A DNA stretch of 64,000 nucleotides from the IMG/VR virus record IMGVR_UViG_3300027861_000017, positions 1-64,000 of that record; one strand, written 5' to 3'. The stretch is from a virus. This document shows positions 1 through 64,000 of the stretch, one piece after another. Positions within the stretch are counted from its first letter, which is position 1. Each line of letters starts with the position of its first letter. The notes below the pieces were generated by a model. It saw nothing but the letters and a program-made list of their open reading frames with translations. It searched no databases and had not been told where the DNA came from. Made by a program: the position numbers and the translations under genes.

Positions 1-62
1 TTGCCCCAATTATTGTATGGGCTATTGCTTCCACCTGATGATGCAACATAAAAATTTGCCAT
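1..62 (-). CDS. 5' end of a probable beta-helix tail protein (partial)
   Basis: An ATG at 62 opens a frame that runs off the left edge; about 20 residues are visible. They begin MANFYVASSGGSNSP, resembling the first strand of right-handed beta-helix virion proteins (tailspikes, pectate-lyase-like folds), which often open with FYV-x(3)-G-S-x-x-P. That assignment is an inference from a very short stretch. It lies at the end of the virion block, where a receptor-binding or tail protein would be expected. Confidence 0.5.
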   Translation of the reverse strand, partial: MANFYVASSGGSNSPYNNWG

Positions 63-75
63 GTTTTAAAACCTT

Positions 76-153
76 TATATTAAAAATGTGCTTGCCCCAC
101 CTCGCCAGCAAAGGAGGGGGGGGGGGTGCTGACTAAACGGCAGAGCAAGCACT
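76..153 (-). terminator. Candidate rho-independent terminator, with an 11-base G run
   Basis: On the transcribed strand GTGCTTGC (152-145) pairs with GCAAGCAC (95-88) and is followed by ATTTTTAATAT. The loop is long (about 49 bases) and contains an 11-base homopolymer (G at 116-126 on the plus strand) that could be miscounted by sequencing. It separates the gene ending at 165 from the partial gene starting at 62. Confidence 0.45.
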
Positions 154-164
154 GGGGGAACTAT

Positions 165-599
165 TTAAGTAGTAGTCGTGCCTGTGATACCGTCTGCACC
201 ATCAATGTAAAATTCATACCTTCCACCAAACCCAACTTTATCAGTAGAGGTGGTAGGTGGTATTGTAATCATTATTCTCTCATTTACAAATGACCATGGC
301 ATATACAAACTAGATCCAACTGATACTCCTGATGTGGGAGATTGCATGCGTCTAGCTGGATAGAACCATTGTTCCGAGCTTCCAGGAAGGAAGTGACAAA
401 CCAAGAAATCAGCAGTCTTACGCACTCCAGCAGAAGATTGGTTCCTCACTACACTGAAAGGCAGCTTAGTAGTTGCTTCGAATCCAGTGGTAGGAACATA
501 CCTAATACCACTAAGTGTACCACTTACATAATCAGTTCTGGCCACAGAAGTGGTACCAGCAGTAGTCATTGTAAAGGTTATGTTTCTTTTATATAACAT
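165..599 (-). CDS. Uncharacterised virion-like protein, 144 aa
   Basis: The protein is rich in Ser, Thr, Gly and aromatic residues, with a beta-strand-like texture and few charged residues, typical of capsid decoration, fibre or tail accessory proteins. No enzyme motif, signal peptide or membrane segment is visible. AAGGG lies about 8 bases before the ATG. It is the penultimate gene of the virion block and is followed by a terminator-like hairpin. A structural role is inferred from composition and position only. Confidence 0.7.
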   Translation of the reverse strand: MLYKRNITFTMTTAGTTSVARTDYVSGTLSGIRYVPTTGFEATTKLPFSVVRNQSSAGVRKTADFLVCHFLPGSSEQWFYPARRMQSPTSGVSVGSSLYMPWSFVNERIMITIPPTTSTDKVGFGGRYEFYIDGADGITGTTTT

Positions 600-612
600 T
601 ATTTAACCCTTT

Positions 613-1161
613 TTATTTTTTTAGTTTTTTTTTACCCCTGCCCTTGCCTCTACCCTTAACCGGAGTTGGCTCAGGTTCAGGAGTAGGCTCAGGAATTGGT
701 TCCGGTATAGGCTCAGGTTCAGGTTCAGGGATAGGTTCAGGGATAGGTTCCGGTTCTGGAGTTGGCTCAGGAACTACTGTAGTTGAGCTAGGAGCTACCC
801 ATGTAAAATTACCACTACCATCAACATTATATTCTAAAACTGATCCTGCACCGTCAGATAGAAATACATTACCAGCATCTATCCAGACCTTCTTACCATA
901 CACACCATGATCATCACCATCTATATAGACTAACTTCTGGTCAGGTGATACTGTGTATGACATTATGCCCATACTTCCGTTAGCTAGAAATGCGAAATCT
1001 CCAACAGTTATTTGTTCGGCGCAACCTCCCCTATTCTCAGAATGAAGAAAGGATACTGATGTGCTATTTTTGTTTGTGTATAATTCTATGCCCCTAGTCC
1101 CAGCAGCGTGATATAAATAAGAGCTTCCTACTACAAAGCCCATGTCTTCTAGTGTTCCCAT
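613..1161 (-). CDS. Virion-like protein with Pro-Glu repeat and basic tail, 182 aa
   Basis: Residues 1-130 are a Gly/Ser-rich beta-type domain. Residues about 133-167 are a stiff repeat alternating Pro with Glu, Thr or Ile (PEPEP, PEPIPEP units). The last 14 residues are almost entirely Lys, Arg and Gly (KGRGKGRGKKKLKK). A folded head, rod-like acidic spacer and polybasic end suggest a surface-displayed or nucleic-acid-contacting virion protein. It lies two bases after the stop of the upstream gene at 1164. No family recognised. Confidence 0.7.
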   Translation of the reverse strand: MGTLEDMGFVVGSSYLYHAAGTRGIELYTNKNSTSVSFLHSENRGGCAEQITVGDFAFLANGSMGIMSYTVSPDQKLVYIDGDDHGVYGKKVWIDAGNVFLSDGAGSVLEYNVDGSGNFTWVAPSSTTVVPEPTPEPEPIPEPIPEPEPEPIPEPIPEPTPEPEPTPVKGRGKGRGKKKLKK

Positions 1162-1163
1162 AA

Positions 1164-2066
1164 TTAAACCTCATACCATTCATTACAAACGGTTATTCTA
1201 TTGTTATCTGCAACGGTATCATACCTTATTAAGTAATCTGTGTTTTGTTTCAATATAAATTCATCGCCCCTCTTAGTCGCTCCACCACTCTTCTTAGCAT
1301 CTGCCGCCATAATATTCACTAGTATATTGGTTCCGTCAGAAATAACTCCAGGATCTTCAAATATCTCTAAGGATGCTAAGCTTGTGCTATTTCTATCGTT
1401 ATTGTATGTTGTCAATAGTGTACCAGTTGAAGATGTAGCTGGGTCTTCGTAAAAGAATATAGTTCCAGCTAGAGCACTCACGGAATTAAATGTGAAATGT
1501 ATTCTAGTAGTTGAATTAGGTGATCTAACTAATAAATATTTATCACTGGCTTTATCAACATCTTCATCGTATACTTGGCATGTATAGTGTTTACCTTCAT
1601 GTATTTTATGATGTTCTAATTCTACAGTAACAAAATAACCCTCATCAGCACCGCCGCAAGCCTCAGTGTCAAATTCAGCCATGTTGCCATTTTTATCTCT
1701 AAGACGGGCATTGACACATCCAGGTTGAAAATCTATATCTGAAACACTACGAGCCAAAGCTTTTACTAGGAATTTAGTATCATTGCCAGTATGATTAAAT
1801 TTCACTTTCTTGATACCAGCATTATAGAAATTTTCAGCTTGACATGATCTTAAAGTTTGGGTATCACCAAACGTAGAACCATCCATACTTAATTGAAGAT
1901 TTAGATCGTAGTTGCCATAATTATATATAGCTAAACTATTAGCAAGCATAGTAGTACCGTTACCAGCTTGAGTTGTCAAATCTCCAGATATATCGTAAGT
2001 CAATGAGCTATTAGCAGCAGTGAAACCTGTACTCATATAAAATTTATAATGATTAGGACTGCTCAT
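1164..2066 (-). CDS. Uncharacterised virion-like protein, 300 aa
   Basis: A 300-residue protein rich in Ser, Thr, Asn and Gly with no catalytic motif I recognise. Residue texture suggests two beta-rich domains. Its start overlaps the upstream gene's stop by four bases (ATGA), so translation is probably coupled. It belongs to the run of structural-looking proteins downstream of the major capsid gene. A fibre, decoration or tail-adaptor role is possible; the sequence does not say which. Confidence 0.7.
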   Translation of the reverse strand: MSSPNHYKFYMSTGFTAANSSLTYDISGDLTTQAGNGTTMLANSLAIYNYGNYDLNLQLSMDGSTFGDTQTLRSCQAENFYNAGIKKVKFNHTGNDTKFLVKALARSVSDIDFQPGCVNARLRDKNGNMAEFDTEACGGADEGYFVTVELEHHKIHEGKHYTCQVYDEDVDKASDKYLLVRSPNSTTRIHFTFNSVSALAGTIFFYEDPATSSTGTLLTTYNNDRNSTSLASLEIFEDPGVISDGTNILVNIMAADAKKSGGATKRGDEFILKQNTDYLIRYDTVADNNRITVCNEWYEV

Positions 2067-2707
2067 GGTTGTGTTTCCTCTTTAACATTTAACTCAAGGG
2101 TTGTATAATTACCATTAGCTCTAGATATAACCCTTAATAGAAATTTCAAACCAGTTTTTATTATCCTAGCATCTCTATTCTTGGCTGATCCACCGTCTTT
2201 AGCACCACTACCCCATCTCTCTTGGTAGGTAACGGGGGACGGTCCGGTATTAATTATAGTAGGATCTTTTAATAATTGAGATGCTGCTGTAGTTCCAGAA
2301 TCGCCATCGTAATTTCTTAATGGTATATTAGTTCCAGTACTAGATGTTACTGGATTAGCCCAAACTTGATATTCAGTTTCGGCCAAAGATGTTATATCTA
2401 TTTTAAAATAAGCTCTAATTCCTGCCGTAGATGGGGAAACATAATAAAAATCTTGAGCCTCATCTATACCAGCAGTCCAATAATAGTTACCAGAAAAAGC
2501 CTTCCCTTGCTTAGTTAAGCTATTTCCATAATCTATTACTGTAATACCTTGGCCTTCCTCAACTTGAACCCAACCGGTAGTAGTCCATTTATAGGTATCT
2601 TTGGTATCGTGTTCCCAGAAGGTAGCTCCAGCCAATTCTGGCGATGGTTTAACATCTGTAGAGCTACCTAAATAATATAAATTACTGTTTAACGTGTCTA
2701 TTGTCAT
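2063..2707 (-). CDS. Uncharacterised virion-like protein, 214 aa
   Basis: The N-terminal part contains ATFWEHDTKDTYKWTTTGW (about residues 28-46), resembling the aromatic repeat (ATFYE-DTG-Y-W-GT-W) found in many phage tail and head-fibre proteins. The remainder is Ser/Thr/Gly-rich. No enzymatic motif is visible. Coupled by ATGA overlap to the 300-residue protein that follows. Confidence 0.7.
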   Translation of the reverse strand: MTIDTLNSNLYYLGSSTDVKPSPELAGATFWEHDTKDTYKWTTTGWVQVEEGQGITVIDYGNSLTKQGKAFSGNYYWTAGIDEAQDFYYVSPSTAGIRAYFKIDITSLAETEYQVWANPVTSSTGTNIPLRNYDGDSGTTAASQLLKDPTIINTGPSPVTYQERWGSGAKDGGSAKNRDARIIKTGLKFLLRVISRANGNYTTLELNVKEETQP

Positions 2708-2735
2708 ATCTTTTCATATTCGCAACATTATTAAT

Positions 2736-4052
2736 TTAAGATGCTGGAATCTTTGCTATATCATCCTGTGGTCGAATTTCCTTAGCATTTCCCATCCAGC
2801 ATTGTTCTACATAACTCATATTATCAAGAGCACCCTGCAACTGTGCTGCTTGTTCCTTAAACCCTTCACATTCAGATCTCATCCCATTGATATTCTGTGT
2901 CAACTCATCCACTCTAGCACATGTATCTTTATACATAGGAGTGTTGGGGTCCATTTGGCCTTTAAGACCGGTGAGACTGTTAACTTCTCCAGCAAGATGT
3001 TCTGCTTCGCTTCTGATTTGTTCAAAGCTGCTCCTAGCTTGGTTAATTCTCTGCTGAAGCTCTTGCCTCCTGGAGTCCATTTTAACTCTCATGGAGCAAT
3101 CACTCTCGAATGGATACATCCACATAGCTTTAAGTAGATCGCATTTCTCTGGGACGTAAACTTTTATGCCCATACCACGAGCTATACCTACAAAGTACTC
3201 AACAGACGGTCTTTGGTATGAGTATTCGTTGCCCATTCCAAAACCACCCTGAGCCATGTCAACACCATAAATATGGATATGCTCAAAACCTTTACCGCCA
3301 TGCTCTCGTGCTAAAGCAGTCTCAAGTATGGCCATTACTAACATCCAACTTATAGAGTTAGTAAAGTAAGTACCGTACCTACTCGTTATCATATCTTTAA
3401 TACATGGAGCACCATCCTTACCCTCTAGAAATGGTACACTCATTGGAATCTCAGGTACAAGGTGTTGCATGTAACACATTACACCAAATTCACTTAATCT
3501 ATCCCCTAGCCATGCGTGATGGCTGTGATCTCTTCCTACAGCAGCTTCGTAATCGTGTTTGTGATGTATCTGGAACCAACGAGTAACCTTTTTCATGAAA
3601 TCTTCTTGGTTCGGTCTCCAAGCTATATAAAGCTGATTCAATCCCCATATTTCTACATCATCCTGGTCAAAGAGGTATTTAACATCAAACATGCTGCTTG
3701 GTGCAAAGCCTACTATTGCTACCTTATTCTTATCTCTGTAAAGAGGCTTACCATCGTCAGTCAACCATTCTGACCCAACTATGGGACCATCTCCTCCGGA
3801 CTTAGATCCTATGCATAGCTTTGGTTGTACTATCTTAGTATCTTTTACTATGATATCCTCTTTTGGTATATCGACTATAAGGTTACTTCTCTTAGGCTTC
3901 GATGTACCTCTTTCGTTCATCTTACTTTTTATCAACTCTAAGAGATCTGCTTTAGTGCGTTTCTTGGCACCCTTTATGTTGAATGCGTCTTGTGCTACTT
4001 GGATCAATTCCACCTTCGTCATTGTGTCGATATCCCTTACATTACTCTCCAT
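2736..4052 (-). CDS. Rossmann-type glycosyltransferase-like phage protein with coiled-coil tail
   Basis: The start ATG at 4052 follows GGGAGGGG. Residues 8-45 resemble a small Rho-N/SAP-like helical domain (TKVELIQVAQ, KRTKADLLELI). A Rossmann-like core follows: KVAIVGFAPSS, VEIWGLNQLY, a Trp/His segment, TNSISWMLVMAI, then IHIYGVDMA. The order NGPS-like loop, N-Q-Y, membrane-like helix, G-(I/V)-D resembles GT42 sialyltransferases and DUF115-type proteins. The last 120 residues are a predicted coiled coil. It sits among structural genes. Related proteins are common in phages without assigned function, so transfer of a nonulosonic acid onto virions is a hypothesis. Confidence 0.6.
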   Translation of the reverse strand: MESNVRDIDTMTKVELIQVAQDAFNIKGAKKRTKADLLELIKSKMNERGTSKPKRSNLIVDIPKEDIIVKDTKIVQPKLCIGSKSGGDGPIVGSEWLTDDGKPLYRDKNKVAIVGFAPSSMFDVKYLFDQDDVEIWGLNQLYIAWRPNQEDFMKKVTRWFQIHHKHDYEAAVGRDHSHHAWLGDRLSEFGVMCYMQHLVPEIPMSVPFLEGKDGAPCIKDMITSRYGTYFTNSISWMLVMAILETALAREHGGKGFEHIHIYGVDMAQGGFGMGNEYSYQRPSVEYFVGIARGMGIKVYVPEKCDLLKAMWMYPFESDCSMRVKMDSRRQELQQRINQARSSFEQIRSEAEHLAGEVNSLTGLKGQMDPNTPMYKDTCARVDELTQNINGMRSECEGFKEQAAQLQGALDNMSYVEQCWMGNAKEIRPQDDIAKIPAS

Positions 4053-4070
4053 GATAGTTTCCCCTCCCAT

Positions 4071-4113
4071 AAAAAATTAAAAGTAATGTGACCCCACAAT
4101 TAAGTAGGGCCAC
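4071..4113 (-). terminator. Rho-independent terminator after the gene ending at 4122
   Basis: On the transcribed strand GTGGCCC (4113-4107) can pair with GGGGTCAC (4095-4088), leaving an 11-base loop, and is followed by ATTACTTTTAATTTTTT. The stem has one bulge. It would end transcription before the glycosyltransferase-like gene or attenuate it. Confidence 0.5.
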
Positions 4114-4121
4114 AACATGTA

Positions 4122-4619
4122 CTAAGTTGAACTTGAAACAGTATACTTGACTCCAAAATTCTGCGTAGTAGGTACAGCTACAGTAGATAATAGCCATTGA
4201 GAACTATTAAGCGCATTAAGATTTAGCGTTAAACTATCACTAATTGCTGATGTAACTGCGTTAGTAGATACTGCTACAACGCATGCACTAGAATTAGCAC
4301 TATAAATTCTTACTGGATATGCATTTACTGCACCAGTAGAAAACCTGATAGCACAAGGAGCTGAAGATATTTTAACTATTCGTTTAACATCTCCAGCAGT
4401 TGGAGTTTTCATTAAGAAAACTTGTTTGATTGTATTGTTAAGTATTGACACACCGGTAGGGCTAAGAGTAGCATTACCTGATGTATGAACAACTATGTTT
4501 TTATTTCTTATGACACCACTAGATTCCAGCTCTATTGACGCACCATCAGGGACTATTAAGTCTCCATCTTGGGAATTATATACTCGCCCATTGTGGTGTC
4601 CTACTTCTGTACTAGCCAT
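4122..4619 (-). CDS. Uncharacterised virion-like protein, 165 aa
   Basis: Starts with a good ribosome site (GGAGG). The sequence is beta-rich: a DG-x-L-x-V-P-D-G-A hairpin near residue 20 is followed by alternating Ser, Thr, Val and Asn, as in capsid decoration or fibre proteins. No motifs of an enzyme. It is flanked by two structured intergenic regions, suggesting independent control of its level, as expected for an abundant virion protein. Confidence 0.7.
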   Translation of the reverse strand: MASTEVGHHNGRVYNSQDGDLIVPDGASIELESSGVIRNKNIVVHTSGNATLSPTGVSILNNTIKQVFLMKTPTAGDVKRIVKISSAPCAIRFSTGAVNAYPVRIYSANSSACVVAVSTNAVTSAISDSLTLNLNALNSSQWLLSTVAVPTTQNFGVKYTVSSST

Positions 4620-4654
4620 AGTATGACCTCCATTGAAAAATTGTTAAACCCAGG

Positions 4655-4713
4655 AGGGAGCAATTGGATGACCGAGCATTCCCAGTCCGAACCAACTACT
4701 CCCTTAGAATGCT
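4655..4713 (-). other. Structured intergenic RNA with interleaved complementarity
   Basis: On the RNA strand AGCATTC (4713-4707) is complementary to GAATGCT (4681-4675). CTAAGGGAG-type bases 4704-4699 (AGGGAG) are complementary to CTCCCT at 4660-4655. The two pairings interleave, as in an H-type pseudoknot or two alternative folds. It starts in the stop codon of the upstream gene and ends about 35 bases before the next ATG. There is no clear U tract. Confidence 0.35.
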
Positions 4714-5173
4714 AGGTTGATGGGCCTACAAGAAGTGCAGACTGATCTATAAGAGTAGAATCATATAGACTTGTTGCTCCAGGTCTACGAACTCCATATT
4801 TTATAACAGTACCAGACAGACCAAGACCAGACGTATTGGTAATGGCAAATCTTATGTACTCTTTATCTGGTTTGTAAACATCCAGAAATACAGTCTTACC
4901 TTCGGCGGTATCTCTACCCTTGTTGCCTGATGTTACGGCTACTACTGTGGTAGATCCCATATTGACGAAAGTTCCAGCAGAGTCAGTAGATCCCTGAACC
5001 CTAAGAAACATTGTTTTACTGTTAACAGGCTCGAAATCTGTAGAACCTCTGAAAATATAAACAGCACCTTCTGCGTCTCTCATGTCTATAACACCAGAGA
5101 AGATAGTGCTTGTTACACCTATGCTACCCAGACCGGTGTCTGGTAGTACAACGCAATTATCACGAAAATTCAT
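4712..5173 (-). CDS. Uncharacterised virion-like protein, 153 aa
   Basis: Start chosen at the ATG at 5173, after GGAGG and a spacer. The chain is beta-rich with repeated Gly, Thr and Val, and contains FSGVIDMRDAEGAVYIF and YIRFAITNTSG, the texture of phage head-decoration or tail-tube-like small structural proteins. It comes directly after the endonuclease inserted behind the capsid gene, so originally it probably followed the major capsid gene. Confidence 0.7.
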   Translation of the reverse strand: MNFRDNCVVLPDTGLGSIGVTSTIFSGVIDMRDAEGAVYIFRGSTDFEPVNSKTMFLRVQGSTDSAGTFVNMGSTTVVAVTSGNKGRDTAEGKTVFLDVYKPDKEYIRFAITNTSGLGLSGTVIKYGVRRPGATSLYDSTLIDQSALLVGPST

Positions 5174-5202
5174 CTTTTTTGCCTCCAAAGAAGAAATTAT
5201 TG

Positions 5203-6030
5203 TTATTGTTTGATTCTTATAAACTTAAAATCTTTATAATGGTTTTCTATGGCTTGTTGCCTTTTTACATCCTTATCTCTAAGACTCCCGTCAGAAAGAA
5301 AATGATGAGACTCATCCCATTCCATTATTAATTTTATATCTTTATTAAAATAGTCGAGCCAGTATCCAAGTTCTGGTATGAAATGTTCACCGCCGTTAGT
5401 GGCGTGTCTTCCTTCTATACCGTGTACAATATCAAAACATCTAAAGAATTCACAAGCTTTTGGGTTGTATTGAATATATCCGTTGCTATGAACAGCGGAA
5501 CATTGTCTACAACAATATCGTCTGCCTTGTATTGCTTGCCTCCTAGATAACTTATTATCGCAATCTGGATTGTCGCAATCAGGTATTTTTATATCAAACC
5601 TTCTTCTTCTATTCAATTCTGCTGTTGAGCAGCTTCTAGAACAATGAACGGTTCCCAATTTCACTTGAAAAAGATCTAAGAAATTTTCACAACCTTGAGC
5701 AACGCATTGAATATCCGATAATTGATTGCTCAATTCATCGTTTTTAGCTTTCGCTTTTTGGTGATATTCTTTTTGCTTGTGGGGATTTTTATGTCCCCAC
5801 TCTTTACGTTGTTCGTTTCCCTTATCTTTATTTTCTTCACGATAAGCTTTACGTTTATCTGAGTTGTCGATATTATAATCTCTAACTCTCTGCTTAATAG
5901 ATTCTTTATTAGCTTGGTAATACTCTTTACTTTTAGCTGATAATTTATCTTTATTTGCTTCACAGTAACGCTTATTTTGAATTCTTTTCTTTTCTTTTTT
6001 CAACTGTTCTTTAGATAATGACTCGTTCAT
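5203..6030 (-). CDS. Free-standing homing-endonuclease-like protein (VSR/PD-DExK type)
   Basis: Residues 1-100 are a Lys/Arg/Tyr-rich helical array with KEYYQANKE-type repeats, as in phage homing endonucleases. Residues about 105-180 hold four CxxC-like knuckles. The C-terminal 60 residues (ELGYWLDYF, then LIMEWDESHHF, then KDVKRQQAI and FIRIKQ) fit the very-short-patch-repair/EDxHD nuclease fold: Asp, E-x-D, then HH and a basic helix. It sits 8 bases after the capsid stop. Such genes spread themselves into intact copies of the flanking sequence. Family assignment is by motif only. Confidence 0.7.
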   Translation of the reverse strand: MNESLSKEQLKKEKKRIQNKRYCEANKDKLSAKSKEYYQANKESIKQRVRDYNIDNSDKRKAYREENKDKGNEQRKEWGHKNPHKQKEYHQKAKAKNDELSNQLSDIQCVAQGCENFLDLFQVKLGTVHCSRSCSTAELNRRRRFDIKIPDCDNPDCDNKLSRRQAIQGRRYCCRQCSAVHSNGYIQYNPKACEFFRCFDIVHGIEGRHATNGGEHFIPELGYWLDYFNKDIKLIMEWDESHHFLSDGSLRDKDVKRQQAIENHYKDFKFIRIKQ

Positions 6031-6037
6031 ATTTTAC

Positions 6038-7363
6038 TTATCCCAATGTTACGCGGCTGAACGCTTCGGATAACACAACCATCCCGTCGGTCTCAAGAAG
6101 TACCCTAAAAGCCACCTGATAAGTATCGGCATAACGCTCATCTAACCTTCTAATCTGAAGATCAAGGGAATCAGCAATGTGATACCATTTGAAGTCTCCA
6201 AATATTCCAACATACTGTCCGGTAGTGAAAGTATTAGGAGCATACTCACTCATAAAGAATGGTCTATCAAGAATAGTGTCTGGACGATCTGAAGCTAGAC
6301 CTGCTCTCCATAGATAATCACCATCATTGCCTTTGAGTTTTCTTATGTCCCTGATAGCATCCCTATGGAAAATCCAAGATCCACTATTCATATACTGTCC
6401 CTTAACATTGTACTTGCAATTAATAAGACCATCGGCCTTTATTTGGGTAGCAGTATTTCCAGTTGCAATATCCCTATCAGTGTTAAGACCAGCAGCACTA
6501 GCTATGAATATACCTAGGGGCTTATTTGCTCCTGAACCTAACATAAATGCCTTCTCAGCACCTTCAGCAGCCTTATGGGACATTCTCTCTATAACCTTAC
6601 CTTCCACATCTATAGCACCCATCCTGAGCAATTTCTCAGAAAGTTTGATCATACCATGTAGGGGATGAGGATAAAGCTCTCTCTTGTCAAAATTCATCTG
6701 AGTGTCATCTGGAGGTGTTTGTGTCTCATTTCCCCATACGAAATCATCAGGATCGTTATCAAGAGCAACTTCACCAAGACTCATAGCCTTTGGAAGTGTA
6801 TGTACTGTACCTAGTTGCTTCATGAATAGTTCATCATCTACTTTCTGAATTATCTTAGATACCATTTGTTCCGGCATTATTAAATAACCCGCCTGAGTAT
6901 CATTGTTAGCCTGAAGGTTTCTCATCTCTGATTCATTCATGCCTTCTCTACAATACTGAACCATAGCATCTCTGTATTCCTGAGTAGCATAAGCATTATT
7001 GTTCATAATACGATGTGCTCTGAATGCAGTCCTGTATCTTTCAGGAATATGGTCCATACTTATATTTCTATCTTCAGTATCATTGTCCCCTGAAGTAGGT
7101 TTGATTGGAGTATACTGAGCTTTCTCCATCTCTTCTTTGCGAGCCTCAAGATCAGCAGTACGTTTCTCACTAGCTGCCTGAGTTTTCTTATGATCATCAA
7201 TCTGGGCTGTGAATGAATCAAAATCAACATTCGCTTTATCCCAAGTCTCCAACTCCTCTGGAGTTAGTTCTCTCTTCTCTGTAAGAGCCACGTTATTCAG
7301 ATCTTCCTGAATCTTAACGACCTTATTACGCTCATCATAAACGGCTTTTATATCTATAGGCAT
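6038..7363 (-). CDS. HK97-family major capsid protein with N-terminal delta domain
   Basis: A 441-residue protein. Residues 1-85 are charged helices (ELTPEELETWD, EARKEEMEKA), the delta scaffold domain normally removed by the prohead protease. Residues 100-150 precede the usual mature start. From about 156 it reads TQAGYLIMPEQMVSKII, the N-arm signature of HK97-type capsids, followed by KLSEKLLRMG, GANKPLGIF and a closing FRVLLETDGMVVL. Length, domain order and position directly after the prohead protease gene all agree. Confidence 0.95.
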   Translation of the reverse strand: MPIDIKAVYDERNKVVKIQEDLNNVALTEKRELTPEELETWDKANVDFDSFTAQIDDHKKTQAASEKRTADLEARKEEMEKAQYTPIKPTSGDNDTEDRNISMDHIPERYRTAFRAHRIMNNNAYATQEYRDAMVQYCREGMNESEMRNLQANNDTQAGYLIMPEQMVSKIIQKVDDELFMKQLGTVHTLPKAMSLGEVALDNDPDDFVWGNETQTPPDDTQMNFDKRELYPHPLHGMIKLSEKLLRMGAIDVEGKVIERMSHKAAEGAEKAFMLGSGANKPLGIFIASAAGLNTDRDIATGNTATQIKADGLINCKYNVKGQYMNSGSWIFHRDAIRDIRKLKGNDGDYLWRAGLASDRPDTILDRPFFMSEYAPNTFTTGQYVGIFGDFKWYHIADSLDLQIRRLDERYADTYQVAFRVLLETDGMVVLSEAFSRVTLG

Positions 7364-7367
7364 TTTA

Positions 7368-8594
7368 TTAAAACTCCTCTAATGTTATATGTTTCTTTTT
7401 TAGTTGAACTTCTCTGTCTCTTTGCTTAGCTAGAATCTCTGCTTCAGATGGCTTCTGCTCATCATCGCTATTATTCTCATCCTCATTGACGTTCTCGTCT
7501 GAGGCTTGTTGGTTATCGTTTACTTCATCGTTACTACTATCATCACCATCAACGTTCTCGTTAGATGGATCGCTTTCATCCTTACTATCGTCTTCCAAAG
7601 GTTCTACTTTGGTATCGTCTTCAATTTTAACTTCCTTGCTTTCTTGTTCTACTGTGACATTCAACTTTAGATTGACTGGCACATCTAGATTAATTTTCTG
7701 TTCTTGTTTATCTTCTACTGCTTCGTCTTTCTTATCTTTAGGATTAGTAACTTCTGTTCCGTCTTCTGGATTAGTTACTTCTGTTCCGTCAACATTTTTG
7801 TTAGGTGCTTTGGAATCATCTTTGATATCATCTGGGATCTTTACAGTCTCATCATCCCTATTAGTCCATACACTCAATGACCTAAGAGCTAGGTTAGTAT
7901 CTGGATAAGCAGGAAATAAAACCTGAGAACCATCAAATATAGATGAGCAACCTCCAGGCTTCAATGTCCTTATTGGCATACCATCTTTATCGTTTTCCCA
8001 TCTATCTCCATCTTGATTAGTTCTAAATCCGAATGAATTACCTTTGATGACTTTCTTTTCTATCGGGATTAGTACCATATCTCTTATAGTATTTGTAACG
8101 AGTGGTGTTAGTTTATATCGCAAACCAACTTCATCTTCCCAAACTTCCAATTTACCTTCTGGGCCTGGGGCAGATTCTCTACCTAAAGGATAATTCTGAT
8201 CATGATTAAATAGATCTATAACATCGCTACCTTGCAATGCGTCTCTAAAAAAACCTTTCTCTATTTGCTCTCTGAATCCACCAAGATCTCCAGATAATTT
8301 ACCAAATTTAGCATAATACCCTTCTATGACAGGTAAATCATTGTCATCTTTGGCAACCCTTATCTCTGCGTCTGTCTGAGGAGTAAATCTTCTCTCAATC
8401 CCATCTATTTTAAACTTCTCTTTATCGACTGCCATATTTCCTCTTGATTTTTTATTTTTATCTTTCCAACTCACATTACATATAGCGAGTCTTTGTTTAT
8501 TATCAGTATATTCTGTATTCATCTTGTCATCGCTCATGCAACGTTCTATGAATTTATCTTTGTCTTCATTTTTTTTTGGTTTTGGTATTGGCAT
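7368..8594 (-). CDS. Prohead maturation protease (S78 type) with long acidic tail
   Basis: ATG at 8594 follows AGGGAAG. Residues 1-45 (MPIPKPKKNEDKDKFIERCM, then KQRLAICNVSW) are a small domain also seen on other phage proteases. Residues 65-210 are the protease: IEGYYAKFG, DLFNHDQNYPLGR with catalytic His131, and KGNSFGFR with Ser187. After about 255 the chain becomes a 140-residue Asp/Glu/Asn-rich tail with a duplicated DGTEVTNP unit, probably an internal scaffold segment. It cleaves the capsid delta domain and itself inside the prohead. Confidence 0.92.
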   Translation of the reverse strand: MPIPKPKKNEDKDKFIERCMSDDKMNTEYTDNKQRLAICNVSWKDKNKKSRGNMAVDKEKFKIDGIERRFTPQTDAEIRVAKDDNDLPVIEGYYAKFGKLSGDLGGFREQIEKGFFRDALQGSDVIDLFNHDQNYPLGRESAPGPEGKLEVWEDEVGLRYKLTPLVTNTIRDMVLIPIEKKVIKGNSFGFRTNQDGDRWENDKDGMPIRTLKPGGCSSIFDGSQVLFPAYPDTNLALRSLSVWTNRDDETVKIPDDIKDDSKAPNKNVDGTEVTNPEDGTEVTNPKDKKDEAVEDKQEQKINLDVPVNLKLNVTVEQESKEVKIEDDTKVEPLEDDSKDESDPSNENVDGDDSSNDEVNDNQQASDENVNEDENNSDDEQKPSEAEILAKQRDREVQLKKKHITLEEF

Positions 8595-8796
8595 TTTTAC
8601 TTCCCTTTGGTCTGCCACGTTTCTTCTGGGGTTTCGGTGTAGGAATCTCCAATCCACCACCACCCTTTTTGCAAGCATATTCTTGCATAGCTATAGCTGC
8701 TTCATCGTGGGCTTCCATTCTTTTTTGGAATCCTTCTAAAAGTTCTCTTATAGCTTTAAGCTCTCTCCATATATCAATTCCGTATTCCCCACACAT
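8566..8796 (-). CDS. Small coiled-coil protein with AT-hook-like basic tail, 76 aa
   Basis: Start chosen at 8796, after GGAGGGG. Residues 5-40 form a charged helix (IWRELKAIRELLEGFQKRM). The tail contains KKRGRPKGSK, a good match to the AT-hook that binds the minor groove of AT-rich DNA. Its 3' end overlaps the protease start by 29 bases. Located in the head module, it could bind packaged DNA or host DNA; function unknown. Confidence 0.65.
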   Translation of the reverse strand: MCGEYGIDIWRELKAIRELLEGFQKRMEAHDEAAIAMQEYACKKGGGGLEIPTPKPQKKRGRPKGSKNANTKTKKK

Positions 8797-8822
8797 ACTC
8801 CCCTCCATTATGGTTACATTCT

Positions 8823-9449
8823 TCACTGCATCGTTTTTAGATTACCTAAACATAGACTATTAAGGAACTCACGAAAATCATCAATATTCTCGTATCTGTA
8901 TCCCATTGTGTCCATATCATCTGATGTTATTTCTCCACCATTAAGATGCCTCTCTACAACCTCTTTTCTCTTGGCATCTATATGATCATTCTCTTCCCTA
9001 TCCAATCTTATCCCACCTGAAGCTGGATATTCATTGATACTAATAACCTTATGAGACGAATCTGACTCTTTGCCATGCTCGAATATCCCATCATCGCTAC
9101 AACACACTATTGCTTCATGACAACAATTCTCCCCATCTCTCATCAAGAGAGCGAAATAACAACCTTTCTTTCTTTTAAAATCGCCCAAATATTCATTATT
9201 ATAAGTAATGATATCATCGCTATTTCTATGTGCTTCTTTATCACGATATTTAATATTGATATATTTAGGGCCGACCATTTTCCGACGAGAACGATTATCT
9301 TTGTGTATTGTCTCTAACAAATCAAATCCATAATCGAATTCATCTATTATATATCTACCACTTTCTATATCATCAGCCATACTTCTGAAAGCTTTACACA
9401 TCATCTTCTTCACTTCTTCTGTTTGGCAATCTTGGAACTTGTATTTCAT
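8823..9449 (-). CDS. Unrecognised protein, 208 aa
   Basis: Start at 9449 after GGAGGGGAGT. A charged soluble protein with scattered Cys (ENCCHEAIVCCSDDG near the middle) and no membrane segment. No family recognised. It lies between a clear terminator and the AT-hook-like gene and therefore may begin its own transcript. Confidence 0.65.
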   Translation of the reverse strand: MKYKFQDCQTEEVKKMMCKAFRSMADDIESGRYIIDEFDYGFDLLETIHKDNRSRRKMVGPKYINIKYRDKEAHRNSDDIITYNNEYLGDFKRKKGCYFALLMRDGENCCHEAIVCCSDDGIFEHGKESDSSHKVISINEYPASGGIRLDREENDHIDAKRKEVVERHLNGGEITSDDMDTMGYRYENIDDFREFLNSLCLGNLKTMQ

Positions 9450-9461
9450 ACTCCCCTCCAA

Positions 9462-9508
9462 TAAAAAAGACCCAGCATGTCGATAATATACCGACTTACT
9501 AGGTCTTA
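9462..9508 (-). terminator. Rho-independent terminator after the endonuclease gene
   Basis: On the transcribed strand AAGACC-TAG-TAA-GTCG pairs with CGAC-ATG-CT-GGGTCTT around a 9-base AT loop. A run of T (TTTTTTATT) follows at once. It is the strongest stem-plus-U-tract in the left half and lies about 35 bases after the HNH gene's stop. Confidence 0.75.
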
Positions 9509-9542
9509 ATTGAACCCTTTTATTTTATTTGATTATTTTATA

Positions 9543-10346
9543 TTAGCAAGGCTTCCTCTTGAAGTCATTGTAGGTACAGCCTTTTTCACTGTGGGCACTA
9601 CGATGACAATCCTTGCATAAAGTGACGCACATGTCCAAATCGGCTGATAACACAGGGTTTATTTCCACGCCTTCTAGGTGGTGACAGTGAAGCTTGGCTT
9701 CAACTCCCTTGCCGCACCTTATGCATTCCCAATTATCCCTCGCTAAAACTAGCTGCCTGAGAGCTGGTTGCACCTCGCGAGAAGTTGCCTCCTTGAAACT
9801 TTTAGGACGTACTCTTTGATTATATATCGGACATGATTTCTTACACCCCTCAGAACAATAAAAGTTGCCTTCGAAGGGTCTATTACCTTTAAAATATTGA
9901 CTTCTATTATCTACTTGCGTTACATTTGGAGTAAACCATTGGTTACAATAAATACATTTTACTTGTAATATCTCACTGTCTTCAAGGTGTCTTCTGCATT
10001 CATCATAGAACAGTTGTTCTTTATATAAATTATAATTAGCTGGACCTTGACGGTATTCTTCTTTATATTCCCTTCTGCGTTTCGCAACTTCTGGCCTATA
10101 GTAATATTCTTTTTTGTTCTTTTTACCCTTTGTACTTTGGGCATATTCTCTATTACGTTTTTTAATTTCTGGACTCTGACGATATTCCTTATCACGTTCT
10201 ATTATTTCTAGTCTTTGACGATACTCCTTCCTATATTCTTTCCCTCGCTCCTTAATCTCTGGTCTTTGACGATACTCCTTAGCATATTTCTTTCTACGTT
10301 CTTTGTTCTCTGGGTTTTCATTATATTTCTTAATGCGCTCTATCAC
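9543..10346 (-). CDS. HNH homing endonuclease with Tyr-Arg repeats, 5' truncated
   Basis: The C-terminal 60 residues carry an HNH domain: RDNWECIRCGKG, LHCHHLEGVEIN, then CVTLCKDCHRSAHS. A CIYCNQWF/YCSEGCKKSC zinc segment precedes it. The N-terminal half repeats a unit like KEYRQRPEIKERGKEY. The GTG at 10346 lies inside this repeat and is unlikely to be the true start: the same frame stays open to 10556, directly after the portal stop, with no ATG, GTG or TTG further up. The first residues of the open frame (IQCIGIYRKEYNQRP) resemble the middle of the related endonuclease at 42238, so the N-terminal zinc domain looks lost. Confidence 0.75.
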   Translation of the reverse strand: MIERIKKYNENPENKERRKKYAKEYRQRPEIKERGKEYRKEYRQRLEIIERDKEYRQSPEIKKRNREYAQSTKGKKNKKEYYYRPEVAKRRREYKEEYRQGPANYNLYKEQLFYDECRRHLEDSEILQVKCIYCNQWFTPNVTQVDNRSQYFKGNRPFEGNFYCSEGCKKSCPIYNQRVRPKSFKEATSREVQPALRQLVLARDNWECIRCGKGVEAKLHCHHLEGVEINPVLSADLDMCVTLCKDCHRSAHSEKGCTYNDFKRKPC

Positions 10347-10556
10347 GTCTGTTCTTTGTCGATATTCTTTTTGATACTCCCTTTTACGTTCTCGGTATTC
10401 AGATCTTTGATAGTATTCTTTATCATAGTTTTCTTTATGCTCTATTACTTCCGGCCTTTTGCGGTATTCTTTTTGATATTCCTTTTTACGCTTTACTACC
10501 TTTGGCCTTTGATTATATTCTTTCCTATATATTCCTATGCATTGAATGTCAAGCTT

Positions 10557-12629
10557 TTATTGTATTGGTATAATGCGGCATTCGCACCCGCTATGAATTG
10601 GCGGATGAAACTTGTCAGATCTCATATATATGGTACTTTCTTTTTGACCCTCTGGTGGTTGAGATGTTAAGGGGTCCCCTTTCAAGAAAAAGGGCTTGTC
10701 GATGCTAACCGTCTTACCATTTAATTGAGCGCAGAACGGACATGGGTCTGAATCAGTACGCCATACCATTCTCTTAACACCAGCCTGCTCTGCCATGTGT
10801 CTTACCATGGCTTGACTTTCGCGCACCATCTCATCTTTAGCTATTAAGGATGCTCTTTTAGCTTGCCATTGTGCTGTTCTCTTGGTAATTTCTTCGTAGA
10901 CATCTTTTTCTACACCCTTTAGTATTTTATCCAACTGACCCATGGAACTTCCTATGTGTCTCTTGATATAAACATCCATATAGGATTGGGTCCACTGTTC
11001 AAGTTCCATTGTCCAACCCTTAAGAGTACCTAGCCTCTGCCCAACCTCAGCAGACACCTGCTGTAAAAAGACCTTTTGAGTGGGGAGCATGCGAAGTCTC
11101 ATGAATTCTGGAAGTTCTGAATAGAATGTCTCCATCCAAATCCTAAAATCAGCCCCACCCCTAGTATTAAGAAATTTCTGTGCAGCACGATTTATGGAAT
11201 TTACCTCTTTATTTAATACCAACTGTGCGACAATTTCTAATAATGGCTGAAAGTTCCTCTCTATTCTCTCTATGTCGCTATAGAAATCTGCTGTTTCCTT
11301 CTGAGCAAAATCACCCCTAAACTCTCTCTTACTATTCTTCTCATCCTCACCCTGATCATCGTCAGAGTCATCAGGATCATCATCGTTATTGCCAGCCATA
11401 TTATCTAACTTAGTCACCTTATTAGCTATCATAACATCGGCTGCATGCTCAAGTGGGAATAAATTTCCATCAATAAATCTTTGATCCCCGCCTTTTACTT
11501 TGTTTTTATTCTCCATCGCTCTAATATCATTAGGAGACCACACACCGCTTCTAAACCCATGATCATATGCGCCCCAACGTTTCTCAGTATCACCTCTCAA
11601 TAACCCATCTATTAAATGCTCCCAGAAGTACGTATCTCGCTCAGAATCGCTTAAAAGCTGAAGGGAATACCCTTGCTCTAATCTGACTAACCAAGTTCGT
11701 AGCGTATAGGTAACGAACTCTATACCTTGTTCCTCAATATTGGAAAAAGTGGCTTTATCGAGGTCTTTCAACATATGCGGAGGCATATTCGTCAACCTAG
11801 CAACTTCATTCACACTAAACTTCCTAGATTGCAACACCTGAGAATTCTCTGGATCAGACCCAAACTCTTTAAGCTTCATGCCCTCTTCGAGTATAGCCAC
11901 CCTATGGCTGTTAGATAGCCCAGCATTGACTTCGTTCCAAGATGTTTTTAAGTTATTAGCAGCATCCTTTCCTAAATCACCTGGATGCTCTATTACAACT
12001 GGAGGTTTCGCATTGTTACTAAAATACCTTCCCGCATACTCCTCTAACGCAGCAGATATACCAAGAGCTTCTTTACCCTTAGTAACCATGTTATAACCAA
12101 ATAATCCGTTAGGGCTTAAGCCTGATATATGTAATACTCGTTCTTTGGGTAGTAAAGCTTGTGTTCCGTCTGGGAGGTTGTATATGTATATTATTTTGCC
12201 GTCTATTCTCTTCCATGACATTTTATAAGGGAGTAGTGGCCATAATTCAGTTATAACGTTAGCGTTGTTTCTTGAAATTTCAGAATAATGATTGCCCCAT
12301 AACATTAAATGCAACATCATGGATTCTCTATAACTAATCGCACTCATTTCTGAATTCGGCTTTAATTTCAGTAAGTTATATAATGGATGGTCTACAGCTC
12401 GCTCTTTACCTATATCAATTCTTTCGTAAAGTGGCAATGGTAGTGAGCCTATAGTTCCTGCCAGAATCTGACATGCACACCACACTGCTGTTATGCTTAG
12501 AGCATCTTCCTCACTTATATTTTTGCCTGTATATGTTCTCGAACCCACCGCATCTAAAAGCCAACTACTTGGATTAGAAGGATGTGTGCGCTTTTCTGTA
12601 TTAGTATCTGCTAATCTTCTTGCGAACAT
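10557..12629 (-). CDS. Portal protein fused to MuF-type head morphogenesis domain
   Basis: Of 690 residues, about 45-400 match HK97-type portals: AVWCACQILAGTIGSLPLPLYER near the N-terminus, LWGNHYSEI, LHISGLSPNG and the clip/crown segments after it. An acidic linker (DDDPDDSDDDQGEDEK) leads into a helical MuF/SPP1-gp7 domain ending in WRTDSDPCPFCAQLNGK and HPPIHSGCECRIIP, the usual Cys-rich end. The portal forms the dodecameric DNA gate of the capsid; MuF sits inside the head. Fusions of the two are known in some phages. Confidence 0.93.
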   Translation of the reverse strand: MFARRLADTNTEKRTHPSNPSSWLLDAVGSRTYTGKNISEEDALSITAVWCACQILAGTIGSLPLPLYERIDIGKERAVDHPLYNLLKLKPNSEMSAISYRESMMLHLMLWGNHYSEISRNNANVITELWPLLPYKMSWKRIDGKIIYIYNLPDGTQALLPKERVLHISGLSPNGLFGYNMVTKGKEALGISAALEEYAGRYFSNNAKPPVVIEHPGDLGKDAANNLKTSWNEVNAGLSNSHRVAILEEGMKLKEFGSDPENSQVLQSRKFSVNEVARLTNMPPHMLKDLDKATFSNIEEQGIEFVTYTLRTWLVRLEQGYSLQLLSDSERDTYFWEHLIDGLLRGDTEKRWGAYDHGFRSGVWSPNDIRAMENKNKVKGGDQRFIDGNLFPLEHAADVMIANKVTKLDNMAGNNDDDPDDSDDDQGEDEKNSKREFRGDFAQKETADFYSDIERIERNFQPLLEIVAQLVLNKEVNSINRAAQKFLNTRGGADFRIWMETFYSELPEFMRLRMLPTQKVFLQQVSAEVGQRLGTLKGWTMELEQWTQSYMDVYIKRHIGSSMGQLDKILKGVEKDVYEEITKRTAQWQAKRASLIAKDEMVRESQAMVRHMAEQAGVKRMVWRTDSDPCPFCAQLNGKTVSIDKPFFLKGDPLTSQPPEGQKESTIYMRSDKFHPPIHSGCECRIIPIQ

Positions 12630-12641
12630 CTTTTTTGTTGG

Positions 12642-12869
12642 TTATCCTTTATTTTGGTCTATGGCTATCCCTAAAATGAATAGCTCTAACCCGAATATAG
12701 AAAGCGGAAGGCCTATACCTCCACAAAGGAAATATAGGCCTACACACAAAATTACTATTCCTGAAAATGATATTATATCACCAGCATACTCACATAACTT
12801 CATATGTGTATATGAGATTGCTTTTTTAATAGATGACATAATTTTCTTAAAATAATTACTTGACTTCAT
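12642..12869 (-). CDS. Small membrane protein, 75 aa
   Basis: Residues 30-70 are strongly hydrophobic (IISFSGIVILCVGLYFLCGG, then IFGLELFILGIAI), predicting two membrane passes with a basic amphipathic N-terminus. The ATG overlaps the end of the sulfotransferase gene by 14 bases. Function unknown; two-pass small proteins at this place could be holin-like, but lysis genes are not recognised nearby. Confidence 0.65.
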   Translation of the reverse strand: MKSSNYFKKIMSSIKKAISYTHMKLCEYAGDIISFSGIVILCVGLYFLCGGIGLPLSIFGLELFILGIAIDQNKG

Positions 12870-13755
12870 ATCCCCATTTCCCCATCGTATCTATAAATTT
12901 CCCTCTTTCTTGTTTCTTAATCTTGTGCGTTATTAAATCGTGTTTAGAGATTTTAATAGAGTCAAAGTGTTTTATTGTCAATTCCGTTGGTTCGGAATCA
13001 TATTTAGCTTTCATGAACTGCATTATATCTAATTTATATTCTAAAAATCTTTCATAATTCATGCAGTATTTATGGTCTGGATCATGCTCCTCATAAGCAT
13101 CCATCAAAACCCGCCACACATGAGCACATCTTGTTATCTGATTGTATTTCTTTTTATCTAAATAGAAATCTTTTTCGAAAATAGAAAAATGTGGAGTCTC
13201 AAATCCTGGCCCACTCTGCATCAAATCTACAGCCTTGTCAAAATACTCATCAGTATACCAACCTCTAGCTAATGATGATTGTATTACATCACTACCATTC
13301 CTCACACAATGCATGATATGACAATTAGGAAATAACTCCATTAAGAATGGTAAATTAGTTTGGGCTTCATTTGTTTTAATAATGAAAACTGGCTTAAAAT
13401 CTAAAACCTGTTCTCTATTGGTTATCTTCGTATATTCACCTGAACTACATTCTCCAACTAACTCATTACCATACCAATAATTTCTGTAATAAGATTCATT
13501 ATCCTTTACAGCATTTATACTTCTCCATGTCATCTGTTGTGCAAAGTAATCTTCAAATATCATTCCCCTGATACCTTCCAGATCACAATCTTTATACATT
13601 GGAGCATATTTAAGTATAGCTGGCTCATATAGATAAAGCGTGTTAGTAAAAGACCCTAATATCTTTCCCATTAAAGATGTTCCGGATCTTCCTACACCAG
13701 TTATTATTAATACTCTCCCCCTGAAAATATCAGCATAATTTATTGCTGGTCGCAT
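12856..13755 (-). CDS. PAPS-dependent sulfotransferase family protein
   Basis: Start at 13755 after a GGGGG site. Residues 14-30 (RVLIITGVGRSGTSLMGKI) are the 5'-phosphosulfate-binding P-loop; IMHCVRNGSDVIQSSLARG in the middle is the 3'-phosphate-binding motif with its Arg and Ser. Length (299 aa) fits the sulfotransferase_3 type. Such enzymes move sulfate from PAPS to a sugar, lipid or protein. It lies at the portal-proximal end of the sugar-biosynthesis block, so a sulfated surface glycan is a reasonable but unproven target. Confidence 0.85.
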   Translation of the reverse strand: MRPAINYADIFRGRVLIITGVGRSGTSLMGKILGSFTNTLYLYEPAILKYAPMYKDCDLEGIRGMIFEDYFAQQMTWRSINAVKDNESYYRNYWYGNELVGECSSGEYTKITNREQVLDFKPVFIIKTNEAQTNLPFLMELFPNCHIMHCVRNGSDVIQSSLARGWYTDEYFDKAVDLMQSGPGFETPHFSIFEKDFYLDKKKYNQITRCAHVWRVLMDAYEEHDPDHKYCMNYERFLEYKLDIMQFMKAKYDSEPTELTIKHFDSIKISKHDLITHKIKKQERGKFIDTMGKWGYEVK

Positions 13756-13829
13756 ATTTACCCCCATAAATAGCTAGAGCCGCCTATTTCTAGACGACTT
13801 CGTTACTGTTTCTACACATGGCAGATCAG

Positions 13830-14141
13830 CTAATCCGTATTAATTCTGTATTTTCTTGCTATTTCGTTTATTATTCTTGCATCATAAAATTTATCTTTTA
13901 ACATTGCTTCAACGTTTTCCAATGCTTCAAAATAAAACTTATAATCAATTTCATCTTCATATAAATATGGAGCAGAATTTGGCCCAACTAACTGGCATAT
14001 AAAATGATCTCTTAAATTGTCTTGACATATAAAAACACCCCAATCGTGGGAGCATTCTTCTATATATCCAAGGCCCTTTTCGCCATAACAATCAATGTAA
14101 TCTACCACAGTGTCTTGAAAAATCTCTAAATTATCTAGCAT
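13830..14141 (-). CDS. Unrecognised protein, paralogue of the gene at 25541, 103 aa
   Basis: It shares with the protein at 25541 the pattern G-x-SA-x-x-Y-x(4)-DY-x-x-Y-x-E-x-x-EN followed by M-x-KD-x-F-x-D-x-R-x-I-x-E. Both have a beta-rich N-terminal half and a helical end. GGGGAAGG precedes the ATG. The pair brackets the core of the sugar pathway. No known family. Confidence 0.65.
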   Translation of the reverse strand: MLDNLEIFQDTVVDYIDCYGEKGLGYIEECSHDWGVFICQDNLRDHFICQLVGPNSAPYLYEDEIDYKFYFEALENVEAMLKDKFYDARIINEIARKYRINTD

Positions 14142-14206
14142 CATCCTTCCCCATCACATTCATCACAACAATATTCGACATTATCATTATCTAAATATTG
14201 AGCCAT
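14141..14206 (-). CDS. Possible 21-residue peptide gene with CC-x-x-C end
   Basis: ATG at 14206 opens a 21-codon frame ending NVEYCCDECDGEG; its TGA overlaps the ATG of the next gene (TGATG). The overlap pattern matches the rest of the operon, but no ribosome site precedes the ATG. A TTG further upstream could extend it by about eleven residues. It may simply be spacer. Confidence 0.25.
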   Translation of the reverse strand: MAQYLDNDNVEYCCDECDGEG

Positions 14207-14229
14207 AGCTTTACTAGCTGTAATCGCAA

Positions 14230-14454
14230 TTATCCCCAAGATACCGTATATTCATCCGTGCCTTCGTTGTAAGACCAAGTATATCCCTTTGTCTCTAAAA
14301 AGGACAAATTCTCCGGAGTTGTATATTGATTAGCTGATACAGTTAATGATAAATCACCGGCTGTAGCAGCATTAGTTATAGCTGTCTCTATTGCGTCCAT
14401 ATTGGCATTCGACACTGAAAATGCTAATTTTCTTGCATTATGTGCTTTTATCAT
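14230..14454 (-). CDS. Small phage protein of a common virion-associated type, 74 aa
   Basis: Begins with IKAHNARKLAFS, continues MDAIETAITNAATAGD and ends LETKGYTWSYNEGTDEYTVSW. This three-part arrangement (A-R-K-L-A; helix; GY-x-V then beta hairpin ending SW) recurs in many marine and T4-like phage small proteins of unknown role. One compact alpha-beta domain, no membrane segment. Confidence 0.7.
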   Translation of the reverse strand: MIKAHNARKLAFSVSNANMDAIETAITNAATAGDLSLTVSANQYTTPENLSFLETKGYTWSYNEGTDEYTVSWG

Positions 14455-14471
14455 GTCTTATTTCCTTATAG

Positions 14472-15329
14472 TTAAATTTTCTCTGGTTTAGGCACATCTA
14501 CCTTCTTTACTTTCTTCTTGGCTTTTTTCTTCACCTTGCGTTTCAGCTCCTTTCCTGTAAAGGCTACCAACTCCTCAAAAAGTAAACAGCTAGGACAAAC
14601 CCCATTATCCAATATAGGCTTCTTAAAGTATCCATCACACACACCACACGGCGCATACGTTTGGCTTGTCTTCTTGTCGAAGCATCTTACGTTCTGAAGC
14701 CCACCCTTGTGTCTTACATCAATATCATTGTAGTAATAAACCCCAGAGAAACCATACCCAGAATAATCATCAAGACCACCGTTGCTATGAAAGTTCGTAT
14801 CATTAGTCCATTCCCCCGCTTCCTCATTGATTAATGTAACATGGCCATAACGGTCCATAAATATAAGTTTAGACATATTGTCTTTGCAATATCTTTCAAG
14901 GCAGTCTATTATAGCTGGTATTTCTAGGAAATCTTTTGGTAATTTGTTTAATATTTCATCATTGAACTTCTGAGTATCTGATCTTCCATCATCCACATTA
15001 TTCTTAAAGTAAGGACTGAATTCGAAGAAATTACCGTTGTGTACAAAGGCGAGATGTTTATTTACAAAGAAGGGGTGGCAAGTGTCGTCGTTCTTGTCAC
15101 TTGTTGAGGCAGTTCTAAAGTGTAGAACCACATTAGAAAGTGGGTAGTGCTTTACTGTTATATCGTATTTTCTATGGAATTCTTTATAATCCATGTACCC
15201 CTTTTTTACATGGAGGAGTCCATGCTCTGCGAACATGAATCCACATCCATCGGGGTTGGATTTGTGAAAATTCTTTAAATCTTTTGGGTTTATTCCACTT
15301 TCTGCTGGTTTATAAATTGCTATGCACAT
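14472..15329 (-). CDS. Class II glutamine-amidotransferase-like protein with zinc ribbon
   Basis: Cys2 follows the initiator (MCIAIYKP), the nucleophile position of class II amidotransferases. Other conserved features are DGCGFMF, VVLHFRTAS (substrate-carboxylate Arg) and FVHNGNFFEF. Residues about 220-250 hold a CxxC-x(13)-CPSC ribbon, and the tail is Lys-rich (KKKAKKKVKK). No synthase domain is attached. It could provide ammonia to the PP-loop amidotransferase encoded at 15940, but proteins like this occur in many phages without sugar pathways. Confidence 0.75.
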   Translation of the reverse strand: MCIAIYKPAESGINPKDLKNFHKSNPDGCGFMFAEHGLLHVKKGYMDYKEFHRKYDITVKHYPLSNVVLHFRTASTSDKNDDTCHPFFVNKHLAFVHNGNFFEFSPYFKNNVDDGRSDTQKFNDEILNKLPKDFLEIPAIIDCLERYCKDNMSKLIFMDRYGHVTLINEEAGEWTNDTNFHSNGGLDDYSGYGFSGVYYYNDIDVRHKGGLQNVRCFDKKTSQTYAPCGVCDGYFKKPILDNGVCPSCLLFEELVAFTGKELKRKVKKKAKKKVKKVDVPKPEKI

Positions 15330-15361
15330 CTATTTTATTCTTCCTCTGTTTTTTAAAAAAA

Positions 15362-15595
15362 TTATTGGAACCATGGGTTTAGTTTTAGTGAATATGGGTC
15401 GTCGTAAATCACAAACCTGCTTCCAGACACACCAAAACATATCTTAGAAGTAGTTATTAATGAATCTGTAACTATTCCATCTATCTTTATATGATAAGTA
15501 GTGAAGGGTTTAGATATATATTGAGGCATCCTACAATGATAGCGCATGTTTTTACTAGCGATTACCACATCTTCTTCCAATAATTCTAATATCAA
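15362..15595 (-). CDS. Unrecognised protein, 77 aa
   Basis: A TTG start at 15595 overlaps the stop of the 42-residue gene upstream. The AGAGGA site a few bases before supports it. Beta-rich small domain, no motif recognised. Confidence 0.5.
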   Translation of the reverse strand: MILELLEEDVVIASKNMRYHCRMPQYISKPFTTYHIKIDGIVTDSLITTSKICFGVSGSRFVIYDDPYSLKLNPWFQ

Positions 15596-15720
15596 TTACA
15601 TATCCTCTTTAATTCGATAATGTTTATCTCACACTCTTTAGCCGATTCGACCATACCCTCTATCGCTACACTACTCCTAACCGTATCTAATATTAATATA
15701 AGTCTGTCTATTGGTTTCAT
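15592..15720 (-). CDS. Small unrecognised protein, 42 aa
   Basis: ATG at 15720, stop TGA overlapping the TTG of the next gene. The product is amphipathic and helical (MKPIDRLILILDTVRSS). It fills an otherwise empty space in a gene-dense operon, and overlaps at both ends fit the local style. No function suggested. Confidence 0.5.
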   Translation of the reverse strand: MKPIDRLILILDTVRSSVAIEGMVESAKECEINIIELKRICN

Positions 15721-15721
15721 A

Positions 15722-15940
15722 TCAGTGTATATCATCATGTCTACAACCGTTAAATTTAAAATTCTTATCTAAATAAATAAGAGACCTAAATTCTCCAGTA
15801 TAAAAATGGTCTATTAATTCTCCATTAATTACTGAATAAAGATTAGAGTTAGAGCCTATTACAAACCCAGTAAATGCAAAACCACTACAATCGTTAGCTT
15901 GATATATTAAGATATCTTCTTTGAATATTTGAATTATCAC
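15722..15940 (-). CDS. Unrecognised small protein, 72 aa
   Basis: A GTG at 15940 is preferred because GAGGG lies about 9 bases upstream and the GTG overlaps the amidotransferase stop (TAGTG); an ATG at 15949 is in frame. Beta-rich sequence with a CSGFAFTGFVIGSNSN stretch. No family recognised. Confidence 0.5.
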   Translation of the reverse strand: MIIQIFKEDILIYQANDCSGFAFTGFVIGSNSNLYSVINGELIDHFYTGEFRSLIYLDKNFKFNGCRHDDIH

Positions 15941-17013
15941 TACACACATTCCCTCTTTAGCATATAAGGTCTTTCGGGCTTATCAGTCTTCACTAAAACG
16001 TCTTTGTTCACAAACTTACCTATCACATCCCAAAACTCTCCTTCATCCATTCCAAAGTAATCCAGATAATAATCGAGATATTCAACAGGGAATTGCCCAT
16101 CAAGCAAATTAACCAATCCGACACCTTCTTCACGACTTAACCTCCCTCTCCTGACTTCTATACTCACATCTGATGTACATCTACCAAATCCAAACTTGAC
16201 AAACATTAAATAAGCATGCAGATCCTGCATTACATCATCTAACTGGCTATAATTAGTGAATGTTCCTATACTGCCACTAACCATCATCTGCATATTACAT
16301 TTGGTCTTAGCTATTATAGCATGATGCTCTGGGTCCCAATCTTGAAACTTAGACCAGTGAGTAGCATATAGTTTGTCTAGATCTTTCTGTTTGGGTAAAG
16401 TCCAGAGATCCCCGTATCTCTTAGGGTCAAATCCGGAGTAGTAATATTTGATAAGATATTCTCTGTCTATCTTCTCATTAGCATCCTGAGCACCACCATA
16501 CTCTTTCTCCCCTTCTTCTCCGTACATTATAAAGGGTATATTATATTCGACAGCCTTATTGAGTATGGTAGTTGATATCCCAGTAACGAATGGTAGCTTA
16601 GGCCTCCCCTGTTCTATGAAACCCATCTTTGCTATTTCTCTATATTTATCAACCGGTATATCTATAGTCTGGTGATCAAATCCGGAGTCTATGAAATTCT
16701 TCAGGTTTTGGTATCCAAGCCAAGTTTGAATCTGAGGTAACACTGTTATGCACAGGGGGTTCATGTCTAGTTCGTGTTTCATCATCCACGCAACGTAGGA
16801 ACCATCTTTACCACCTGAGCATGGCACTATTGCATCGTACTCTCCCTTACCCCTAAATCTATCACACAGTGCTTCTAGTTTATCCCATCGCTCATTCCAG
16901 TCTATTGTGGTCTGTTTTTCGTCGTGCCATGTACACGCACTACAAACACCATCATCATTAAATGTTAAGCGTGGTCTAGTGTCTGGTGTGACACATCTTG
17001 TACAATACTTCAT
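15940..17013 (-). CDS. N-acetyl sugar amidotransferase (WbpG/PseA/PtmG-like PP-loop enzyme)
   Basis: The N-terminus has the zinc motif YCTRCVTPDTRP plus GVCSAC (Cys 4, 7, 24, 27). Residues about 62-75 are the PP-loop (AIVPCSGGKDGSY) that adenylates the substrate. Length 357 fits WbpG/PseA proteins, which convert an acetamido to an acetamidino group on nonulosonic acids or aminosugars. These normally take ammonia from HisH-like partners, which are not seen here. In this cluster it would act late, making an amidino-legionaminic-type sugar. The substrate is inferred from neighbours. Confidence 0.85.
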   Translation of the reverse strand: MKYCTRCVTPDTRPRLTFNDDGVCSACTWHDEKQTTIDWNERWDKLEALCDRFRGKGEYDAIVPCSGGKDGSYVAWMMKHELDMNPLCITVLPQIQTWLGYQNLKNFIDSGFDHQTIDIPVDKYREIAKMGFIEQGRPKLPFVTGISTTILNKAVEYNIPFIMYGEEGEKEYGGAQDANEKIDREYLIKYYYSGFDPKRYGDLWTLPKQKDLDKLYATHWSKFQDWDPEHHAIIAKTKCNMQMMVSGSIGTFTNYSQLDDVMQDLHAYLMFVKFGFGRCTSDVSIEVRRGRLSREEGVGLVNLLDGQFPVEYLDYYLDYFGMDEGEFWDVIGKFVNKDVLVKTDKPERPYMLKRECV

Positions 17014-17027
17014 CTCCCCCTCCCCCT

Positions 17028-17213
17028 TTAACCGTTCACTACGTTCTGCAATCCATCACACTGGGTACATTTATATACTTGAACTTCTGGATACCTGTGA
17101 ACTGTGAAACCACTATGAATCATTTCCACATCACATACTTGACATACTATTTCCCCATCATTTCTGTCTAGAACGTAATTCTTAGTTTCTATATATAATG
17201 TGTTAGACTTCAT
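17028..17213 (-). CDS. Small zinc-ribbon protein, 61 aa
   Basis: ATG at 17213 overlaps the upstream stop (ATGA) and follows AAGGAT. Two knuckles, CQVCDVEM and CTQCDG, are about 25 residues apart and form one zinc ribbon. Proteins of this kind are scattered through the window; role unknown. Confidence 0.65.
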   Translation of the reverse strand: MKSNTLYIETKNYVLDRNDGEIVCQVCDVEMIHSGFTVHRYPEVQVYKCTQCDGLQNVVNG

Positions 17214-17527
17214 GTTATCCTTGGGCTTCCTAATGTACAATGGCATATACCTGATGCGTGTGGGTTGTTTTTGGGATTATTGGAGCAGGTAGCACAAGCG
17301 TCAGTTTCCCAACAATCACTGTGGCTTAAACCATCTAACCATTCCAATCCCTCATAAAACACATCGTCATATCTTGGCTCAGTTATCGGCTTGACTCTTT
17401 TTCTACGCTTATTAACTGAGTCTTTTATCTTTTTTCTTATATCGGGAATACCTGCACCAATATCAGATCCTTCTTCTAGTTCTAATATATAATCTATAGC
17501 ATCATCTTTGATATTAAGTTTATACAT
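17210..17527 (-). CDS. Unrecognised protein with Cys-rich end, 105 aa
   Basis: The N-terminal half is charged and helical; a KKIKDSVNKRRKRVK segment is strongly basic. The C-terminal third has four to five Cys (DCWETDACATCSNNP, CHCTLG), likely a metal site. Overlaps the stop of the synthase gene by one base. No known family. Confidence 0.6.
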   Translation of the reverse strand: MYKLNIKDDAIDYILELEEGSDIGAGIPDIRKKIKDSVNKRRKRVKPITEPRYDDVFYEGLEWLDGLSHSDCWETDACATCSNNPKNNPHASGICHCTLGSPRIT

Positions 17528-18324
17528 TAATTCGACTCCATAACAGACAATATCTTATCCTTTACTTTTAGCTCTGCTTCTGTGGGTTCCTTTGCTGTGT
17601 TCTTTAGAGCCTTTTCCACATTCCTTATCATTGTGACCATTATCTTAAATCGATCTGGTTCTATGCTGGCTTTATGATCTGGTCCATCAGCATATCTATC
17701 CATTGTGATATGCTTCTCTATTATCCTGGCACCCCTAGCTACTGCTGCTATTGGTATTTCTATGCCGGAGGTGTGGTCGGAGAGGCCATCAAAATCACAA
17801 TAGTCATCTAAGAAGTTCGGTAATCTAACATTATCGTATGGCGTGGGATATTCAGTATTACACTCTAATAAAAAAAATGTTCCGGCTTGAAAATATCCAT
17901 AACCCATTACACGGTATTCAAAATCCAAAATATCAGATTGTAGTTGCATGCCAGTAGACGCTATTATTATTTCTGGATTCTTATCAAATATAGCCTTTGA
18001 ATATTCCTCATTATTTAATTTCCCACTAGGTATCTTCCAAGTAGTCATCCCCAACTCAGCCAGAAAATCAATGCTCCAGAAATCAAAAGGAGTGCAAAAC
18101 CAATCTAGCCCCAATCCTTCAGCATAAGACTTTAAGTTTATAAGGTCGTTATCGGATAATCTTAGATGCTCTATATCTGGAAAATGCCCCTCTCCCCATG
18201 CTTGAAACTTAACAGCATCAGCACCGGCACAATATGATTCATAAATAAGCTCTACAGCTTCTTCGTAAAGGCCGTTATGATTAACTCCGCACTCAGATAT
18301 TATATAGACTTTCGAGTTATCCAA
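17527..18324 (-). CDS. Nonulosonic acid synthase (NeuB/LegI/PseI family) lacking SAF domain
   Basis: A TIM-barrel synthase condensing PEP with a 2-acetamido mannose-type sugar. Visible signatures are IISECGVNHNG, GADAVKFQAW, WFCTPFDFWSIDFL, TWKIPSGKL, ECNTEYPTPYDNVRLPN, GLSDHTSGIEIP and IEKHITMD. A TTG start at 18324 follows GGAGGGG. At 265 residues it ends after the barrel; usual NeuB-type enzymes are about 335-350 and carry a C-terminal SAF (antifreeze-like) domain that supplies an active-site Arg to the partner subunit. Either a SAF-less variant or a protein needing another subunit. Confidence 0.88.
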   Translation of the reverse strand: MDNSKVYIISECGVNHNGLYEEAVELIYESYCAGADAVKFQAWGEGHFPDIEHLRLSDNDLINLKSYAEGLGLDWFCTPFDFWSIDFLAELGMTTWKIPSGKLNNEEYSKAIFDKNPEIIIASTGMQLQSDILDFEYRVMGYGYFQAGTFFLLECNTEYPTPYDNVRLPNFLDDYCDFDGLSDHTSGIEIPIAAVARGARIIEKHITMDRYADGPDHKASIEPDRFKIMVTMIRNVEKALKNTAKEPTEAELKVKDKILSVMESN

Positions 18325-19142
18325 AAGTTCCCCTCCTTCTTGGTATACATCTTATCAGCCTCTGGAACTAAAAGCTCCTTAATCTTTTCCCCAGGTCTCA
18401 AACCTACATACTTTATTTTACAATCTGGATGTATCTCTTTAGCCACATCCACTATCTTGCGCTCTTCCATTACAGGAACAAATATCTCTCCACCCTTCAT
18501 AATGTTGATGACTTCATAGATTCTCTCTGCCACTTCGTGAGGATGTATGAAATATCTAACCATATCTTTGTGTGTGACTGGGAATGTGTTAGTTCCATCA
18601 GCTTTGAGCTTGTTGAAATACTCAACCACTGATCCCCTAGATCCCCATATATTACCAAACCTTATTGATGCAAACTTTGTTTGGGAGGAGCCGCAATATT
18701 TATGTGCGTTAATAAAAAGCTCATCAGCAACTAGTTTAGAAGCTCCATAGAGGCTAGAAGGATCTACAGCCTTGTCTGTACTTATATGCAGGACTCTCTT
18801 AACATGCCTTTCTATGGCAGCATGCATTATATTCTCGGAACCAGTTATATTGGTGTGAATACCTTCTAGGGGTTCTCCCTCTAGTGTATCTATCTGCTTC
18901 AATGCAGCAGCATGAATAACTATATCAACATTCCTAAACGCCATATGCAGTCTATCACGACTTCGTATGTCACCTAAAAAATATCTTATCTTATCAATAC
19001 CCTTATAATCGTTCTTCATAAGGTATTGATTATATTCATTATTATTAAATACTATTATTCGGTCTACTTCTGGAGCCGATAAAAGTCTGTCTACTACATA
19101 TCTACCAACAGTACCGTTCCCACCCGTTACTAATACTTTCAT
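18300..19142 (-). CDS. UDP-N-acetylglucosamine 4,6-dehydratase (PseB/LegB/FlaA1-like SDR)
   Basis: The N-terminal VLVTGGNGTVGRYVV is the NAD(P)-binding loop; HAAALKQID and ISTDKAVDPSSLYGASK hold the catalytic Asp-Lys and YxxxK residues; SIRFGNIWGSRGSV and YVGLRPGEKIKELL are CapD/PseB-type signatures. At 280 residues it is a short soluble dehydratase. It would make the 4-keto-6-deoxy sugar that starts nonulosonic acid synthesis. It overlaps the synthase gene by 25 bases, so the two are translated together. Inverting or retaining type cannot be decided by eye. Confidence 0.9.
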   Translation of the reverse strand: MKVLVTGGNGTVGRYVVDRLLSAPEVDRIIVFNNNEYNQYLMKNDYKGIDKIRYFLGDIRSRDRLHMAFRNVDIVIHAAALKQIDTLEGEPLEGIHTNITGSENIMHAAIERHVKRVLHISTDKAVDPSSLYGASKLVADELFINAHKYCGSSQTKFASIRFGNIWGSRGSVVEYFNKLKADGTNTFPVTHKDMVRYFIHPHEVAERIYEVINIMKGGEIFVPVMEERKIVDVAKEIHPDCKIKYVGLRPGEKIKELLVPEADKMYTKKEGNFWITRKSI

Positions 19143-19153
19143 GAATCATATCC

Positions 19154-19729
19154 CTATTTTTTTATCAAAATCAAAGAAACTGGATGTAGGCCATTCTTTT
19201 TATTATTATAATTAAATTCTTTTTGCGTATAAGAATCTTTCATATTGTAAATAGCAGGAGTCCATGTTTGTGTTTCACAAAAATAAATACCTTTCTCATG
19301 GAAATATTTTAAATACTTCCAATCATCATATCCATTCTTTCTACCATTTAATTGATACGGCTCTGGTAATTTGTGTGTTTCCCTTAAATAATATACAGCT
19401 TCTGATACAATTAACATATCATCTATAATACCGAGATCTATTATATCTTCATCTCTATTATATTGAGAATATTTATCTACTAATTCTTCTTCATCGCCAC
19501 AATCACAAGATGGTTGATTCCAATTCAAATCAACCCCTCTAATTTGATAATCACCCCATTCATTCAATAAATATAATAGTAAATTTTTTTGCGAATCAGA
19601 CAATGTATTTATGAATTTTTTTATTTTAACGTCTGTGACGAATTGCATTTTCCTGAAACAGTTATCATCGCAAAAACCACCATAATCATAAAAATTTACA
19701 CCACAATAACTACATTTATTACTAACCAT
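19154..19729 (-). CDS. Zinc-knuckle protein of unknown function, 191 aa
   Basis: Opens with a Cys4 knuckle (KCSYCGVNFYDYGGFCDDNC) followed by a helical segment (FINTLSDSQKNLLLYLLNEW). A second Cys pair (SCDCGD) lies near residue 75. A decayed gene directly upstream (19784-20092) encodes the same N-terminal architecture, so this is the intact copy of a duplicated family. A GGGGGGG site precedes the ATG. Confidence 0.65.
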   Translation of the reverse strand: MVSNKCSYCGVNFYDYGGFCDDNCFRKMQFVTDVKIKKFINTLSDSQKNLLLYLLNEWGDYQIRGVDLNWNQPSCDCGDEEELVDKYSQYNRDEDIIDLGIIDDMLIVSEAVYYLRETHKLPEPYQLNGRKNGYDDWKYLKYFHEKGIYFCETQTWTPAIYNMKDSYTQKEFNYNNKKNGLHPVSLILIKK

Positions 19730-19783
19730 GATACCCCCCCGTTATAAGCACTTTAATAAAGCCAACTCAACATTTAAATCCAA

Positions 19784-20092
19784 TTAATTATAATCAATCT
19801 TACCACTCCATTTAGCATAATCATTCCAATATTTTTGAAAAAAAATGATCTGTTCCTTACTCAATGATCCAAAGAAATTTTCAATATTGGTAGATATTTG
19901 TTTTTTCAAAAATTAATGGCATTGATCTGAGCATATATTATAATATTGATATTCTTTTTGATTTAATGATGCTTCTACATCATTGTATTCTTGACGATCA
20001 TCAAACATTTCTATATCTGCGCTATAATATTTATACCCCTTACTACATTGAATACGTTTTTTATTCTCAATAAATATTTTATCTTACTTCAT
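19784..20092 (-). pseudogene. Decayed paralogue of the zinc-knuckle gene at 19154
   Basis: After GGGGGAG, an ATG at 20092 starts a 102-codon frame interrupted by TAA at codon 3 and at about codon 60. Reading through, it encodes a Cys-containing N-terminus, then NICSDQCH, then FLKKQISTNIENFFGSLSKEQ, aligning with CDDNCFRKM and KKFINTLSDSQK of the intact neighbour. Both stops are one base from a Lys codon. It fills the otherwise empty 400 bases. Two nonsense mutations are more likely than recoding, because TAA ends many genes here. Confidence 0.6.
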
Positions 20093-20114
20093 AGCTCCCC
20101 CTTATTTTATTCCT

Positions 20115-20142
20115 GACACAAATATGTGTATCTTTTTGTGTC
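20115..20142 (-). terminator. Perfect 8-bp hairpin at the end of the aminotransferase gene
   Basis: On the RNA strand GACACAAA (20142-20135) pairs with TTTGTGTC (20122-20115), with a 12-base loop, starting in the stop codon of the aminotransferase gene. Only a weak AT tail follows, so it may be a pause, processing or partial termination signal. Confidence 0.4.
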
Positions 20143-21199
20143 AAAGAATCCCCTTTAATATCTTACATACCTTCATTATATCCTTCTCTTCATTTAATGT
20201 AGAAGAAGGGAGGCATGCCCCGTTATTGTATAGCTCTATTCCAACCTTAAAATTAGGTTCGTTGAACTCATCTTCGCAATACAGATCCATCAATGCCAAT
20301 GGTGAGAACACCTTCCTAAAAGGAATCCCCTGAGACATCAACACTATATGTAAATTTGATTCGTGAGTGGCTGCTGTAAACCAGTAGTTAGGAGTGTATT
20401 CGGGAGAAGTTTCCTGAAAATCAAGCTTCGAGTCAAGTTCGTTCCTGTATATCTCATGTATTTTGCGTTTCTTGTTTATAAATTCATGCATGCGCTCTAA
20501 TTGTGATAAGCCTAGAGCTGCTTGCATACCGTTCATTTTATAGTTGTATCCACAGCTCTCAAAATCACCAAACTCACTACGCCCTACGTTTACTATTTCC
20601 CTAGCCCATTTCATGTCTCTATATTTACTAGTAATCAAACCACCGCTACCGGTAGTCATTATCTTATTACCATTGAAACTATAGCATACATAATCTGCCA
20701 TCTCAGGGAGCATGTTGCCCCACATATCTTTAGACCCCAAGCTTTCGCATGAATCTGAAATCCAAATCAATTCGTGCTCAGTAACAAATTTATGCAAATC
20801 CCAACATGGCATGCCGTAAAGATCAACAGACATTATAGCCTTTGTCTTATCAGTTAGTGCATTTTTTGCACAAGTTGGATCTATACACCACAACAAAGGG
20901 TCTACATCAACAAAAACCGGTGTAGCACCTACATATTTAATAGCGTTTGCAGTGGCTATAAACGTCGTGGCTGGGAGTATTACCTCATCACCTCTTCCTA
21001 TACCGGCTGCTAGTAAAGCTACGTGTAGTGCTGATGTACCTGAGTTGGTGGCTATTGTTTCATCTACACCTAAATACTTGGCGCACTCAACTTCGAAATT
21101 AGAAACCATATCGCTTCTAGAAGATATATCCCCTTTACACATTAACCTTTCTACATTCTTAATATCTATAGGATCTATATTGGAATCATCTAGAAACAT
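20141..21199 (-). CDS. PLP-dependent sugar aminotransferase (DegT/DnrJ/EryC1; LegC/PseC-like)
   Basis: Family signatures in order: TNSGTSALHVALLAAGIGRGD, VILPATTFIATANAI, PVFVDVDP, WISDSCESLGS, and SFNGNKIMTTGSGGLI with the PLP-binding Lys. Length 352 is normal. It would transfer an amino group from glutamate to C4 of the 4-keto-6-deoxy-HexNAc nucleotide made by the dehydratase at 18300. The gene is closely followed by a hairpin and a decayed gene, then the dehydratase. ATG at 21199 follows GGGGGGAG. Confidence 0.92.
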   Translation of the reverse strand: MFLDDSNIDPIDIKNVERLMCKGDISSRSDMVSNFEVECAKYLGVDETIATNSGTSALHVALLAAGIGRGDEVILPATTFIATANAIKYVGATPVFVDVDPLLWCIDPTCAKNALTDKTKAIMSVDLYGMPCWDLHKFVTEHELIWISDSCESLGSKDMWGNMLPEMADYVCYSFNGNKIMTTGSGGLITSKYRDMKWAREIVNVGRSEFGDFESCGYNYKMNGMQAALGLSQLERMHEFINKKRKIHEIYRNELDSKLDFQETSPEYTPNYWFTAATHESNLHIVLMSQGIPFRKVFSPLALMDLYCEDEFNEPNFKVGIELYNNGACLPSSTLNEEKDIMKVCKILKGIL

Positions 21200-21209
21200 C
21201 ACTCCCCCC

Positions 21210-22265
21210 TCAAAATAGATCGTGAAACCCCTTCTTCATATTAATGTCAGGTAATTTATTAAGAATTGTAGATAGTATCTTCCAAGCCACATTACCACCA
21301 AGATATGGAGTATTGTATGGATTATTAATCTCATCTTGAAAATCTTCACTATATAACTCTTCCACGGATTCTCTTATACTGTCTGGTGTGGTATCTGCTA
21401 TTATTATACTATCTGCTAATTCTCTGCCTAATTGCCTATCCCCTAGCAATATAGTTGGTACTCCTAAAGCTGGAGCTTCTATAACACTTGAGCTGGAATT
21501 ACCTATTATGAAATCTGATTGTTTTAACATATTGAGATAGGCTTCTCTAGGATAGCTACTGCTGGCCTCTTTGTTTTTGTTTTTATGGGAGCCTTTATCT
21601 AATCCTGAGTTAATAACCTTTACGTATAGTTTGAGTTCGAAAGTCAAAAAACTGTATAAATCCAGATGGTTGTAATCTCCCAATGTTTCTGGGTGCTGTA
21701 TTAAAACACAACTCTTATTGTTCTCGTAGCCAACCCTTCTAGTTAAACCATCGCAACCTAAAGCACCTACATTAAATACTGTATCTGGATGTTCACCTAA
21801 TTGTATAACACGGTCTCTATATGGTTCAGCAGCTACAAAATGCAACTGAGACATCTTTGTTATCGAGTGCCTGAATGCATCATCGTAAGCCCCTGCTGTA
21901 ACTTCGCCACCATGTATATGGATGATAGGAATGTTAAATATGTGAGCAGCACTACATATGGCAAAGACTTCAAAACGATCACCAAGGGCAATAAGACAAT
22001 GAGGCTTAGTCCTACTAAAGACTTCTGCGACACCGATTTGAGCGAGTCCCATACTCTTTGCAATAGCTTCTGGAGTGTCACTTGATAATAGTATTTCAAT
22101 TGTCTCATGTGGACATTCTATTTCCTTTACAGTGTAGCCATGTTCGTAGCATAGATGTGAGCCTGTCACTATTAGGTTTAAGCTCTCTTTTGGAATCAAC
22201 TCCAAAAGTGGTTTCAATAATCCGTAATCAGCTCTGGATGATGTAGCGACTGCTATTCTTACCAT
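21210..22265 (-). CDS. Hydrolysing UDP-sugar 2-epimerase (NeuC/LegG-like)
   Basis: Signatures include RIAVATSSRADYGLLKPLL at the start (the SRADYG of NeuC/LegG), IVTGSHLCYEHG, ALGDRFEVFAICSAAHIFNIPIIHIHGGEVTAGAYDD, and IGNSSSSVIEAPALGVP near the end. Length 351. NeuC/LegG enzymes release UDP while inverting C2, producing the mannose-configured substrate of the synthase. This points to a neuraminic or legionaminic rather than pseudaminic product, since the PseG hydrolase is a different fold. Confidence 0.92.
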   Translation of the reverse strand: MVRIAVATSSRADYGLLKPLLELIPKESLNLIVTGSHLCYEHGYTVKEIECPHETIEILLSSDTPEAIAKSMGLAQIGVAEVFSRTKPHCLIALGDRFEVFAICSAAHIFNIPIIHIHGGEVTAGAYDDAFRHSITKMSQLHFVAAEPYRDRVIQLGEHPDTVFNVGALGCDGLTRRVGYENNKSCVLIQHPETLGDYNHLDLYSFLTFELKLYVKVINSGLDKGSHKNKNKEASSSYPREAYLNMLKQSDFIIGNSSSSVIEAPALGVPTILLGDRQLGRELADSIIIADTTPDSIRESVEELYSEDFQDEINNPYNTPYLGGNVAWKILSTILNKLPDINMKKGFHDLF

Positions 22266-22933
22266 GCAGTATAGCCCCCATCTACTGGAAGCTCAATGCC
22301 TGTTACGTAATCATTCTCAGCTAAAAATAAAGCTGCGTGAGCTACTTCTTTTGCCTCGGCCATCCGTAACAATGGTACCCTGCATATATACTGATCATAA
22401 AAATTAATATCACGCTCTTCGTGATTATCATTGACCCCACCAGCTATAATAGTATTTGCTCTTACGCCATGTTGTCCAAAGCGTGTAGCTAAGGCTTTTG
22501 TCATGGCGTTGATGGCACCTTTAACCATGCAATATTCTACGGAGGGTTCGCTTATCTCATCACCTGGTGTGTATAGGTATGGGTATGTTCCCCTTACACC
22601 ATATATAGAGGACATGTTAATTATACTGCCGCCGCCATTTTCTCCCATAGCCATAGCAGCGTATGTAGAAATAATATTATAAGCGACTAAATGATCATTC
22701 CATACAGGAGGATATATAGAATTAATCCATATATCATCTTTGTTCAATTTGTCAAAGAGCTGTTCGAATTCTTCCGTGTTGAAGAACTCCATGTTAAAAT
22801 CTATAACGATATCAGCATCTTCGGATCTATCTAGGTTGGTGACTTGATACTTTTTCTCTTTAAAAGCATCTACTATAGCCCTACCTATAAGACCACTTCC
22901 TCCAGTTACGTATACATGTCTCCCCTTAGACAT
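22259..22933 (-). CDS. Short-chain dehydrogenase/reductase, PtmA-like
   Basis: ATG at 22933 follows AAAGGGGG. Residues 5-20 hold the Rossmann loop VYVTGGSGLIGRAI; the catalytic elements are INMSSIYG and YCMVKGA (Ser, Tyr, Lys), and DGGYTAW ends the chain as in classical SDRs. In Campylobacter and other bacteria, SDRs annotated PtmA accompany legionaminic acid genes. Its reaction here cannot be read from sequence. It overlaps the epimerase gene by 7 bases. Confidence 0.85.
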   Translation of the reverse strand: MSKGRHVYVTGGSGLIGRAIVDAFKEKKYQVTNLDRSEDADIVIDFNMEFFNTEEFEQLFDKLNKDDIWINSIYPPVWNDHLVAYNIISTYAAMAMGENGGGSIINMSSIYGVRGTYPYLYTPGDEISEPSVEYCMVKGAINAMTKALATRFGQHGVRANTIIAGGVNDNHEERDINFYDQYICRVPLLRMAEAKEVAHAALFLAENDYVTGIELPVDGGYTAW

Positions 22934-23184
22934 TTTCATCCCCCTTTTGTAATAAAAAATTGGGCTGGCTTTTGTAACCAAGCCGGAGTTACCAGCTTCC
23001 GGCTATGAAAAATATTCTTTAATATTAGGTGGAATATAACTAATTTTAACAGTTATTTTATAATATAACCAAATTAAATTAAAATGAAATTAAGCATCAT
23101 TTAAATTAATGTAGTTATTTCAAACATTTATATTTTACAATTTATTTTTTTAAAAAATAAAATGAACGTTTAAAAGTGATATTT
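22934..23184 (-). promoter_or_regulatory. AT-rich leader with hairpin before the sugar operon
   Basis: About 250 bases without a gene, very AT-rich. A hairpin AGCCGGA-loop-TCCGGCT (about 23007-22981) lies 50 bases before the SDR start. Upstream, TTGGTT, 17 bases, TTAAAA could be a weak promoter, but the base composition makes chance matches likely. The place fits a control region for the genes 22933 to 17527. No other gene is seen here. Confidence 0.35.
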
Positions 23185-24264
23185 TTATCCTTTGATGACA
23201 ATTAGGGGTTTAAAATGATCTATAATGTCAACTAAAATTCCATCTTGAGCTGCTAATACATAATTGATATCTTTGTAGGCATCTTTAGCTTCTGCTATAA
23301 ATTTTATATCGGTTGGTGCTCTTATGCCATCCATTTCATTGACAAATTTATCATGATCTAATTCTCTTTTAGCTTGACCTCTACTCATCTTCCTCCCTGC
23401 CCCATGTGAAGCTGAACTTAAAAACTCCTCATTGCCTAATCCTCTAGTTATATAAACTCCGTCATGCATATTTGCTGGGATTATACCTATCTGATCTTTA
23501 TCTGCTGGTGTAGCCCCCTTCCTATGTAGAACGCCATCTTTAGTTATTACGGCATGATTATGGTTTTCATTGATGATATTGATATTCTTTTTATTGAATG
23601 GCAACATCATAGCTTTATACATGCTTTCCATAATCCTCATTCTGTTATCTAAAGCAAACTGTAAAGCCCAATTCATATCAGCCATAAACGCACTACCAAT
23701 ATCTGAGTCTATTTTGACTGGACCTCCTGTTAAGCGCATATATAAATCACCAATATTATATCCAGCCTTCCTTGACCCACTATGTATTGTTATCCCGATA
23801 AAGCCATCTTCATTAACTCCCACCTCGCAAAAGTGGTTATTTTGCCCCATAGTGCCTAGTTGTGTAGAAGCTTTATAACGTACTGCATCATGTAGAGCTG
23901 CAAATTTAGATTTATTGGGAAATTTTTTATCATATTTTATTGGTTTATCGAGCGAATTAAATCCAACTGGAATGAAACTATATAACCTTTCTTCTATTTC
24001 CCCCAATGATAATTTCAAATCATCTACATAAGTGTCTGTATTGACATGACATAAACCGCATCCCTGGTCAAATCCAACTGCTCCAGGCCACACATACCCA
24101 TCCAGTAAAGCTACTCCACCTATAGGTAAATCATAACCAGCATGAACATCTGGCATTATAGCTAGTTTCTTCAAGAACGGAAGTTCTAGGGCAGCTTCTA
24201 TCTGCTCCCAAGCTGTAGCCTCTATATCTTCCTTTGGTAATGTCAGTTTTAATCTATCATCCAT
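23185..24264 (-). CDS. rtcB: RtcB-type RNA ligase
   Basis: Signatures: IMPDVHAGYDLPIGGVALL (37-53), AVGFDQGCGLCHVNT with the manganese-binding Asp and Cys, IHSGSRKAGYNIGD, NENHNHAV, and SSASHGAGRKMSRGQAKREL carrying the guanylylated His region. Length 359 is shorter than the about 400-480 of cellular RtcB but all motifs are present. RtcB joins 2',3'-cyclic phosphate to 5'-hydroxyl RNA ends with GTP and can repair cut tRNAs, a plausible defence against anticodon nucleases. Confidence 0.93.
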   Translation of the reverse strand: MDDRLKLTLPKEDIEATAWEQIEAALELPFLKKLAIMPDVHAGYDLPIGGVALLDGYVWPGAVGFDQGCGLCHVNTDTYVDDLKLSLGEIEERLYSFIPVGFNSLDKPIKYDKKFPNKSKFAALHDAVRYKASTQLGTMGQNNHFCEVGVNEDGFIGITIHSGSRKAGYNIGDLYMRLTGGPVKIDSDIGSAFMADMNWALQFALDNRMRIMESMYKAMMLPFNKKNINIINENHNHAVITKDGVLHRKGATPADKDQIGIIPANMHDGVYITRGLGNEEFLSSASHGAGRKMSRGQAKRELDHDKFVNEMDGIRAPTDIKFIAEAKDAYKDINYVLAAQDGILVDIIDHFKPLIVIKG

Positions 24265-24275
24265 TTTGATTCCCT

Positions 24276-24641
24276 CTATTTTATAATACCAAGATCAAGC
24301 TCTCGCACAAACCACCCATATTTTTCTTCAATCTTCTCTTCTATATGCTCTCTTATTGTGGCAGGATCTATTTTGGTTTCTGAATATGATGTATAGAATA
24401 CGCCATCTCTACTATAATTATCGCCAACAGCCACTGATATACATTCTTTACCAATAACATTATAACTACTATAGGAACCGGAATCCTTCTCAAGCTTAGT
24501 CCAGCTATCATTATCAAGAATCACATATTTATCATTCTGGATCAATATGTTAAATTCTTTGATCTCGAATACATCTTTCTCCCACTCATATTCTCCAGGT
24601 TCCCTGTAGATCTTCACTTGGTGATAGAATACCATATCCAT
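24276..24641 (-). CDS. Unrecognised protein, 121 aa
   Basis: A soluble, charged alpha-beta protein rich in Tyr, Glu and Lys; no Cys knuckles and no membrane segment. Its start lies one base after the preceding stop (TAGATG) and follows GGAG. No family recognised. Confidence 0.65.
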   Translation of the reverse strand: MDMVFYHQVKIYREPGEYEWEKDVFEIKEFNILIQNDKYVILDNDSWTKLEKDSGSYSSYNVIGKECISVAVGDNYSRDGVFYTSYSETKIDPATIREHIEEKIEEKYGWFVRELDLGIIK

Positions 24642-24839
24642 CTAGATCTCCTCTATATCATATATTTTAGGTTTACGTTTAACTATCTTTATTAATTTGT
24701 ACACCTCTATATCTTCTTCACCTTCATTCATCCATTCGTCTAGTGTTACATCTAGATCTTCCCTGCCTTCAATTGAAAGTTCGCTATCTGGTCGTATTAT
24801 AATGAATCTCTCTATTTTCTCACTCTTCTTTGCTGCCAT
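24642..24839 (-). CDS. Unrecognised acidic protein, 65 aa
   Basis: Lys-rich N-terminus followed by an acidic middle (EGEEDIEVYK) and a basic KIVKRKPK segment. Strong GGGGGGAG site. Tightly packed between the acyltransferase and the gene at 24276. No function suggested. Confidence 0.6.
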   Translation of the reverse strand: MAAKKSEKIERFIIIRPDSELSIEGREDLDVTLDEWMNEGEEDIEVYKLIKIVKRKPKIYDIEEI

Positions 24840-24840
24840 A

Positions 24841-25278
24841 TTATTTCTCCCCCCAAAACCATCGCCTCTTACTTAACATTTTCCTCAACGGATATATACA
24901 GGACCAAGTTACATCCTCCCATAATGTAAACCCTGCTGGCACATCTCCTAGCACACGGGCACCAGCTCCTATAACCGCTCCCTCCCCTATCGTGACATTC
25001 GGAAAAATGATCGAACCCGCTCCCACACAGGCACCAGCCTTGATATGCACAGGACCACGCTTGTTATCAATAGTGTTAACACTATAAATATAACAACCTC
25101 CACCGATTTGAACATCTCTTTCAATTGTAACACCTTCTTGTGCTTGAATATATGTGCCATATCCTATATCTGTGTTCTCCTCCAATATGAAATTATCCAC
25201 TCCCTTAACAACCCATCCGTATTTACATGGTCTACCGTCTTCTAGTTCTGGGGCTTGCCAGTTTTCAAATCTTATCAT
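24841..25278 (-). CDS. Hexapeptide-repeat acyltransferase (left-handed beta helix), LegH/NeuD-like
   Basis: ATG at 25278 overlaps the upstream stop (TAATG) and follows AAAGGAAA. From about residue 40 there are hexapeptide turns: NTDIGYGTYIQ, VQIGGGCYI, VHIKAGACVGAGSIIFPNVTIGEGAVIGAGARVLGDVPAG. This is the trimeric acyltransferase fold using acetyl-CoA. It is the only N-acyltransferase candidate in the pathway and could acetylate the 4-amino sugar, as LegH/PseH-type steps require. The C-terminus is basic and aromatic (KRRWFWGEK). Substrate is inferred from context. Confidence 0.8.
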   Translation of the reverse strand: MIRFENWQAPELEDGRPCKYGWVVKGVDNFILEENTDIGYGTYIQAQEGVTIERDVQIGGGCYIYSVNTIDNKRGPVHIKAGACVGAGSIIFPNVTIGEGAVIGAGARVLGDVPAGFTLWEDVTWSCIYPLRKMLSKRRWFWGEK

Positions 25279-25475
25279 TATAGTTTCCTTTGTATATCTA
25301 TACCTTCTAAAGATTCTATAAGGGCAAATAGTGGTCCAAGCATTATAGATATCAAGAGACCCAAAAACAATAGACTTAAACATATAATTTTGCCCCTATA
25401 CCATCTTATTGAATATAATAATATAGTCAAAGATATTCCAGATATAGGCCATAATAATAAAAGCTCAGTTGACAT
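25278..25475 (-). CDS. Small two-pass membrane protein, 65 aa
   Basis: Two hydrophobic stretches (ELLLLWPISGISLTILLYS and IICLSLLFLGLLISIMLGP) flank a short basic loop (RWYRGK). Coupled to the acyltransferase by a TAATG overlap. Start follows GGGGG. Function unknown. Confidence 0.65.
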   Translation of the reverse strand: MSTELLLLWPISGISLTILLYSIRWYRGKIICLSLLFLGLLISIMLGPLFALIESLEGIDIQRKL

Positions 25476-25540
25476 TTATATACCCCCTTGGATAGTACAT
25501 CATCATCTTAGACTCATCCCAATGTTCTTCTGGATACTCC

Positions 25541-25882
25541 CTATTTGTTAAAGGGACAACTTTCTGGTCCAGCATTTACTCCTGGTTCTTCTCCATGTTT
25601 TGAAAGTAACTCTTCTATAACTCTCTCGTCAAAGAAGCCATCTTTAATCATAAACAATGAATTCTCAAAAAGTTCATTATATACTAAATAATCTGAGTCA
25701 TTAGCATAAAAATCTGGTTCAGCAGATGGACCTTTGAGACAACTTAAATATCTGTCTCTATCACTATCACACACTATTGTAATACCTATATCATATTCTA
25801 CTCCAACTAAATGCCCTATTATTTCCGTTCCCTTATAGTTTATAAATCTTATTGTTCTACCTTCAAACTTCTCGTAATCCAT
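25541..25882 (-). CDS. Paralogue of the gene at 13830, 113 aa
   Basis: Shares with the protein at 13830 a central GPSAEPDFYANDSDYLVYNE-type segment and the end M-x-KD-x-F-x-D-x-R-x-I-x-E. The C-terminal 15 residues are an extension lacking in the other copy. No known domain; the two copies lie on either side of the sugar genes. Confidence 0.65.
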   Translation of the reverse strand: MDYEKFEGRTIRFINYKGTEIIGHLVGVEYDIGITIVCDSDRDRYLSCLKGPSAEPDFYANDSDYLVYNELFENSLFMIKDGFFDERVIEELLSKHGEEPGVNAGPESCPFNK

Positions 25883-25883
25883 A

Positions 25884-26180
25884 TTATTTCTCCCTTTCTA
25901 TAACTTCTGCTAATGACAATAAGACTGTTTTGATCATATCGTTTATTGAATGATTTCCACCCTCTTTGGTTTTATTCATATATAGTTTAGTTACGTCATC
26001 GTGGTGTTTCATGTATTGGAGGGAGGTGTAGGGTATCTCTCCTATCTCCTCTGATCCGATTAATAACATTTGACTACGCATACCATTCTTAACAAGCCAT
26101 ATGCCATCAGAGGGGAAGCCGGTGAACTCAGTGCCTACTTCTTTGTATCTTTTACCTACTTTTCTATATAATTTATCCAT
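25884..26180 (-). CDS. Unrecognised protein, 98 aa
   Basis: ATG at 26180 follows GAGGGAGAT. The middle is beta-rich (WLVKNGMRSQMLLIG) and the end is a helix (NDMIKTVLLSLAEVIEREK) that loosely resembles the shared C-terminal helix of proteins at 29-34 kb. No family recognised. Confidence 0.6.
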   Translation of the reverse strand: MDKLYRKVGKRYKEVGTEFTGFPSDGIWLVKNGMRSQMLLIGSEEIGEIPYTSLQYMKHHDDVTKLYMNKTKEGGNHSINDMIKTVLLSLAEVIEREK

Positions 26181-26499
26181 TATCTCCCTCAATACAATCT
26201 TCCCTAAATATTATCCCTAACTTATCAGAAAGTCTTTTATACTCTTCTGATTCTTCATCGCCAGCCACGAAAAATGAATAATACTCCAAATCTTCATCAA
26301 ACCATTCAGATAAAAACTTATCTTTAGATATGCCAAACTCCACTTGCATAGCCATTTCTTCTGAAACTGGGTCAAACAACTCGTGCCAATATAGACCATC
26401 GTGCTTTGAAAAATCCCAATAAATCTTATAACCTAAGCTTTCAAACATTTCTATTAAGTCTGATTTGTCTAGGTTGGGGTTTAATATTTGTTCTGTCAT
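26173..26499 (-). CDS. Unrecognised acidic protein, 108 aa
   Basis: ATG at 26499 follows GGGAGAGA, which also encodes the last residues of the upstream protein. Rich in Asp, Glu and aromatic residues (WFDEDLEYYSFF). No motif recognised. Confidence 0.6.
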   Translation of the reverse strand: MTEQILNPNLDKSDLIEMFESLGYKIYWDFSKHDGLYWHELFDPVSEEMAMQVEFGISKDKFLSEWFDEDLEYYSFFVAGDEESEEYKRLSDKLGIIFREDCIEGDNG

Positions 26500-26500
26500 T

Positions 26501-26872
26501 TTATTCTCTCTCCCACTCGTGTGTGTGATTAGGCTTATCTTTACCCTCAAGAGCTTTCTTAACTTTCTTCTTGAATCTAACCGCCTTTCTTAATATTAAA
26601 ACAACACAAAGCCATATTGAAGCTACAATAACTAGGGGCCATATTAACATTGATATTAGAACAATAAACGCAAAAAGAACTGGGTAAAGAATTAATTCTG
26701 CCCCGCCCAGATCACCTATAAAATCTAATTTACGTATAAAATTCGGTATAAAGAGGCTTAACTTTTCATCGTTTATTGATTGTAAAGATAAATAAATAGC
26801 GTTAACGCTAAAAAATATCAACAATATTGCTCCACACACTATGCCAGTAACTTGCATTCCTATCTCGTACAT
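26501..26872 (-). CDS. Membrane protein with PNHTHEWE tail, 123 aa
   Basis: Three hydrophobic segments (residues about 8-28, 60-80 and 82-105) precede a basic tail, RFKKKVKKALEGK, that ends PNHTHEWERE. The neighbouring protein at 26872 has the same end on a different membrane part. His and Glu/Trp in the tail might bind metal. Start at 26872 overlaps the upstream stop (TAATG). Confidence 0.65.
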   Translation of the reverse strand: MYEIGMQVTGIVCGAILLIFFSVNAIYLSLQSINDEKLSLFIPNFIRKLDFIGDLGGAELILYPVLFAFIVLISMLIWPLVIVASIWLCVVLILRKAVRFKKKVKKALEGKDKPNHTHEWERE

Positions 26873-27231
26873 TATTTCTCCTCCCATTCGTGTGTGTGAT
26901 TAGGATCTTCTTTACCACTAAGAGTCTTGTTAACCTTCTTACGTAGTCTTACAAAGCCACGTAGAGAGTACAAGCTTAGATATCCAATGCCACACAATAT
27001 AGCTGGCAACCATAAAAAGCCTACAACGTAACCAATGGGAAATAAAAGCACACAAACTAGCGGCATAGGCATATCGTGGAATCCACTAGGCAAGCTGGGC
27101 CACCATTTAAAATCACTATCTTCAACCCAAGCCTTAGCCCATATAACTGTATTAGTAATACCAAGAAAAATACCTGTTACTACAAATATATCCATTACAA
27201 AAAAAGCAATACTTAAATATAAATCATTCAT
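26872..27231 (-). CDS. Membrane protein with PNHTHEWE tail, 119 aa
   Basis: Hydrophobic segments at residues about 5-28 and 57-92, then a basic helix (RLRKKVNKTLSGK) and the end PNHTHEWEEK. The tail DNA shares a 16-base exact match with the neighbouring gene at 26501, while the membrane parts differ. AAGGAGGGG precedes the ATG. Function unknown. Confidence 0.65.
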   Translation of the reverse strand: MNDLYLSIAFFVMDIFVVTGIFLGITNTVIWAKAWVEDSDFKWWPSLPSGFHDMPMPLVCVLLFPIGYVVGFLWLPAILCGIGYLSLYSLRGFVRLRKKVNKTLSGKEDPNHTHEWEEK

Positions 27232-27273
27232 CTCTTTACCCCTCCTTATCTAATATACAACTTTCAAACATAT

Positions 27274-27987
27274 TTATTCACCCTTATCTAATATGTATCG
27301 TTTGTGTAACATCTCTGCTATTTGAAAGTCTACCTCGCTATCTATATCGAAAGCTTGCCAGTCTTCCATGTATAAAGGATAGTTCTTACTATTTAGCACA
27401 TTGTTTATACCTTTGTCAAGCCATTTCTTATTGTATACGTATATACTTGCATTCATTTCATGTATTGCAGGAGCGTCCTGTCTCCTGAGATAATCACCTT
27501 CACACGCAGTCTTAGATTGACCAAATCTGTCAGTTGTTACCATGTTGAAGTAGGGGTTTTTCCTGGCAGGGGATACAGAGAATACCACATCGAGTGTGGA
27601 TCTATTGTTCATCATCTCGTGCATACCAACCGCCTCATGGATGTTGATCATAGTTCTTAGTGGTGCTGATACATCTAGGTCTATTACGGTGTCGTATTCC
27701 CCCCCATACTCGGCTTCAGCAGCAGACACAGCCTCACGTATAGCTTCTATCTTAGGAGTGTCGTCTTGGGCTAGTTTAGGGTCTCTATCGTGGTGATATA
27801 CTCCGTAGGCGTTGCAGAAATGTTTCATACCATCGTAATCAGTTGATACCACTATATCAGCATCCCCATAGATGATAGCTTGAAGGAATGTCCAGTTTAT
27901 TAAAGGTTGGCCATTCATGTCTTTCATGTTTTTGTCAGGGAGTCCTTTAGACCCCTTACGTGCTAGTATTGTTATCAACTTATTCAC
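27274..27987 (-). CDS. CMP-nonulosonic acid synthetase (NeuA/LegF/PtmB-like)
   Basis: The N-terminal ITILARKGSKGLPDKNMKDM is the CTP-binding signature of NeuA-type cytidylyltransferases; DIVVSTDYDGMKHF, DTVIDLDVSAPLRTM, and the final DWQAFDIDSEVDFQIAEML also fit the family. Length 237. It would activate the nonulosonic acid with CTP. A GTG start at 27987 follows GGAGGAG. Being 9 kb upstream of the synthase, the pathway is dispersed among unrelated small genes. Confidence 0.9.
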   Translation of the reverse strand: MNKLITILARKGSKGLPDKNMKDMNGQPLINWTFLQAIIYGDADIVVSTDYDGMKHFCNAYGVYHHDRDPKLAQDDTPKIEAIREAVSAAEAEYGGEYDTVIDLDVSAPLRTMINIHEAVGMHEMMNNRSTLDVVFSVSPARKNPYFNMVTTDRFGQSKTACEGDYLRRQDAPAIHEMNASIYVYNKKWLDKGINNVLNSKNYPLYMEDWQAFDIDSEVDFQIAEMLHKRYILDKGE

Positions 27988-27991
27988 TATA

Positions 27992-28228
27992 TTACTCCTC
28001 CCAAAATCTACTAAATTTCATTACTGATTTGTCACAGTCAGGGTACGTATCTAATATATATTTCTTCCAAGCTTCAAAGATTCTATCTCTATATTTATCT
28101 CCAGATAAATTCTTGATTATATGATAACATTCTTCAAGAGCTTCATGAGCGTCACCTAAATTATCTATTAAATCTATACCGATAAAATTATTATTGTGAT
28201 CGGTTATATGTCTATAAGATCCTGCCAT
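27992..28228 (-). CDS. Unrecognised protein, 78 aa
   Basis: A mostly helical soluble protein (DAHEALEECYHIIKNLSGD). TAATG overlap with the gene upstream. No motif. Confidence 0.6.
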   Translation of the reverse strand: MAGSYRHITDHNNNFIGIDLIDNLGDAHEALEECYHIIKNLSGDKYRDRIFEAWKKYILDTYPDCDKSVMKFSRFWEE

Positions 28229-28560
28229 TATGCGTCCTCGTTTTCTGGTAGGTTGGCTATCTGTAGTGCTATTTCGGATCTAAGTTTCATATCTCCCTCT
28301 GCGCCAGCTATCATGTATAAATCGTATAAGCCGGTATCATCTTGATGGTCACAACGTCCTCCTGGCCATATTACTGGGCATGCGCTACATCCACCATAAA
28401 TACCTGATGCGTATTGGCAACAGAAACAATCAGCATTAACTTCGTCTATAGTTCCACCGTGGAACTTCCACCTAAGCCAATTCCATTTATGTTTCTCTGG
28501 GTTCTTTGCAAGCCATGTCCATAGCTCTCTGTGCATTTTTATTGCGTATTGTTTATTCAT
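28228..28560 (-). CDS. Cys-rich protein of unknown function, 110 aa
   Basis: A Trp-rich helix at the N-terminus (WTWLAKNPEKHKWNWLRW) is followed by a metal-site-like cluster, DCFCCQYASGIYGGCSACPVIW and GGRCDH. The arrangement looks like a small zinc or iron-binding domain. It is repeated loosely in other Cys-rich proteins of this window. No known function. Confidence 0.65.
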   Translation of the reverse strand: MNKQYAIKMHRELWTWLAKNPEKHKWNWLRWKFHGGTIDEVNADCFCCQYASGIYGGCSACPVIWPGGRCDHQDDTGLYDLYMIAGAEGDMKLRSEIALQIANLPENEDA

Positions 28561-28598
28561 TATTCTTCTCCCAGTCTATATTATATATTCAACATGTA

Positions 28599-28859
28599 TC
28601 ACTTTAAAATATCTAGTATTTTATTAAGAAACGATTTCCTTTCAGGTGCTTTCTTATTGTGTGTACGCTTTCTCAACATTGTAAAATCTTCACATTGCCC
28701 TGATTTATTTTTATCTCCAGGGTTTAAACAACATCTTGAGATGATACCAAGATGTGTCACTGTCTCATATATATTATCGGGATGCAGACAATGTTCTGAG
28801 TCTCTTCCGCCATATCCATAATCTTTATAATATTCACAATCTGGACAAAAATTAGCCAC
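28599..28859 (-). CDS. Cys4-type small protein, 86 aa
   Basis: GTG start at 28859 follows GGGAGGA. Residues 5-60 carry CPDCEYYKDYGYGG, HCLHPDN, SRCCLNPGDK and QCEDF, the recurring small phage zinc-binding layout C-x-x-C-x-Y with a later C-x-x-H-x-x-N and a final C-x-x-(F/Y). The C-terminus is basic. Family members recur at 29235, 30144 and 30692. Confidence 0.6.
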   Translation of the reverse strand: MANFCPDCEYYKDYGYGGRDSEHCLHPDNIYETVTHLGIISRCCLNPGDKNKSGQCEDFTMLRKRTHNKKAPERKSFLNKILDILK

Positions 28860-29039
28860 CTATATTTCCTCCCACTCTATATCTATTATATTCTCTAATA
28901 GTTTCTGTTTTATAACCCAGTCCAATGATACTGGGATCTTGTAACTACCAAAATCTTCATGTAATTCATTATCATATATTACAAGATGTTTGTCGAATGT
29001 TATGTTGTTTATCTTTATAGATTTCTTATTCATCTTCAT
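28860..29039 (-). CDS. Unrecognised protein, 59 aa
   Basis: The start overlaps the upstream coding end by 14 bases; ATG at 29039 is preferred over a TTG three bases earlier. Small beta-rich protein with an acidic Trp end (DIEWEEI) whose codons form the ribosome site of the next gene. No function. Confidence 0.5.
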   Translation of the reverse strand: MKMNKKSIKINNITFDKHLVIYDNELHEDFGSYKIPVSLDWVIKQKLLENIIDIEWEEI

Positions 29040-29238
29040 CAAGCTTGTACCCCTCCTGTTTTATATAAAAACCACCGGTGCCATTTGATTTTTCTAACCA
29101 TTCATCGAGGCATTTATGTAGAAACTTTTTATATTCTAAGTCATTCATATGTTTGGAATCACAATCAGGTGGGCATATGTCGGAGTGTATACCTATTTTA
29201 CCATCTCTATCATACATAGATTCAGCGTGGACTTTCAT
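29026..29238 (-). CDS. Unrecognised protein, 70 aa
   Basis: Contains ICPPDCDSKH and a charged helix (EYKKFLHKCLDEWLEK). Its ribosome site GAGGAGAGAG lies in the final codons of the gene upstream. No family recognised. Confidence 0.55.
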   Translation of the reverse strand: MKVHAESMYDRDGKIGIHSDICPPDCDSKHMNDLEYKKFLHKCLDEWLEKSNGTGGFYIKQEGYKLDEDE

Positions 29239-29744
29239 TTTTTATCTCTCTCCTCTACCGCTTCATCTAGCTCTTCTAGAATTTCGGGGATGGGTCTGGT
29301 TGTTGTTTTAGGCGTATTTTCTTGTATTGGTTCACCATTTAATGTGGTTCTAGCTAGATTGTTTTTTATATATAGTTTATCTTTTATATATCCGAACACA
29401 CTGAAACCTAAAATACCTACACATGTAATTAGATAATAAGGTGATAAAATGGTGCAACATAATACATATACAAACAAACACAATAAAGCAATTAAACACC
29501 ACCTGATATCCCAATGTACCGAGTATCCTAAAAATAAACTTAATATCCTAGGCATATATTTATAATTTTTACAATTATTATTATGATTAATATGATCACA
29601 AGTTGAAATGGAATATAAATTCCATTTAGAATAATTACTGGCTGACCTTCTCATTTTGTTTTCTAGATTGGAAGGATGATAGCAATGACCCCAACCAGAA
29701 AGAAGTTCTTTATATTGACATGTGTCGCAATATACTTTAGTCAT
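29235..29744 (-). CDS. Zinc-knuckle membrane protein with shared LEELDEAVEER C-terminus
   Basis: Three parts: residues 1-55 hold a Cys knuckle (VYCDTCQYKELLSGWGHCYH, then STCDHINHNNNCKNY); residues 65-115 contain two membrane segments (WCLIALLCLFVYVLCC; YLITCVGILGFSVFGY); the end is RPIPEILEELDEAVEERDKK. ATG at 29744 follows GAGAGGGG inside the previous gene. The C-terminal helix recurs on many neighbours, while the N-terminal zinc domain is shared with 30144 and 30692. Function unknown. Confidence 0.7.
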   Translation of the reverse strand: MTKVYCDTCQYKELLSGWGHCYHPSNLENKMRRSASNYSKWNLYSISTCDHINHNNNCKNYKYMPRILSLFLGYSVHWDIRWCLIALLCLFVYVLCCTILSPYYLITCVGILGFSVFGYIKDKLYIKNNLARTTLNGEPIQENTPKTTTRPIPEILEELDEAVEERDKK

Positions 29745-30144
29745 TGTTACCCCTCTCTTCCACAGCCTCATCTAGCTCTTCCAAGATCTCAGGGATGGGG
29801 CGTTTGGTTTTATGTATACCCCTTAATCTATCATATATGTCATCGTTTGTCTCAGGCATACTATCATATAATTCCTTAAGATTATTGCTAAATGTATTTG
29901 TGGTTTTCTTTGGTGGAAAACTATTTTTGTGGACTTGGATTGTGAATTTATATATTTTTAGCATTAACCTAGGTGTTTTACGTAAACATGAATATGTAAA
30001 TACAAATGGCAGAAAGATCCAAAATAAAATATAACAATATGTTATTGGGCCTTCTGGATAGAAATCATCAGCATCCATTACCTCAACAGAAACCAAAGCC
30101 CATGCAAATAAATATAACACCAATGAAAATGCTAAAGTCTCCAT
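29737..30144 (-). CDS. Membrane protein with shared LEELDEAVEER C-terminus, 135 aa
   Basis: Starts with a hydrophobic helix (TLAFSLVLYLFAWALVS) and a second one (CYILFWIFLPFVFTY), then a Lys-rich cytosolic stretch, and ends RPIPEILEELDEAVEERGNND, nearly identical to the tail of the protein at 29235. It lacks the zinc domain. The last codons form the ribosome site for the next gene. Confidence 0.7.
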   Translation of the reverse strand: METLAFSLVLYLFAWALVSVEVMDADDFYPEGPITYCYILFWIFLPFVFTYSCLRKTPRLMLKIYKFTIQVHKNSFPPKKTTNTFSNNLKELYDSMPETNDDIYDRLRGIHKTKRPIPEILEELDEAVEERGNND

Positions 30145-30692
30145 TACAGCTCCCTCCTATCTACTATACTCTCTACCCTATCTAGAAGAATAGGTAGTTC
30201 CTCTTCGGCCTTCGGGGAGGAGGGTGGGTTCATGTGAGAGGCTATCTCATCCCATATCGGGTCTTCGGTGGTAAACGGAGTGTTGTAGAGGTTGATCTTA
30301 TTGCAATATTTTTTGTAATTATTAAGATAATATTTAATAGTGAATATTATTCCTACCACCCAAATTATAAATGGTATAGGGGAAGAAGATTCGCAGGATA
30401 TTGCAACCATAGCTGCAAATGTTATCATAAAAGCAAGGATATTAAATACAACAAATGTATTGTCAACAATGTATGAACAACCATCACCCAATAATGAAGA
30501 TAATATATTATACCCCTTGTAATTAGGGCAATCGTTATTGCAGTTTAATTTAGTTCCATGGATACTAACCTTATTATATTGCACCCCAACTGAAGTTTTT
30601 CGTATCTTTACATTGCTATAATGACAGCATAGGCTACCACTGTATTCAGATTCATCGTAGTAGTAGCATTTATTGCAATATACGTCAGTCAT
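30144..30692 (-). CDS. Zinc-knuckle membrane protein with shared C-terminal cassette, 182 aa
   Basis: N-terminal VYCNKCYYYD, LCCHYSN and NCNNDCPNY form the Cys knuckle; two membrane helices follow (VVFNILAFMITFAAMVAI; PFIIWVVGIIFTIKYY). The tail reads FTTEDPIWDEIASHM, then ILLDRVESIVDRREL. The TTEDPIWDEIA module is shared with 30692 and 31218. Confidence 0.7.
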   Translation of the reverse strand: MTDVYCNKCYYYDESEYSGSLCCHYSNVKIRKTSVGVQYNKVSIHGTKLNCNNDCPNYKGYNILSSLLGDGCSYIVDNTFVVFNILAFMITFAAMVAISCESSSPIPFIIWVVGIIFTIKYYLNNYKKYCNKINLYNTPFTTEDPIWDEIASHMNPPSSPKAEEELPILLDRVESIVDRREL

Positions 30693-31225
30693 TACTCTTG
30701 TCTCCTATCTATCTCAATGTCTAGATCATCTAACATTTGAGGTATTTTATCTTTTTTGGGTTGCGGGTCGCTCATGTGTTGGGCTATATCATCCCAGATT
30801 GGGTCTTCAGTGGTGAAAAATTCAGTACTGTGTTGTCTTATTTTTTTATGATATTTAGCCTCAGAATTCATTAGACTAAAGAAAACAGATACTACAATTC
30901 CTATCCAAGTTAGGAGGGGTATAAAAGAGCCCAATCCACAAGTCATAGAAACAAAAAGAATTGATCCTGCAACCAGTAGAACGCTAAGAACCCCTATCAT
31001 GAAGTCTTGAGCTATAAAAGCTGCACCATCACCAAAAAAGGCTGAAAATATTGTACCCTTCTTATAGAGATCGCAACTATTATATCTATTTAATCCCTCA
31101 TATTCAATATCCAATGGCGTATATTCTATATCGATAGGTGTTTCTGTGATAACCACGTTTTTAAAATGTCTACACTCAGAATTATCACTTGAGTAATGAC
31201 AATCTTTACAATATACCTTAGTCAT
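30692..31225 (-). CDS. Zinc-knuckle membrane protein with shared C-terminal cassette, 177 aa
   Basis: Same plan as the protein at 30144: VYCKDCHYSSDNSECRHFKN and SCDLY knuckle, two membrane helices (MIGVLSVLLVAGSILFV; PLLTWIGIVVSVFFSL), then TTEDPIWDDIAQHMSDPQ and MLDDLDIEIDRRQE. Its tail DNA has a 27-base exact repeat in the next gene upstream. ATG at 31225 follows AGGAGAG. Confidence 0.7.
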   Translation of the reverse strand: MTKVYCKDCHYSSDNSECRHFKNVVITETPIDIEYTPLDIEYEGLNRYNSCDLYKKGTIFSAFFGDGAAFIAQDFMIGVLSVLLVAGSILFVSMTCGLGSFIPLLTWIGIVVSVFFSLMNSEAKYHKKIRQHSTEFFTTEDPIWDDIAQHMSDPQPKKDKIPQMLDDLDIEIDRRQE

Positions 31226-31670
31226 TGTTATCTCTCCTATCTATCTCTGTATCTATCTTATCTAATAGATCAGGTATGATGTTTTTGGGTTGTTGCGGGT
31301 CGCTCATGTGTTGGGCTATTTCATCCCATATTGAGTCTTTGGTGGTCCAAAGTTTTGTCTTATCATCATGCATACTCCTTAGTTTAAATGCTATTGCTAT
31401 CCATATAGCAGCAAAAACTAGAATAGGCCATACAACTGAAATTACTGCTAGCAATATTAAATATATTAATGGTATTACACCTATAAAAAAGGCACAACAA
31501 TCACTGTCATTCTTATATCTAGCAAAACCCAAAGCTGTTAGGTAGTAAAGATCTTCTCTCTTAACCCACTTATTGGTCATGTAAATTGAATTCAATATCC
31601 AATGCGATAATAAAACTAATGGGATTGACCATAATATAAGTTTCATAATACTACAATATATGTCTAACAT
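31218..31670 (-). CDS. Membrane protein with shared C-terminal cassette, 150 aa
   Basis: Three hydrophobic segments (LILWSIPLVLLSHWIL, FFIGVIPLIYLILLAVISVVW, ILVFAAIWIAIAF) replace the zinc domain, but the tail is TTKDSIWDEIAQHMSDPQ followed by LLDKIDTEIDRRDNND, as in 30144 and 30692. It therefore shows that the tail moves between unrelated N-terminal parts. Confidence 0.7.
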   Translation of the reverse strand: MLDIYCSIMKLILWSIPLVLLSHWILNSIYMTNKWVKREDLYYLTALGFARYKNDSDCCAFFIGVIPLIYLILLAVISVVWPILVFAAIWIAIAFKLRSMHDDKTKLWTTKDSIWDEIAQHMSDPQQPKNIIPDLLDKIDTEIDRRDNND

Positions 31671-32008
31671 TATTCATCCCTCTCTTCTATAGCTTCATCT
31701 AACTCTGTTAGTTTAATACTGACTTTATCTTGTAGCTTAGTTAGTTTCTTTTTGTTGTTCTTAATCTTATTCCAGAATGATTCTTCGTCTGTGTCTATGG
31801 GAGTTCCATAGTCTATTGGTTCGGGTGGTTCGGGGTTCATTCTTTTAATTAATATATCAATATCATATGTAGTACAATGATTAAACCAAGCATCTTCTAT
31901 ACAAACCCAACGCTCATACCCATCAAAAGACTTCAAATTAAAATACAAATATCCTAAAAACCATTTCCTAATAGCATATTTCCCATCATTAAATCTAACA
32001 ATCTTCAT
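31670..32008 (-). CDS. Soluble protein with shared LTELDEAIEER C-terminus, 112 aa
   Basis: ATG at 32008 is preferred: GGAG lies 6 bases upstream; other ATGs at 32011-32020 and a TTG at 32062 are in frame. No membrane segment. A Trp/Tyr-rich N-terminal half is followed by a Lys-rich linker and the end KLTELDEAIEERDE, matching the cassette of its neighbours. Confidence 0.6.
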   Translation of the reverse strand: MKIVRFNDGKYAIRKWFLGYLYFNLKSFDGYERWVCIEDAWFNHCTTYDIDILIKRMNPEPPEPIDYGTPIDTDEESFWNKIKNNKKKLTKLQDKVSIKLTELDEAIEERDE

Positions 32009-32058
32009 CATCATCTCCATATTGGGCCTGCCCCACACAGACCCAACACAATTAAGTA

Positions 32059-32223
32059 TCAATCCCTGGCTGCTATTATCTTCTCCAATTCTTCAAACAA
32101 ATCCTTTGACTTTCTTCTAAGTGGACTCTTAGCATTCCTTACACTCTTAAAGAAAGAAGATATAACCCCTGTACGTTTATTAACATAATAAAGTATCCCA
32201 CCTATTACAATAAGATAGAACAT
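32059..32223 (-). CDS. Small membrane protein with FEELEKIIAARD end, 54 aa
   Basis: A hydrophobic N-terminus (FYLIVIGGILYYV), a strongly basic middle (KSVRNAKSPLRRKSK) and a final helix LFEELEKIIAARD that fits the shared C-terminal pattern. Start at 32223 abuts the upstream stop. It fills a gap otherwise lacking a gene. Confidence 0.55.
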   Translation of the reverse strand: MFYLIVIGGILYYVNKRTGVISSFFKSVRNAKSPLRRKSKDLFEELEKIIAARD

Positions 32224-32224
32224 G

Positions 32225-32458
32225 TTACACCTCTACGTCTAGGATATTAGTATCAAGAAGCTTCTCATAATTAGCTACGAACTTGTCATAGATAGACTTA
32301 GCTTTGTTGATCTCAACTATCCTTGATTGGAGTAGAGCTATGACCTTCTCTTTTTTCTCACCAACCAGCTTTGTTCTGGCTTCTGCTTCGAGTGATCTTA
32401 CTGTTGCTGCCATTTCATCGAAACTACCTACTGTATCCCTTACTGTTCCTTCTGTCAT
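32225..32458 (-). CDS. Small helical protein, 77 aa
   Basis: Almost entirely heptad-like helix (MAATVRSLEAEARTKLVGEK, then KVIALLQSRIVEINKAKS), a likely coiled coil. It lies within the tag-bearing gene group but does not carry the tag. Ribosome site GGAG. Function unknown. Confidence 0.65.
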   Translation of the reverse strand: MTEGTVRDTVGSFDEMAATVRSLEAEARTKLVGEKKEKVIALLQSRIVEINKAKSIYDKFVANYEKLLDTNILDVEV

Positions 32459-32459
32459 G

Positions 32460-32765
32460 TTAATTCTCCCTTCCTTCTAGTTTAAGGTTAATGTTATCCA
32501 AATCATCCTCTATGGAGTTATTGGGGTTATCTTTGTTGTCGTTCTTAACTCTCTCATCTATTATTTCATGCATGGCATATTCTATTCCATTGCACAAATG
32601 CAATTCTGCGTATTTATAATCAGTTTCAGGATGAGTATGAAAATAAGGGCATTCATCATTGCAATAGCCACCCCAGTCAGGATTAAGGCAAGCTTGCCTC
32701 TTGAAATAACTGCCCCTTTTAAAATATAACCAGCCTCCTTCATCTATCTTACATCTATGTGGCAT
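32460..32765 (-). CDS. Cys-rich soluble protein with degenerate shared C-terminus, 101 aa
   Basis: Cys at RCKI, KRQACLNPDWGGYCNDECPYF suggest a knuckle. The chain ends IEDDLDNINLKLEGREN, a weaker match to the neighbouring tails (D-L-D-x-I, E-x-R). No membrane segment. Tight packing on both sides. Confidence 0.6.
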   Translation of the reverse strand: MPHRCKIDEGGWLYFKRGSYFKRQACLNPDWGGYCNDECPYFHTHPETDYKYAELHLCNGIEYAMHEIIDERVKNDNKDNPNNSIEDDLDNINLKLEGREN

Positions 32766-32766
32766 T

Positions 32767-33003
32767 CTATCCCCTCCCTTCTACCTTCTTATCTACTATA
32801 TCTAAAGCTTCTTGTATTGTCAAGTTGTCTATGTGGTTTTTTATAGCTTGTTTATTGGTTATGGATTTATATGGTGGACGTTTAGACATTTCACATTCTT
32901 TAATGTAAATATCTTCATTAATACAAATGTAAATTGTATGCATTATTGCATAACCAATCAATAAACCTTCTGCAAATATCAATAACATGTCTAACTTTGT
33001 CAT
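32767..33003 (-). CDS. Membrane protein with NLTIQEALDIVD tail, 78 aa
   Basis: ATG at 33003 follows GGTGGGGGA. One membrane helix (MLLIFAEGLLIGYAIMHTIYI), then a linker and the end HIDNLTIQEALDIVDKKVEGRG. The DNA for the tail contains a 34-base perfect repeat (32797-32830) shared with the gene at 33977. Confidence 0.65.
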   Translation of the reverse strand: MTKLDMLLIFAEGLLIGYAIMHTIYICINEDIYIKECEMSKRPPYKSITNKQAIKNHIDNLTIQEALDIVDKKVEGRG

Positions 33004-33200
33004 TCCCCCACCTTCTTCCACACAGTACAAAGAGGGAAGATCTTACCATCGCCACCGAACCCAGAACGCTCAAGCATCATACATACTATCCTGGCTTCAT
33101 GGAGTGTATCATGGTAATCCCTGGTTTCTGAGAATCCATATTCATCTTTAACATTTGAGTCTTCTGGCCATAATGCTATTGATATATATTCCTTAGTCAT
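33000..33200 (-). CDS. Unrecognised protein, 66 aa
   Basis: Compact soluble protein: SIALWPEDSNVKDEYGFSET, then an HEARIVCMMLERSGFGGDGKIFP segment resembling a small phage family in which a query of the form ARxVCxxLE-x-x-GFGG-x-x-x-x-FP recurs. ATGA overlap with the next gene. No function. Confidence 0.6.
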   Translation of the reverse strand: MTKEYISIALWPEDSNVKDEYGFSETRDYHDTLHEARIVCMMLERSGFGGDGKIFPLCTVWKKVGE

Positions 33201-33201
33201 A

Positions 33202-33984
33202 TTATTCCCCCACCTTCTCTACTATCTTTCTAAATAAAGGCTCTGCCTCAAAGATGTTATTCATCATACTAGGGTTGTCTATGTTTGTAAAGAAGTATTT
33301 TAATTGGTCTATGTATATTTGGTCTATCACTTTTATATGGGTGGTGATTCCGGCTACCCTCAATAATCTAAGCTCTTGTGAGGAGGCTAAATCTAGCTCT
33401 ACATGAGTTGAAGTAGAATCTTCATGGGTCAGTGTGTATTTGCCGTGTTTGTCGAAGGTGGAGCCATCTATGGATTGTATGGGGCCAAATAGGTATTGAG
33501 TGTAATCCAATTCGTGGGATAATTCAAAAAGGACGTGATCTAGTTCTCTTTGGGAGGGCCAATTGTTAGAATTGGTTTTACAGACAATTTCTCTGCGTGA
33601 TGTTTCTTTTCCTGTTAGATGGGATTTGAGGTGGGTTATTACGTGGTTAAATCTAAGACAATATCCTATGTAGGTGATAACGCCTTCATCTTTAACTAAT
33701 TTCAATAATATATCTAAGTTTTTATCACTGACATCAACCGGCTTCTCTATAAAAAGCCTCTTTATACCTCTTTCGATACAGTATATGGCTGCCTCGATGT
33801 GTTTGTCTGAGGGGTAGCATATAAATGCGGCATCGAAGTGGGATAAGTCCACATTACTGTTGCCTTTTATATCTAGCTCCTTGACATCGTATAAACGGTG
33901 GTCATAGTTCTTCTGGATTAAACTCCAGTGTTTATTACCTATGCTGCCAAGACCGAAAAACAATATTTGCAAACTGTCATCCAT
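33202..33984 (-). CDS. Gfo/Idh/MocA-type NAD(P)-dependent oxidoreductase
   Basis: The N-terminus ILFFGLGSIGNKHWSLI is a Rossmann loop of the GFO_IDH_MocA family; FICYPSDKHIEAAIYCIERGIKRLFIEKPVDVS contains the conserved EKP, and TYIGYCLRFNHVI the following N/F motif. At 260 residues the C-terminal domain is short. Gfo/Idh proteins (PtmF-type) accompany SDRs in bacterial legionaminic acid clusters, so it probably modifies the sugar or its precursor. The reaction is not determined. Confidence 0.85.
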   Translation of the reverse strand: MDDSLQILFFGLGSIGNKHWSLIQKNYDHRLYDVKELDIKGNSNVDLSHFDAAFICYPSDKHIEAAIYCIERGIKRLFIEKPVDVSDKNLDILLKLVKDEGVITYIGYCLRFNHVITHLKSHLTGKETSRREIVCKTNSNNWPSQRELDHVLFELSHELDYTQYLFGPIQSIDGSTFDKHGKYTLTHEDSTSTHVELDLASSQELRLLRVAGITTHIKVIDQIYIDQLKYFFTNIDNPSMMNNIFEAEPLFRKIVEKVGE

Positions 33985-34333
33985 TGGTTGTTATGTCCTC
34001 CCTTTGTTTTACCTTATTGTCTAATATATCTAAAGCTTCTTGTATTGTCAAGTTGTCTTTGTAGTTTTGGATTGTTTGTTTTTGGGAGGGTGGTTGTGTT
34101 GCTGGATTGATGTAATAATTAACCCTTCCGGTTGGGTGTCTTGGTGGTGGGTTGTTAGTTCTACCACTAATGAAAAAACACCCACATAACATTGAGAGTG
34201 GGGCTGAAGACAAAGATAGGGAAGTTATCAAAGCATACCAAGCAGGCTCCCATATATTACAAAGCGCAGTATAAGAAAATACAAATGTGAAAAGAGAAAT
34301 AGAACAAAGTACAATTACATCTTCTTTATTCAT
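33977..34333 (-). CDS. Membrane protein with NLTIQEALDILD tail, 118 aa
   Basis: Two hydrophobic helices (VIVLCSISLFTFVFSYTAL; YALITSLSLSSAPLSMLCGC), a Pro-rich cytosolic linker (NNPPPRHPTGR, QPPSQKQ) and the end YKDNLTIQEALDILDNKVKQRED. The tail carries the 34-base repeat (34025-34058) shared with 32767, while the rest of the protein differs. Confidence 0.65.
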   Translation of the reverse strand: MNKEDVIVLCSISLFTFVFSYTALCNIWEPAWYALITSLSLSSAPLSMLCGCFFISGRTNNPPPRHPTGRVNYYINPATQPPSQKQTIQNYKDNLTIQEALDILDNKVKQREDITTNG

Positions 34334-34529
34334 CTTTTATAATCTCCCATCCTATATATGGTCCTACCGTGATTGGGGTTTCTGCTTCCATATCATTATC
34401 CCATTCGGCGAAATAGTCTAACTCAAAATCATTAAACGCTTCGTTAGCTATATCTACTAATGAATCATCTGGGTATTTGTAGCTTTCGTTTAAGATGTAT
34501 TGGATAGCTCTTCTGGTGTTATTATCCAT
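34326..34529 (-). CDS. Unrecognised acidic protein, 67 aa
   Basis: ATG at 34529 follows GGAGGTTGCTA, which encodes the last Gly-Gly-Cys of the upstream peptide. Acidic helix-rich protein. It is translationally linked to the Cys/Gly-rich peptide gene and could be part of the same unit; no motif recognised. Confidence 0.6.
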   Translation of the reverse strand: MDNNTRRAIQYILNESYKYPDDSLVDIANEAFNDFELDYFAEWDNDMEAETPITVGPYIGWEIIKDE

Positions 34530-34726
34530 TAGCAACCTCCACTACCACAAGATCTTGCAGGTGATCCATGACCACATCCACCACTACCACAACCCACTGT
34601 AGATGATTCAGTGTCTCTCTTTATGACATACTTCTCTTTCTTAGTCTTTTTAGCGTTTCCCTCTAGAGCATCCAACCTCTCCGTAATCCTTTGCAATGCC
34701 TCTGCTATTTCTTCTAATACTCCCAT
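34529..34726 (-). CDS. RiPP-like peptide: helical leader and CGSGGC-type core, 65 aa
   Basis: Residues 1-25 form a charged helix (VLEEIAEALQRITERLDALEG), followed by a Lys-rich linker, and residues 45-65 contain five Cys, ten Gly or so, Ser and His: CGSGGCGHGSP then SCGSGGC at the very end. The gene starts two bases after a radical SAM gene. Helical leader plus Cys/Gly-rich tail next to a radical SAM enzyme is the layout of modified peptides; alternatively the tail binds metal. No transporter or protease gene is adjacent. Confidence 0.7.
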   Translation of the reverse strand: MGVLEEIAEALQRITERLDALEGNAKKTKKEKYVIKRDTESSTVGCGSGGCGHGSPARSCGSGGC

Positions 34727-34728
34727 CT

Positions 34729-35559
34729 TTACCCCTCCGTATGTAATATTATATTTTTACCCCAATCGGCAGACAATGTTCCATCAGGATGAAATACACA
34801 TTCATAAACTAAATCTAATCCTTCTGAAGGTTCTGGTATAGATGCCTTCCATGTAACTGGCATGCCATCTATTATCATCGTAGATGACCTACAAACTGGG
34901 CATCTATTCTCAGAAATAACCTTATAGTCCTTGAACCAAAGCTCCTCATCTTGAGGCTCCAATGAGCAATCATCGTAATGCTGATGCCTAAAACATACAC
35001 TTGATATGCTAGTATATTTACAAGACTCAATATGGTCTTCTATATCAGATTTATCTTGGAATTGTCCAACTAAAACACAATTAGCATTAACCTTTATCCC
35101 ATTTTTATTGAAAAAGGTTGTAATATCCATTAAATCTTCTGTATTTAATATAGGAGACATAATATCAAAACATTTTGCATCTTCATAGCTAATGAATGAA
35201 TGTTTACTGATATTGATATAATCTATAACAATAAGATCTGGCCTCATTAAGCCATCTATGAAATTCTGTAAATGATATCCATTTGTAGTTAAAACAATTT
35301 TTCGGAACTTGTCTCTATATTTCAGTAGCATCTTTAAAACATATGATAGATATGTCGAAGCAGTAGGCTCTCCACCAGTTAAGCTTATCTGATAAAATTG
35401 GTCCGGCAATGATGATAATACCTCCTCCAATCTAGACATGTATGCTTCAAATGGCAATTCATAGGATCTCTCCCAGAAACAAAATCCACAATTGGCGTTG
35501 CAGGGTCCAGGGAGGATAATACTGAAGTTGGGATCTTCTATTGTTAGAATTTCGTCCAC
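34729..35559 (-). CDS. Radical SAM enzyme with extra Cys motifs
   Basis: A GTG at 35559 is preferred, with GAGGAGG four bases upstream. Residues about 15-35 hold GPCNANCGFCFWER, the CxxxCxxC iron-sulfur site for S-adenosylmethionine, followed by ISLTGGEPTAS, KIVLTTNGYHLQ and VNANCVLVGQ, all standard for the fold. The C-terminal part has NRCPVCRSS and VYECVFHPDGTLSADWG, suggesting a second cluster or SPASM-like element. Length 276. It is directly followed by the Cys/Gly-rich peptide, its likely but unproven substrate. Confidence 0.85.
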   Translation of the reverse strand: MDEILTIEDPNFSIILPGPCNANCGFCFWERSYELPFEAYMSRLEEVLSSLPDQFYQISLTGGEPTASTYLSYVLKMLLKYRDKFRKIVLTTNGYHLQNFIDGLMRPDLIVIDYINISKHSFISYEDAKCFDIMSPILNTEDLMDITTFFNKNGIKVNANCVLVGQFQDKSDIEDHIESCKYTSISSVCFRHQHYDDCSLEPQDEELWFKDYKVISENRCPVCRSSTMIIDGMPVTWKASIPEPSEGLDLVYECVFHPDGTLSADWGKNIILHTEG

Positions 35560-35825
35560 AAAACCTCCTCGACTGCATCGCATATTTGGCCCATGCAATT
35601 CCTCACAATAGCTTCCTCAAGTGCCCTTCTACCTTCAGGAGTTAATCTGTATATAACATCATCACCCATCCAGGATGGTGGAGTCTCTTTTGAAGCGTAT
35701 CCAGCTAAGACTAATTTCTCGAATCCAACTGAGTCTTCACAATCAAAGCTAGTACCAAACCAATTTCTGTCTGGACCGCTTATAGTGTGTTCCATTAAGC
35801 TTCTTTGGAAATTAGTGATTTTCAT
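35544..35825 (-). CDS. Small winged-helix-like phage protein, 93 aa
   Basis: The middle reads GFEKLVLAGYASKETPPSWMG-DDVIYRLTPEGRRALEE, the typical recognition of a short winged helix ending in LTPEGRxAL. May be a DNA-binding accessory. Its last codons hold the ribosome site of the radical SAM gene (16-base overlap). Confidence 0.6.
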   Translation of the reverse strand: MKITNFQRSLMEHTISGPDRNWFGTSFDCEDSVGFEKLVLAGYASKETPPSWMGDDVIYRLTPEGRRALEEAIVRNCMGQICDAVEEVLWTKF

Positions 35826-36097
35826 TAATCATCCTCCCACCATTTACTATTGGGTAAACCTTTAATGCGATGCTCGACTTCTCCCCAACCTATACACCCA
35901 TCCATGCCATCACCTATACCCTCACCGTAAATTTCTATTCCACCAACTGCATTCATAATATCAGCATCTGGATCACCTATACGAACCGATAAATAACCCC
36001 AACGATATCTAACATAAACAGGTCTATTCTCAAATGTTCTAAATTCCCATTGAGTGGGACAAGCACCACAAGTTTGTATTAATTCATCAATTTTCAT
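35825..36097 (-). CDS. Unrecognised protein, 90 aa
   Basis: N-terminus ELIQTCGACPTQWEF, then a beta-rich segment (VYVRYRWGYLSVRIG) and Gly-rich middle. Similar small proteins with QCGACPTQWE are common in phages without function. Overlaps the neighbours at both ends. Confidence 0.6.
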   Translation of the reverse strand: MKIDELIQTCGACPTQWEFRTFENRPVYVRYRWGYLSVRIGDPDADIMNAVGGIEIYGEGIGDGMDGCIGWGEVEHRIKGLPNSKWWEDD

Positions 36098-36479
36098 ATA
36101 TATGCCCCACTACCTCTAAATCGTTAGTTTGATTACCAAAATATTCTATTTGGTTATGACCTGAGAATGGTACAAATATCCTCCATTCCTTATCTTTATT
36201 GACCCAATAGCCAAAAGCTCCTAGATGTTTTTCTACTTCGATTATCCAGTGGCTAAATCTTAGCTTATCACCTTGATATATTTTGTTACCGTTTTTATCA
36301 ATGATATCAATGAATTGCATAATTTCAGCTACGGCGGGGTAATAACCACCGTATTCATCTAGGCTTTCCTCTAATACAATAACTTTACCGTCCTCGATAG
36401 TTAATATAAAGTGGTCGTCATTGTAATCCCCATCTATCATCTCTTCGCCAGCCCACGCTCTAAATTCATTATCATCCAT
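36087..36479 (-). CDS. YopX-like protein, 130 aa
   Basis: Starts NEFRAWAGEEMIDGDY, matches the family centre at IMQFIDIIDKNGNKIYQGDKLRF and closes with LEVVGHIYEN, the three landmarks of YopX proteins (PF09643) of phages and prophages. Start at 36479 is preferred over 36482 because of spacing to GGAGGGG. Biochemical role unknown. Confidence 0.85.
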   Translation of the reverse strand: MDDNEFRAWAGEEMIDGDYNDDHFILTIEDGKVIVLEESLDEYGGYYPAVAEIMQFIDIIDKNGNKIYQGDKLRFSHWIIEVEKHLGAFGYWVNKDKEWRIFVPFSGHNQIEYFGNQTNDLEVVGHIYEN

Positions 36480-36490
36480 CATCCCCTCCA

Positions 36491-36697
36491 CTACGCTATG
36501 TCATCATCGTTGTCCAATTCCAACAGATTTTCAAAAAACGGAGTTAATTTTTTAAAAAGTTTATATATTGCCTCAGATTTATTCATAGCACTGATTATAC
36601 ATTCGTGGCCAGCTTGACCTTCTGACAGTCTTTCCATTTCATAAAATATGTCATCAGTTAATTCATCTAGATCTATTTTGTATTTAGTATAACTCAT
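36491..36697 (-). CDS. Unrecognised helical protein, 68 aa
   Basis: Acidic and helical, ending LLELDNDDDIA. ATG overlaps the upstream stop. No motif recognised. Confidence 0.6.
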   Translation of the reverse strand: MSYTKYKIDLDELTDDIFYEMERLSEGQAGHECIISAMNKSEAIYKLFKKLTPFFENLLELDNDDDIA

Positions 36698-37152
36698 TGA
36701 TCTCCTCCCTTAACTATGGTCCTATATTGTATATGGCATCTAAGTAGTCTATCTATGTGCATCCTATCTGAACAATAATGAACATCATCATAGAAGTCCT
36801 CCACAGATGTTTCTATATGAAGAAGCTTGTAATTAAAGCCCCCTTCCCCCATATTAACAAAGTCTGCTATAGCTGCACTGTCCCATCCCATATCAATAAG
36901 ATACCTTCTTAAATACAACTCCCATAATCTTATAAAGTCAGGATCTGCTTTAGAAGCCCATGAAATAACCTCATCTATGAAATCAGATCTACTTTTCTCT
37001 TCGGCTCTTCTTTGATAGTAATATTCTATCGTTTCATAGTTTTCTGGCTTATCACCTTCTATAGCTTCTATCATGCATTCTTCACATACTTCCTCATCAC
37101 CCTTACGAATGAACTCAGCTTCATCTTCACCGCACCATTCACACTTACTCAT
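36694..37152 (-). CDS. Zinc-knuckle phage protein, 152 aa
   Basis: ATG at 37152. Residues 3-30 contain CEWCGEDEAEF and VCEECMIEA, one zinc ribbon. The rest is helical and acidic. Lies between two small genes with overlaps on both sides. No known function. Confidence 0.65.
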   Translation of the reverse strand: MSKCEWCGEDEAEFIRKGDEEVCEECMIEAIEGDKPENYETIEYYYQRRAEEKSRSDFIDEVISWASKADPDFIRLWELYLRRYLIDMGWDSAAIADFVNMGEGGFNYKLLHIETSVEDFYDDVHYCSDRMHIDRLLRCHIQYRTIVKGGDQ

Positions 37153-37318
37153 CACTATTCCCCTTAGTTAAAAACCTTTCACCCCATACACCAGCAAATA
37201 TACCCCATGTGAAATAGAAAGCTGGCCATAACTCTACCTCAGTTCCTCTATCTATAAACCATGCTAGAAACAAAGATCCGAAAATTATTGATAGTCCTAT
37301 GATACTATTCTTCATCAT
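37145..37318 (-). CDS. Small membrane protein, 57 aa
   Basis: ATG at 37318 follows AGGGGAAAA. Two hydrophobic stretches (IIGLSIIFGSLFLAWFI; LWPAFYFTWGIFAGVWG). Ends KGNSDE, coding for part of the next ribosome site. Function unknown. Confidence 0.55.
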   Translation of the reverse strand: MMKNSIIGLSIIFGSLFLAWFIDRGTEVELWPAFYFTWGIFAGVWGERFLTKGNSDE

Positions 37319-37326
37319 GTTTTCCC

Positions 37327-37731
37327 CTAAAAGCCCCAATAATCAGATTCTAAAACTATATCCTTGGGACCAAGCGGTTGTGTTGTTTTATATGAATTAG
37401 TGTTAACTATAATTCTATCCCATTTATTACATTCCATATTGGAAATTAATATTCTGTCATCTGGATCATTTTTAGCTTTTACTTCTTCAAGTGTTAAGAC
37501 TTCACCACCTAAATAATACATACCACTCCTTTCTGTCTCCTTGCTATCAAGCTCGTAATCCTCTCTGGCCCTAGTAGAAAAACGAAAACCATAAGGTAAG
37601 GCTCCGTATCTCTCTTTAATGTTTTTAGACATCTCAATAGCGGTGTCGATGTTCCAAGACTCGATTGGTTTCGTGGTTTCTTCGGATACAAAAGAACCTG
37701 GGCTTAAAAATGTTACAAAATGTTTTTCCAT
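37327..37731 (-). CDS. Conserved phage protein of unknown function, 134 aa
   Basis: The order VTFLSPGSFVSEETTKPI, YGALPYGFRFSTR, SGMYYLGGEVLTLEEV and NKWDRIIVNTNSYKTTQPL matches a widespread phage/plasmid protein family seen near small accessory genes. No catalytic motif. A small leader (ACTTTAGGAGATT) precedes the ATG. Confidence 0.75.
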   Translation of the reverse strand: MEKHFVTFLSPGSFVSEETTKPIESWNIDTAIEMSKNIKERYGALPYGFRFSTRAREDYELDSKETERSGMYYLGGEVLTLEEVKAKNDPDDRILISNMECNKWDRIIVNTNSYKTTQPLGPKDIVLESDYWGF

Positions 37732-37764
37732 GTTAATCTCCTAAAGTATAATATTATCAATAAG

Positions 37765-37846
37765 TTGGAGCGGAGGGATTTGAACCCTCAATCCTTTCGG
37801 CGCAGAGGCTTAAACCCTGCGTGTATACCAGTTCCACCACGCTCCA
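37765..37846 (-). tRNA. tRNA-Leu (anticodon UAA)
   Basis: The minus strand folds as a class II tRNA: acceptor TGGAGCG with CGCTCCA, a D arm GTG-CAC with GG in the loop, anticodon stem CAGGG-TTTAAGC-CTCTG with TAA at positions 34-36, a variable arm CC-GAAA-GG, and T arm GAGGG-TTCAAAT-CCCTC. The discriminator is A; no CCA end is encoded. It reads UUA, frequent in this AT-rich sequence. It lies between protein genes in the same direction. Confidence 0.95.
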
Positions 37847-37850
37847 TTAT

Positions 37851-38024
37851 TTATTTCCAGTTATCTAGTTTAGAAATTACCGTGCTTATAAACCAAGGTA
37901 CTTGAGTTAAGACTAGAAGAAAACCCATTAAAAAATCCACCTCTACCATTAGTATGCCATTCAAAGGCATAACCACAAAAACTACAAGAGCTGCATAATA
38001 GGGGCTTTTCATAAAATTAAACAT
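37851..38024 (-). CDS. Small membrane protein, 57 aa
   Basis: ATG at 38024 after TTTAGGAGGATACT. Two hydrophobic segments (AALVVFVVMPLNGILMV; FLMGFLLVLTQVPWFI). It ends just 5 bases before the tRNA 5' end. Function unknown. Confidence 0.6.
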   Translation of the reverse strand: MFNFMKSPYYAALVVFVVMPLNGILMVEVDFLMGFLLVLTQVPWFISTVISKLDNWK

Positions 38025-38051
38025 AGTATCCTCCTAAAGTGTTATCAAATT

Positions 38052-38213
38052 TCATCTATATTTTTTAAGCTCTCCATTGAAATATTCAGCCATTTCTTTA
38101 GTAAATCTTTCATTAGATGTATATAAATCAATCATTTTAATTAATTTAATACGATCATCATAATCTAATACTCTAGCTATAGCATCTAAATCTATATCAA
38201 TCTCTATTTTCAT
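38052..38213 (-). CDS. Small helical protein, 53 aa
   Basis: ATG at 38213 after AGGGGAG. Charged helices (IDIDLDAIARVLDYDDRIK; RFTKEMAEYFNGELKKY). Good ribosome site and fit into the gap support it. No function. Confidence 0.55.
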   Translation of the reverse strand: MKIEIDIDLDAIARVLDYDDRIKLIKMIDLYTSNERFTKEMAEYFNGELKKYR

Positions 38214-38216
38214 TAT

Positions 38217-38786
38217 TCAACTCCCCTCTACGACAGAATCGTAGAACTCTAACATATCTCTAACCAAAACTTTTTTCCAATTATTGAAGATCTTACTAGT
38301 ACCATCACCCATATTGAACATCTTCCTAAGAGGCAATACCACGGAGTCGTCTTCTCTGAATTCTGGTCTACAAGGCCTGTCAATATAAGCATTACGCTTT
38401 TTATAACAAGCTCGAAACCACCTATCCTTGAACTCGTATTGCTTATCCATCCAACGCCATTCTGGATGTTCAGCCACAACATCTCTATTTAACACACAGA
38501 AAGAGACATTAGACCAATTACACAGCTCTCCAGTATCTATACTTTCTAACACATGGATAGTATCGAAACTATCATTCCTGGGTATCTTTTCTATGTACCA
38601 TGATAAATACCATTCTGAAGCGGGTGCAGATTGTAATGATACTAGATCTCCTACCTTCGGATCTTCTAAGGGCAAGAAAGCATTTTCGCCTAACCCACCT
38701 TGATTGTTTCCAATGCCATAATTACGAGATAAGCAAAATCTAGTTATGTAAGATAATATATCTATTTTAGCTCTGGTTTTAATCAT
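38217..38786 (-). CDS. Unrecognised protein, 189 aa
   Basis: Start at 38786 (ATG GAG ATG cluster after AGGAGT; 38792 is the alternative). A soluble Trp-rich protein with VGDLVSLQSAPASEWYLSWY, reminiscent of many phage accessory proteins of unknown role. A candidate promoter lies 65 bases upstream. Confidence 0.65.
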   Translation of the reverse strand: MIKTRAKIDILSYITRFCLSRNYGIGNNQGGLGENAFLPLEDPKVGDLVSLQSAPASEWYLSWYIEKIPRNDSFDTIHVLESIDTGELCNWSNVSFCVLNRDVVAEHPEWRWMDKQYEFKDRWFRACYKKRNAYIDRPCRPEFREDDSVVLPLRKMFNMGDGTSKIFNNWKKVLVRDMLEFYDSVVEGS

Positions 38787-38850
38787 CTCCATACTCCTAA
38801 AGTGTTATAAAGTCTCATTATTAAACTATCTCCTCCAATACAATAAAAAC

Positions 38851-38879
38851 ATTCTCCCATATGATCATATCATTGTCAA
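38851..38879 (-). promoter_or_regulatory. Candidate sigma70-type promoter (TTGACA, 17, GAGAAT)
   Basis: TTGACA at 38879-38874 and GAGAAT at 38856-38851 in the gap before the gene at 38217-38786. The -35 is perfect, the -10 poor. Two more intergenic TTGACA elements within 1.2 kb strengthen it. Confidence 0.35.
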
Positions 38880-38890
38880 GCTAATAACAA

Positions 38891-39088
38891 TCACAAATCA
38901 TTTTCATGTACAAGTCTCCTGGTGTAGACAAATCTATCTTCAAAGCCATTGGCATAAACTACTATAATACCGGTTGAATCTTCCTTAAAGGTAGCATCAT
39001 CTAACATTTCTATTATCTCTTCTAGGGTGTAATCTTCCATTAGAGATCTAGTTATATCCAATCTATCATCTTCACTTATTTCATACAT
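38891..39088 (-). CDS. Unrecognised acidic protein, 65 aa
   Basis: Mostly acidic helices (DDRLDITRSLMEDYTLEEII) with a beta hairpin end (GIIVVYANGFEDRFVYTRR). AAGGAGG precedes the ATG. Bounded on both sides by promoter-like elements; no function. Confidence 0.6.
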   Translation of the reverse strand: MYEISEDDRLDITRSLMEDYTLEEIIEMLDDATFKEDSTGIIVVYANGFEDRFVYTRRLVHENDL

Positions 39089-39114
39089 TGTTATCCTCCT
39101 TGAGTTTTCATCTT

Positions 39115-39143
39115 AATTTATCACGACAAATAATTGCTGTCAA
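39115..39143 (-). promoter_or_regulatory. Promoter: TTGACA, 17 bases, TAAATT
   Basis: TTGACA at 39143-39138 and TAAATT at 39120-39115, followed by AAGATGAAAACTCAAGGAGG and the ATG of the gene at 39088. It shares the -10 TAAATTAA with the elements at 39966 and 62098. Confidence 0.6.
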
Positions 39144-39157
39144 GCTAACATTAACTG

Positions 39158-39571
39158 CTAACCCATATTCCACCTACTTAACTCCATAGCTTGTCTTTTT
39201 GTTTTACGATGTGGCTCTCCATATCCAGATAATTGTTCTTCAAAATATTGTATATCTTCTTCACATCTATCAACAGCATTAAGATAATACTCTTCAATCC
39301 AACCATGATCAAGTATAGTTCTACCTTGGCTTGTTCCTCTATAAAACAACCCATGTGGGTCATTAGCTAAAACCACAACACATTCCACCTTAACGCCTCT
39401 CTCTAAACATAGCCTATTAACCCTATCTGCCTCTTTTAAATTCGCAAAAACTATTCTATCACCATCTTTAACGCTCTCAACAAGTGATGTGGTTCTATGG
39501 GTTGCCCTAGAAGCTTGAAAATAAACAAACAATGCAGCTTTTACAGCTTGACCTATTCCGAAAAAATCCAT
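39158..39571 (-). CDS. Conserved phage protein near terminase, 137 aa
   Basis: ATG at 39571 overlaps the upstream TAA region and follows GGGAGAT. Features GIGQAVKAALFVYFQASRATHRT near the N-terminus, VKDGDRIVFANLKEADRV and a final RTILDHGWIEEYY with LSGYGEP. Proteins with this order often lie beside terminase genes; a packaging accessory role is a guess. Confidence 0.7.
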   Translation of the reverse strand: MDFFGIGQAVKAALFVYFQASRATHRTTSLVESVKDGDRIVFANLKEADRVNRLCLERGVKVECVVVLANDPHGLFYRGTSQGRTILDHGWIEEYYLNAVDRCEEDIQYFEEQLSGYGEPHRKTKRQAMELSRWNMG

Positions 39572-39572
39572 G

Positions 39573-39938
39573 TTATAATATCTCCCAATCATCGTCATTA
39601 TTAAAATACTCACCTTCAACTCCCCAACCCTGATCAGGATCATCATCTGATTTGGTTTTGGGAACCTCACCTGTATAACATCTAGTGTGTATAGCTGCTA
39701 TACCACTTGACTCATCTCCATCAAACATAAGACCTACAACATCATCCCAATCCATATCCCATTCTATAGAATCATCTGAATCTTTAGTGAATACCCTCCC
39801 ATAAGAATCATATTCACCACTCATATGTTGGACAACATCTCCATTCTTTAACAAAAACAACTCCACTTTCTGACCTCTAAAACTATTAGATAAAATAGCT
39901 TTACCACACTCTTTACACATGAAACTAAAATAACCCAT
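39573..39938 (-). CDS. Conserved zinc-knuckle phage protein, 121 aa
   Basis: Opens MGYFSFMCKECGKAI, then VELFLLKNGDVV, GEYDSYGRV, and later AIHTRCYTGEVP. This matches a common phage family beginning MGYFSxxCxxCG. Acidic end. It has its own promoter at 39966-39995. Confidence 0.75.
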   Translation of the reverse strand: MGYFSFMCKECGKAILSNSFRGQKVELFLLKNGDVVQHMSGEYDSYGRVFTKDSDDSIEWDMDWDDVVGLMFDGDESSGIAAIHTRCYTGEVPKTKSDDDPDQGWGVEGEYFNNDDDWEIL

Positions 39939-39965
39939 ATTGTGATCTCCTTAAGTTTTTATCTT

Positions 39966-39995
39966 AATTTATCATGATTGTTAGATGATTGTCAA
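39966..39995 (-). promoter_or_regulatory. Promoter: TTGACA, 18 bases, TAAATT
   Basis: TTGACA at 39995-39990 lies in the last codons of the large terminase gene; TAAATT at 39971-39966 follows 18 bases later, then AAGATAAAAACTTAAGGAG and the ATG at 39938. The downstream leader closely resembles that at 39115. Confidence 0.6.
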
Positions 39996-41657
39996 TCCTT
40001 TTTTTGCGTATTTGGTACCAGTTTTTTGAGTTCTTAATATTCTACACATAGCGTTTAAAGTAGCGGAGACACCATCGTATTTATTTGCGTCAATCTCTTT
40101 ATAAGGGAATACGTTATCATTTTTGTCATGCCTTCCACAGGTATTGCCAATCATCCATTTGAAAACCGGATCACCATTATGATGAATCTTATTCTCGAAC
40201 ATAACGGCATCTAGCTCTTTCATAGGTTCAGATAGAAACTTAACAACCTGTGGTATTTCTACTACAGTTATTTTTAATTTCTGTAAAGTTTGAACTAATT
40301 GAGCGGCATTCCATGGATCGGTACAAACTTCTTGTATTTGATATTCCTTACCTAATTCTAATAAATCTTCCAATAACACTTCATAGTCTACCATACTACC
40401 CATTGTGGTTGTGAGCCAACCTTCCTTAACCCACGTTTGATAATGAGTCTTATCTTCTCCTTCTGTGGCATCTTCTGGTAAATAGTTCTTAAGAAATGCA
40501 TAGTAGTCATCATCACGCTTAAATAGTATAGCCATTGATGTTATATCTAGCTTGCTAGATAAATCCAAACCTACCCAACAATCTTCGCCTTTAAAATCTT
40601 CCATTTTCAAATCTTTATCACCACACTTATCCCATGCAACAATATTGAAATACCCTTTTCCAGAATTCATCCATTGATTCAGATGCTTACACCTATTTAT
40701 ATTCTGTTTTGAAGCTCTCTGCATCGCTTCGGTATAGCGTGGTTTTAGCTTATCTTCCAATATGGAAATGCCGAAATTAGGGTTAGCCTTTTTCCACATT
40801 TCAAAATCAGTCCAATCATCTTCCTTATCCAGTGTGTAAATGATGCCATATATGTTTTCGTTATCTATACTGCCATCTAATATTTTACAAATCTGATTTC
40901 TCTTATCATAACAAGGAGAGCTAGTATCAACTCCTGCTGTCGTGATAACTAACATTAATGGTGACTCCCTAGATAGCATCCCAGTGATCATAGAATCATA
41001 AAGTACCGGTTTCTTGTGCTCATGAAATTCATCGCAGATCGCAAGGCTTGCTGAAGCACCGTCACCTGGGTCACCAATTAAAGGCTCGAATTTACTACCA
41101 TTTTCGATACAACACAGATTTGATGCATTGGATAATATGTCATAATGCTCCAAGAACCCTTCGGCTCTTTCTGCCATCCACTTGGCTGGCTGGAATACAC
41201 ACCAGCTCTGTTTTTCGCTTGTCGCGCCGGAGTAAATCTCAGCACCTATCTCACCATCCTCTACAAACATATATAAACCAATAGCAGCGGCTAATATTGA
41301 TTTACCGTTTTTTCTAGGTATTTCTAAATACGCTTCACCAAATCTTCTAGAACCATTACTTGTTTTAATCCAACCAAACATAGTTGTTACATTAAATATT
41401 TGCCATGGCTCTAATTTAAGTAATAATTTTTGTTTTGCCCATAACCCCTTTACATGGGGTAACCTCTCAATAAAAGCGCATATCTTGTCTGCTAAATAGG
41501 GTACAAAATAATAAGGAGCGTCTTCGTCGTTCCAACGCTCCAAATCATCTTTCTGTCTTTGGCATGCTTGTTTAACCTGTTCGCATGCTGGTATTTTTTC
41601 GCTCAATATGTCTTCTATATATTGATTCGCAATAGCAACATAATCTTTATCAGCCAT
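39981..41657 (-). CDS. terL: Terminase large subunit
   Basis: 558 residues. ATPase: EIPRKNGKSILAAA (Walker A, 112-125), SLAICDEFHEHKK (Walker B with Asp209-Glu210), LMLVITTAGVDTSSPCY (coupling motif). Nuclease: DCWVGLDLSSKLDITSMAI, VCTDPWNAAQL and the final KYDGVSATLNAMCRI with acidic residues. It matches HK97/Terminase_1-type motors that cut and pump DNA into proheads. ATG at 41657 overlaps the small subunit's stop. Confidence 0.96.
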   Translation of the reverse strand: MADKDYVAIANQYIEDILSEKIPACEQVKQACQRQKDDLERWNDEDAPYYFVPYLADKICAFIERLPHVKGLWAKQKLLLKLEPWQIFNVTTMFGWIKTSNGSRRFGEAYLEIPRKNGKSILAAAIGLYMFVEDGEIGAEIYSGATSEKQSWCVFQPAKWMAERAEGFLEHYDILSNASNLCCIENGSKFEPLIGDPGDGASASLAICDEFHEHKKPVLYDSMITGMLSRESPLMLVITTAGVDTSSPCYDKRNQICKILDGSIDNENIYGIIYTLDKEDDWTDFEMWKKANPNFGISILEDKLKPRYTEAMQRASKQNINRCKHLNQWMNSGKGYFNIVAWDKCGDKDLKMEDFKGEDCWVGLDLSSKLDITSMAILFKRDDDYYAFLKNYLPEDATEGEDKTHYQTWVKEGWLTTTMGSMVDYEVLLEDLLELGKEYQIQEVCTDPWNAAQLVQTLQKLKITVVEIPQVVKFLSEPMKELDAVMFENKIHHNGDPVFKWMIGNTCGRHDKNDNVFPYKEIDANKYDGVSATLNAMCRILRTQKTGTKYAKKGLTII

Positions 41658-42169
41658 TATAAGTCCCCCCAACCCTTATCTTTCTTTTTAGGGTTGTTGA
41701 CTTTAATACGTGACCTAGCTGATGGACTGAGGCCCAACTCAGCACCAATCTTTCTCATCTGTTCGAAGGCTTTGTTGGAAACCCACAAATATGGTGAAGT
41801 TATGACATTGCCACCTGATTTTGTCTCCTCTATAGTTCCATCTCTTTTAGTTTTAGTGGTAACTTTTTGACCAGTTATAGATAGGGTTCCCTTCTCCAGA
41901 ACTTTTTTTTCTGCTGCCACCCATCTGCTATAAGCTATACAGTACGCTTCTAGTAATGCGTGGTCCATCTCACACAAAATATCCACATTTAATAGCTCTA
42001 CAGTTATTCTATCCCACTCTTCCTTAGCCAACTTATCATTGGCTATCCATTCTGGACAGTCAGGGGCCTTGATCTCTGGCTTTGGCTCGTTTTCATTAAG
42101 GGGTCTGCCCCCTGGATTGTTCATTAATTTTTTTATAGCCGTTGGTAATGGCTTTCGTCCTTTTGTCAT
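41657..42169 (-). CDS. terS: Terminase small subunit (P27 type)
   Basis: Starts KGRKPLPTAIKKLMNNPGGRPLNENEPKP, the usual P27-family opening, followed by AKEEWDRIT, LLEAYCIAYSRWVAAEK and SPYLWVSNKAFEQMRKIGAELGLSPSARSRI. It recognises phage DNA and loads the large subunit encoded by the overlapping next gene. An extended -10 promoter lies upstream. Confidence 0.93.
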   Translation of the reverse strand: MTKGRKPLPTAIKKLMNNPGGRPLNENEPKPEIKAPDCPEWIANDKLAKEEWDRITVELLNVDILCEMDHALLEAYCIAYSRWVAAEKKVLEKGTLSITGQKVTTKTKRDGTIEETKSGGNVITSPYLWVSNKAFEQMRKIGAELGLSPSARSRIKVNNPKKKDKGWGDL

Positions 42170-42203
42170 TATTCATATCCTTTCCCCTCCATTTCTTGTT
42201 AAT

Positions 42204-42223
42204 ATTATACCATCCCCATGGTA
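42204..42223 (-). promoter_or_regulatory. Extended -10 promoter with palindrome before terS
   Basis: TGGTATAAT on the minus strand (TATAAT at 42209-42204) is an extended -10 box; no clear -35 is seen. The spacer overlaps a perfect palindrome TACCAT-CCCC-ATGGTA (42208-42223), suggesting a bound regulator or hairpin. terS starts 35 bases downstream. Confidence 0.45.
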
Positions 42224-42237
42224 ATGAATTATTAAAT

Positions 42238-43401
42238 TTAAAATTTAAAGCCAAGTTGAAATTCGCCGTCCATCTTATTGTTTTTACGATTATTATCTAT
42301 ACCCCACAAAGGTTGTAAATTAGATAACATCCAACATCTTTTAAAATTTAAATGTTCTGGTTTTGTGAAATCAAAAAAACTTTGAGGTGTTATATGGTCA
42401 ATTTCCCAACCATTTTTGCCATAATTATCCCAGTTCATGCCATCTGTAAACTGTTTTTCTAGATGGTTCCTTAGTTCATCTAAAGTATAACCAACTAAAT
42501 CTTCCCAATGTCTTCCGGCTTTATTGCCATGTAAAGAGGCTCTAATAGCGTTAGAAATATTGGCATTCAACCTATTGGATGGGATTAACCTTGCTTTCTT
42601 GTTATATTCACTCTTATATTTTCTCTGACTTGGGGTTTTTCTATATTCTTTTTGATATGCACGTCTACGCTCTATAACATCTTGCCTAGAATTGTATTCT
42701 TTTCTAAAATTCTTTTTGTGTTCTATAACTTCAGGCCTTTGATAATATGCCTCAATGCGCTTTATAGTATCTGGCATTCTACGATATTCTCTTTTATGTA
42801 ATTTCTTTTTCTCTTTTATGTCATCTCTAGAATTATGTTTCTTATCATATTCTCTCTCTAATTTTTTAGTTTCCGGTCTACTCCTATATTCTTTTCTATA
42901 TTCACTTCTTCGCTTTTTAACTTCTGGGTCATTATGATACTTATCACGACAGTCAATGCACCTCGAACTTAGTCCATATTTTTTTGTTTTATCTTTATTG
43001 AACGCTCTAGCGGGTTTATTTTCTTCGCATCCAGTACATTTCTTATAATCACATTTAATGTCACCACGTTTTTCCTTTTTATATTTCTCCCTATATTCTT
43101 TACATGATTCCCTTGAACAATCCTTACATTTATTATCAAGCCCGTCTTTCGTGCTTCTATTATTATAAAACTCTTTTAATGATTTTTCATTATCACATCT
43201 ACTGCATATTTTATGTCCATCTCTTGGTTTTATTTTCTTCTTTACTGTACGTGTTCCATTCTTGAGTTCTTTTTGATATCGTTCATAATATTCCCTCTTA
43301 CATTCCTTGCAGGTGGTACTTAATTTATCCTTTTTATTTATATCTTTATTAAATTCTACTAAATCCTTAACCTCTTTACAATTGCCACACTTTTTACCCA
43401 T
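42238..43401 (-). CDS. HNH homing endonuclease with zinc knuckles and Tyr-Arg repeats
   Basis: ATG at 43401 after GGAGGG. Three N-terminal zinc units (KKCGNCKEVKDLVEF, ICSRCDNEKSLKEFYNN, KCTGCEENKPARAFNKD) each pair with a downstream C-x-x-C. Then a Lys/Arg/Tyr array (YRKEYRSRPETKKLEREY). The end has GWEIDHITPQSFFDF and CWMLSNLQPLWGIDNNRK, the HNH fold with its DH. It sits just before terS and is the intact relative of the one at 9543. Confidence 0.85.
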   Translation of the reverse strand: MGKKCGNCKEVKDLVEFNKDINKKDKLSTTCKECKREYYERYQKELKNGTRTVKKKIKPRDGHKICSRCDNEKSLKEFYNNRSTKDGLDNKCKDCSRESCKEYREKYKKEKRGDIKCDYKKCTGCEENKPARAFNKDKTKKYGLSSRCIDCRDKYHNDPEVKKRRSEYRKEYRSRPETKKLEREYDKKHNSRDDIKEKKKLHKREYRRMPDTIKRIEAYYQRPEVIEHKKNFRKEYNSRQDVIERRRAYQKEYRKTPSQRKYKSEYNKKARLIPSNRLNANISNAIRASLHGNKAGRHWEDLVGYTLDELRNHLEKQFTDGMNWDNYGKNGWEIDHITPQSFFDFTKPEHLNFKRCWMLSNLQPLWGIDNNRKNNKMDGEFQLGFKF

Positions 43402-43412
43402 ATACCCTCCAC

Positions 43413-43886
43413 TCAAACATACTTACTATACATTCTCATGCCTCTAATAACTCCATGACCACCATTAAATTTAAAATAATACTGCTCATTATCATCCCTC
43501 CGTGAAAATAACTTAACATCTGGCAAATCTTTAATCATTTCCAACAAAAATGCGTTAAGACCATGACCATCAAATTCAAGATATCCTTCTTTATCGCACT
43601 TATGACAAATCTTAACACTGAACTCTCCATGACAAACTGGGCATGATCTTGAATCATATAGTAATTCGTAGGGAGGTAAATCAACCCATTCCCCATCCTG
43701 ATCAGGCTGCCATTGAAGCGTATTTTTGATTGGAGCTTCACGGGTAACGCCCTCAACAGTATCAAGTGGGACCCTTATTATGATACACCCATTCGTAGCA
43801 CAAGCCCATCCATCCATAACAAACGGGTAGTTAAATTTAAAATCCTCATGCTTGTTGCAAAAGCTTTGTAATAAATCCTTATCCAT
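43413..43886 (-). CDS. DnaJ-type zinc-finger phage protein, short paralogue, 157 aa
   Basis: Has ACATNGCIIIRVP, WVDLPPYELL, a single CPVCHGEFSVKICHKCDKEG knuckle and the end FDGHGLNAFLLEMIKDLPDVKLFSRRD and FKFNGGHGVIRGMR. The paralogue at 45930 shares all of these but has a longer zinc region. The family is widespread in phages, function unknown. Confidence 0.75.
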   Translation of the reverse strand: MDKDLLQSFCNKHEDFKFNYPFVMDGWACATNGCIIIRVPLDTVEGVTREAPIKNTLQWQPDQDGEWVDLPPYELLYDSRSCPVCHGEFSVKICHKCDKEGYLEFDGHGLNAFLLEMIKDLPDVKLFSRRDDNEQYYFKFNGGHGVIRGMRMYSKYV

Positions 43887-43904
43887 TATTCATCTCCTTA
43901 TTGT

Positions 43905-44048
43905 TTATTTTATCTCCCAATCCCCACACCCCTCCTGCCCAGCTCCAAAATACCCACCATCCTTCCCAGCTATAGAGCATGTTCCATGGCTCCATTGTAT
44001 TTTGTAGAAGTTTTTGCAACTATCGCATCTTTTAATCTCTTCACTCAT
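43905..44048 (-). CDS. Small Cys4 protein, 47 aa
   Basis: ATG at 44048 after AAAGGAT. RCDSCKNFYKIQWSHGTC with a later GCGDWEIK forms the recurring knuckle. Belongs to the scattered family seen at 28599, 44257, 53206 and 61200. No function. Confidence 0.6.
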   Translation of the reverse strand: MSEEIKRCDSCKNFYKIQWSHGTCSIAGKDGGYFGAGQEGCGDWEIK

Positions 44049-44260
44049 ATTGATTTTATCCTTTTTACTTGAGATTCCAACAACCATCTTTCACCATCGA
44101 AAACATATCTAAATAAATATGTTGGCATAAATGGTAATTTTATTTTTTTGGATATCTCAAAATACACATCTCCTATATTAGCTTCTTTATTTTCGAATCT
44201 AAATTTATTACTAGGATATTGTTTTTGAATAAAAAATATCTCCTTTAACCTCTTTATCAT
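44045..44260 (-). CDS. Unrecognised protein, 71 aa
   Basis: Basic, beta-rich protein (IGDVYFEISKKIKLPFMP; YVFDGERWLLESQVKRI). Start overlaps the upstream TGA. No motif. Confidence 0.55.
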   Translation of the reverse strand: MIKRLKEIFFIQKQYPSNKFRFENKEANIGDVYFEISKKIKLPFMPTYLFRYVFDGERWLLESQVKRIKSI

Positions 44261-44430
44261 TCTTCTACCTCCTTAAAACATCCATAATGAGAATTATAAT
44301 CAGTATCTCTTTTTATCCACCATCCCCATTTGTCACATGTGGTACCTACTATGCTGTCCATTATATCGGAATAATATTTACAGTTACTGCACTTCTTTTT
44401 ATTGGAGGTTACAGCACTCTCTTTATTCAT
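44257..44430 (-). CDS. Small Cys4 protein, 57 aa
   Basis: ATG at 44430 inside the upstream gene's end, stop overlapping the next ATG. KKKCSNCKYYSDIMD, TTCDKWGWWIKRD and YGCFKEVEE give a CxxC-x(14)-C-x(n)-C zinc layout. Short, but ribosome site, overlaps and the family match support it. Confidence 0.6.
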   Translation of the reverse strand: MNKESAVTSNKKKCSNCKYYSDIMDSIVGTTCDKWGWWIKRDTDYNSHYGCFKEVEE

Positions 44431-44719
44431 CTCTTATCTCACTCTCATAAAGAGCTTGTTCTAGCTCCTCAACTCTATCTTCTAATTCCCTCACTCGTAC
44501 AAATGCAACATCTGGTCGATGTCCAAACATCTTAGCTATATCAGCAAGCCTTTGATCTCCACCACAATATTTACAATTCTTACTGATCATATCCTCTGGA
44601 TCGTCTAGGTATTCTTTGTGGGTCTTATTTAACTCGATGTATCTCCTCTCTAGACTGAGACAAGATACTACGGCTTGACGTTTACTCTCAAATAATTCTT
44701 CAAATTCTATATCGTACAT
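44423..44719 (-). CDS. Coiled-coil protein with CxxCGG knuckle, 98 aa
   Basis: Helical N-terminus (ELFESKRQAVVSCLSLERRY), a central NCKYCGGDQ and a heptad-rich end VRVRELEDRVEELEQALYES. AAAAAAAGG precedes the ATG. Function unknown. Confidence 0.6.
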   Translation of the reverse strand: MYDIEFEELFESKRQAVVSCLSLERRYIELNKTHKEYLDDPEDMISKNCKYCGGDQRLADIAKMFGHRPDVAFVRVRELEDRVEELEQALYESEIRDE

Positions 44720-44777
44720 ATTATTTCCTTTTTTTATTGGAGGAGGTAAGCTTTCTTTTTAATTGATACTCTCCTCC
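44720..44777 (-). other. Intergenic inverted repeat around ribosome sites
   Basis: GGAGGAG and CTCCTCC face each other around 27 bases, so the RNA can form a stem whose second arm lies just upstream of the next gene's ribosome site. A 17-base piece (CTCCTCCAATAAAAAAA) recurs in the gap before 47523. Confidence 0.3.
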
Positions 44778-45179
44778 TTAACGGTTGGATTTTAAAACAC
44801 TCAATATCCCATCAAGATCTAACCCAACATGAGCCCATCCACCTCTTTTATTTATAAGTTCAGCTACAGCCAATAAAGATTTATATTGTCCTTTGTCGAA
44901 TCCATCAGGCACCACCTGGAATAGACAGAACTTATCTTTAGTAAAAACGCTATCCACAGCCTCTGCTATGCTAAAAACTCCAGTCATCTCTTTTGTTATT
45001 ACATATAAATGGAAATAACATTCCTCTTTCTGCCTGTATTCCTCTTCCTGACATTCTGGAGTCCAATCATCAACAACGGGATTAAAAAAATCTATCTTGT
45101 TGGCCTCTAAAAATGGTATTAGCTCATCTCTCCAAGTACTATTATTATATGTCCCACCTAAAAATACTTTCTTATCCAT
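44778..45179 (-). CDS. Nucleoside 2-deoxyribosyltransferase-like protein
   Basis: VFLGGTYNNSTWRDELIPFL, DFFNPVVDDWTPEC, ECYFHLYVITKEMTGVFSIAEAVDS match the compact nucleoside deoxyribosyltransferase-like/TIR-related fold: Gly-rich start, N-P-V-x-D-W and the S-x-x-E nucleophile segment. Length 133. Phage versions may handle nucleotides or NAD-type signals; activity not provable by eye. Confidence 0.75.
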   Translation of the reverse strand: MDKKVFLGGTYNNSTWRDELIPFLEANKIDFFNPVVDDWTPECQEEEYRQKEECYFHLYVITKEMTGVFSIAEAVDSVFTKDKFCLFQVVPDGFDKGQYKSLLAVAELINKRGGWAHVGLDLDGILSVLKSNR

Positions 45180-45204
45180 GTATCTTCTCCTCTATGAGTG
45201 TTTA

Positions 45205-45552
45205 TTAAACTTCCTTTTTATAGTTAAACCCGTAGTCTTTCCAATGTTCACCATCCACAACATCTTCCCAGTCTTTCACCTTCTTGACATGCCATTTTTC
45301 ATCATTATTTACATCAACTGATGCAATCCCCATTACGAAAGGATCGTTTTTTATGGTTGCGCCAACTAAATCTGGTCGGTCATCCACTACAACAGAAAGA
45401 CCACAAAAATCCATAATCCCCAATTTATCTCTTGTAGCCAAGGAAACTATATCTCCAACCTCTAGCTTGTCTCCATAAGCATCAACTATGGTTGTTTTTA
45501 TACCACACTCACCATGCTCACATTCCCCTGAATATACTCTCATCTTCTCCAT
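45205..45552 (-). CDS. Conserved small phage protein, 115 aa
   Basis: The centre reads DAYGDKLEVGDIVSLAT and VVVDDRPDLVGATI, a beta-barrel-like GD-x-L-x-VGD-x-V pattern common in phage accessory proteins. Strong GGGGGAAGG site. No known role. Confidence 0.6.
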   Translation of the reverse strand: MEKMRVYSGECEHGECGIKTTIVDAYGDKLEVGDIVSLATRDKLGIMDFCGLSVVVDDRPDLVGATIKNDPFVMGIASVDVNNDEKWHVKKVKDWEDVVDGEHWKDYGFNYKKEV

Positions 45553-45565
45553 ACCTTCCCCCTCA

Positions 45566-45712
45566 TCAATAAATAAACCTATTCTTCCACCACATTATAA
45601 CCGCCCACCAATATTGAATCTTCCCACATATCGTTGCAGTCCAGCTATACCTATGCTCGTGATGTACAAAGTCGGAGCATGTCCAATAACCTATGCGCTT
45701 TCTTTTCTTCAT
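45566..45712 (-). CDS. Small basic aromatic protein, 48 aa
   Basis: ATG at 45712, overlapping the stop of the gene upstream (ATGA). Begins MKKRKRIGYWTCSDF and ends with a Trp-rich stretch WWAVIMWWKNRF that may dip into a membrane. It fills the gap between 45552 and 45709. Confidence 0.5.
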   Translation of the reverse strand: MKKRKRIGYWTCSDFVHHEHRYSWTATICGKIQYWWAVIMWWKNRFIY

Positions 45713-45927
45713 TCCCTCATCCCCATTATAATTCTAACAATATCTTTACCAAAATGATCTTCTAAATCTTCTATTCCTTCTTTTAATTTATTTAATTCAT
45801 ACTCTATCTTCCATAAATCTTCGGCTATTGTTTTCGAAAACTCTACATCTAACTTGAAAAGTATATGGTCCTTCCATGCTTCACCATATCTATCTACTAA
45901 ATAATCTTCAGCTTCTATGGAGTTCAT
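45709..45927 (-). CDS. Small helical acidic protein, 72 aa
   Basis: Mostly helix with heptads (DLWKIEYELNKLKEGIEDLEDHF). ATG follows GGGGAT. No function assigned. Confidence 0.6.
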   Translation of the reverse strand: MNSIEAEDYLVDRYGEAWKDHILFKLDVEFSKTIAEDLWKIEYELNKLKEGIEDLEDHFGKDIVRIIMGMRE

Positions 45928-45929
45928 CT

Positions 45930-46523
45930 TTATCCCCTCATCCCCATTATAATCCCATGCCCACCATCAAACCTGAAATAAAAATGCTGTTTCTCATCCC
46001 TACGTGAAAATAGTTTAACTCCTGGCAGGTCTTTAATCTTTTCTAGTAGGAGTGCATTAAGCCCATGACCATCAAATTCTATCCTTGAATAATCCACAGG
46101 GTACATATCTCCATCACCATCACACCTTCCACAAATATCACCATCACCAGGGATAATGCCTTCACAATCACAATATTTACAATCGCATTCATAGCTGTTG
46201 AACTCTGAATCCAACTCAACATACCCGTCTCCGTCACATTCAGGACAGATATTTATCTTACCCACACCTTGACAAGCATAGCATACCTCTTTATTGGGTA
46301 ATTTGTAGGGAGGTAGATCAACCCACTCCCCTTCGATACTTGGTTCCCATTGTAATGTTATAATGCTTCCTACTATATGAGCATAGTGCCAATCATATTG
46401 CCTTGGTATTCTTATTGCTATTTGTCCATCTGTAGCGCATATAAAATCGTCAATAATAAATAGTTCTTGAAATGGACTTGAAGCCGACTTACTGCAAAAG
46501 CTTTGTAATAGGTATTTATTCAT
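45930..46523 (-). CDS. DnaJ-type zinc-finger phage protein, long paralogue, 197 aa
   Basis: ATG at 46523 overlaps the upstream stop. FICATDGQIAIRIP, WVDLPPYKLP, then four knuckles of the type CxxCxGxG (CYACQGVG, CPECDGDG, CDCKYCDCEG, CGRCDGDG), then FDGHGLNALLLEKIKDLPGVKLFSRRD and the Gly-rich end. It is the expanded copy of the gene at 43413; the extra zinc units explain the 40-residue difference. Confidence 0.78.
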   Translation of the reverse strand: MNKYLLQSFCSKSASSPFQELFIIDDFICATDGQIAIRIPRQYDWHYAHIVGSIITLQWEPSIEGEWVDLPPYKLPNKEVCYACQGVGKINICPECDGDGYVELDSEFNSYECDCKYCDCEGIIPGDGDICGRCDGDGDMYPVDYSRIEFDGHGLNALLLEKIKDLPGVKLFSRRDEKQHFYFRFDGGHGIIMGMRG

Positions 46524-46786
46524 CACTCCTCCTCTTGATCAATAATAATTACTGTCTCAAACGGTGGCATCGGTCCCATATAGTAATGCTGTCCTAGAGT
46601 AGACATTAAATCCCACATTTGCCAAGTTGACCATCCTTCCTCATCTTCTTTTTTTGGTTTATAAGTTTTCATATCCCCTAAAATACCAAGGGAACCACTA
46701 ACAAATTCTTCATGCTGTTCCTTAAGTATCTTACGTCCTCTTTCTGTAAGCTTAACTTTAACGTAATGATTTATATTAAATTCCAT
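46523..46786 (-). CDS. Conserved small phage protein, 87 aa
   Basis: KVKLTERGRKILKEQHEEF is winged-helix-like, then GWSTWQMWDLMSTLGQHYYMGPMPPFETVIII, a layout seen in several phage proteins (a helix then M-G-x-x-x-F-E). GGGAGGAG precedes the ATG. No function. Confidence 0.65.
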   Translation of the reverse strand: MEFNINHYVKVKLTERGRKILKEQHEEFVSGSLGILGDMKTYKPKKEDEEGWSTWQMWDLMSTLGQHYYMGPMPPFETVIIIDQEEE

Positions 46787-47343
46787 CACTCCTCCCTCTC
46801 CTCAGCTTCAATTAGTCTTTTAGCCCATGCAAGATACTCGTCAATGTGTAGACGTGGATCGGCTTTTATGTCAGGTAGTCCTGGTTTATCGTCCATAATC
46901 TGCTCGATAGTTTCAGGCTTAATGGGTGGATCTATGATCAAAACATCTTTATTCTGATCAAATGCCTTACATGCCTCTGTAAACCCATCTACGAATGAAT
47001 TGAAATACAAATCCCCCTTATTAGGTATACCATACCTAAGCCTGTCAGGGTCAATAACTCGCACTAACCTGTCTAAACCATCAGCTGTATAATCGTTATA
47101 GCTCTCCCCTAAGTCTAGATACACATTATCAATATCTTCTGGTACCTCCCCAAACCATATAATAGCCACTCTTTTTGTTTTAGGCTCTTCTTTTACCTCT
47201 TTAAAGATATGATCTTTTTTACAATCAGCTTCTTCACATAGCCTTGCTGCTGCTGCATCGCAATGATTACACGGTAAATCACCAACATAATACTCATGCT
47301 CAAAAACCTTCCCACCTATCTCTACTCTATCTGATTCTTTCAT
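46786..47343 (-). CDS. Unrecognised protein with Cys-His knuckle, 185 aa
   Basis: N-terminal LPCNHCDAAAARLCEEADC is a compact metal site. The middle is alpha-beta (VAIIWFGEVPEDIDNVYLD; KDVLIIDPPIKPETIEQI). Acidic helical end. No family recognised. Confidence 0.6.
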   Translation of the reverse strand: MKESDRVEIGGKVFEHEYYVGDLPCNHCDAAAARLCEEADCKKDHIFKEVKEEPKTKRVAIIWFGEVPEDIDNVYLDLGESYNDYTADGLDRLVRVIDPDRLRYGIPNKGDLYFNSFVDGFTEACKAFDQNKDVLIIDPPIKPETIEQIMDDKPGLPDIKADPRLHIDEYLAWAKRLIEAEEREE

Positions 47344-47352
47344 ATCTCCCTC

Positions 47353-47523
47353 TTATTCCTTACTTAGTATATATTTACAAAGTGATATTATAGTTTCTTC
47401 AGTATCAGATAGAGGATCATCGGCTGATCCTAATACACGCTTTCTTTGTCTGTATAAAACATAGCAATCCTTAAATAAAATGTTATAATGTGAATCGCTT
47501 TCATGTACTTTGTCTATTTCCAT
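47353..47523 (-). CDS. Small unrecognised protein, 56 aa
   Basis: ATG at 47523 after AGAGGTATAC. Soluble with a helical end (EETIISLCKYILSKE). Good ribosome site. No function. Confidence 0.55.
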   Translation of the reverse strand: MEIDKVHESDSHYNILFKDCYVLYRQRKRVLGSADDPLSDTEETIISLCKYILSKE

Positions 47524-47582
47524 GTATACCTCTTATCTTTTTTTATTGGAGGAGAAGTTGTTCTCTATGTAGCTTTTGTCTA

Positions 47583-47663
47583 TTACTGTTTAACTACGGC
47601 AACAAAAAACCATGCTATAGCCCACACTACACCAATAATGCATACACATTCTGGCCAACCCAT
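47583..47663 (-). CDS. Very small membrane peptide, 26 aa
   Basis: ATG at 47663 after GGAGAAACAAT. Almost entirely one hydrophobic helix (VCIIGVVWAIAWFFVAVV). A short spacer with the recurrent CTCCTCCAATAAAAAAA piece follows. Small membrane peptides with strong ribosome sites are plausible in phages. Confidence 0.4.
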   Translation of the reverse strand: MGWPECVCIIGVVWAIAWFFVAVVKQ

Positions 47664-47673
47664 ATTGTTTCTC

Positions 47674-47904
47674 CTATTGCGCAACCTGCCGTTGCATAAA
47701 CTTCCTATACTCTTCCTGAAAGACTTCCACATCATACACCCCGCCATCTAACTCATACAAGGCACTCATAACATCTTCTGCCTTCTCAGATGTAGAGCTA
47801 ACTTCACCCTCTATGCCCATCTCCATCATTAGTTCGTTTATTGCCATGTATAGATATATTAGTTTTTCTCTGCTTATTTTACTATCTGGTAATCTTGGAT
47901 GCAT
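47674..47904 (-). CDS. Small helical protein, 76 aa
   Basis: Helical and acidic (REKLIYLYMAINELMMEMG; FQEEYRKFMQRQ). Ribosome site GGAGGG. No motif. Confidence 0.6.
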   Translation of the reverse strand: MHPRLPDSKISREKLIYLYMAINELMMEMGIEGEVSSTSEKAEDVMSALYELDGGVYDVEVFQEEYRKFMQRQVAQ

Positions 47905-47915
47905 ATTTTACCCTC

Positions 47916-48380
47916 CTAACTATTATCAACCAACATTTTCAATACCTTCTTCATCTTGTCATCTTGTAGCGCATTTTTTATTAAAGATATTGTTTCCAAT
48001 AACCCTTCCATTCTATAGGTATTAATACCTTCTAGGGCTTTATTTATTTCCTGTATATCTCTTTTAAGAGGTTCTAGGCTCTCTCTAACTTTATCCACCC
48101 TTTTATACATAGATGGCATTTGGCTGTCCATCTCTTCAAACATAGCATAAGAAGACTCTAATTGCTCATCCAAGGCTTCCCTATATGCCTTTTTGATCCT
48201 TGCAGACCACCCTTTAAATATAACAACATCCTCATCTAACGCTTCGAGGCCTGTTTCTATATCTCGTTTTGATTTTGCTATATACTGTATAACTATCTCG
48301 CCAGCTTCTACATCATCCTCAAACGATTTGAATTTATCAGCTATTTCCTTTGGTACGTATATGTGTTCTTTTTCACCCAT
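47916..48380 (-). CDS. Coiled-coil protein, 154 aa
   Basis: Charged helices throughout, with SRDIETGL-type heptads from residue 35 onward and LEPLKRDIQEINKALEGI in the second half. The start overlaps the upstream stop (TAATG). Could be a scaffold or regulator; no family. Confidence 0.65.
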   Translation of the reverse strand: MGEKEHIYVPKEIADKFKSFEDDVEAGEIVIQYIAKSKRDIETGLEALDEDVVIFKGWSARIKKAYREALDEQLESSYAMFEEMDSQMPSMYKRVDKVRESLEPLKRDIQEINKALEGINTYRMEGLLETISLIKNALQDDKMKKVLKMLVDNS

Positions 48381-48556
48381 TATTCTTCCCCCTCTTCATC
48401 TATTAATTCTATGCCTACTAGGGATCTATTTCTATATGTTCCTTTCTCCCTCAACCACATCTCCATAAAATGAACCTCGGTAAAAGTTACATGCTCTTCT
48501 CCCATGCCAAACCCATCTGGAGTGCAACACCTTTCTACACATATAAATTTAATCAT
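48380..48556 (-). CDS. Small Cys-containing protein, 58 aa
   Basis: ATG at 48556 after AGGGGAAG. ICVERCCTPDGFGMGEEH and an acidic end whose codons form the next ribosome site. TAATG overlap with the following gene. No function. Confidence 0.55.
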   Translation of the reverse strand: MIKFICVERCCTPDGFGMGEEHVTFTEVHFMEMWLREKGTYRNRSLVGIELIDEEGEE

Positions 48557-48567
48557 TATTCTTCCCC

Positions 48568-48660
48568 TTAATACAATAATAAAAACGACCTAACTCCCAT
48601 TACGACCATAAGAACGCCAACACCACAAAAGGTTATTGAAAATACAATATCCCAGAACAT
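48568..48660 (-). CDS. Very small membrane peptide, 30 aa
   Basis: ATG at 48660 overlaps the upstream stop (TGATG) with GGAGG upstream. One hydrophobic helix (FWDIVFSITFCGVGVLMVVMG) with a single Arg. Position and ribosome site support expression. Confidence 0.45.
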   Translation of the reverse strand: MFWDIVFSITFCGVGVLMVVMGVRSFLLLY

Positions 48661-49091
48661 CATTCCTCCTCCCCATAGTAACAATCTAGTAAGTCTTTTA
48701 TATCCTCTTCATCCCATCCATCATACTCTAAAGCTAATTGAGTTTCCTGACGATCACCCTCTTCAGATTCCCACTCACAACCACCGTCCAAAAATTGAGG
48801 GCAATAGATACCACAATCTCCATTAATGCCCACTACTTCGCATACTGACATTCCAGCCGGATAATTACCATCTATAAAAGCCATAGCGTTACCACAATTA
48901 TCTACGTCTTCCATAGTACGTATAGGTTTATACCCGCCATTAGCAGCAGCTTCCCCATAACCATCATACACTTCCTTCCTAGACTCTATGGCAGTTTCTT
49001 TCAACTCTCTTATGGAAGCCTTTTCTGGGAGTTTATCTAGGGCTATTTCCTTAGCTCTTTTATCTAATTCATTTCTAGGACTAAATGTCAT
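48660..49091 (-). CDS. Unrecognised acidic protein with Cys pairs, 143 aa
   Basis: N-terminal Lys/Arg-rich half; C-terminal half with DCGIYCPQFLDGGCEWES. Ends DLLDCYYGEEE, whose codons form a GGAGG ribosome site for the next gene. No known family. Confidence 0.6.
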   Translation of the reverse strand: MTFSPRNELDKRAKEIALDKLPEKASIRELKETAIESRKEVYDGYGEAAANGGYKPIRTMEDVDNCGNAMAFIDGNYPAGMSVCEVVGINGDCGIYCPQFLDGGCEWESEEGDRQETQLALEYDGWDEEDIKDLLDCYYGEEE

Positions 49092-49342
49092 TATTCTTCC
49101 CCAATCTTCATAATAAGTTCTTTAAAAGTTGGTGCTGTGGTAACACTCCATGGGAAGCCACTGACAAGTGTTACGTCACCATCATCATTCATTTCTATTT
49201 CATAGCCATCCCTTATTAGAATACCCATCTTCTTAATCCCAGCCTCCATAATGTCAGACTCACTGCGTAACTTACTATAACCTTTCACACAATCCTTAAG
49301 ACAACTATTACATATTTCAAGTTCTTCTATTTCTTCACTCAT
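49091..49342 (-). CDS. Tandem-duplicated small protein, copy 2, 83 aa
   Basis: Shares SEE-x-x-L-x-IC-x-x-C, then S-K-L-RSE-x-x-I-x-AGI-K-x, with its upstream neighbour at 49342, so the two arose by tandem duplication and have since diverged in the second half. Confidence 0.6.
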   Translation of the reverse strand: MSEEIEELEICNSCLKDCVKGYSKLRSESDIMEAGIKKMGILIRDGYEIEMNDDGDVTLVSGFPWSVTTAPTFKELIMKIGEE

Positions 49343-49617
49343 TATTCTTTCTCCCCTACCATTTCAATCAAACTTAATAATGTTGATGCAGATTCTAATT
49401 TTGTTCCAACTTCGTCTATTAAATATACATACCGTTTATTAACGAAATAATTCATCTCACACTCTATGGTTCTGTCATCAAACCCAGTCATGAATTTATT
49501 TAATTTCTCAATTCCAGCCTTTATAATATTAAGCTCGGAGCGCAACCTGTCATTCTCTTTTATGGACTCAACATTACATATCTCACATATACCGCTTAGA
49601 TCTCTTTCTTCACTCAT
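49342..49617 (-). CDS. Tandem-duplicated small protein, copy 1, 91 aa
   Basis: ATG at 49617 after AGGAGGATAAT. Begins SEERDLSGICEICNV and has NDRLRSELNIIKAGIEKL like the copy at 49091. C-terminal half unrelated. No function. Confidence 0.6.
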   Translation of the reverse strand: MSEERDLSGICEICNVESIKENDRLRSELNIIKAGIEKLNKFMTGFDDRTIECEMNYFVNKRYVYLIDEVGTKLESASTLLSLIEMVGEKE

Positions 49618-50065
49618 TATTATCCTCCTTCTCAAATCTTTCAAGATCATCTTCCCATGCACAATATTTATCGTAGAAATCTTCTACTGAGTTAAACCAT
49701 TCTGTTCTTGGTCTCCTAGCTATTAGCTCTTCATGAGATTCTTTTTTTATTATTGGAGGGGACACATACACACATCTTAATCCGTCATCTGGATGAACAT
49801 CTATGGTAACTCGATCTGGATGTATAAGATCTACATATCCATCAATATAATATGGGTTTAATTTAACATCATCTAATGGTTTCAGTATCTTTAAATTCTT
49901 TGATAATTTAACCTTCTGGATAATCCAGTAAGCATTTTCTAATTTCGGTTCTTCCCTATCCTCTTTCTGTTTCATTGTTGCTAATTGATCTATGCATTTC
50001 TCACACCTTCCACATGAAAAATTCCCGACACAGATATCCCCACTGTATTGATTTTCATCTTTCAT
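49610..50065 (-). CDS. Unrecognised protein with Cys knuckle, 151 aa
   Basis: N-terminal DICVGNFSCGRCEKC is a small metal site; the rest is soluble alpha-beta, ending WEDDLERFEKEDNNE. Overlaps the next gene by 8 bases. No family. Confidence 0.6.
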   Translation of the reverse strand: MKDENQYSGDICVGNFSCGRCEKCIDQLATMKQKEDREEPKLENAYWIIQKVKLSKNLKILKPLDDVKLNPYYIDGYVDLIHPDRVTIDVHPDDGLRCVYVSPPIIKKESHEELIARRPRTEWFNSVEDFYDKYCAWEDDLERFEKEDNNE

Positions 50066-50068
50066 AAT

Positions 50069-50311
50069 TTATCCCTCCCTACTATCTAGAGCTTCATCTA
50101 ATTCTTCCAAGATCTCAAATATTGAACGCCTAACTCTTGGTTTATATAGTTGCTCTTTTCCCTCCATATCCGGTATAAACTGAACTATGGGTTTCCCCGC
50201 CCTCAACTGACAATCAAAAGGTTCACCATCATGGTAGGGAGTTGGCTCCGACCTATGGCCCCTACAGCCACCTCTCTCACAAAAATCTTTTTTATTACAA
50301 ACATACCTCAT
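50069..50311 (-). CDS. Cys-rich protein with shared ILEELDEAL C-terminus, 80 aa
   Basis: ATG at 50311 follows GGAGGAG. Residues 1-20 hold CNKKDFCERGGC; the end reads RSIFEILEELDEALDSREG, like the proteins at 29235 and 29737 twenty kilobases away, including a shared piece of DNA (CTTCCAAGATCTCA on the plus strand). It is the only clear member outside the 29-34 kb group. Confidence 0.65.
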   Translation of the reverse strand: MRYVCNKKDFCERGGCRGHRSEPTPYHDGEPFDCQLRAGKPIVQFIPDMEGKEQLYKPRVRRSIFEILEELDEALDSREG

Positions 50312-50313
50312 AA

Positions 50314-50787
50314 TCAACTCTCCTCCGCATGATGATCTACATCGCCATCGTTTAATCTCTTAGCTGTGTTTAAAAATATTGCCGCTAATTCATCCGAATA
50401 TCCGAATCTCTTTTGATTCATTAATATGCTCTTCATTATATTGCCATCCTTGTATCTAAAACTAGCTGACTTCCAATCACATATCATTTCTATTAGATCA
50501 ATTAGGTCCATGTCTTTTATACCGTTAGGGTGATATTCTGGATGGTGGCTGTTATGTTTGTTATGATGATTAGCTCCAACTCTTGTCTTCTCTATGTATT
50601 GTTCATGTTCATCAGATCCGTAAGCGTAGGGTTTATGAGTGTGTTTTTCGTATTCTTCTTTTTCGGGAGATTGTAGTTTAGTCTGATCGTGCTCCTCACC
50701 CCTAGTCATCAACTTTCTTATCACAAAATTAAGGTAGTTCCTAACTGTTTCCATGTGTCTTAAAGTCCTGAATTTAGATTCTGTCAT
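50314..50787 (-). CDS. DUF5662-like phage protein, 157 aa
   Basis: A His-rich helical protein: MTRGEEHDQTKLQSPEKEEY, GANHHNKHNSHHPEYHPNGI and MDLIDLIEMICDWKSASFR. The His/Asp spacing looks like an HD-type metal-binding helical domain, and the family (DUF5662) is common in phages. Activity unknown. Confidence 0.8.
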   Translation of the reverse strand: MTESKFRTLRHMETVRNYLNFVIRKLMTRGEEHDQTKLQSPEKEEYEKHTHKPYAYGSDEHEQYIEKTRVGANHHNKHNSHHPEYHPNGIKDMDLIDLIEMICDWKSASFRYKDGNIMKSILMNQKRFGYSDELAAIFLNTAKRLNDGDVDHHAEES

Positions 50788-50796
50788 ATTATCTCC

Positions 50797-51084
50797 TCAA
50801 GATAAATTCCACAAATGTTTTTCGACCATTTGTTTAAACCCGTTATCATCTTTTATGTTTTTTGATAGATATTTTAAAGTATCATTTCTCCAGTAAATGT
50901 AATCTCCCTTAAATTCATACTCACCAATCAAGCATCCCTTGATCATTAAAGTTTTCTCATATTCAAATGGAGATAAGGTATCGTACATTTCAAACTGACA
51001 CTTTCTACATCGGCACAATACCCTCCATCTACCTCTCCTAATACGCTGTACTTGGGAAGTGTTGCAATATACGCATCTATTCAT
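50797..51084 (-). CDS. Zinc-knuckle protein, 95 aa
   Basis: ATG at 51084 after CGGAAG. CVYCNTSQVQRI-type opening with CRCRKC following: one ribbon. C-terminal helices. No function. Confidence 0.6.
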   Translation of the reverse strand: MNRCVYCNTSQVQRIRRGRWRVLCRCRKCQFEMYDTLSPFEYEKTLMIKGCLIGEYEFKGDYIYWRNDTLKYLSKNIKDDNGFKQMVEKHLWNLS

Positions 51085-51298
51085 CTTCCGTTTCACCCCA
51101 AACTGTTACGGATGCATGCTTCATAGCATCTATTAATAATAATATTAGTTCTGGATCGTCTAATTCTATAGTACCGGTGACAGCCCCACCTAAATCTTTC
51201 TGTTTAATCAATATATAATCATCGCCGTCTTCTATATCAAATGATCCATAACAATCGTTGTAGATTGTCCATTTAGTACCCACTGTATATTCTCTCAT
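51077..51298 (-). CDS. Unrecognised protein, 73 aa
   Basis: Beta-rich (YTVGTKWTIYNDCYGSFDI; DDYILIKQKDLGGAVTG), acidic end. GGGGAT before the ATG. No family. Confidence 0.6.
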   Translation of the reverse strand: MREYTVGTKWTIYNDCYGSFDIEDGDDYILIKQKDLGGAVTGTIELDDPELILLLIDAMKHASVTVWGETEDE

Positions 51299-51308
51299 AT
51301 CCCCATCC

Positions 51309-51617
51309 TTAAAAATAAGTTTCTATCCAACAAACTTTCTTACCGGCCCAATTGCTATCTAATGGGGTGTCTGCCCAATCATACAAGTCTTCCATCGCAT
51401 AATTAAAGTCAACTTGTTCAGCTTCCTCATCTTCGGCCATCCTCTCAAACTCATCTACTAAATTATCTCTCAACCATATTAGATCTTCGTCTAACCCTTT
51501 GTTAATATTAGACAATCTCTTAGCAATTGTACCAGCTAACTCCTGTACTGATATCTCGTAATCGTTTGCCTTATCCCATACGTCTGATAGGTCTAATTTG
51601 TTTATCCAGTTAGCCAT
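51309..51617 (-). CDS. Conserved small phage protein, 102 aa
   Basis: Helical, ending with AMEDLYDWADTPLDSNWAGKKVCWIETYF. That ending recurs in small proteins of many unrelated phages. ATG after AGGGGTGATAT. Function unknown. Confidence 0.7.
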   Translation of the reverse strand: MANWINKLDLSDVWDKANDYEISVQELAGTIAKRLSNINKGLDEDLIWLRDNLVDEFERMAEDEEAEQVDFNYAMEDLYDWADTPLDSNWAGKKVCWIETYF

Positions 51618-51623
51618 TACATA

Positions 51624-51986
51624 TCACCCCTCGTACCTTATTTCTCCGTTATTATCTTCCCATTCTAATATGTGTTCATATCTTGAATTATCAGCACCAC
51701 CAACCCACGCATCACATCTTAAGCAACGATCTTCTATCCATATTTCTGGATATGGAACACCATGGTTAATATGGTAAGTAGTACTGCAACCACATTGAGG
51801 ACAAAATACATAAGGCTTTATATCTACTATTTCAGATCTATCTTCCTCATCTCTTATAATACGGACTGATTTAATTAATTCTTTTAGTTTTCTTTTATTT
51901 AGTTTTTTACCGAGTATCCTTTTCTTCAATTTTCTTGGTAATTTTTGCCCATAATGTGAATTATAATAATATTTATATTTAGCCAT
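51624..51986 (-). CDS. Basic zinc-ribbon protein, 120 aa
   Basis: Residues 1-60 are strongly basic (KLPRKLKKRILGKKLNKRKLKEL); residues 60-95 have FCPQCGCSTTY and RCLRCDAW, a zinc ribbon. Could bind nucleic acid. Good ribosome site. Confidence 0.65.
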   Translation of the reverse strand: MAKYKYYYNSHYGQKLPRKLKKRILGKKLNKRKLKELIKSVRIIRDEEDRSEIVDIKPYVFCPQCGCSTTYHINHGVPYPEIWIEDRCLRCDAWVGGADNSRYEHILEWEDNNGEIRYEG

Positions 51987-51992
51987 TTTATA

Positions 51993-52358
51993 TTATTCCT
52001 CATAATAATCGTAACTAATCATTACTGCTTCCATCATATTCCAAACCTGCTCGCCTTCACGTATTACTTTACTCATATCGCCAAGGCTAGTGATTACATT
52101 GTTCATTGCATGATTTAGTACATGTTGTTGTATAAATTCTTTTTTAGTCATTATTTTCTCCTTTTTTGTTTTTAATATTATATTCCCATCTGGATGCCTA
52201 GCAATATCTATTTTTATATGATTGCATTCAGGGCAACTAGCCACTAATGGGTACCCTTCATATGTACCAAACTCTTTTACATATTTACATTCATTCCCAT
52301 CACCAACCCAATCGCAAGTTAAGCAATGCAATTTCATATGTTTTATTCTTTGCGACAT
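51993..52358 (-). CDS. Zinc-knuckle protein with internal restart, 121 aa
   Basis: ATG at 52358 after AAAGGAGG. N-terminal half: LHCLTCDWVGDGNECKY and VASCPECN. After a Lys-rich linker an internal ATG at 52151 is preceded by AAAAGGAGAAAATA, a better ribosome site than most here. It would give a separate 52-residue helical protein (FIQQHVLNHAMNNVITSLGD). Two fused genes or one gene with a second product. Confidence 0.6.
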   Translation of the reverse strand: MSQRIKHMKLHCLTCDWVGDGNECKYVKEFGTYEGYPLVASCPECNHIKIDIARHPDGNIILKTKKEKIMTKKEFIQQHVLNHAMNNVITSLGDMSKVIREGEQVWNMMEAVMISYDYYEE

Positions 52359-52377
52359 TCTATTACCTCCTTTCCAG

Positions 52378-52638
52378 TTACCACCACTGATCTTTCTTTT
52401 TAATTTGGGTTGAATAGTTTCTAGTATCTGGGCCAACAGAAGTTGAATATGGCCATATATTAAAAAATTTACCAGCTTGTTTATGTGAATCTTCTATTGT
52501 CTCTGTAGCTTTAATTATTTTATCGTATAAAACCAAATCTTCTTCTGTCAAAAAATCTGGGTTTACATCTAATATAGAATTATACCATTGTCGCATTAAA
52601 TCTAGTTCATGCTTCTGAAATTTTACCCCTTTCGACAT
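52378..52638 (-). CDS. Small conserved phage protein, 86 aa
   Basis: KFQKHELDLMRQWYNSIL, then LTEEDLVLYDKIIKATETI, a pattern seen in other phage small proteins. Start overlaps the end of the ParB-like gene. No function. Confidence 0.6.
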   Translation of the reverse strand: MSKGVKFQKHELDLMRQWYNSILDVNPDFLTEEDLVLYDKIIKATETIEDSHKQAGKFFNIWPYSTSVGPDTRNYSTQIKKKDQWW

Positions 52639-53216
52639 TCTATCCCATCCTTTTTAAATTTCTTCATAAGCTTCTTTTGTTCTGCTTCGCTATTGCATTC
52701 TACGATGATATCAAAGCATACCTCCTCGCCTTCTCCAGAACCCTCACTCCCACTATTGTCTTCTTCGTCCTTTGGTATCCAACACATTATATCTTCTATC
52801 TCATCATCATGAAATCCAGTAATACCTAAATTAACATTTTTACTATCTAAATCATTGAAAATATCTGCAAGTTTAGGATAGTCCCATTTGCCATCAATCT
52901 TATTTAGGGCTGCATTAAGTAACCTCTCATCATCATCATCTAAATCTACAACTTTACAATCAACCTTAGTAAAGCCCAATTCAATCAACACCTTGAACGT
53001 TTGGTGCCCGCCTACTATATTACCAGATCTATCATTAAAGCAAAGAACACCAACATGACCATATCTTTCTATGGAATTCTTTAGATCAATATAATCTTGA
53101 TCGTCTGGCTGTAAATCCACACGGGGATTGTATGGACTTGGGTTTATTTTATTAATGGATAATTTCTTAACCTTAGCTTTATCCATTATCTCTTTTAATT
53201 TCTCTTTAGTCTTCAT
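52623..53216 (-). CDS. ParB/Srx-fold protein
   Basis: Residues 15-100: INKINPSPYNPRVDLQPDD, LKNSIERYGHVGVLCFNDRSGNIVGGHQTFKVLIELGFTKVDCKVVDLDDDDERLLNAALNKI is the ParB N-terminal/Srx-like domain (the GGHQT substitutes the usual GxRR). An acidic linker and a helical domain follow. Such proteins bind DNA or nucleotides in phage and plasmid replication or modification. Not a chromosome-segregation ParB by context. Confidence 0.85.
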   Translation of the reverse strand: MKTKEKLKEIMDKAKVKKLSINKINPSPYNPRVDLQPDDQDYIDLKNSIERYGHVGVLCFNDRSGNIVGGHQTFKVLIELGFTKVDCKVVDLDDDDERLLNAALNKIDGKWDYPKLADIFNDLDSKNVNLGITGFHDDEIEDIMCWIPKDEEDNSGSEGSGEGEEVCFDIIVECNSEAEQKKLMKKFKKDGIECRKG

Positions 53217-53454
53217 ATTCCCACCTCTCGCAATTAATAACGGTACATTTAAGTTTTACTTCATCCACTATATTTGGTGGATTAGAGCACATGTCATTAA
53301 ACCAATAACTCAATCCACTAAACTCTAGAGAATGAAACTTACAAGAACTACATGCTCTATTTTTAGGATCACTAACACATTCTCTTTCATGTTCCAATAT
53401 TGCATCTTCAGACCCAGTACGATCACAAAAACCACATTTATACAAAATATGCAT
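53206..53454 (-). CDS. Cys-rich zinc protein, 82 aa
   Basis: Several CxxC pairs (YKCGFCDRTG, RACSSCKFHS, DMCSNPPN, VINCERWEY). The C-x-x-C-x-x-H-S then C-x-N-P layout is like the small proteins at 28599 and 44257. Ends WEYED. No function. Confidence 0.6.
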   Translation of the reverse strand: MHILYKCGFCDRTGSEDAILEHERECVSDPKNRACSSCKFHSLEFSGLSYWFNDMCSNPPNIVDEVKLKCTVINCERWEYED

Positions 53455-53455
53455 A

Positions 53456-53668
53456 TTACTCCTCCAATATACATCTACATGGTTCTATTGCTATATGCAT
53501 GTCTAAAAACTCATCCACATTAACGTTATACTCCAAAGTGTCTCCACACTCAGAACAGGTCATTGTTTCTATACTAAGACTTAAAGAACTCTTAAAATAC
53601 TCTGCAATATCATTGTCAACTAAGTTATCTATATTACTAAATAATACCTCTCTTAATCCCTCTATCAT
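53456..53668 (-). CDS. Small zinc-ribbon protein, 70 aa
   Basis: Acidic helix then METMTCSECGDTLEYNV and a terminal PCRC knuckle. Ribosome site GGAAGGA. No known role. Confidence 0.6.
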   Translation of the reverse strand: MIEGLREVLFSNIDNLVDNDIAEYFKSSLSLSIETMTCSECGDTLEYNVNVDEFLDMHIAIEPCRCILEE

Positions 53669-53974
53669 TTATTCCTTCCTCCAAACAGTAACTATTGTTT
53701 TGTATTTTCTATCATATACTACTACTAATTCTACATCCCTAAACATTAATAAGTGTTGACATCTATTTGGGGATGTTCTTTTTATTGGAGTAGATATGCC
53801 CTCCTGTATTATATTAATTATCTCGTTGTATTCTTTATTGGTTATTATCCAACCTAATCTTTTAGAGAATCTTTTTTGAGCATGTAGTTTTTGACATTTA
53901 ACATAAGACCTGCATTCGCCTCTAGGGATGCTATGGTTTTTATTTCTTTTTAATCTTTTCTTTACAATACCCAT
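53669..53974 (-). CDS. Basic unrecognised protein, 101 aa
   Basis: ATG at 53974 overlaps the upstream stop. Basic N-terminus (KKRLKRNKNHSIPRGECRSY) and beta-rich C-terminal half (CQHLLMFRDVELVVVYDRKYKTIVTVW), like small nuclease-fold or RelE-like domains, but no active site is clear. Confidence 0.55.
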   Translation of the reverse strand: MGIVKKRLKRNKNHSIPRGECRSYVKCQKLHAQKRFSKRLGWIITNKEYNEIINIIQEGISTPIKRTSPNRCQHLLMFRDVELVVVYDRKYKTIVTVWRKE

Positions 53975-54189
53975 CACATTACCATCCCATCTGAATACTT
54001 AGTGGCTATAGGCTTATAATCTTTCGAGGCTGTCTTATCACACTTCTTGCATCTTATCTTGAGGATGATCTCGCTATGGAAAAATCTATCATCATACCCA
54101 TCAGATTCTTGTTCGTTGTCACAATGTTCACACTTATAGATAGCTGTAAAGTCTCTTCTATGTTGCCGTATAATCTCTTTTATATACAT
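53974..54189 (-). CDS. Conserved phage zinc-ribbon protein, 71 aa
   Basis: RRDFTAIYKCEHCDNEQESDGYDDRFFHSEIILKIRCKKC: an 8-residue lead, CxxC, G-Y-D-D-x-x-F-H and a second CxxC, a layout repeated in many phages. No function. Confidence 0.7.
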   Translation of the reverse strand: MYIKEIIRQHRRDFTAIYKCEHCDNEQESDGYDDRFFHSEIILKIRCKKCDKTASKDYKPIATKYSDGMVM

Positions 54190-54195
54190 CTTGTA

Positions 54196-54327
54196 TTATT
54201 CCTCCCTTTCGTCATCTATTATTTCTAAATCCCATTGTGGTATATTTACATTATACTCTTCTTTATCTTTATGGCAATACACTATAATTTCTCCAGTATA
54301 TGCATTGAATATTACAATATGACCCAT
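54196..54327 (-). CDS. Small acidic protein, 43 aa
   Basis: ATG at 54327 in the 140-base gap; begins MGHIVIFNAYTGEIIVY and ends QWDLEIIDDEREE, the last codons holding GGGAGGA for the next gene. Start is preceded by GGAGTG. No function. Confidence 0.55.
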   Translation of the reverse strand: MGHIVIFNAYTGEIIVYCHKDKEEYNVNIPQWDLEIIDDEREE

Positions 54328-54328
54328 G

Positions 54329-54703
54329 CTATACTACACTCCTCCTAAATATAAACTTAACCCTCTCCCACCAGCTCATTCTCTCATAAGATACTAGAGT
54401 TTTAAAGGCTTCTCTGTATAACTCATCTAGTTGTTCTATTGTGTCTTTGTTATCGTCTATTGTAGTAGTCATATTATCGAATGTTTCGAAGGGTAGACCA
54501 ACCGCTTTTTGTGCGTCATCATTCATACTAATGACTATCTCTTCACCATCTGCGTTAGTAAATACCCTACCCTTTACCATGTCAGGAGTCATAAATACAT
54601 CTTCATATAGTATAGGATCAAAGATGTATCTGTTAGCCATGTCTCTTATTTCTTTGGAGTCTTTATCGACCTTTATGACTTGTATTTTTCGTATGAGTAT
54701 CAT
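54329..54703 (-). CDS. Unrecognised protein, 124 aa
   Basis: Acidic soluble protein with a basic helical end (MSWWERVKFIFRR), perhaps peripheral to a membrane. Overlaps upstream gene. No motif. Confidence 0.6.
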   Translation of the reverse strand: MILIRKIQVIKVDKDSKEIRDMANRYIFDPILYEDVFMTPDMVKGRVFTNADGEEIVISMNDDAQKAVGLPFETFDNMTTTIDDNKDTIEQLDELYREAFKTLVSYERMSWWERVKFIFRRSVV

Positions 54704-55071
54704 GATCTTAATCTGTTTATAGCATCTTCCATAGTTGGATGTTTCTCATACATTCTTCCCTCTCTTGAACTTCTCTTATGCAATAAAAGTTTCAACATGC
54801 CTGGACCACTAGGCTTTATCTCAAACCGGATCATTCTGTCATGAGCCATAATGACAGCATTAGTAAGAAGGTTAAAATCATATGTTGACCAACCATTATT
54901 GGTGCAATTAACCTCTATTCCATTAGGTCCACATTCTTTCACCTTACCGCATAGATGATGTTCTCCACCCACCAGATCGCAGATCATACCAAAACATTTA
55001 AATTGATTATCGCTCATCCAGGGATAATAATTATTTCTAATACTAACCATCCACTCATCTTTTGTTGTCAT
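54700..55071 (-). CDS. Unrecognised protein, 123 aa
   Basis: Soluble, with several Cys (CFGMICDLVGGEHHLCGKVKECG) that might form a metal site or disulphides. Ends EDAINRLRS. Overlaps next and preceding genes by 4 bases. No family. Confidence 0.6.
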   Translation of the reverse strand: MTTKDEWMVSIRNNYYPWMSDNQFKCFGMICDLVGGEHHLCGKVKECGPNGIEVNCTNNGWSTYDFNLLTNAVIMAHDRMIRFEIKPSGPGMLKLLLHKRSSREGRMYEKHPTMEDAINRLRS

Positions 55072-55235
55072 AATAAAGACCCCTTATCCACCATCTCTGT
55101 TATTGTTTGTCGCACCATATCTTCATAAAACAACCAATAGCTAACATTCTTTGCTACCCAATAAGACCCAAATATAAAAGATACTGCCAATAACAAAACC
55201 AATATAACTATTAATATCCCACCTAAATCTTTCAT
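55068..55235 (-). CDS. Single-pass membrane protein, 55 aa
   Basis: ATG at 55235 after GGAGG; its stop overlaps the next ATG. Residues 5-27 are one hydrophobic helix (GGILIVILVLLLAVSFIFG), followed by an amphipathic end. Function unknown. Confidence 0.55.
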   Translation of the reverse strand: MKDLGGILIVILVLLLAVSFIFGSYWVAKNVSYWLFYEDMVRQTITEMVDKGSLL

Positions 55236-55918
55236 AAATAATCCTCCACGTTTACTATTGTTAAAATACCATCCTCGAACACTCCACCAGTGTCTATATA
55301 AAGCTGATTCTCGAACAATAACGGCTCGTTAGACTTTATGGGTGTATGTCCAAATATGAATAAATCTGCACCCTCTATTCGTTTAGTTTTACCCCTTATA
55401 GATGAGTGTATTCTATTCCTATCCCACATAGCGTAATGGGCATCACTGTAATCATCCTTACCCTTATCAAACTCGTATTCGTTGTATGGGTAATCTGAAT
55501 GACATACTATAATCTTCTTACCTTTGAAATGAGCCTCTATAACAACTGGATAATTAACCGCATTCTCTATCAATTCCCTGGCGTGATCTTTCTTATCTTC
55601 TGGGAGTTGATCATACCATCCACCGCCATTCCCTTCCATTATCCATGTCTGTTTAGAGAACCAATCATCCCAAAATGATCTCATAGCCAAATCTTCGTGA
55701 TTCCCTAATACAGGATGGAACCATTTCTTCTGGGCAAGTTCCATGCATTTTATGTTATCCTTGCCTCTATCAGCTAGATCACCAACAGATAACATAGTAT
55801 CTTCTGATTTCTTAAATCCGACTTCTTTTAGTTTTTCTTGGAATTCGTCGTAGCATCCGTGGAGATCGCCAACAGCAAACAATCTGCCTTTTTTACGTCT
55901 TAGTCTTTTATATATCAT
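55232..55918 (-). CDS. Calcineurin-type phosphoesterase (PPP family, lambda-phosphatase-like)
   Basis: All metal and phosphate motifs are visible: VGDLHGCYDEF, LSVGDLADRGKDN, VLGNHEDLAMRSFW, VIEAHFKGKKIIVCHSDYP and FIFGHTPIKS, then YIDTGGVF. Length 228 equals lambda PP-like enzymes. It could dephosphorylate proteins or bis-nucleotides; substrate unknown. It overlaps both neighbours by 4 bases. Confidence 0.92.
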   Translation of the reverse strand: MIYKRLRRKKGRLFAVGDLHGCYDEFQEKLKEVGFKKSEDTMLSVGDLADRGKDNIKCMELAQKKWFHPVLGNHEDLAMRSFWDDWFSKQTWIMEGNGGGWYDQLPEDKKDHARELIENAVNYPVVIEAHFKGKKIIVCHSDYPYNEYEFDKGKDDYSDAHYAMWDRNRIHSSIRGKTKRIEGADLFIFGHTPIKSNEPLLFENQLYIDTGGVFEDGILTIVNVEDYL

Positions 55919-56271
55919 CTTATCTCATCCAGTATTTTATCAACAATTTCTCTAGCCTTATTATTATCATATTCATACAAAGCTTGTTTTAATTTATACA
56001 TATCTCTAATTAAAAAACCAAAGATTTCTTCATTCAATCTTTTAGAAACTATTTTTTTCATATGCGGGAGATCTTCGTCAGTACATTTTACTTCTTGGCC
56101 CCATTTAGCACCAATATAATATTCATATAATCTCTTGTCTTCATCATGATAGGGTTGATAATCTTTGCTTTCTTCAGTAAATGGTTCTACTAATTCTGTA
56201 AGTTTTGGCAATAAATGTGTGTACAAATCTGATATCAAATGAGCTTCTATATTTTTTATTAATTTATTCAT
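55915..56271 (-). CDS. Unrecognised helical protein, 118 aa
   Basis: Mostly amphipathic helix (HLISDLYTHLLPKLTELVEP; LKQALYEYDNNKAREIVDKI). Overlaps the phosphatase start. No motif. Confidence 0.6.
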   Translation of the reverse strand: MNKLIKNIEAHLISDLYTHLLPKLTELVEPFTEESKDYQPYHDEDKRLYEYYIGAKWGQEVKCTDEDLPHMKKIVSKRLNEEIFGFLIRDMYKLKQALYEYDNNKAREIVDKILDEIR

Positions 56272-56274
56272 GTG

Positions 56275-56463
56275 CTACCACTCCTCGAAATCAGTTAAAT
56301 TTATCTTCTCACCACATAAACATTCTACTACAGCACATACACCAAGACTTGTAGGTATAAACTTAAAGGCGTGTCTACCTCCTATAGCACCACCATCAGT
56401 ATCGCAATGATCTTTCCATTCTAGGTATTTATCGTATTGTTCCTTGGTTAATTCAAATATCAT
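56275..56463 (-). CDS. Small unrecognised protein, 62 aa
   Basis: ATG at 56463 preferred to an in-frame one at 56481. Contains GAIGGRHAFKFIPTSLGVCAVVECLCGEKINLTDFEEW, a pattern common in phage small proteins (GG-x-F-x-F-x-P-T, then C-x-C-G). No function. Confidence 0.6.
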   Translation of the reverse strand: MIFELTKEQYDKYLEWKDHCDTDGGAIGGRHAFKFIPTSLGVCAVVECLCGEKINLTDFEEW

Positions 56464-56467
56464 TGTA

Positions 56468-56800
56468 TCACCATGTGTCACTCACGTTATGCCCACGTAT
56501 TATTTGAGGTTCCCATTCGCCATACGTCATCTCAACCCAACGCCAAGACGTTTCACCATTCTCATCATCCCCTATTCTATCTATAAAGCTATTCCTTAGC
56601 TCATCGTATTCGTCATCTGGGTATTGGCCGTAATTAGATCCATCCGGTAACATTACCACTGTAACATGCCCGTTCATTACTTCTGGAGCCACATAGAATA
56701 ATTCTGGACAATCAGTCGATTTTATAAATTTTTTTATACTTTCGACTTCTTTTTTATCACATGTAGTTGCTAATACGGCGTTGTGTTGTATAATCCCCAT
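56468..56800 (-). CDS. Unrecognised protein, 110 aa
   Basis: Alpha-beta protein starting MGIIQHNAVLATTCDKKEVE and ending with GETSWRWVEMTYGEWEPQI, an order I associate with other phage accessory proteins. Ribosome site AGGGGG. No known function. Confidence 0.65.
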   Translation of the reverse strand: MGIIQHNAVLATTCDKKEVESIKKFIKSTDCPELFYVAPEVMNGHVTVVMLPDGSNYGQYPDDEYDELRNSFIDRIGDDENGETSWRWVEMTYGEWEPQIIRGHNVSDTW

Positions 56801-56810
56801 ACCATCCCCC

Positions 56811-57350
56811 TTAAAGTTTCACAATCCTCAATGGCTTAGTAACACCACCGTTAAACTTACACGCTGCCTTTAACGCTGTCTTAACCCTGGCTTCTGGAGA
56901 ATCCCAATCCTCAGATGTATACATGGACCCTAAAGCATATTCATTGCCCACACCTATGGATTCATACTTCAATACACCTTCTCCTACCTGATAATCGGAA
57001 TCTATCTCAAACAACCTACTCTTATAGCCCACTAACCATCTACCACCTTCCTCTCTCCCCTTAGAATCACTACCTGCATATCCACCTTCAGTAAAACATT
57101 CCCTAACTGAATCGACAAAATCAGTTACCATATACCTCATAATACCCTTTTTACTTGATCTTTTGGGTGGTTTAAACTTATACCTTAATAATTGCCCCAT
57201 TCTAAAAGAAGATGTAAATCCCATTATAAACTCGCCATTAGTGAATACCTTACTATCCTTCCTCTCTGTTATATTATAACCTTCTACCCCTGCTGAATCA
57301 CCACCCATATACACTGTACCATTATCAACCAACCCAACTATGCAAGTCAT
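56811..57350 (-). CDS. Proteasome/HslV-like Ntn-hydrolase
   Basis: MTCIVGLVDNGTVYMGGDSAGVEGY has Thr2 as potential nucleophile, Gly-Gly-Asp-Ser-Ala as in 20S proteasome beta and HslV proteins, and a Lys at about 33. A GSMYTSEDWDSPEARVKTALKAACKFN segment corresponds to the helix near the end of the fold. Length 179. Relatives are common in phages as single genes without ATPase partner. Substrate unknown. Confidence 0.85.
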   Translation of the reverse strand: MTCIVGLVDNGTVYMGGDSAGVEGYNITERKDSKVFTNGEFIMGFTSSFRMGQLLRYKFKPPKRSSKKGIMRYMVTDFVDSVRECFTEGGYAGSDSKGREEGGRWLVGYKSRLFEIDSDYQVGEGVLKYESIGVGNEYALGSMYTSEDWDSPEARVKTALKAACKFNGGVTKPLRIVKL

Positions 57351-57352
57351 AT

Positions 57353-57817
57353 TTATCCCTCATAATCTGGAAGATTGTCGAATTCCTCTTCTGTCATATA
57401 TTCCATCGTGACCCTATAGTACTCATCTAGGGTGGACCATGCATCTAACATTAATTCATATTCTGTTGGTTGGTAAAATGATTTGAGATTACTGCCACCT
57501 AAATCTAAACAATCTACTCTGTAATATGGTTTCTTCTCTTGTTTTGGAGGCTTGGAAGGCAGCATTGACCGGGCATACTCACCTTTTGGTAGCCATACAT
57601 CTTCATTTAAAATTTTTTTAGGAGGTAAATCTGGAGGATCTGGCCACGGCCCTGGTGCTTCCATTTTATCCTTAGTAGTCTCACCCCATGTGACGGGGTC
57701 ATTGAATATCCTAGATGTAGGTGGATCTCCCAATGTGCTAGTCCTGGGTTGATAGCCATCATGATTATCCCTATGCGGTATCTTAAATAAACCTTTAAAC
57801 CATTTTAAATCAAACAT
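57353..57817 (-). CDS. Unrecognised Pro-rich protein, 154 aa
   Basis: Rich in Pro and Asp (PGPWPDPPDLPPKKIL), with an aromatic end. Intrinsically disordered in the middle. No enzyme motif. Two bases from the next start. Confidence 0.6.
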   Translation of the reverse strand: MFDLKWFKGLFKIPHRDNHDGYQPRTSTLGDPPTSRIFNDPVTWGETTKDKMEAPGPWPDPPDLPPKKILNEDVWLPKGEYARSMLPSKPPKQEKKPYYRVDCLDLGGSNLKSFYQPTEYELMLDAWSTLDEYYRVTMEYMTEEEFDNLPDYEG

Positions 57818-57820
57818 ATT

Positions 57821-57907
57821 TTACCCCAATTTAGATGTTAGTATTTGATGATATACAAGAAGTATAGTTGCCCAGAATATTATGTACCCAGCTATTATAT
57901 ATTTCAT
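57821..57907 (-). CDS. Very small membrane peptide, 28 aa
   Basis: ATG at 57907 overlaps the upstream stop (ATGA). Single hydrophobic helix (YIIAGYIIFWATILLVY). Only the overlap and the gap support it. Confidence 0.4.
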   Translation of the reverse strand: MKYIIAGYIIFWATILLVYHQILTSKLG

Positions 57908-58560
57908 AATCCAACCCTCATTTTAGCTATTTCTTCTACATATCCATATAAATGCAAACCATCACTAGCTGCAATCATAGGACCACATTTAACCCCTATC
58001 TCATCTGCCATATATTTCTGGAGAACAGCTATTGCTGCTAAATTTGCACTAAATGCCGTCCAAAGCTCCCAGGACCGCCATGCTAAATTGAACCGTAATT
58101 CATTGTCTATAATTTTAACAGTGATCATTCTAAGACAGGGTGGATCTTTAAGCTTAAAGTCGTTTGGTTGTGCTACTTGCAATACTGCCTGATTAGTGTT
58201 GGGGGTTTTCTTTAAAATATCAATCCAATAGTTGATCTGCTCATAAATCCTATTACCGTAGGAATAATCCTCCCCTGGCTCTACATTGTCTGTCATTATA
58301 TAGGGTAGGTATTGTTCTATATATCCACCAGCTACTGGATTTGGGATATTAAGATGAGCTGGTATTTGAGGCAGCATAGAGTCATATGGCTCCGAGTATG
58401 GCTTGTTTATTCTGATAACAATATACGGGTATTGCAACCTTGTTTCTCCTTCGTATGAACCGTGTTCTACAATATATTTTTCTCCGTTATCCCATATATT
58501 AAAGAGACATTGGAACCAAGCATCACTGATTGTTGTAGCCTCTATTGTAACCACCTTCAT
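57904..58560 (-). CDS. Thymidylate-synthase-like enzyme
   Basis: ATG at 58560 after AGGGGGAG. YSYGNRIYEQINYWIDILKKTPNTNQAVLQV, then DPPCLRMITVKI with the catalytic Cys, RSWELWTAFSANLAAIAVL (Arg-Ser and the Asn typical of dUMP-specific enzymes) and GLHLYGYVEE match the thymidylate synthase/pyrimidine hydroxymethylase fold, closest to the short archaeal-type layout. Length 218. A hydroxymethylase cannot be excluded but the conserved Asn favours dUMP. Confidence 0.8.
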   Translation of the reverse strand: MKVVTIEATTISDAWFQCLFNIWDNGEKYIVEHGSYEGETRLQYPYIVIRINKPYSEPYDSMLPQIPAHLNIPNPVAGGYIEQYLPYIMTDNVEPGEDYSYGNRIYEQINYWIDILKKTPNTNQAVLQVAQPNDFKLKDPPCLRMITVKIIDNELRFNLAWRSWELWTAFSANLAAIAVLQKYMADEIGVKCGPMIAASDGLHLYGYVEEIAKMRVGL

Positions 58561-58561
58561 A

Positions 58562-58756
58562 TCACTCCCCCTTCTCTTCAAAGCATTCTTGTTTATCTGT
58601 GAATTTACTGATCAAGGCACCCTCTACGCCAAACCCTTTAGACCATTTGGTAGCCTTTTTAATAACTTCAGGTGTTAAAGCTCTATGGCAATCATCACCA
58701 TGCTTGCATTCTTTGTAGAATTGGCAGAACCATTGGTCTCCATAAGATATGCACAT
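58562..58756 (-). CDS. Small Cys-rich phage protein, 64 aa
   Basis: CQFYKECKHGDDCHRALTPEV and a later ECFE: a compact metal-binding layout (C-x-x-x-x-x-C-x-x-G-x-x-C-x-R-A) common in phages. One base from the next gene. No function. Confidence 0.65.
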   Translation of the reverse strand: MCISYGDQWFCQFYKECKHGDDCHRALTPEVIKKATKWSKGFGVEGALISKFTDKQECFEEKGE

Positions 58757-58918
58757 TTATTTCATCCCCCTTAAGTATTTGATTAAGTCTATGTGTTCTT
58801 TTTGTAGCTCTATGTATTTATAGTATATGTCTATGTATTCTTTTTGTATTTTATTGGAGTAGTAGCAGAACCCTATGGGTATACAAGCTAATATGAGGAG
58901 AATTATTAATGCTCCCAT
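58757..58918 (-). CDS. Single-pass membrane protein with coiled-coil end, 53 aa
   Basis: ATG at 58918 after GAGGAGTAATAT; stop abuts the next gene's stop codon region. Residues 3-20 form a membrane helix (LIILLILACIPIGFCYY), the rest is a Tyr/Lys coiled-coil (YIDIYYKYIELQKEHIDLI). The shape resembles an inner-membrane spanin or a regulator, but there are no lysis genes nearby. Confidence 0.55.
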   Translation of the reverse strand: MGALIILLILACIPIGFCYYSNKIQKEYIDIYYKYIELQKEHIDLIKYLRGMK

Positions 58919-58921
58919 ATA

Positions 58922-59476
58922 TTACTCCTCATCATCTTCAAGTCTATGTACACCGAAAAGATCATAACGAGGTGGCACAATCCTACATTCCAACCACTCT
59001 TTACGACATTTATCACATAAAACCTTCACCCACGCAGATTTATCAGTCTTGCCAGCTTCCCCACACACCTCGCAAACTTTGTAGGATTTAGTACCGTATT
59101 CAATCACTAAATTTTGTATTACATTATAAAGCTCACCTTTACTGGCCCACCTCCATATCCTATATTTCTTAAATAGCTTGCGCTCTATCTCCATTGGAAA
59201 ATGTAGAATGGCGTAGAATATTTTCCTCCAAATACCTATATCGTAAGTGTCATCTAAGTGGTAATAGATGGTCATCATACCAAACTTCTCTTTAACTTGA
59301 TCCAACACAACACAATCATACTTATCAAGCTTACCTAATAGCTCATCAAATAAATCGTACCAGCCATCATCAAAGCATATTCCCCAATACATACATGTTT
59401 CTTGTGGTGACCCATCCGCATCCCGAAATAATTTAGGATATTTTTTAATTAATTTATCTTCTAATTCTGGATTCAT
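58922..59476 (-). CDS. Conserved phage protein with zinc ribbon, 184 aa
   Basis: MYWGICFDDGWYDLFDELL, then LDQVKEKFGMMTIYY and KVCEVCGEAGKTDKSAWVKVLCDKC. The QVKEKFG element followed by a CEVCG/C-x-x-C ribbon defines a very common phage protein family of unknown role. Confidence 0.75.
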   Translation of the reverse strand: MNPELEDKLIKKYPKLFRDADGSPQETCMYWGICFDDGWYDLFDELLGKLDKYDCVVLDQVKEKFGMMTIYYHLDDTYDIGIWRKIFYAILHFPMEIERKLFKKYRIWRWASKGELYNVIQNLVIEYGTKSYKVCEVCGEAGKTDKSAWVKVLCDKCRKEWLECRIVPPRYDLFGVHRLEDDEE

Positions 59477-59484
59477 TTATACCT

Positions 59485-59673
59485 CTATCGCACCATCATT
59501 AATTGTAACCACTCGTAAACTCCAGTCTTAGTCAAAGCCCAGTATATACAATATATCCAACTAAAAAAGAAATGTAATATACACCAAAGAACAGACTTAT
59601 TAGCTATCCAAGATAGCACTACTGCTGATATGCTTCCTATCAACCCTATGTTATACCCATTATTATCACTCAT
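59485..59673 (-). CDS. Small membrane protein, 62 aa
   Basis: Two hydrophobic stretches (GLIGSISAVVLSWIANKSVLW and FFFSWIYCIYWAL). Ends with a short basic tail. Overlaps the upstream gene by 4 bases. Function unknown. Confidence 0.6.
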   Translation of the reverse strand: MSDNNGYNIGLIGSISAVVLSWIANKSVLWCILHFFFSWIYCIYWALTKTGVYEWLQLMMVR

Positions 59674-59906
59674 CTCGTACCCTCTCCTTCCATCTCATCT
59701 AACTCTCTTTTTATTTTAGAATTAAGCCAAAATTCATCAATACATATTTGTATATCACCTAATTGTCTAGCATAGCAATTGGCTCTGGCAGCTTCCCTGT
59801 ATCCTTTTTCGACTAATTCAATCAATAATAAATTCTCAGCCTTAAGAGCTATATTGGATGCGTGTAGACCATTAATTACTTCCTTTTTCGTTGGGATCAT
59901 ACTCAT
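59670..59906 (-). CDS. Small helical protein, 78 aa
   Basis: ATG at 59906 is preferred by spacing from GAGG; 59921 is the alternative. Helix-rich (NIALKAENLLLIELVEKGYREAARA), Cys pair near the middle, acidic end RELDEMEGEG whose codons form the next ribosome site. Confidence 0.55.
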   Translation of the reverse strand: MSMIPTKKEVINGLHASNIALKAENLLLIELVEKGYREAARANCYARQLGDIQICIDEFWLNSKIKRELDEMEGEGTR

Positions 59907-59910
59907 TTTA

Positions 59911-60099
59911 TTATACCTCATCTTCCGGCTCTAGCACATACCCAAACTGTTCCTGCTCTTCTTTTGAAAGGTGGTCGAAAAGATCATACATAGCTGCGAA
60001 TGGATCATCTCCTGTACCCATAGCATGGTGATATGAAGCTTTGAATGCATGGTCATTGTCGTTTGTAGCTCTTCTTGGTCTTATCTTTATCTCATTCAT
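59911..60099 (-). CDS. Small phage protein, 62 aa
   Basis: ATG at 60099 after AAAGGAG. DDPFAAMYDLFDHLSKEEQEQFGY suggests a compact helical hairpin. Overlaps the upstream gene. No function. Confidence 0.6.
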   Translation of the reverse strand: MNEIKIRPRRATNDNDHAFKASYHHAMGTGDDPFAAMYDLFDHLSKEEQEQFGYVLEPEDEV

Positions 60100-60307
60100 A
60101 TTTTTCTCCTTTGAATATATTGTCATATTTCACCTTGGTCCAAAAATATGTCTTATAAATAGTTGACACGCCAGGGGAATCGCAAGAATCTAATTCCTTT
60201 GCAGGAAATTCACTGGGACCATAGTAATAACATCCATCTATATCGTCTATAAAAATCTTTTTTTCGGCTCCTGAAAGAGTAATAAGTTCTTCAATTACAT
60301 CCATCAT
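60092..60307 (-). CDS. Small unrecognised protein, 71 aa
   Basis: GAGGAAAT before the ATG pair at 60307/60304. Soluble, with a DDIDGCYYYGPSEFPAKELDSC stretch. Overlaps the next gene by 8 bases. Confidence 0.6.
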   Translation of the reverse strand: MMDVIEELITLSGAEKKIFIDDIDGCYYYGPSEFPAKELDSCDSPGVSTIYKTYFWTKVKYDNIFKGEKYE

Positions 60308-60319
60308 ATTTCCTCCATA

Positions 60320-60562
60320 TCAATGCAACTTGCTCTTATCTGGTTTAGTACCACCACCCATAGCTTCTGACATCTTAACCAACATCTCTAGCATCCTTCC
60401 AAACCCTCCCGATAGAAGGGTTACGCCTGGGAGTCCTATGGTTCTAGCCAACATAACAGCATTATATACTGTATTAAACAGATCATTGCAATATCCATCC
60501 TTAGTATACAGAGCTATTATAGCACTTAAGTTACTGGTATCTAATTTATTATCCTTATTCAA
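60320..60562 (-). CDS. Small Gly/Met-rich helical protein, 80 aa
   Basis: VMLARTIGLPGVTLLSGGFGRMLEMLVKMSEAMGG contains a hydrophobic Gly-rich segment that could be membrane-active. Charged ends. No known family. Confidence 0.55.
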   Translation of the reverse strand: MNKDNKLDTSNLSAIIALYTKDGYCNDLFNTVYNAVMLARTIGLPGVTLLSGGFGRMLEMLVKMSEAMGGGTKPDKSKLH

Positions 60563-60971
60563 TTTTCTTCTCCTTTTCTGTATCTTCTTTTATCACGAAT
60601 CCTATTTGCTTTTTGGGGCCATCAGCGTTTATCATAATAGCCATATCTTCCATCTGAGCTAGTGTTAATTGTTTGTCCTTGTAATAATTAGTACAATCTT
60701 CTATTGGATCTTGAGCACTTAATCGCATCTCAAAGTCATAGCATCTAGCTCCCATATTACCCCATATGGTTTTATAACATTGAAGCTTTTGACAATCGTA
60801 GCATATGCCCAACACATCCTTATCGAATGCCGGTTTAACTTTATCTTCACCCCATGAGCTAAAGCCTAAGCGATTAGCACCTTGCCTTATCTCTTTTCTT
60901 TCTTTTTTTATAGGGTCTTCGGAATCACTATCAAAAAAATCATCAAAAAAGCTTTCTGTTCTTTTTACCAT
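60555..60971 (-). CDS. Unrecognised protein with Cys pair, 138 aa
   Basis: Acidic N-terminus (SFFDDFFDSDSEDPIKKERKE), then GICYDCQKLQCYKTIWG and a later ARCYDFEM: a possible zinc site like the small Cys proteins elsewhere. Ends in a charged helix. Overlaps both neighbours. Confidence 0.6.
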   Translation of the reverse strand: MVKRTESFFDDFFDSDSEDPIKKERKEIRQGANRLGFSSWGEDKVKPAFDKDVLGICYDCQKLQCYKTIWGNMGARCYDFEMRLSAQDPIEDCTNYYKDKQLTLAQMEDMAIMINADGPKKQIGFVIKEDTEKEKKIE

Positions 60972-61258
60972 ACACCCCTCACATTATTCCAATAACTTTC
61001 AAACGCATTATATACAGCATCAATTAATTCTCTACCCCTCTCTTCTGACATAACCCAATTAGACCCATCCCATTTTATATTCGGCTCCTCTCCAGTTTCA
61101 TCATATTTAATAGTGGCATCACATAGCTCTATGTGGTGTTTCTCGCAAAGAGAAAAAGTGTGTTCATCTTCGTTGTAAAACGAATCGTCAATTTTACCTC
61201 TAAAAAGTGGTATATATACCTTTATCTTCAATAGGTTTATGGAATTTACATGGAGCAT
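60965..61258 (-). CDS. Unrecognised protein, 97 aa; start uncertain
   Basis: The ATG at 61258 would overlap the upstream gene by 58 bases; a TTG at 61231 is an alternative and non-ATG starts closer to the stop cannot be excluded. HTFSLCEKHHIELCDATIKYD is a metal-site-like C-x-x-H-H pattern typical of short phage proteins. Ends NNVRGVW. Confidence 0.5.
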   Translation of the reverse strand: MLHVNSINLLKIKVYIPLFRGKIDDSFYNEDEHTFSLCEKHHIELCDATIKYDETGEEPNIKWDGSNWVMSEERGRELIDAVYNAFESYWNNVRGVW

Positions 61259-61415
61259 CTAGGTCATCTATCTTGCGATCTTCTATATCAGCCCAACTGT
61301 TTATATTATTATTATCTGACTTACAATAAAACAATTGATCTGTTTCACCAGTAGTAAGATCGGGTATCCATCTATAGCGCAATTTTCCACATGTATAGCA
61401 ATTATTATCTGTCAT
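61200..61415 (-). CDS. Small Cys4 protein, 71 aa
   Basis: NCYTCGKLRYRW, YCKSDN and APCKFHKPI form the recurring knuckle. TAATG overlap with the upstream gene. No function. Confidence 0.6.
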   Translation of the reverse strand: MTDNNCYTCGKLRYRWIPDLTTGETDQLFYCKSDNNNINSWADIEDRKIDDLDAPCKFHKPIEDKGIYTTF

Positions 61416-61897
61416 TACGCAACCCTCTTACATTGTGTCCAATGAATGTTATCATTTGATTCCACAACTGTTTGCAACCATCTATCATATTTATAATCAG
61501 ATTTTGTACTCCCATATGTAGCACAATTATATATCAATAATACTGGACTATTATCAGATAACTCAAAAAAATGATCTTCTTGATGTATTGATTTTAATTG
61601 TTTTATAAGATATTTAGCTTCACCATATGTACAACCCCAATTCTGGAGGAACCCGCACAGGTTGTCATAATAATCCCACGGGTCGGGGGAATGGGCGGGG
61701 GTGGCAGCGGCGGCATGCTTGGAGATGGACTCAGCGTAATCCTTGCAGGGAAGATCGGGCTTTGTTATCTCGTGGTCTTCATACCATTTAAGAAGAAGGT
61801 TAGCATCGTTTGGCTTCTTACCTCTTATATTGCAATAGTACCTTTTCTGGTTCTCTGTATACAATCCCTTGCATGTGTGGCAATTCTTTTTAGTCAT
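61415..61897 (-). CDS. Cys4 protein with longer C-terminal domain, 160 aa
   Basis: ATG at 61897 after GGGGAAT. NCHTCKGLYTENQKRYYCNIRG and LPCKDY make the family knuckle; residues 60-160 form an extra alpha-beta domain with HFFELSDNSPVLLIYNC. A locally GC-rich, Ala/Pro stretch (AAAATPAHSPDPW) near residue 65 differs from the usual codon style here, perhaps a later insertion. Confidence 0.65.
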   Translation of the reverse strand: MTKKNCHTCKGLYTENQKRYYCNIRGKKPNDANLLLKWYEDHEITKPDLPCKDYAESISKHAAAATPAHSPDPWDYYDNLCGFLQNWGCTYGEAKYLIKQLKSIHQEDHFFELSDNSPVLLIYNCATYGSTKSDYKYDRWLQTVVESNDNIHWTQCKRVA

Positions 61898-62078
61898 CAT
61901 TCCCCTCTAGTGTGTATATGGTCTCAAATTGGCTTACCCTCATACTTGATCTAGTCCCAGTCTTCAGGTATTCATATTGTACATATCCATCTAGGATTTG
62001 GATTGTTCTGACTTTTTTTACATCAGTATTGAATGGGTCTCTATTGTTTAATATGTAAATCTTTTCAGCCTTTATCAT
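61890..62078 (-). CDS. Small beta-rich protein, 62 aa
   Basis: First gene after the promoter at 62098 and the terminator behind it. VKKVRTIQILDGYVQYEYLKTGTRSSMRVSQFETIY looks like a small beta barrel. AGAGGTGTAACT precedes the ATG. Confidence 0.65.
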   Translation of the reverse strand: MIKAEKIYILNNRDPFNTDVKKVRTIQILDGYVQYEYLKTGTRSSMRVSQFETIYTLEGNDD

Positions 62079-62097
62079 AGTTACACCTCTAATATTT

Positions 62098-62127
62098 AAT
62101 TTACCACAATACGGTTTAATAAGTCAA
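62098..62127 (-). promoter_or_regulatory. Promoter: TTGACT, 18 bases, TAAATT
   Basis: TTGACT (62127-62122) and TAAATT (62103-62098), directly downstream of a strong terminator and upstream of the ATG at 62078. Same -10 TAAATTAA as at 39115 and 39966. TGG before the -10 gives an extended element. Confidence 0.6.
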
Positions 62128-62144
62128 TATATTTCTTATATGTA

Positions 62145-62176
62145 GTATAAATAAAATAGGGGGCGTTTAGCCCCCA
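62145..62176 (-). terminator. Rho-independent terminator
   Basis: GGGGGC-TAAAC-GCCCCC (62175-62159) followed by TATTTTATTTAT. A perfect six-pair GC stem with a small loop and T-rich tail, about 30 bases after the stop of the gene at 62204. It divides the right-hand genes from the following operon. Confidence 0.85.
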
Positions 62177-62203
62177 CACATCAAAAATATTTTCCCCACT
62201 CTC

Positions 62204-62551
62204 TCACACTCTCATTAGCCGTCTCTCCATCGCATTTAAGCCACTCAGGTCATCACTATATACACTCTTATATGCCGGAACTTCGACGAAGTTATCACTA
62301 AACATCTTCAAAGGCTTTGGATGAACTATATCCATCGTTGATTCCATTCTCTTTATAGCCTTCGCAGCTCTTCCCTTTGCTATGGTTCTACCCTCTTTCT
62401 TATTGGGCATGTCTAGATCACTTGCTACTGCTATCCCCCTGAAATACTCATTAGACTCATAGTTTACTATCAAGCATACCGTTATTGCCGGTCTGTTCTG
62501 TTCGTCTCTTAGATAGTAATAGTATTCCTTTATTTTTACTGACTCACTCAT
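62204..62551 (-). CDS. Unrecognised protein, 115 aa
   Basis: Soluble with a basic helix (EGRTIAKGRAAKAIKRM) in the middle and RAITVCLIVNY-type beta strands before it. Last gene before the terminator. Similar small proteins with FRGIAVASxxD-x-P-x-K-x-x-G are common in phages. Function unknown. Confidence 0.65.
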   Translation of the reverse strand: MSESVKIKEYYYYLRDEQNRPAITVCLIVNYESNEYFRGIAVASDLDMPNKKEGRTIAKGRAAKAIKRMESTMDIVHPKPLKMFSDNFVEVPAYKSVYSDDLSGLNAMERRLMRV

Positions 62552-62595
62552 TGTTCTTCTCCTTCTTTATTGGTTAATGTAGTTACTCTTGCCTG

Positions 62596-62886
62596 TTATT
62601 GATCATCTTCATCAAAATCGTCAAAGACCCATGGCTCGTGCCCCCTATCCTTCTTTGTTATTATAGGCTTCAATACATCAGTATATCTTCCTAACCATGA
62701 TAAATAAGCAGGGAATGCTAACTCCTCTTCTCTGTCATCCATTACATTGTCACACTCTTCTGGATCAATATAGGATAAGCCTATTAACATATCTCTTAGG
62801 TGTCCTATATCACTAGAGGGTATTGTAACATCCTCTCCGTTAATGTCAAGTTTTATTTCTTTTAGTTTGATCATATCTAGGGCCAT
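62596..62886 (-). CDS. Unrecognised acidic protein, 96 aa
   Basis: Acidic, ends DFDEDDQ. No metal motifs. Overlaps the upstream gene by 10 bases. No known family. Confidence 0.6.
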   Translation of the reverse strand: MALDMIKLKEIKLDINGEDVTIPSSDIGHLRDMLIGLSYIDPEECDNVMDDREEELAFPAYLSWLGRYTDVLKPIITKKDRGHEPWVFDDFDEDDQ

Positions 62887-63185
62887 CTTCTGTGAGCTTC
62901 GTGTATCTCTTCATAACCATCGTATTCATCTATTACCCATTCAACGCCATCTGGGATATTAATTATTCTTACTTCAGCGTATTTACCATTAGATTGTTCT
63001 TCCCCAACTTTCTCTATTGCTGCTATAAGTTTTGGATAAGCACGATATCTATAATTATAATCATCCTCAATGGCAAATGATTCATTTCTTAATTTACCAT
63101 AACCGTCCCAAGGTATCCCCAACTCATTAAACAAAGCCTCACTTAAACCAAACCCACCGTAACATCTATTTATAGCTATCTTCAT
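62877..63185 (-). CDS. Conserved phage protein of unknown function, 102 aa
   Basis: ATG at 63185 after AGGGGGAG. Opens MKIAINRCYGGFGLSEAL, a widely found phage opening, followed by LIAAIEKVGEE and VRIINIPDGVEWVIDEYDGYEEIHEAHRRW, the typical close. No biochemical role known. Confidence 0.8.
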   Translation of the reverse strand: MKIAINRCYGGFGLSEALFNELGIPWDGYGKLRNESFAIEDDYNYRYRAYPKLIAAIEKVGEEQSNGKYAEVRIINIPDGVEWVIDEYDGYEEIHEAHRRWP

Positions 63186-63214
63186 ATCTACTCCCCCTGT
63201 GGATATTCCCCTAA

Positions 63215-63331
63215 TCACATTCCGGCACATATAATCCACATCATCCATACGTACCAAAAAACAATGAAATTAGCCAAAGCCAATCCGCATAACCCAATAA
63301 AAATGCCTATAGCTCTTACATATTTATTCAT
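63215..63331 (-). CDS. Small membrane protein, 38 aa
   Basis: ATG at 63331 after GAGGAATATAGGG. Two hydrophobic stretches (AIGIFIGLCGLALANFIVF; VWMMWIICAGM). An in-frame GTG 57 bases upstream is possible. Fills the gap between neighbours. Confidence 0.55.
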   Translation of the reverse strand: MNKYVRAIGIFIGLCGLALANFIVFWYVWMMWIICAGM

Positions 63332-63399
63332 CCCTATATTCCTCTTCAACGTCAACTCGTAGTGTGCTCCAGAATGTATATCATACACTATTTATCCAT

Positions 63400-63645
63400 C
63401 TACTGTAGCTCATTAGACTCTTCCTTTAATAGCTTATTAACAACCCTAGTTGCCCTTAGCTTTAAAATATAATTATCTTCATTGACTTTATTTTCCAATA
63501 AAGCTTTCTTAAACCAACCGCTATAATATACTTCCCTGCTATTATATGTAAGCATTACGCTTAAACGTATCCAATCACCATCAGTCTTTATTTCTCTATA
63601 TGTGAGGTTTTCGATATCATCAGTTGTTATTGATTTTATCCTCAT
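63400..63645 (-). CDS. Unrecognised protein, 81 aa
   Basis: Alpha-beta: SITTDDIENLTYREIKTDGDW, RLSVMLTYNSREVYYSGW, LKLRATRVVNKLL. Overlaps upstream by 4 bases. No family. Confidence 0.6.
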   Translation of the reverse strand: MRIKSITTDDIENLTYREIKTDGDWIRLSVMLTYNSREVYYSGWFKKALLENKVNEDNYILKLRATRVVNKLLKEESNELQ

Positions 63646-63914
63646 TCCTCCAACTCCTCAGCATCATAAAGCACGTCTGGTTCTGCGCTTATTCTGAACT
63701 TCTTACCATTAACTGTGATTACAACACTATCGTCCATAAGATAATAGTCATTCTCACAATTAGAGCGTTCTGCATACTCCAAGGCAGCATCTTCCTCATC
63801 CATTGCGTACCTCTCATATTCATCGCCATCCTCATTTATGATTGCGAATAATTTGCAATGACATTTAGTTACACGATCAAGTCTATATTTTCCACATTTA
63901 TCACATCTCCACAT
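63642..63914 (-). CDS. Zinc-ribbon phage protein, 90 aa
   Basis: WRCDKCGKYRL with TKCHCKLF forms the ribbon; then YERYAMDEEDAALEYAERSNCE and VVITVNGKKFRISAEPDVLY, a known phage arrangement. No role assigned. Confidence 0.65.
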   Translation of the reverse strand: MWRCDKCGKYRLDRVTKCHCKLFAIINEDGDEYERYAMDEEDAALEYAERSNCENDYYLMDDSVVITVNGKKFRISAEPDVLYDAEELEE

Positions 63915-63915
63915 A

Positions 63916-64000
63916 TTAATGATACCCCCCTTTGTAACCCAAAGCTAATGGTCCCCTATAGATTTCCTTCCCAGTGCCACCACAAGCACCACATGGCGGT
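63916..64000 (-). CDS. 3' end of a gene with CxxCxGxG motif (partial)
   Basis: The last 27 codons of a gene entering from the right: PPCGACGGTGKEIYRG to a TAA at 63916. One DnaJ-type CxxCxGxG knuckle is visible, so it may belong to the zinc proteins common in this genome. Confidence 0.6.
   Translation of the reverse strand, partial: PPCGACGGTGKEIYRGPLALGYKGGYH

What the first reader, a model, noticed from the sequence alone, without database searches (positions are those of the whole stretch)
12856..33984. Phage genome carrying a nearly full CMP-legionaminic-acid-like pathway
Motifs identify a 4,6-dehydratase (18300), DegT aminotransferase (20141), hexapeptide acyltransferase (24841), NeuC/LegG hydrolysing epimerase (21210), NeuB/LegI synthase (17527) and NeuA/LegF cytidylyltransferase (27274), which is every step from a UDP-HexNAc to a CMP-nonulosonic acid. 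WbpG/PseA-like amidotransferase, PtmA-like SDR, Gfo/Idh oxidoreductase and sulfotransferase are probable tailoring enzymes. The NeuC-type hydrolase argues for a legionaminic/neuraminic rather than pseudaminic product. Established knowledge: bacteria use such sugars on flagella, LPS and capsule. Carriage of the whole route by a lytic-looking phage, between head genes, is unusual. Possible roles: virion glycosylation, masking of infected cells, or altering receptors to block other phages.
Basis: partly seen in the sequence, partly recalled or inferred. Interest (0 to 1): 0.9.

Follow-up and report, generated by a model that had tools for sequence, protein, structure and literature searches.

The report
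Phage head operon making sialic-acid-like sugar
A tailed phage, and at least nine distant relatives, carry a complete sialic-acid-like (legionaminic-type) sugar pathway, in most of them wedged between their DNA-packaging and portal genes, which suggests that these viruses make their own sugar coat or disguise late in infection.

Summary
All named enzymes are present, intact, co-oriented and at the stated coordinates, between terminase and portal. It is neither a chimera nor a stray bacterial locus. Nine other IMG/VR contigs carry the same cassette at about 30-60% protein identity. The order is Gfo/Idh, cytidylyltransferase, acyltransferase, SDR, NeuC, DegT, dehydratase, NeuB, amidotransferase, sulfotransferase; five of the nine hold the full set, the others are truncated or vary in order. 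Eight of the ten place it between TerL and portal, two upstream of terminase. In 57 of 68 non-cassette relatives TerL and portal lie within 450 bp, an empty site. In the most compact version every gene from TerS to sulfotransferase overlaps the next. The phage NeuBs lack the C-terminal SAF domain present in 82 of 83 nearest bacterial NeuBs and fall in a virus-only clade. The profile is legionaminic-type: LegG-like NeuC, PtmB/LegF-type cytidylyltransferase signature, LegC/PglE-like aminotransferase, acetamidino-forming amidotransferase. Unlike bacterial Leg loci, the dehydratase is FlaA1/PseB-type, and a class II glutaminase often sits beside the amidotransferase. No glycosyltransferase was recognised. 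Product and target (virion or host surface) are inferred. No report of such a phage pathway was found.

The parts
33202..33984 (-). Gfo/Idh/MocA oxidoreductase (PtmF-like), first gene of the cassette
   Evidence: Pfam PF01408 1.1e-7; orthologue heads the cassette in six phages, one clade
27274..27987 (-). CMP-nonulosonate cytidylyltransferase (NeuA/LegF/PtmB-type)
   Evidence: Pfam PF02348 5e-15; alignment A10 finds CMP-NeuAc synthetases 6IFD and 1EYR; 'DLDVSAPLR' signature shared with C. jejuni PtmB
24841..25383 (-). hexapeptide acyltransferase (LegH/NeuD-like), probable N-acetylation of the 4-amino group
   Evidence: Pfam PF00132; TIGR03570 NeuD 6.7e-14, below cut-off
22259..22981 (-). short-chain dehydrogenase (PtmA-like)
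   Evidence: Pfam PF13561 7.7e-22; orthologue in six cassette phages
21210..22265 (-). hydrolysing 2-epimerase NeuC/LegG
   Evidence: TIGR03568 307 bits, over cut-off 236; best solved match 5XVS, diacetylbacillosamine-type hydrolysing epimerase, 5e-102 for A8
20141..21202 (-). DegT-family aminotransferase (LegC/PglE-like)
   Evidence: Pfam 8.6e-79; best NCBIfam TIGR04181 LegC 238 bits, below cut-off; PLP lysine conserved
18300..19142 (-). UDP-GlcNAc 4,6-dehydratase, PseB/FlaA1-type (DK...Y catalytic set)
   Evidence: Pfam PF02719 1.6e-79; TIGR03589 PseB 315 bits vs LegB TIGR04180 77 bits; FlaA1 2GN4 1.6e-66
17527..18324 (-). nonulosonic acid synthase NeuB/LegI, 265 aa, without the C-terminal SAF domain
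   Evidence: Pfam PF03102 1.2e-52; TIGR03569 238 bits; active-site columns invariant; SAF absence
15940..17013 (-). N-acetyl sugar amidotransferase WbuX/PtmG/WbpG-type (acetamido to acetamidino)
   Evidence: TIGR03573 307 bits, over cut-off 203; A5 matches 8WEX 1e-70
14472..15329 (-). class II (N-terminal Cys) glutamine amidotransferase, probable ammonia supplier for WbuX
   Evidence: Pfam PF13230 27.7 bits, over cut-off 23; homologues directly follow WbuX in G3, G6 and G7 with Met-Cys, H-x-RTA, NGN and SD invariant
12856..13767 (-). PAPS-dependent sulfotransferase, last gene of the cassette
   Evidence: Pfam PF13469 2.4e-11; model pLDDT 77.6 matches TPST sulfotransferases; present in all ten cassette phages
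10557..12629 (-). portal protein (with Mu F-like C-terminus), downstream border of the cassette
   Evidence: Pfam PF04860 3e-97
39981..41672 (-). terminase large subunit, upstream border of the cassette
   Evidence: Pfam PF20441/PF03354; phrog_9 1e-159

Best explanation
A phage-owned biosynthetic module, transcribed as part of the late packaging/head operon, makes a CMP-activated 5,7-diamino nonulosonic acid of legionaminic type from host UDP-GlcNAc. Inferred steps: 4,6-dehydration, transamination, N-acylation, hydrolysing 2-epimerisation by NeuC, condensation with phosphoenolpyruvate by the SAF-less NeuB, CMP activation, conversion of the N-acetyl to an N-acetimidoyl group by WbuX fed by a glutaminase, and trimming by the PtmA/PtmF-like oxidoreductases. 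A sulfotransferase then adds sulfate to the sugar or its carrier. The sugar is transferred late in infection, most likely onto newly made virion proteins, by a host-encoded or unrecognised transferase. Shown: the gene set, intact active sites, conservation, order, operon position and common phage ancestry of most genes. Inferred: enzyme activities, exact product, timing, transfer step and target.
For: Enzyme families and active sites. Nine other contigs with the cassette. Eight of ten have it between TerL and portal (or directly before the portal where the contig stops short of TerL); in 57 of 68 related phages without it the two genes lie within 450 bp. In G6 every gene from TerS through the sulfotransferase overlaps the next, and TerL overlaps Gfo/Idh by 4 bp in G2 and G6. 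Phage genes form their own clades. The sulfotransferase co-varies with the portal (rho 0.74, p 0.0005, n 10). Amino-acid conservation persists with saturated synonymous sites, so selection is purifying. Unrelated head types also carry NulO genes inside head modules (L098-L102, L139: MCP to SU10-type adaptor, with GT2). Legionaminic-type signatures.
Against: No glycosyltransferase was recognised in the six best records (PF00535, PF00534, PF13692, Maf PF01973; G3 Pfam scan), so virion transfer needs a host or unknown enzyme. The CST-I search had no positive control. Host unknown, no wet data, and the window record is a fragment whose tail region was not seen. The FlaA1/PseB-type dehydratase leaves C8 stereochemistry open.
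Confidence: 0.5

Rival explanations
1. Host-surface remodelling: the same CMP-sugar is made, but the host's own NulO transferases put the modified (amidinated, sulfated) sugar on LPS, capsule or flagella. This blocks superinfection or stops progeny from sticking to debris, so the phage needs no glycosyltransferase.
For: No recognised glycosyltransferase in the cassette phages. [quoted passage not shown]
Against: Late head-operon position in several phage lineages. A de novo pathway would be superfluous if the host already made a NulO, and useless without a host NulO transferase.
Confidence: 0.33
2. Hijacked bacterial polysaccharide locus: a chimeric contig or a recently captured, unselected bacterial cluster.
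For: Pathway families are bacterial in origin; the Gfo/Idh-NeuA-SDR neighbourhood also occurs in bacterial Leg loci such as C. jejuni.
Against: Recurs in ten independent contigs beside matching head genes, genes overlapping TerL. SAF-less NeuB in a virus-only clade, 100/99. Purifying selection.
Confidence: 0.02
3. The pathway yields an activated sugar that modifies something other than a glycan or protein surface (phage DNA, a small molecule, or protein tyrosines via the TPST-like sulfotransferase), the NulO enzymes being repurposed.
For: No transferase recognised; the sulfotransferase model's best fold matches are protein-tyrosine sulfotransferases.
Against: CMP-activation is the standard donor form for glycosyl transfer (established knowledge). 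TM-scores to TPST are only about 0.4, so substrate class cannot be read from them.
Confidence: 0.08

Closest known systems
CMP-legionaminic acid pathway of Campylobacter jejuni/coli and Plesiomonas (leg/ptm genes)
   Same: LegC-like aminotransferase, LegG/NeuC, LegI/NeuB, LegF/PtmB-type cytidylyltransferase with the same DLD signature, PtmA- and PtmF-like oxidoreductases next to it, and a WbuX-family amidotransferase in the C. jejuni locus L244 (gene names after PMC4481668)
   Different: FlaA1/PseB-type dehydratase instead of LegB; no PtmE-type nucleotidyltransferase (PF00483 absent), so no GDP-GlcNAc branch; SAF-less NeuB; class II glutaminase; sulfotransferase; lies in a phage head operon
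Acinetobacter prophage genes epaA-epaB (PMC12053666)
   Same: phage-encoded nonulosonic-acid enzymes, including a cytidylyltransferase domain and an SDR
   Different: only two genes that modify a host-made sugar, in temperate prophages; here the whole route from UDP-GlcNAc
neuB and other sugar genes in viromes, cyanophage-like genomes and Stenotrophomonas phage DLP4
   Same: neuB-like genes in viral sequences (PMC3877843; PMC6469090; Marine virus AG-345-L05)
   Different: single or few genes; no complete CMP-NulO route among 50,697 deposited phage records (WbuX none; NeuC only in a Moritella contig)
SAF-less sialic acid synthase structure 6NCS (290 aa)
   Same: best solved match of the phage NeuB profile, also without room for a SAF domain
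   Different: cellular protein according to its PDB record name only; 20-54 residues follow the GxDxxxS motif in all ten phage enzymes

Membership tests
CMP-legionaminic acid pathway | LegG/NeuC hydrolysing 2-epimerase | tested here: met
   TIGR03568 307 bits, cut-off 236; LegG-type structure 5XVS best
CMP-legionaminic acid pathway | LegB-type retaining dehydratase | tested here: not met
   TIGR04180 only 77 bits (cut-off 475); TIGR03589 PseB 315 bits; FlaA1 2GN4 closest, DK...Y in all
CMP-legionaminic acid pathway | LegC aminotransferase | tested here: inconclusive
   best NCBIfam hit is LegC but 238 bits vs cut-off 420; PseC lower at 189
CMP-legionaminic acid pathway | LegI/NeuB synthase | tested here: inconclusive
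   Pfam NeuB 1e-52; TIGR03569 238 vs cut-off 400, lower because SAF and part of the N-terminal region are missing
CMP-legionaminic acid pathway | LegF/PtmB cytidylyltransferase | tested here: met
   signature [VLI][IV]DLD.[TS].PLR shared with C. jejuni PtmB and other Gfo/Idh-linked NeuA, not with canonical LLQPTSPLR enzymes; this is a signature test, as no PtmB/LegF model was reported among the NCBIfam hits
CMP-legionaminic acid pathway | CMP-Leg as product | not testable with these tools
   needs enzymology and NMR
Pseudaminic acid pathway | PseI rather than NeuB/LegI synthase, PseC aminotransferase | tested here: not met
   PseI 146 vs NeuB 238 bits; PseC 189 vs LegC 238 bits
Pseudaminic acid pathway | PseB-type inverting dehydratase | tested here: inconclusive
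   PseB best family, 315 bits, under cut-off 408
WbuX/PtmG amidotransferase family | TIGR03573 above cut-off, PP-loop SGGKD, zinc-type cysteines | tested here: met
   307 bits vs 203; SGGKD and C4/C7/C24/C27 invariant
Phage virion glycosylation system | phage-encoded glycosyltransferase | tested here: not met
   no GT2, GT4 or Maf family in six records, which are fragments or of unknown completeness
Phage virion glycosylation system | glycosylated virion protein | not testable with these tools
   needs mass spectrometry of virions

The most novel reading that the evidence does not exclude
A widespread group of tailed phages synthesise their own sialic-acid analogue from scratch (an amidinated, sulfated nonulosonate, possibly with L-glycero C8 because of a FlaA1-type dehydratase feeding a LegC/LegG route, a combination not described in what I could search) and coat their capsids with it, using a transferase not recognised by current families.
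Probability: 0.25. Interest if true: 0.92.

Novelty: new variant of a known kind. Interest (0 to 1): 0.78.

Why it matters
Nonulosonic acids are regarded as cellular surface sugars that bacteria use for flagella, LPS and capsule. A full, conserved route built into phage head operons would mean that viruses of bacteria make this class of sugar themselves. That opens direct tests of virion glycosylation, superinfection exclusion and receptor masking. It offers a compact 11-gene, SAF-less pathway for enzymology, and it would help explain why neuB-like genes are common in viromes.

Tried and rejected
Chimera or contamination: rejected because of recurrence and operon overlaps. Cultured relatives: none with NeuB+NeuC+WbuX in 50,697 phage records. 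Phage-encoded transferase: families GT2, GT4 (two models) and Maf negative; the CST-I search lacked a positive control; 41 unlabelled G3 ORFs scanned with Pfam gave no glycosyltransferase among the 25 of 31 families shown. ORFs shared by all cassette phages are only hallmarks and cassette genes. Single-sequence structure prediction of a GT-B-like candidate in the second phage lineage failed (pLDDT 36). Strict monophyly of cassette NeuBs held in the quick tree (97) but not in the careful mixture tree, where other viral NeuBs nest inside; only the virus-only clade (100/99) is claimed. NeuA is not monophyletic in phages. WbuX distances do not track NeuB or portal, so that gene may have been exchanged. 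L094 (G8) was dropped as a cassette phage: order differs, no hallmark genes found, two GT2-type genes present. Host prediction was not possible. Literature searches found no report of a full phage NulO pathway, but subscription papers are largely missing from the library.
Full report
1. Observation. The window is bases 1-64000 of a 91,135-base viral record. Each is an intact ORF with a clear family match. NeuC and the WbuX-type amidotransferase pass curated equivalog/subfamily cut-offs. Catalytic columns are invariant against bacterial homologues. Corrections: the dehydratase is of PseB/FlaA1 type (315 bits for PseB, 77 for LegB; best solved relative FlaA1), and NeuB is only 265 aa.

2. It is a conserved phage module. 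A scan of IMG/VR with the NeuB found a 44 kb contig (L004 = G001) with the cassette in the same order next to TerS/TerL; NeuB, NeuC and WbuX are 46-48% identical. Alignment-based scans and HMM mapping raised this to ten contigs including the window: W, G1 (L004), G2 (L013), G3 (L014, 115 kb), G4 (L015), G6 (L092), G7 (L093), L027, L029 and L319. Six of these (W, G1, G2, G3, G4, G6) hold the whole set: Gfo/Idh, NeuA, hexapeptide acyltransferase, SDR, NeuC, DegT, dehydratase, NeuB, WbuX, sulfotransferase; in G6 the SDR is displaced. The other four are cut by contig ends, and in L027 and G7 WbuX lies before DegT. In eight the cassette precedes the portal, with TerL upstream where the contig reaches it (W, G2, G4, G6). 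In G1 it is just upstream of TerS/TerL; in G3 it lies on the upstream side if the record is circularly permuted. Among portal relatives without the cassette, 68 loci show both genes; in 57 of them TerL and portal are within 450 bp, which is the empty site. In G6, TerS, TerL, the 11 enzymes and one small ORF form an unbroken series of overlapping genes ending 123 bp before the portal; TerL overlaps Gfo/Idh by 4 bp in G2 and G6. In the window the same genes are spread out by many small ORFs.

3. Evolution. Domain trees place the phage genes together: DegT 8/8 (support 96), SDR 6/6 (94), Gfo/Idh 6/6 (93), dehydratase 9 plus one other viral row (99), NeuC 6 plus two other viral rows (99); NeuA is mixed with bacterial PtmB-type enzymes. 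These are quick trees. NeuB was one clade in the quick tree (97). In the careful mixture tree it falls in a virus-only clade (100/99) that also holds other viral NeuBs. The bacterial comparison set was picked by NeuB similarity (80 loci), so the other trees are only indicative. Sulfotransferase distances follow portal distances (rho 0.74, p 0.0005), and NeuB follows DegT, dehydratase and sulfotransferase; WbuX does not follow. In the closest pair (L027/L029) synonymous sites are saturated or nearly so (pS about 0.7-0.8) while proteins stay 61-79% identical in NeuB, dehydratase, sulfotransferase and portal, so selection is purifying.

4. Peculiarities. All ten phage NeuBs end 20-54 residues after the GxDxxxS motif, whereas 82 of 83 bacterial NeuBs have at least 80: they lack the SAF/antifreeze-like domain, which from established knowledge covers the partner's active site in Neisseria NeuB. 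A class II glutamine amidotransferase directly follows WbuX in G3, G6 and G7, and lies one small ORF away in W. Its Met-Cys start and H-x-RTA, NGN and SD motifs are invariant. It is probably the ammonia source for acetamidino formation; this is inference, since the protein also belongs to a general phage family (phrog_25883). The sulfotransferase is present in all ten, and the viral scan with it returned only cassette phages. Its model matches PAPS sulfotransferases, TPST first, TM about 0.4.

5. Product. NeuC is closest to hydrolysing epimerases of diacetylbacillosamine type (5XVS), the aminotransferase to LegC/PglE/perosamine synthase types. The cytidylyltransferase carries the DLD signature of the C. 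jejuni PtmB/LegF type, whose gene also neighbours Gfo/Idh and SDR genes (names from PMC4481668). There is no PtmE-type nucleotidyltransferase, so UDP-GlcNAc is the likely start. With WbuX, an N-acetimidoyl legionaminic-type acid is most likely, perhaps sulfated. C8 stereochemistry is open because of the FlaA1-type dehydratase; the described 8-epilegionaminic route in Acinetobacter uses lga plus ela genes instead (PMC9676051).

6. Role. The head-operon position argues for late action. Independent phage types also keep NulO genes inside head modules: L098/L099/L100/L101/L102/L139/L150 between major head protein and SU10-type adaptor, some with a GT2 enzyme; L087 with NeuB, SDR, cytidylyltransferase, transketolase and a methyltransferase in the same TerL-portal slot; L073 and L083 upstream of terminase-like genes (by eye). 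This favours virion decoration. The lack of a recognised transferase leaves host-surface modification by host enzymes as the main rival.

7. Known or new. No phage record among 50,697 has WbuX, and NeuC occurs only in a Moritella contig. Papers found report single neuB-like genes (PMC6469090, PMC3877843) or the two-gene prophage epimerisation system (PMC12053666). A whole phage-owned CMP-nonulosonate route in a head operon was not found; I rate it a new variant of a known kind.

Noticed in passing
window 23185-24264: RtcB RNA ligase inside the cassette region, not part of the other cassettes (Pfam 1.5e-68).
   Followed up: no
window 34729-35598: Radical SAM protein upstream of the cassette; radical SAM-SPASM genes also accompany NulO genes in the other phage lineages.
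   Followed up: partly
window 26501-31670: Seven paralogous small ORFs between cassette genes, several with hydrophobic stretches and a shared C-terminal motif.
   Followed up: partly
window 13830-14144 and 25541-25882; L003 2001-3061: Five-member family of about 110-aa proteins with an 'LxGPSA' motif, scattered in the record.
   Followed up: partly
L345 1435-4401 (G4): Terminase large subunit interrupted by a roughly 400-aa intein-like insertion.
   Followed up: partly
L087 3213-8829: A different sugar cassette (NeuB with a SAF-sized tail, SDR, cytidylyltransferase, transketolase, FkbM methyltransferase) in the same TerL-portal slot.
   Followed up: partly
L098, L099, L100, L101, L102, L139, L150: Second phage lineage with WbuX and, where the locus reaches, NeuA and NeuB (some also NeuC), plus GT2 and GT-B-like candidates, between the major head protein and an SU10-type adaptor.
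   Followed up: partly
viral contigs in general: SAF-less NeuB appears to be widespread among viral NeuBs, not only in this lineage.
   Followed up: partly
window 37764-37846: tRNA-Leu (taa) gene.
   Followed up: no
window 9543-10346 and 42238-43416: Two related HNH/endonuclease VII-like genes, one between portal and protease.
   Followed up: no

What the first reader, a model, noticed from the sequence alone, without database searches (positions are those of the whole stretch)
34529..35559. Radical SAM enzyme coupled to a CGSGGC peptide: possible phage RiPP
The radical SAM gene (site CNANCGFC, plus C-terminal Cys) ends two bases before a 65-codon gene with a helical leader and a five-Cys, Gly-rich end (CGSGGCGHGSP...SCGSGGC). 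Leader plus Cys-rich core beside a radical SAM enzyme is the usual layout of thioether-type peptides. No transporter or peptidase is adjacent, so a product staying in the cell or virion is possible.
Basis: partly seen in the sequence, partly recalled or inferred. Interest (0 to 1): 0.78.

Follow-up and report, generated by a model that had tools for sequence, protein, structure and literature searches.

The report
Phage radical-SAM enzyme with cysteine tail
This phage carries a radical-SAM enzyme paired with a small glycine/cysteine-rich peptide, and across about 50 distantly related phage and metagenome loci the same enzyme family almost always carries such a cysteine tail, either fused to its own end or on the protein next door, which suggests an undescribed system in which the enzyme chemically modifies its own attached or adjacent tail.

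Summary
The gene pair is real: a radical SAM (rSAM) gene (34729-35559, minus) ends 2 bases before a 65-codon gene with a helical N-terminus and a Gly/Cys-rich end. The peptide has four Cys, not five. Its ribosome site lies in the last codons of the rSAM gene.

Relatives were collected by enzyme sequence alone (viral contigs, phage records, MAGs). Of 61 rSAM relatives tabulated, 53 have a [GS]-C-G or C-x-[YF] tail: 34 fused to the enzyme's C-terminus, 16 on an upstream helical protein, 3 on a downstream peptide. Cys lies in the last five residues in 96%, against 9% of other ORFs there. Tails carry 1-7 Cys and sometimes repeats. Tail-bearing enzymes keep a C-terminal CxxC/CxC pair; the tail-less outgroup clade (7 members) lacks both. 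The fold is MoaA/SuiB-like. No curated family claims these enzymes.

Best explanation: the rSAM enzyme modifies Cys-containing tails in cis or trans, a RiPP-like system resembling fused and split borosins. The chemistry (thioether most likely) and the role in infection are untested. Rivals: the tail as a thiol relay or as a cluster ligand of an enzyme with another substrate.

The parts
34729..35559 (-). radical SAM enzyme, 276 aa, GTG start, MoaA-like barrel plus C-terminal twitch-like domain
   Evidence: Pfam PF04055 E 4.5e-11; AF2 model pLDDT 86.8, pTM 0.86; whole-length fold match to MoaA 1tv7, TMq 0.65
35479..35502 (-). CNANCGFC, SAM [4Fe-4S] cluster motif (residues 20-27)
   Evidence: all three Cys invariant in alignments A2, A5 and A7
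34891..34902 (-). CPVC pair (residues 220-223), candidate auxiliary cluster or metal site
   Evidence: first Cys invariant, second over 90% in A7; a CxC/CxxC pair follows residue 170 in 52 of 53 tail-bearing members and in 0 of 7 members of the tail-less clade
34732..34738 (-). Shine-Dalgarno-like GGAGGGG for the peptide gene, inside the last rSAM codons
   Evidence: sequence
34529..34726 (-). 65-aa Cys-tail peptide gene (stop included)
   Evidence: sequence; placed like the peptides of L028 and L097, 2 nt after the rSAM stop
34595..34726 (-). N-terminal part (residues 1-44): heptad-like helix MGVLEEIAEALQRITERLDALEG and a Lys-rich linker; putative leader or docking part
   Evidence: sequence; weak PHROG match of 4-52 to phrog_1103 (E 4.6e-4, unknown function)
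34532..34594 (-). Cys/Gly-rich tail GCGSGGCGHGSPARSCGSGGC, putative core
   Evidence: sequence; same [GS]-C-G motif as the fused and trans tails of relatives

Best explanation
A phage-borne RiPP-like modification system. The rSAM enzyme uses a 5'-deoxyadenosyl radical to modify a flexible Gly/Ser-rich tail that presents one or more Cys at or near a C-terminus. In most relatives the tail is the enzyme's own C-terminus (cis); in this window it sits on a 65-aa protein made immediately after the enzyme, whose helical N-terminus would bring the tail to the active site (trans). The chemistry is most likely Cys-based crosslinking (thioether to carbon; in the jumbo-phage clade with its C-x-Tyr/Phe tails possibly involving the ring), with the CPVC/CxC site holding an auxiliary cluster that engages substrate Cys. 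With no protease or exporter nearby, the modified tail probably stays on its protein and acts inside the infected cell. Shown by computation: gene pairing, recurrence, motif, fusion/split, fold. Inferred: that the tail is the substrate, the bond type, and the role.
For: Tails in 53 of 61 tabulated relatives found by enzyme sequence only. Three layouts of one tail type, fused, upstream, downstream, with several switches on the tree (5 changes among 4 states). Cys number varies 1-7 with repeats (GCGSDDSNSGFS in L181), as in a substrate rather than in a fixed ligand set. Partner proteins are duplicated in tandem in two loci (L048/L157, L064/L165), and all 17 megaphage partners end in Cys while their leader diverges. 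64 of 87 non-terminal Cys outside the jumbo clade are followed by Gly. Tail and auxiliary Cys pair go together. Among the top fold matches is SuiB with its peptide SuiA, then MoaA, SkfB, EpeE. Fused and split precursors of one enzyme type have a precedent in borosins (PMC8429565); a substrate Cys ligating an auxiliary cluster has one in CteB (PMC6231123).
Against: No modification has been observed. No RRE domain or RiPP protease/exporter. Enzyme profile and fold are as close to small-molecule enzymes (MoaA, viperin) as to peptide enzymes. Several tails have a single Cys at the very C-terminus (L012, L160, L165, L167, L180), an unusual core. L060 has the CxC pair but no tail was found.
Confidence: 0.58

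Rival explanations
1. Thiol relay arm: the enzyme acts on another substrate (nucleotide, sugar, RNA) and the Cys tail is a swinging arm that donates electrons or a hydrogen atom, like the C-terminal CxxxxC arm of ribonucleotide reductase (recalled, not tested).
For: CGSGGC resembles the E. coli NrdA tail CESGAC (from memory). The enzyme is nearest MoaA and viperin by profile and fold. A sugar-gene cluster lies in the same phage and an RNA 2'-phosphotransferase gene lies close by in several Erwinia-group phages. Single terminal Cys in some members.
Against: A relay needs a fixed one or two Cys, but the number runs from 1 to 7 with repeats. Tandem partner duplications and the long-standing separate-protein clade are odd for an arm. 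Neighbouring genes are not conserved across the family, so no shared metabolic substrate is suggested.
Confidence: 0.2
2. Structural or metal ligand: tail Cys complete an auxiliary Fe-S or metal site made by the CPVC pair, so the tail is part of the enzyme and not a substrate.
For: The close group has only two conserved Cys in the C-terminal domain where MoaA has three; the position 13 residues after the second Cys is W237 in the window (sequence; MoaA spacing from memory). Tail and Cys pair co-occur, and the degenerate L029 lacks both.
Against: Variable Cys number and spacing, disordered tail in the model, linkers of about 20 to over 100 residues, and a tail that can move to a different protein.
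Confidence: 0.14
3. The tail is a handle that binds metal, membrane or virion, and the adjacent rSAM enzyme has an unrelated job.
For: No functional test links the two; Cys/Gly tails are low in complexity.
Against: The same tail type tracks this rSAM family across very divergent phages and three layouts, including fusion.
Confidence: 0.08

Closest known systems
Borosins (fused OphMA type; split type IV SonM/SonA)
   Same: One modifying-enzyme family found both fused to its C-terminal core and split into enzyme plus precursor (PMC8429565)
   Different: Borosin enzymes are alpha-N-methyltransferases; here it is a radical SAM enzyme with Cys/Gly tails, in phages; no modification shown
Sactipeptide and ranthipeptide maturases (SkfB, CteB, AlbA, PapB)
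   Same: Radical SAM core with a C-terminal domain carrying a Cys pair, beside a Cys-bearing peptide; profile matches to AlbA and PapB in a minority of members
   Different: No RRE domain, no full SPASM Cys set, mostly fused tails, no exporter or protease; below all curated cut-offs
SuiB (streptide maturase)
   Same: Top fold match of the L016 model (E 8e-11)
   Different: SuiB has RRE and SPASM domains and makes a Lys-Trp C-C bond; the sequences are only about 16% identical
MoaA (GTP 3',8-cyclase)
   Same: Best fold match of the window enzyme over its whole length (TMq 0.65)
   Different: 43 bits against a cut-off of 284; third auxiliary Cys position is W237; MoaA has no Cys/Gly tail protein
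Prokaryotic viperin (pVip)
   Same: Radical SAM barrel (36-44 bits)
   Different: 36 bits against a cut-off of 180; extra C-terminal Cys-pair domain; Cys tail

Membership tests
Radical SAM superfamily | CxxxCxxC cluster motif in a partial TIM barrel | tested here: met
   CNANCGFC, PF04055 above its cut-off, AF2 model and fold matches
SPASM/twitch radical SAM subgroup | C-terminal auxiliary-cluster domain with its Cys ligands | tested here: inconclusive
   A C-terminal beta domain aligns with MoaA over the whole length, but only two conserved Cys (CPVC) in the window's group; cluster content cannot be tested here
RiPP pathway | ribosomal precursor with leader and core encoded by or beside its modifying enzyme | tested here: met
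   anatomy and linkage recur; this is layout only, not proof of modification
RiPP pathway | post-translational modification of the core by the enzyme | not testable with these tools
   needs co-expression and mass spectrometry
Sactipeptides and ranthipeptides | RRE domain on the radical SAM enzyme | tested here: not met
   the 276-aa window enzyme is barrel plus C-terminal domain only: the barrel motif starts at residue 20, leaving no room for an N-terminal RRE of about 90 residues as in SkfB
Sactipeptides and ranthipeptides | Cys-to-carbon thioether | not testable with these tools
   chemistry unknown
MoaA | TIGR02666 curated cut-off | tested here: not met
   43.3 bits against 284
Viperin | NF038283 curated cut-off | tested here: not met
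   36.1 bits against 180
Borosins | alpha-N-methyltransferase domain | tested here: not met
   the enzyme is radical SAM; only the fused/split layout is alike

The most novel reading that the evidence does not exclude
A widespread, undescribed class of self-modifying radical SAM proteins in phages: a radical counterpart of the borosins in which the enzyme installs crosslinks or other changes on its own Cys tail, or on a split-off tail protein, and the modified tail, kept on its protein, is the active agent during infection.
Probability: 0.38. Interest if true: 0.87.

Novelty: new variant of a known kind. Interest (0 to 1): 0.77.

Why it matters
If true, phages from tens of kilobases to over 700 kb share a small self-contained radical peptide-modification module that needs no exporter or protease. 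The enzymes are short (about 250-300 aa), lack an RRE, and come naturally fused to their putative substrate, so they would be compact model systems for radical peptide chemistry and possible engineering tools. It would also raise a new question about what a modified Cys tail does during infection. Because cultured phages (Erwinia and Dickeya phages of the Alexandravirus group) carry the fused form, the idea can be tested directly.

Tried and rejected
Single-protein scans with the window enzyme or peptide found nothing in viral contigs; only alignment-based scans reached the family. The first 23-sequence alignment was too divergent to scan with. tblastn of the window peptide against phages: no match; of two megaphage partner proteins: no match. 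Considered and rejected: QueE, NrdG, MoaA and viperin membership (all far below curated cut-offs); a Cys tail arising from the downstream gene's ribosome site (GGAGGT in the window encodes Gly-Gly but explains neither the Cys nor the fused tails); an ascertainment artefact (loci were fetched by enzyme sequence, not by tails, and unrelated rSAM loci brought in by the same scan lack such tails). Weak Pfam matches of partner leaders were taken as chance. Paper searches for fused radical SAM precursors or Cys-tailed phage radical SAM proteins found none, in an open-access library only. The segments matching Gastranaerophilales genomes (L100-L153) cover only the barrel and were not counted as family members.

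Full report
What is there. The window is the first 64,000 bases of a 91,135-base virus record of a tailed phage. On the minus strand a radical SAM (rSAM) gene (34729-35559; GTG start after GAGGAGG) is followed after two bases by a 65-codon gene (34529-34726) whose ribosome site, GGAGGGG, lies in the last rSAM codons; the peptide stop overlaps the next start, TAATG. The enzyme has CNANCGFC and, near its end, CPVC. The peptide starts with a heptad-like helix, has a Lys-rich linker and ends GCGSGGCGHGSPARSCGSGGC. Pfam finds Radical_SAM (E 4.5e-11) and no exporter or peptidase among the immediate neighbours.

No known family. The window enzyme scores 43 bits against MoaA (cut-off 284) and 36 against viperin (cut-off 180). 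For 23 relatives the nearest models are again MoaA, viperin, HxsC and Tes; for the first member the full table shows all of them far below cut-off. In PHROGs only generic rSAM families match.

The recurrence. tblastn in phage records brought distant relatives in Erwinia, Dickeya and Yersinia jumbo phages, Dulem virus 40 and uncultured megaphages. Reading them showed that the jumbo-phage enzymes carry a Cys tail fused to their own C-terminus, for example SCNYSSPCSYSRGSSCSFGSGMC, and that megaphage LR756502 has a protein directly upstream ending CGDSKPSSDCGMGGGYSTSRC. Alignment-based scans of viral contigs and GTDB genomes brought many more. These were fetched by enzyme sequence alone, so the tails were not selected for. 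The closest relatives (32-42% identical) have fused tails such as YSSCGNTGSVRGYSSCG (L016), GSGGCGSGGCGK (L023) and GGGCGQVTFRGCGQ (L025). L028 and L097 have a tiny peptide 2 nt after the enzyme (MWTFENEEVLVIDNANMSGCGSSGCG in L097), as in the window. L018 and a megaphage clade have an upstream protein.

Numbers. Of 61 relatives tabulated, 34 are fused, 16 have an upstream partner, 3 a downstream peptide and 8 none (L029 and L083 were left out as broken). Among the 53 with tails, Cys lies in the last five residues in 96% (other ORFs of the same loci 9.4%), is the last residue in 58% (2.6%), and at least two Cys lie in the last 20 in 89% (8%). All 17 megaphage partner proteins end in Cys, including two tandem pairs; their helical N-terminal part is only weakly conserved. 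Outside the jumbo clade 64 of 87 non-terminal Cys are followed by Gly; in the jumbo clade the tail Cys are C-x-Tyr/Phe. Cys per tail run from 1 to 7, and L181 repeats GCGSDDSNSGFS. A few counts include Cys outside the tail proper.

Tree and co-occurrence. The four states need five changes on the tree (the least possible is three; shuffled mean 24). The window's split form is separate from that of L028 and L097, and L018's upstream partner lies within the fused group, so fusion and splitting happened more than once. Deep branches are weakly supported and the window's exact place is not resolved. 52 of 53 tail-bearing enzymes have a C-terminal CxC or CxxC pair, against none of the seven in the tail-less Dulem-like clade. 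L060 (a long branch) has the pair but no tail was found. In L029 both pair and tail are missing and a stop interrupts the gene.

Structure. AF2 models are good for L016 (pLDDT 88.8; tail residues 282-297 disordered) and the window enzyme (86.8). The L016 model matches SuiB, including the complex with its peptide, then MoaA, SkfB and EpeE; the window model matches MoaA over its full length, then BlsE, SuiB and viperin. The fold alone does not separate peptide from small-molecule enzymes. In the window the residue 13 positions after the second CPVC Cys, where MoaA has its third auxiliary Cys (spacing recalled), is Trp237.

Context. Genes around the relatives differ (DnaB-like and UvrD-like helicases, tRNA nucleotidyltransferase, HNH endonuclease, DNA methylase), so among the genes examined the Cys tail is the only recurring companion across clades. 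Leader homologues of one megaphage group were found only beside the enzyme (4 of 4).

Reading. Shown: coupling, recurrence, three layouts, a conserved Cys pair. Inferred: the tail is the substrate. Variable Cys number, repeats, partner duplications and the ability to live on the enzyme or on another protein fit a substrate better than a relay arm or fixed ligands. The layout parallels borosins, which occur fused and split (PMC8429565), and a substrate Cys ligating an auxiliary cluster is known from CteB (PMC6231123). The bond type, the fate of the tail and its use to the phage are unknown. I put the substrate reading at about 0.58, a relay at 0.20, a ligand role at 0.14 and an unrelated handle at 0.08.

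Novelty. Radical SAM RiPP maturases are known; a family whose putative core is usually the enzyme's own tail, spread over phages of very different size, was not found in the open-access papers searched. Phage-borne RiPPs as such are not new (sublancin of prophage SPbeta, from memory). I therefore call it a new variant of a known kind.

Noticed in passing
window 17527-27987 (-): Sugar-gene cluster: NeuB (E 1e-52), UDP-GlcNAc 2-epimerase, DegT aminotransferase, polysaccharide dehydratase, hexapeptide transferase and cytidylyltransferase; looks like a phage-borne nonulosonic-acid pathway. An uncalled 357-aa protein at 15940-17013 may be an amidotransferase-like partner (no Pfam match).
   Followed up: partly
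window 23185-24264 (-): RtcB RNA ligase homologue (Pfam E 1.5e-68) inside the sugar cluster.
   Followed up: no
window 33202-33984 (-): Gfo/Idh/MocA oxidoreductase-like gene (E 1.1e-7) in the same operon as the rSAM pair.
   Followed up: no
L036 1233-3984; L050 1192-3918: Three consecutive radical SAM genes in Dulem-like phages, the third a tail-less relative of the window enzyme.
   Followed up: no
L048, L049, L054 upstream of the partner gene (e.g. L049 1828-2613): An RlmN-like radical SAM protein (CKFCATG motif) directly upstream of the Cys-tail protein and its rSAM enzyme in three megaphage-clade loci; motif recognised by eye, not searched.
   Followed up: no
L049 3835-3984, L054 3831-3962, L048 3808-3939, L164 3880-4074, L166 3867-4076: Small downstream protein with a conserved AVAxAT...GAACGQL segment beside many megaphage-clade rSAM genes; function unknown.
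   Followed up: no
L008, L010, L011: RNA 2'-phosphotransferase (KptA-like) gene two places upstream of the rSAM gene in Erwinia/Dickeya/Yersinia jumbo phages, and a DksA-like zinc-finger gene downstream.
   Followed up: no
L029 2935-3792: rSAM relative interrupted by an in-frame TGA exactly where the CPxC pair should be, without a Cys tail; probably degenerate.
   Followed up: partly
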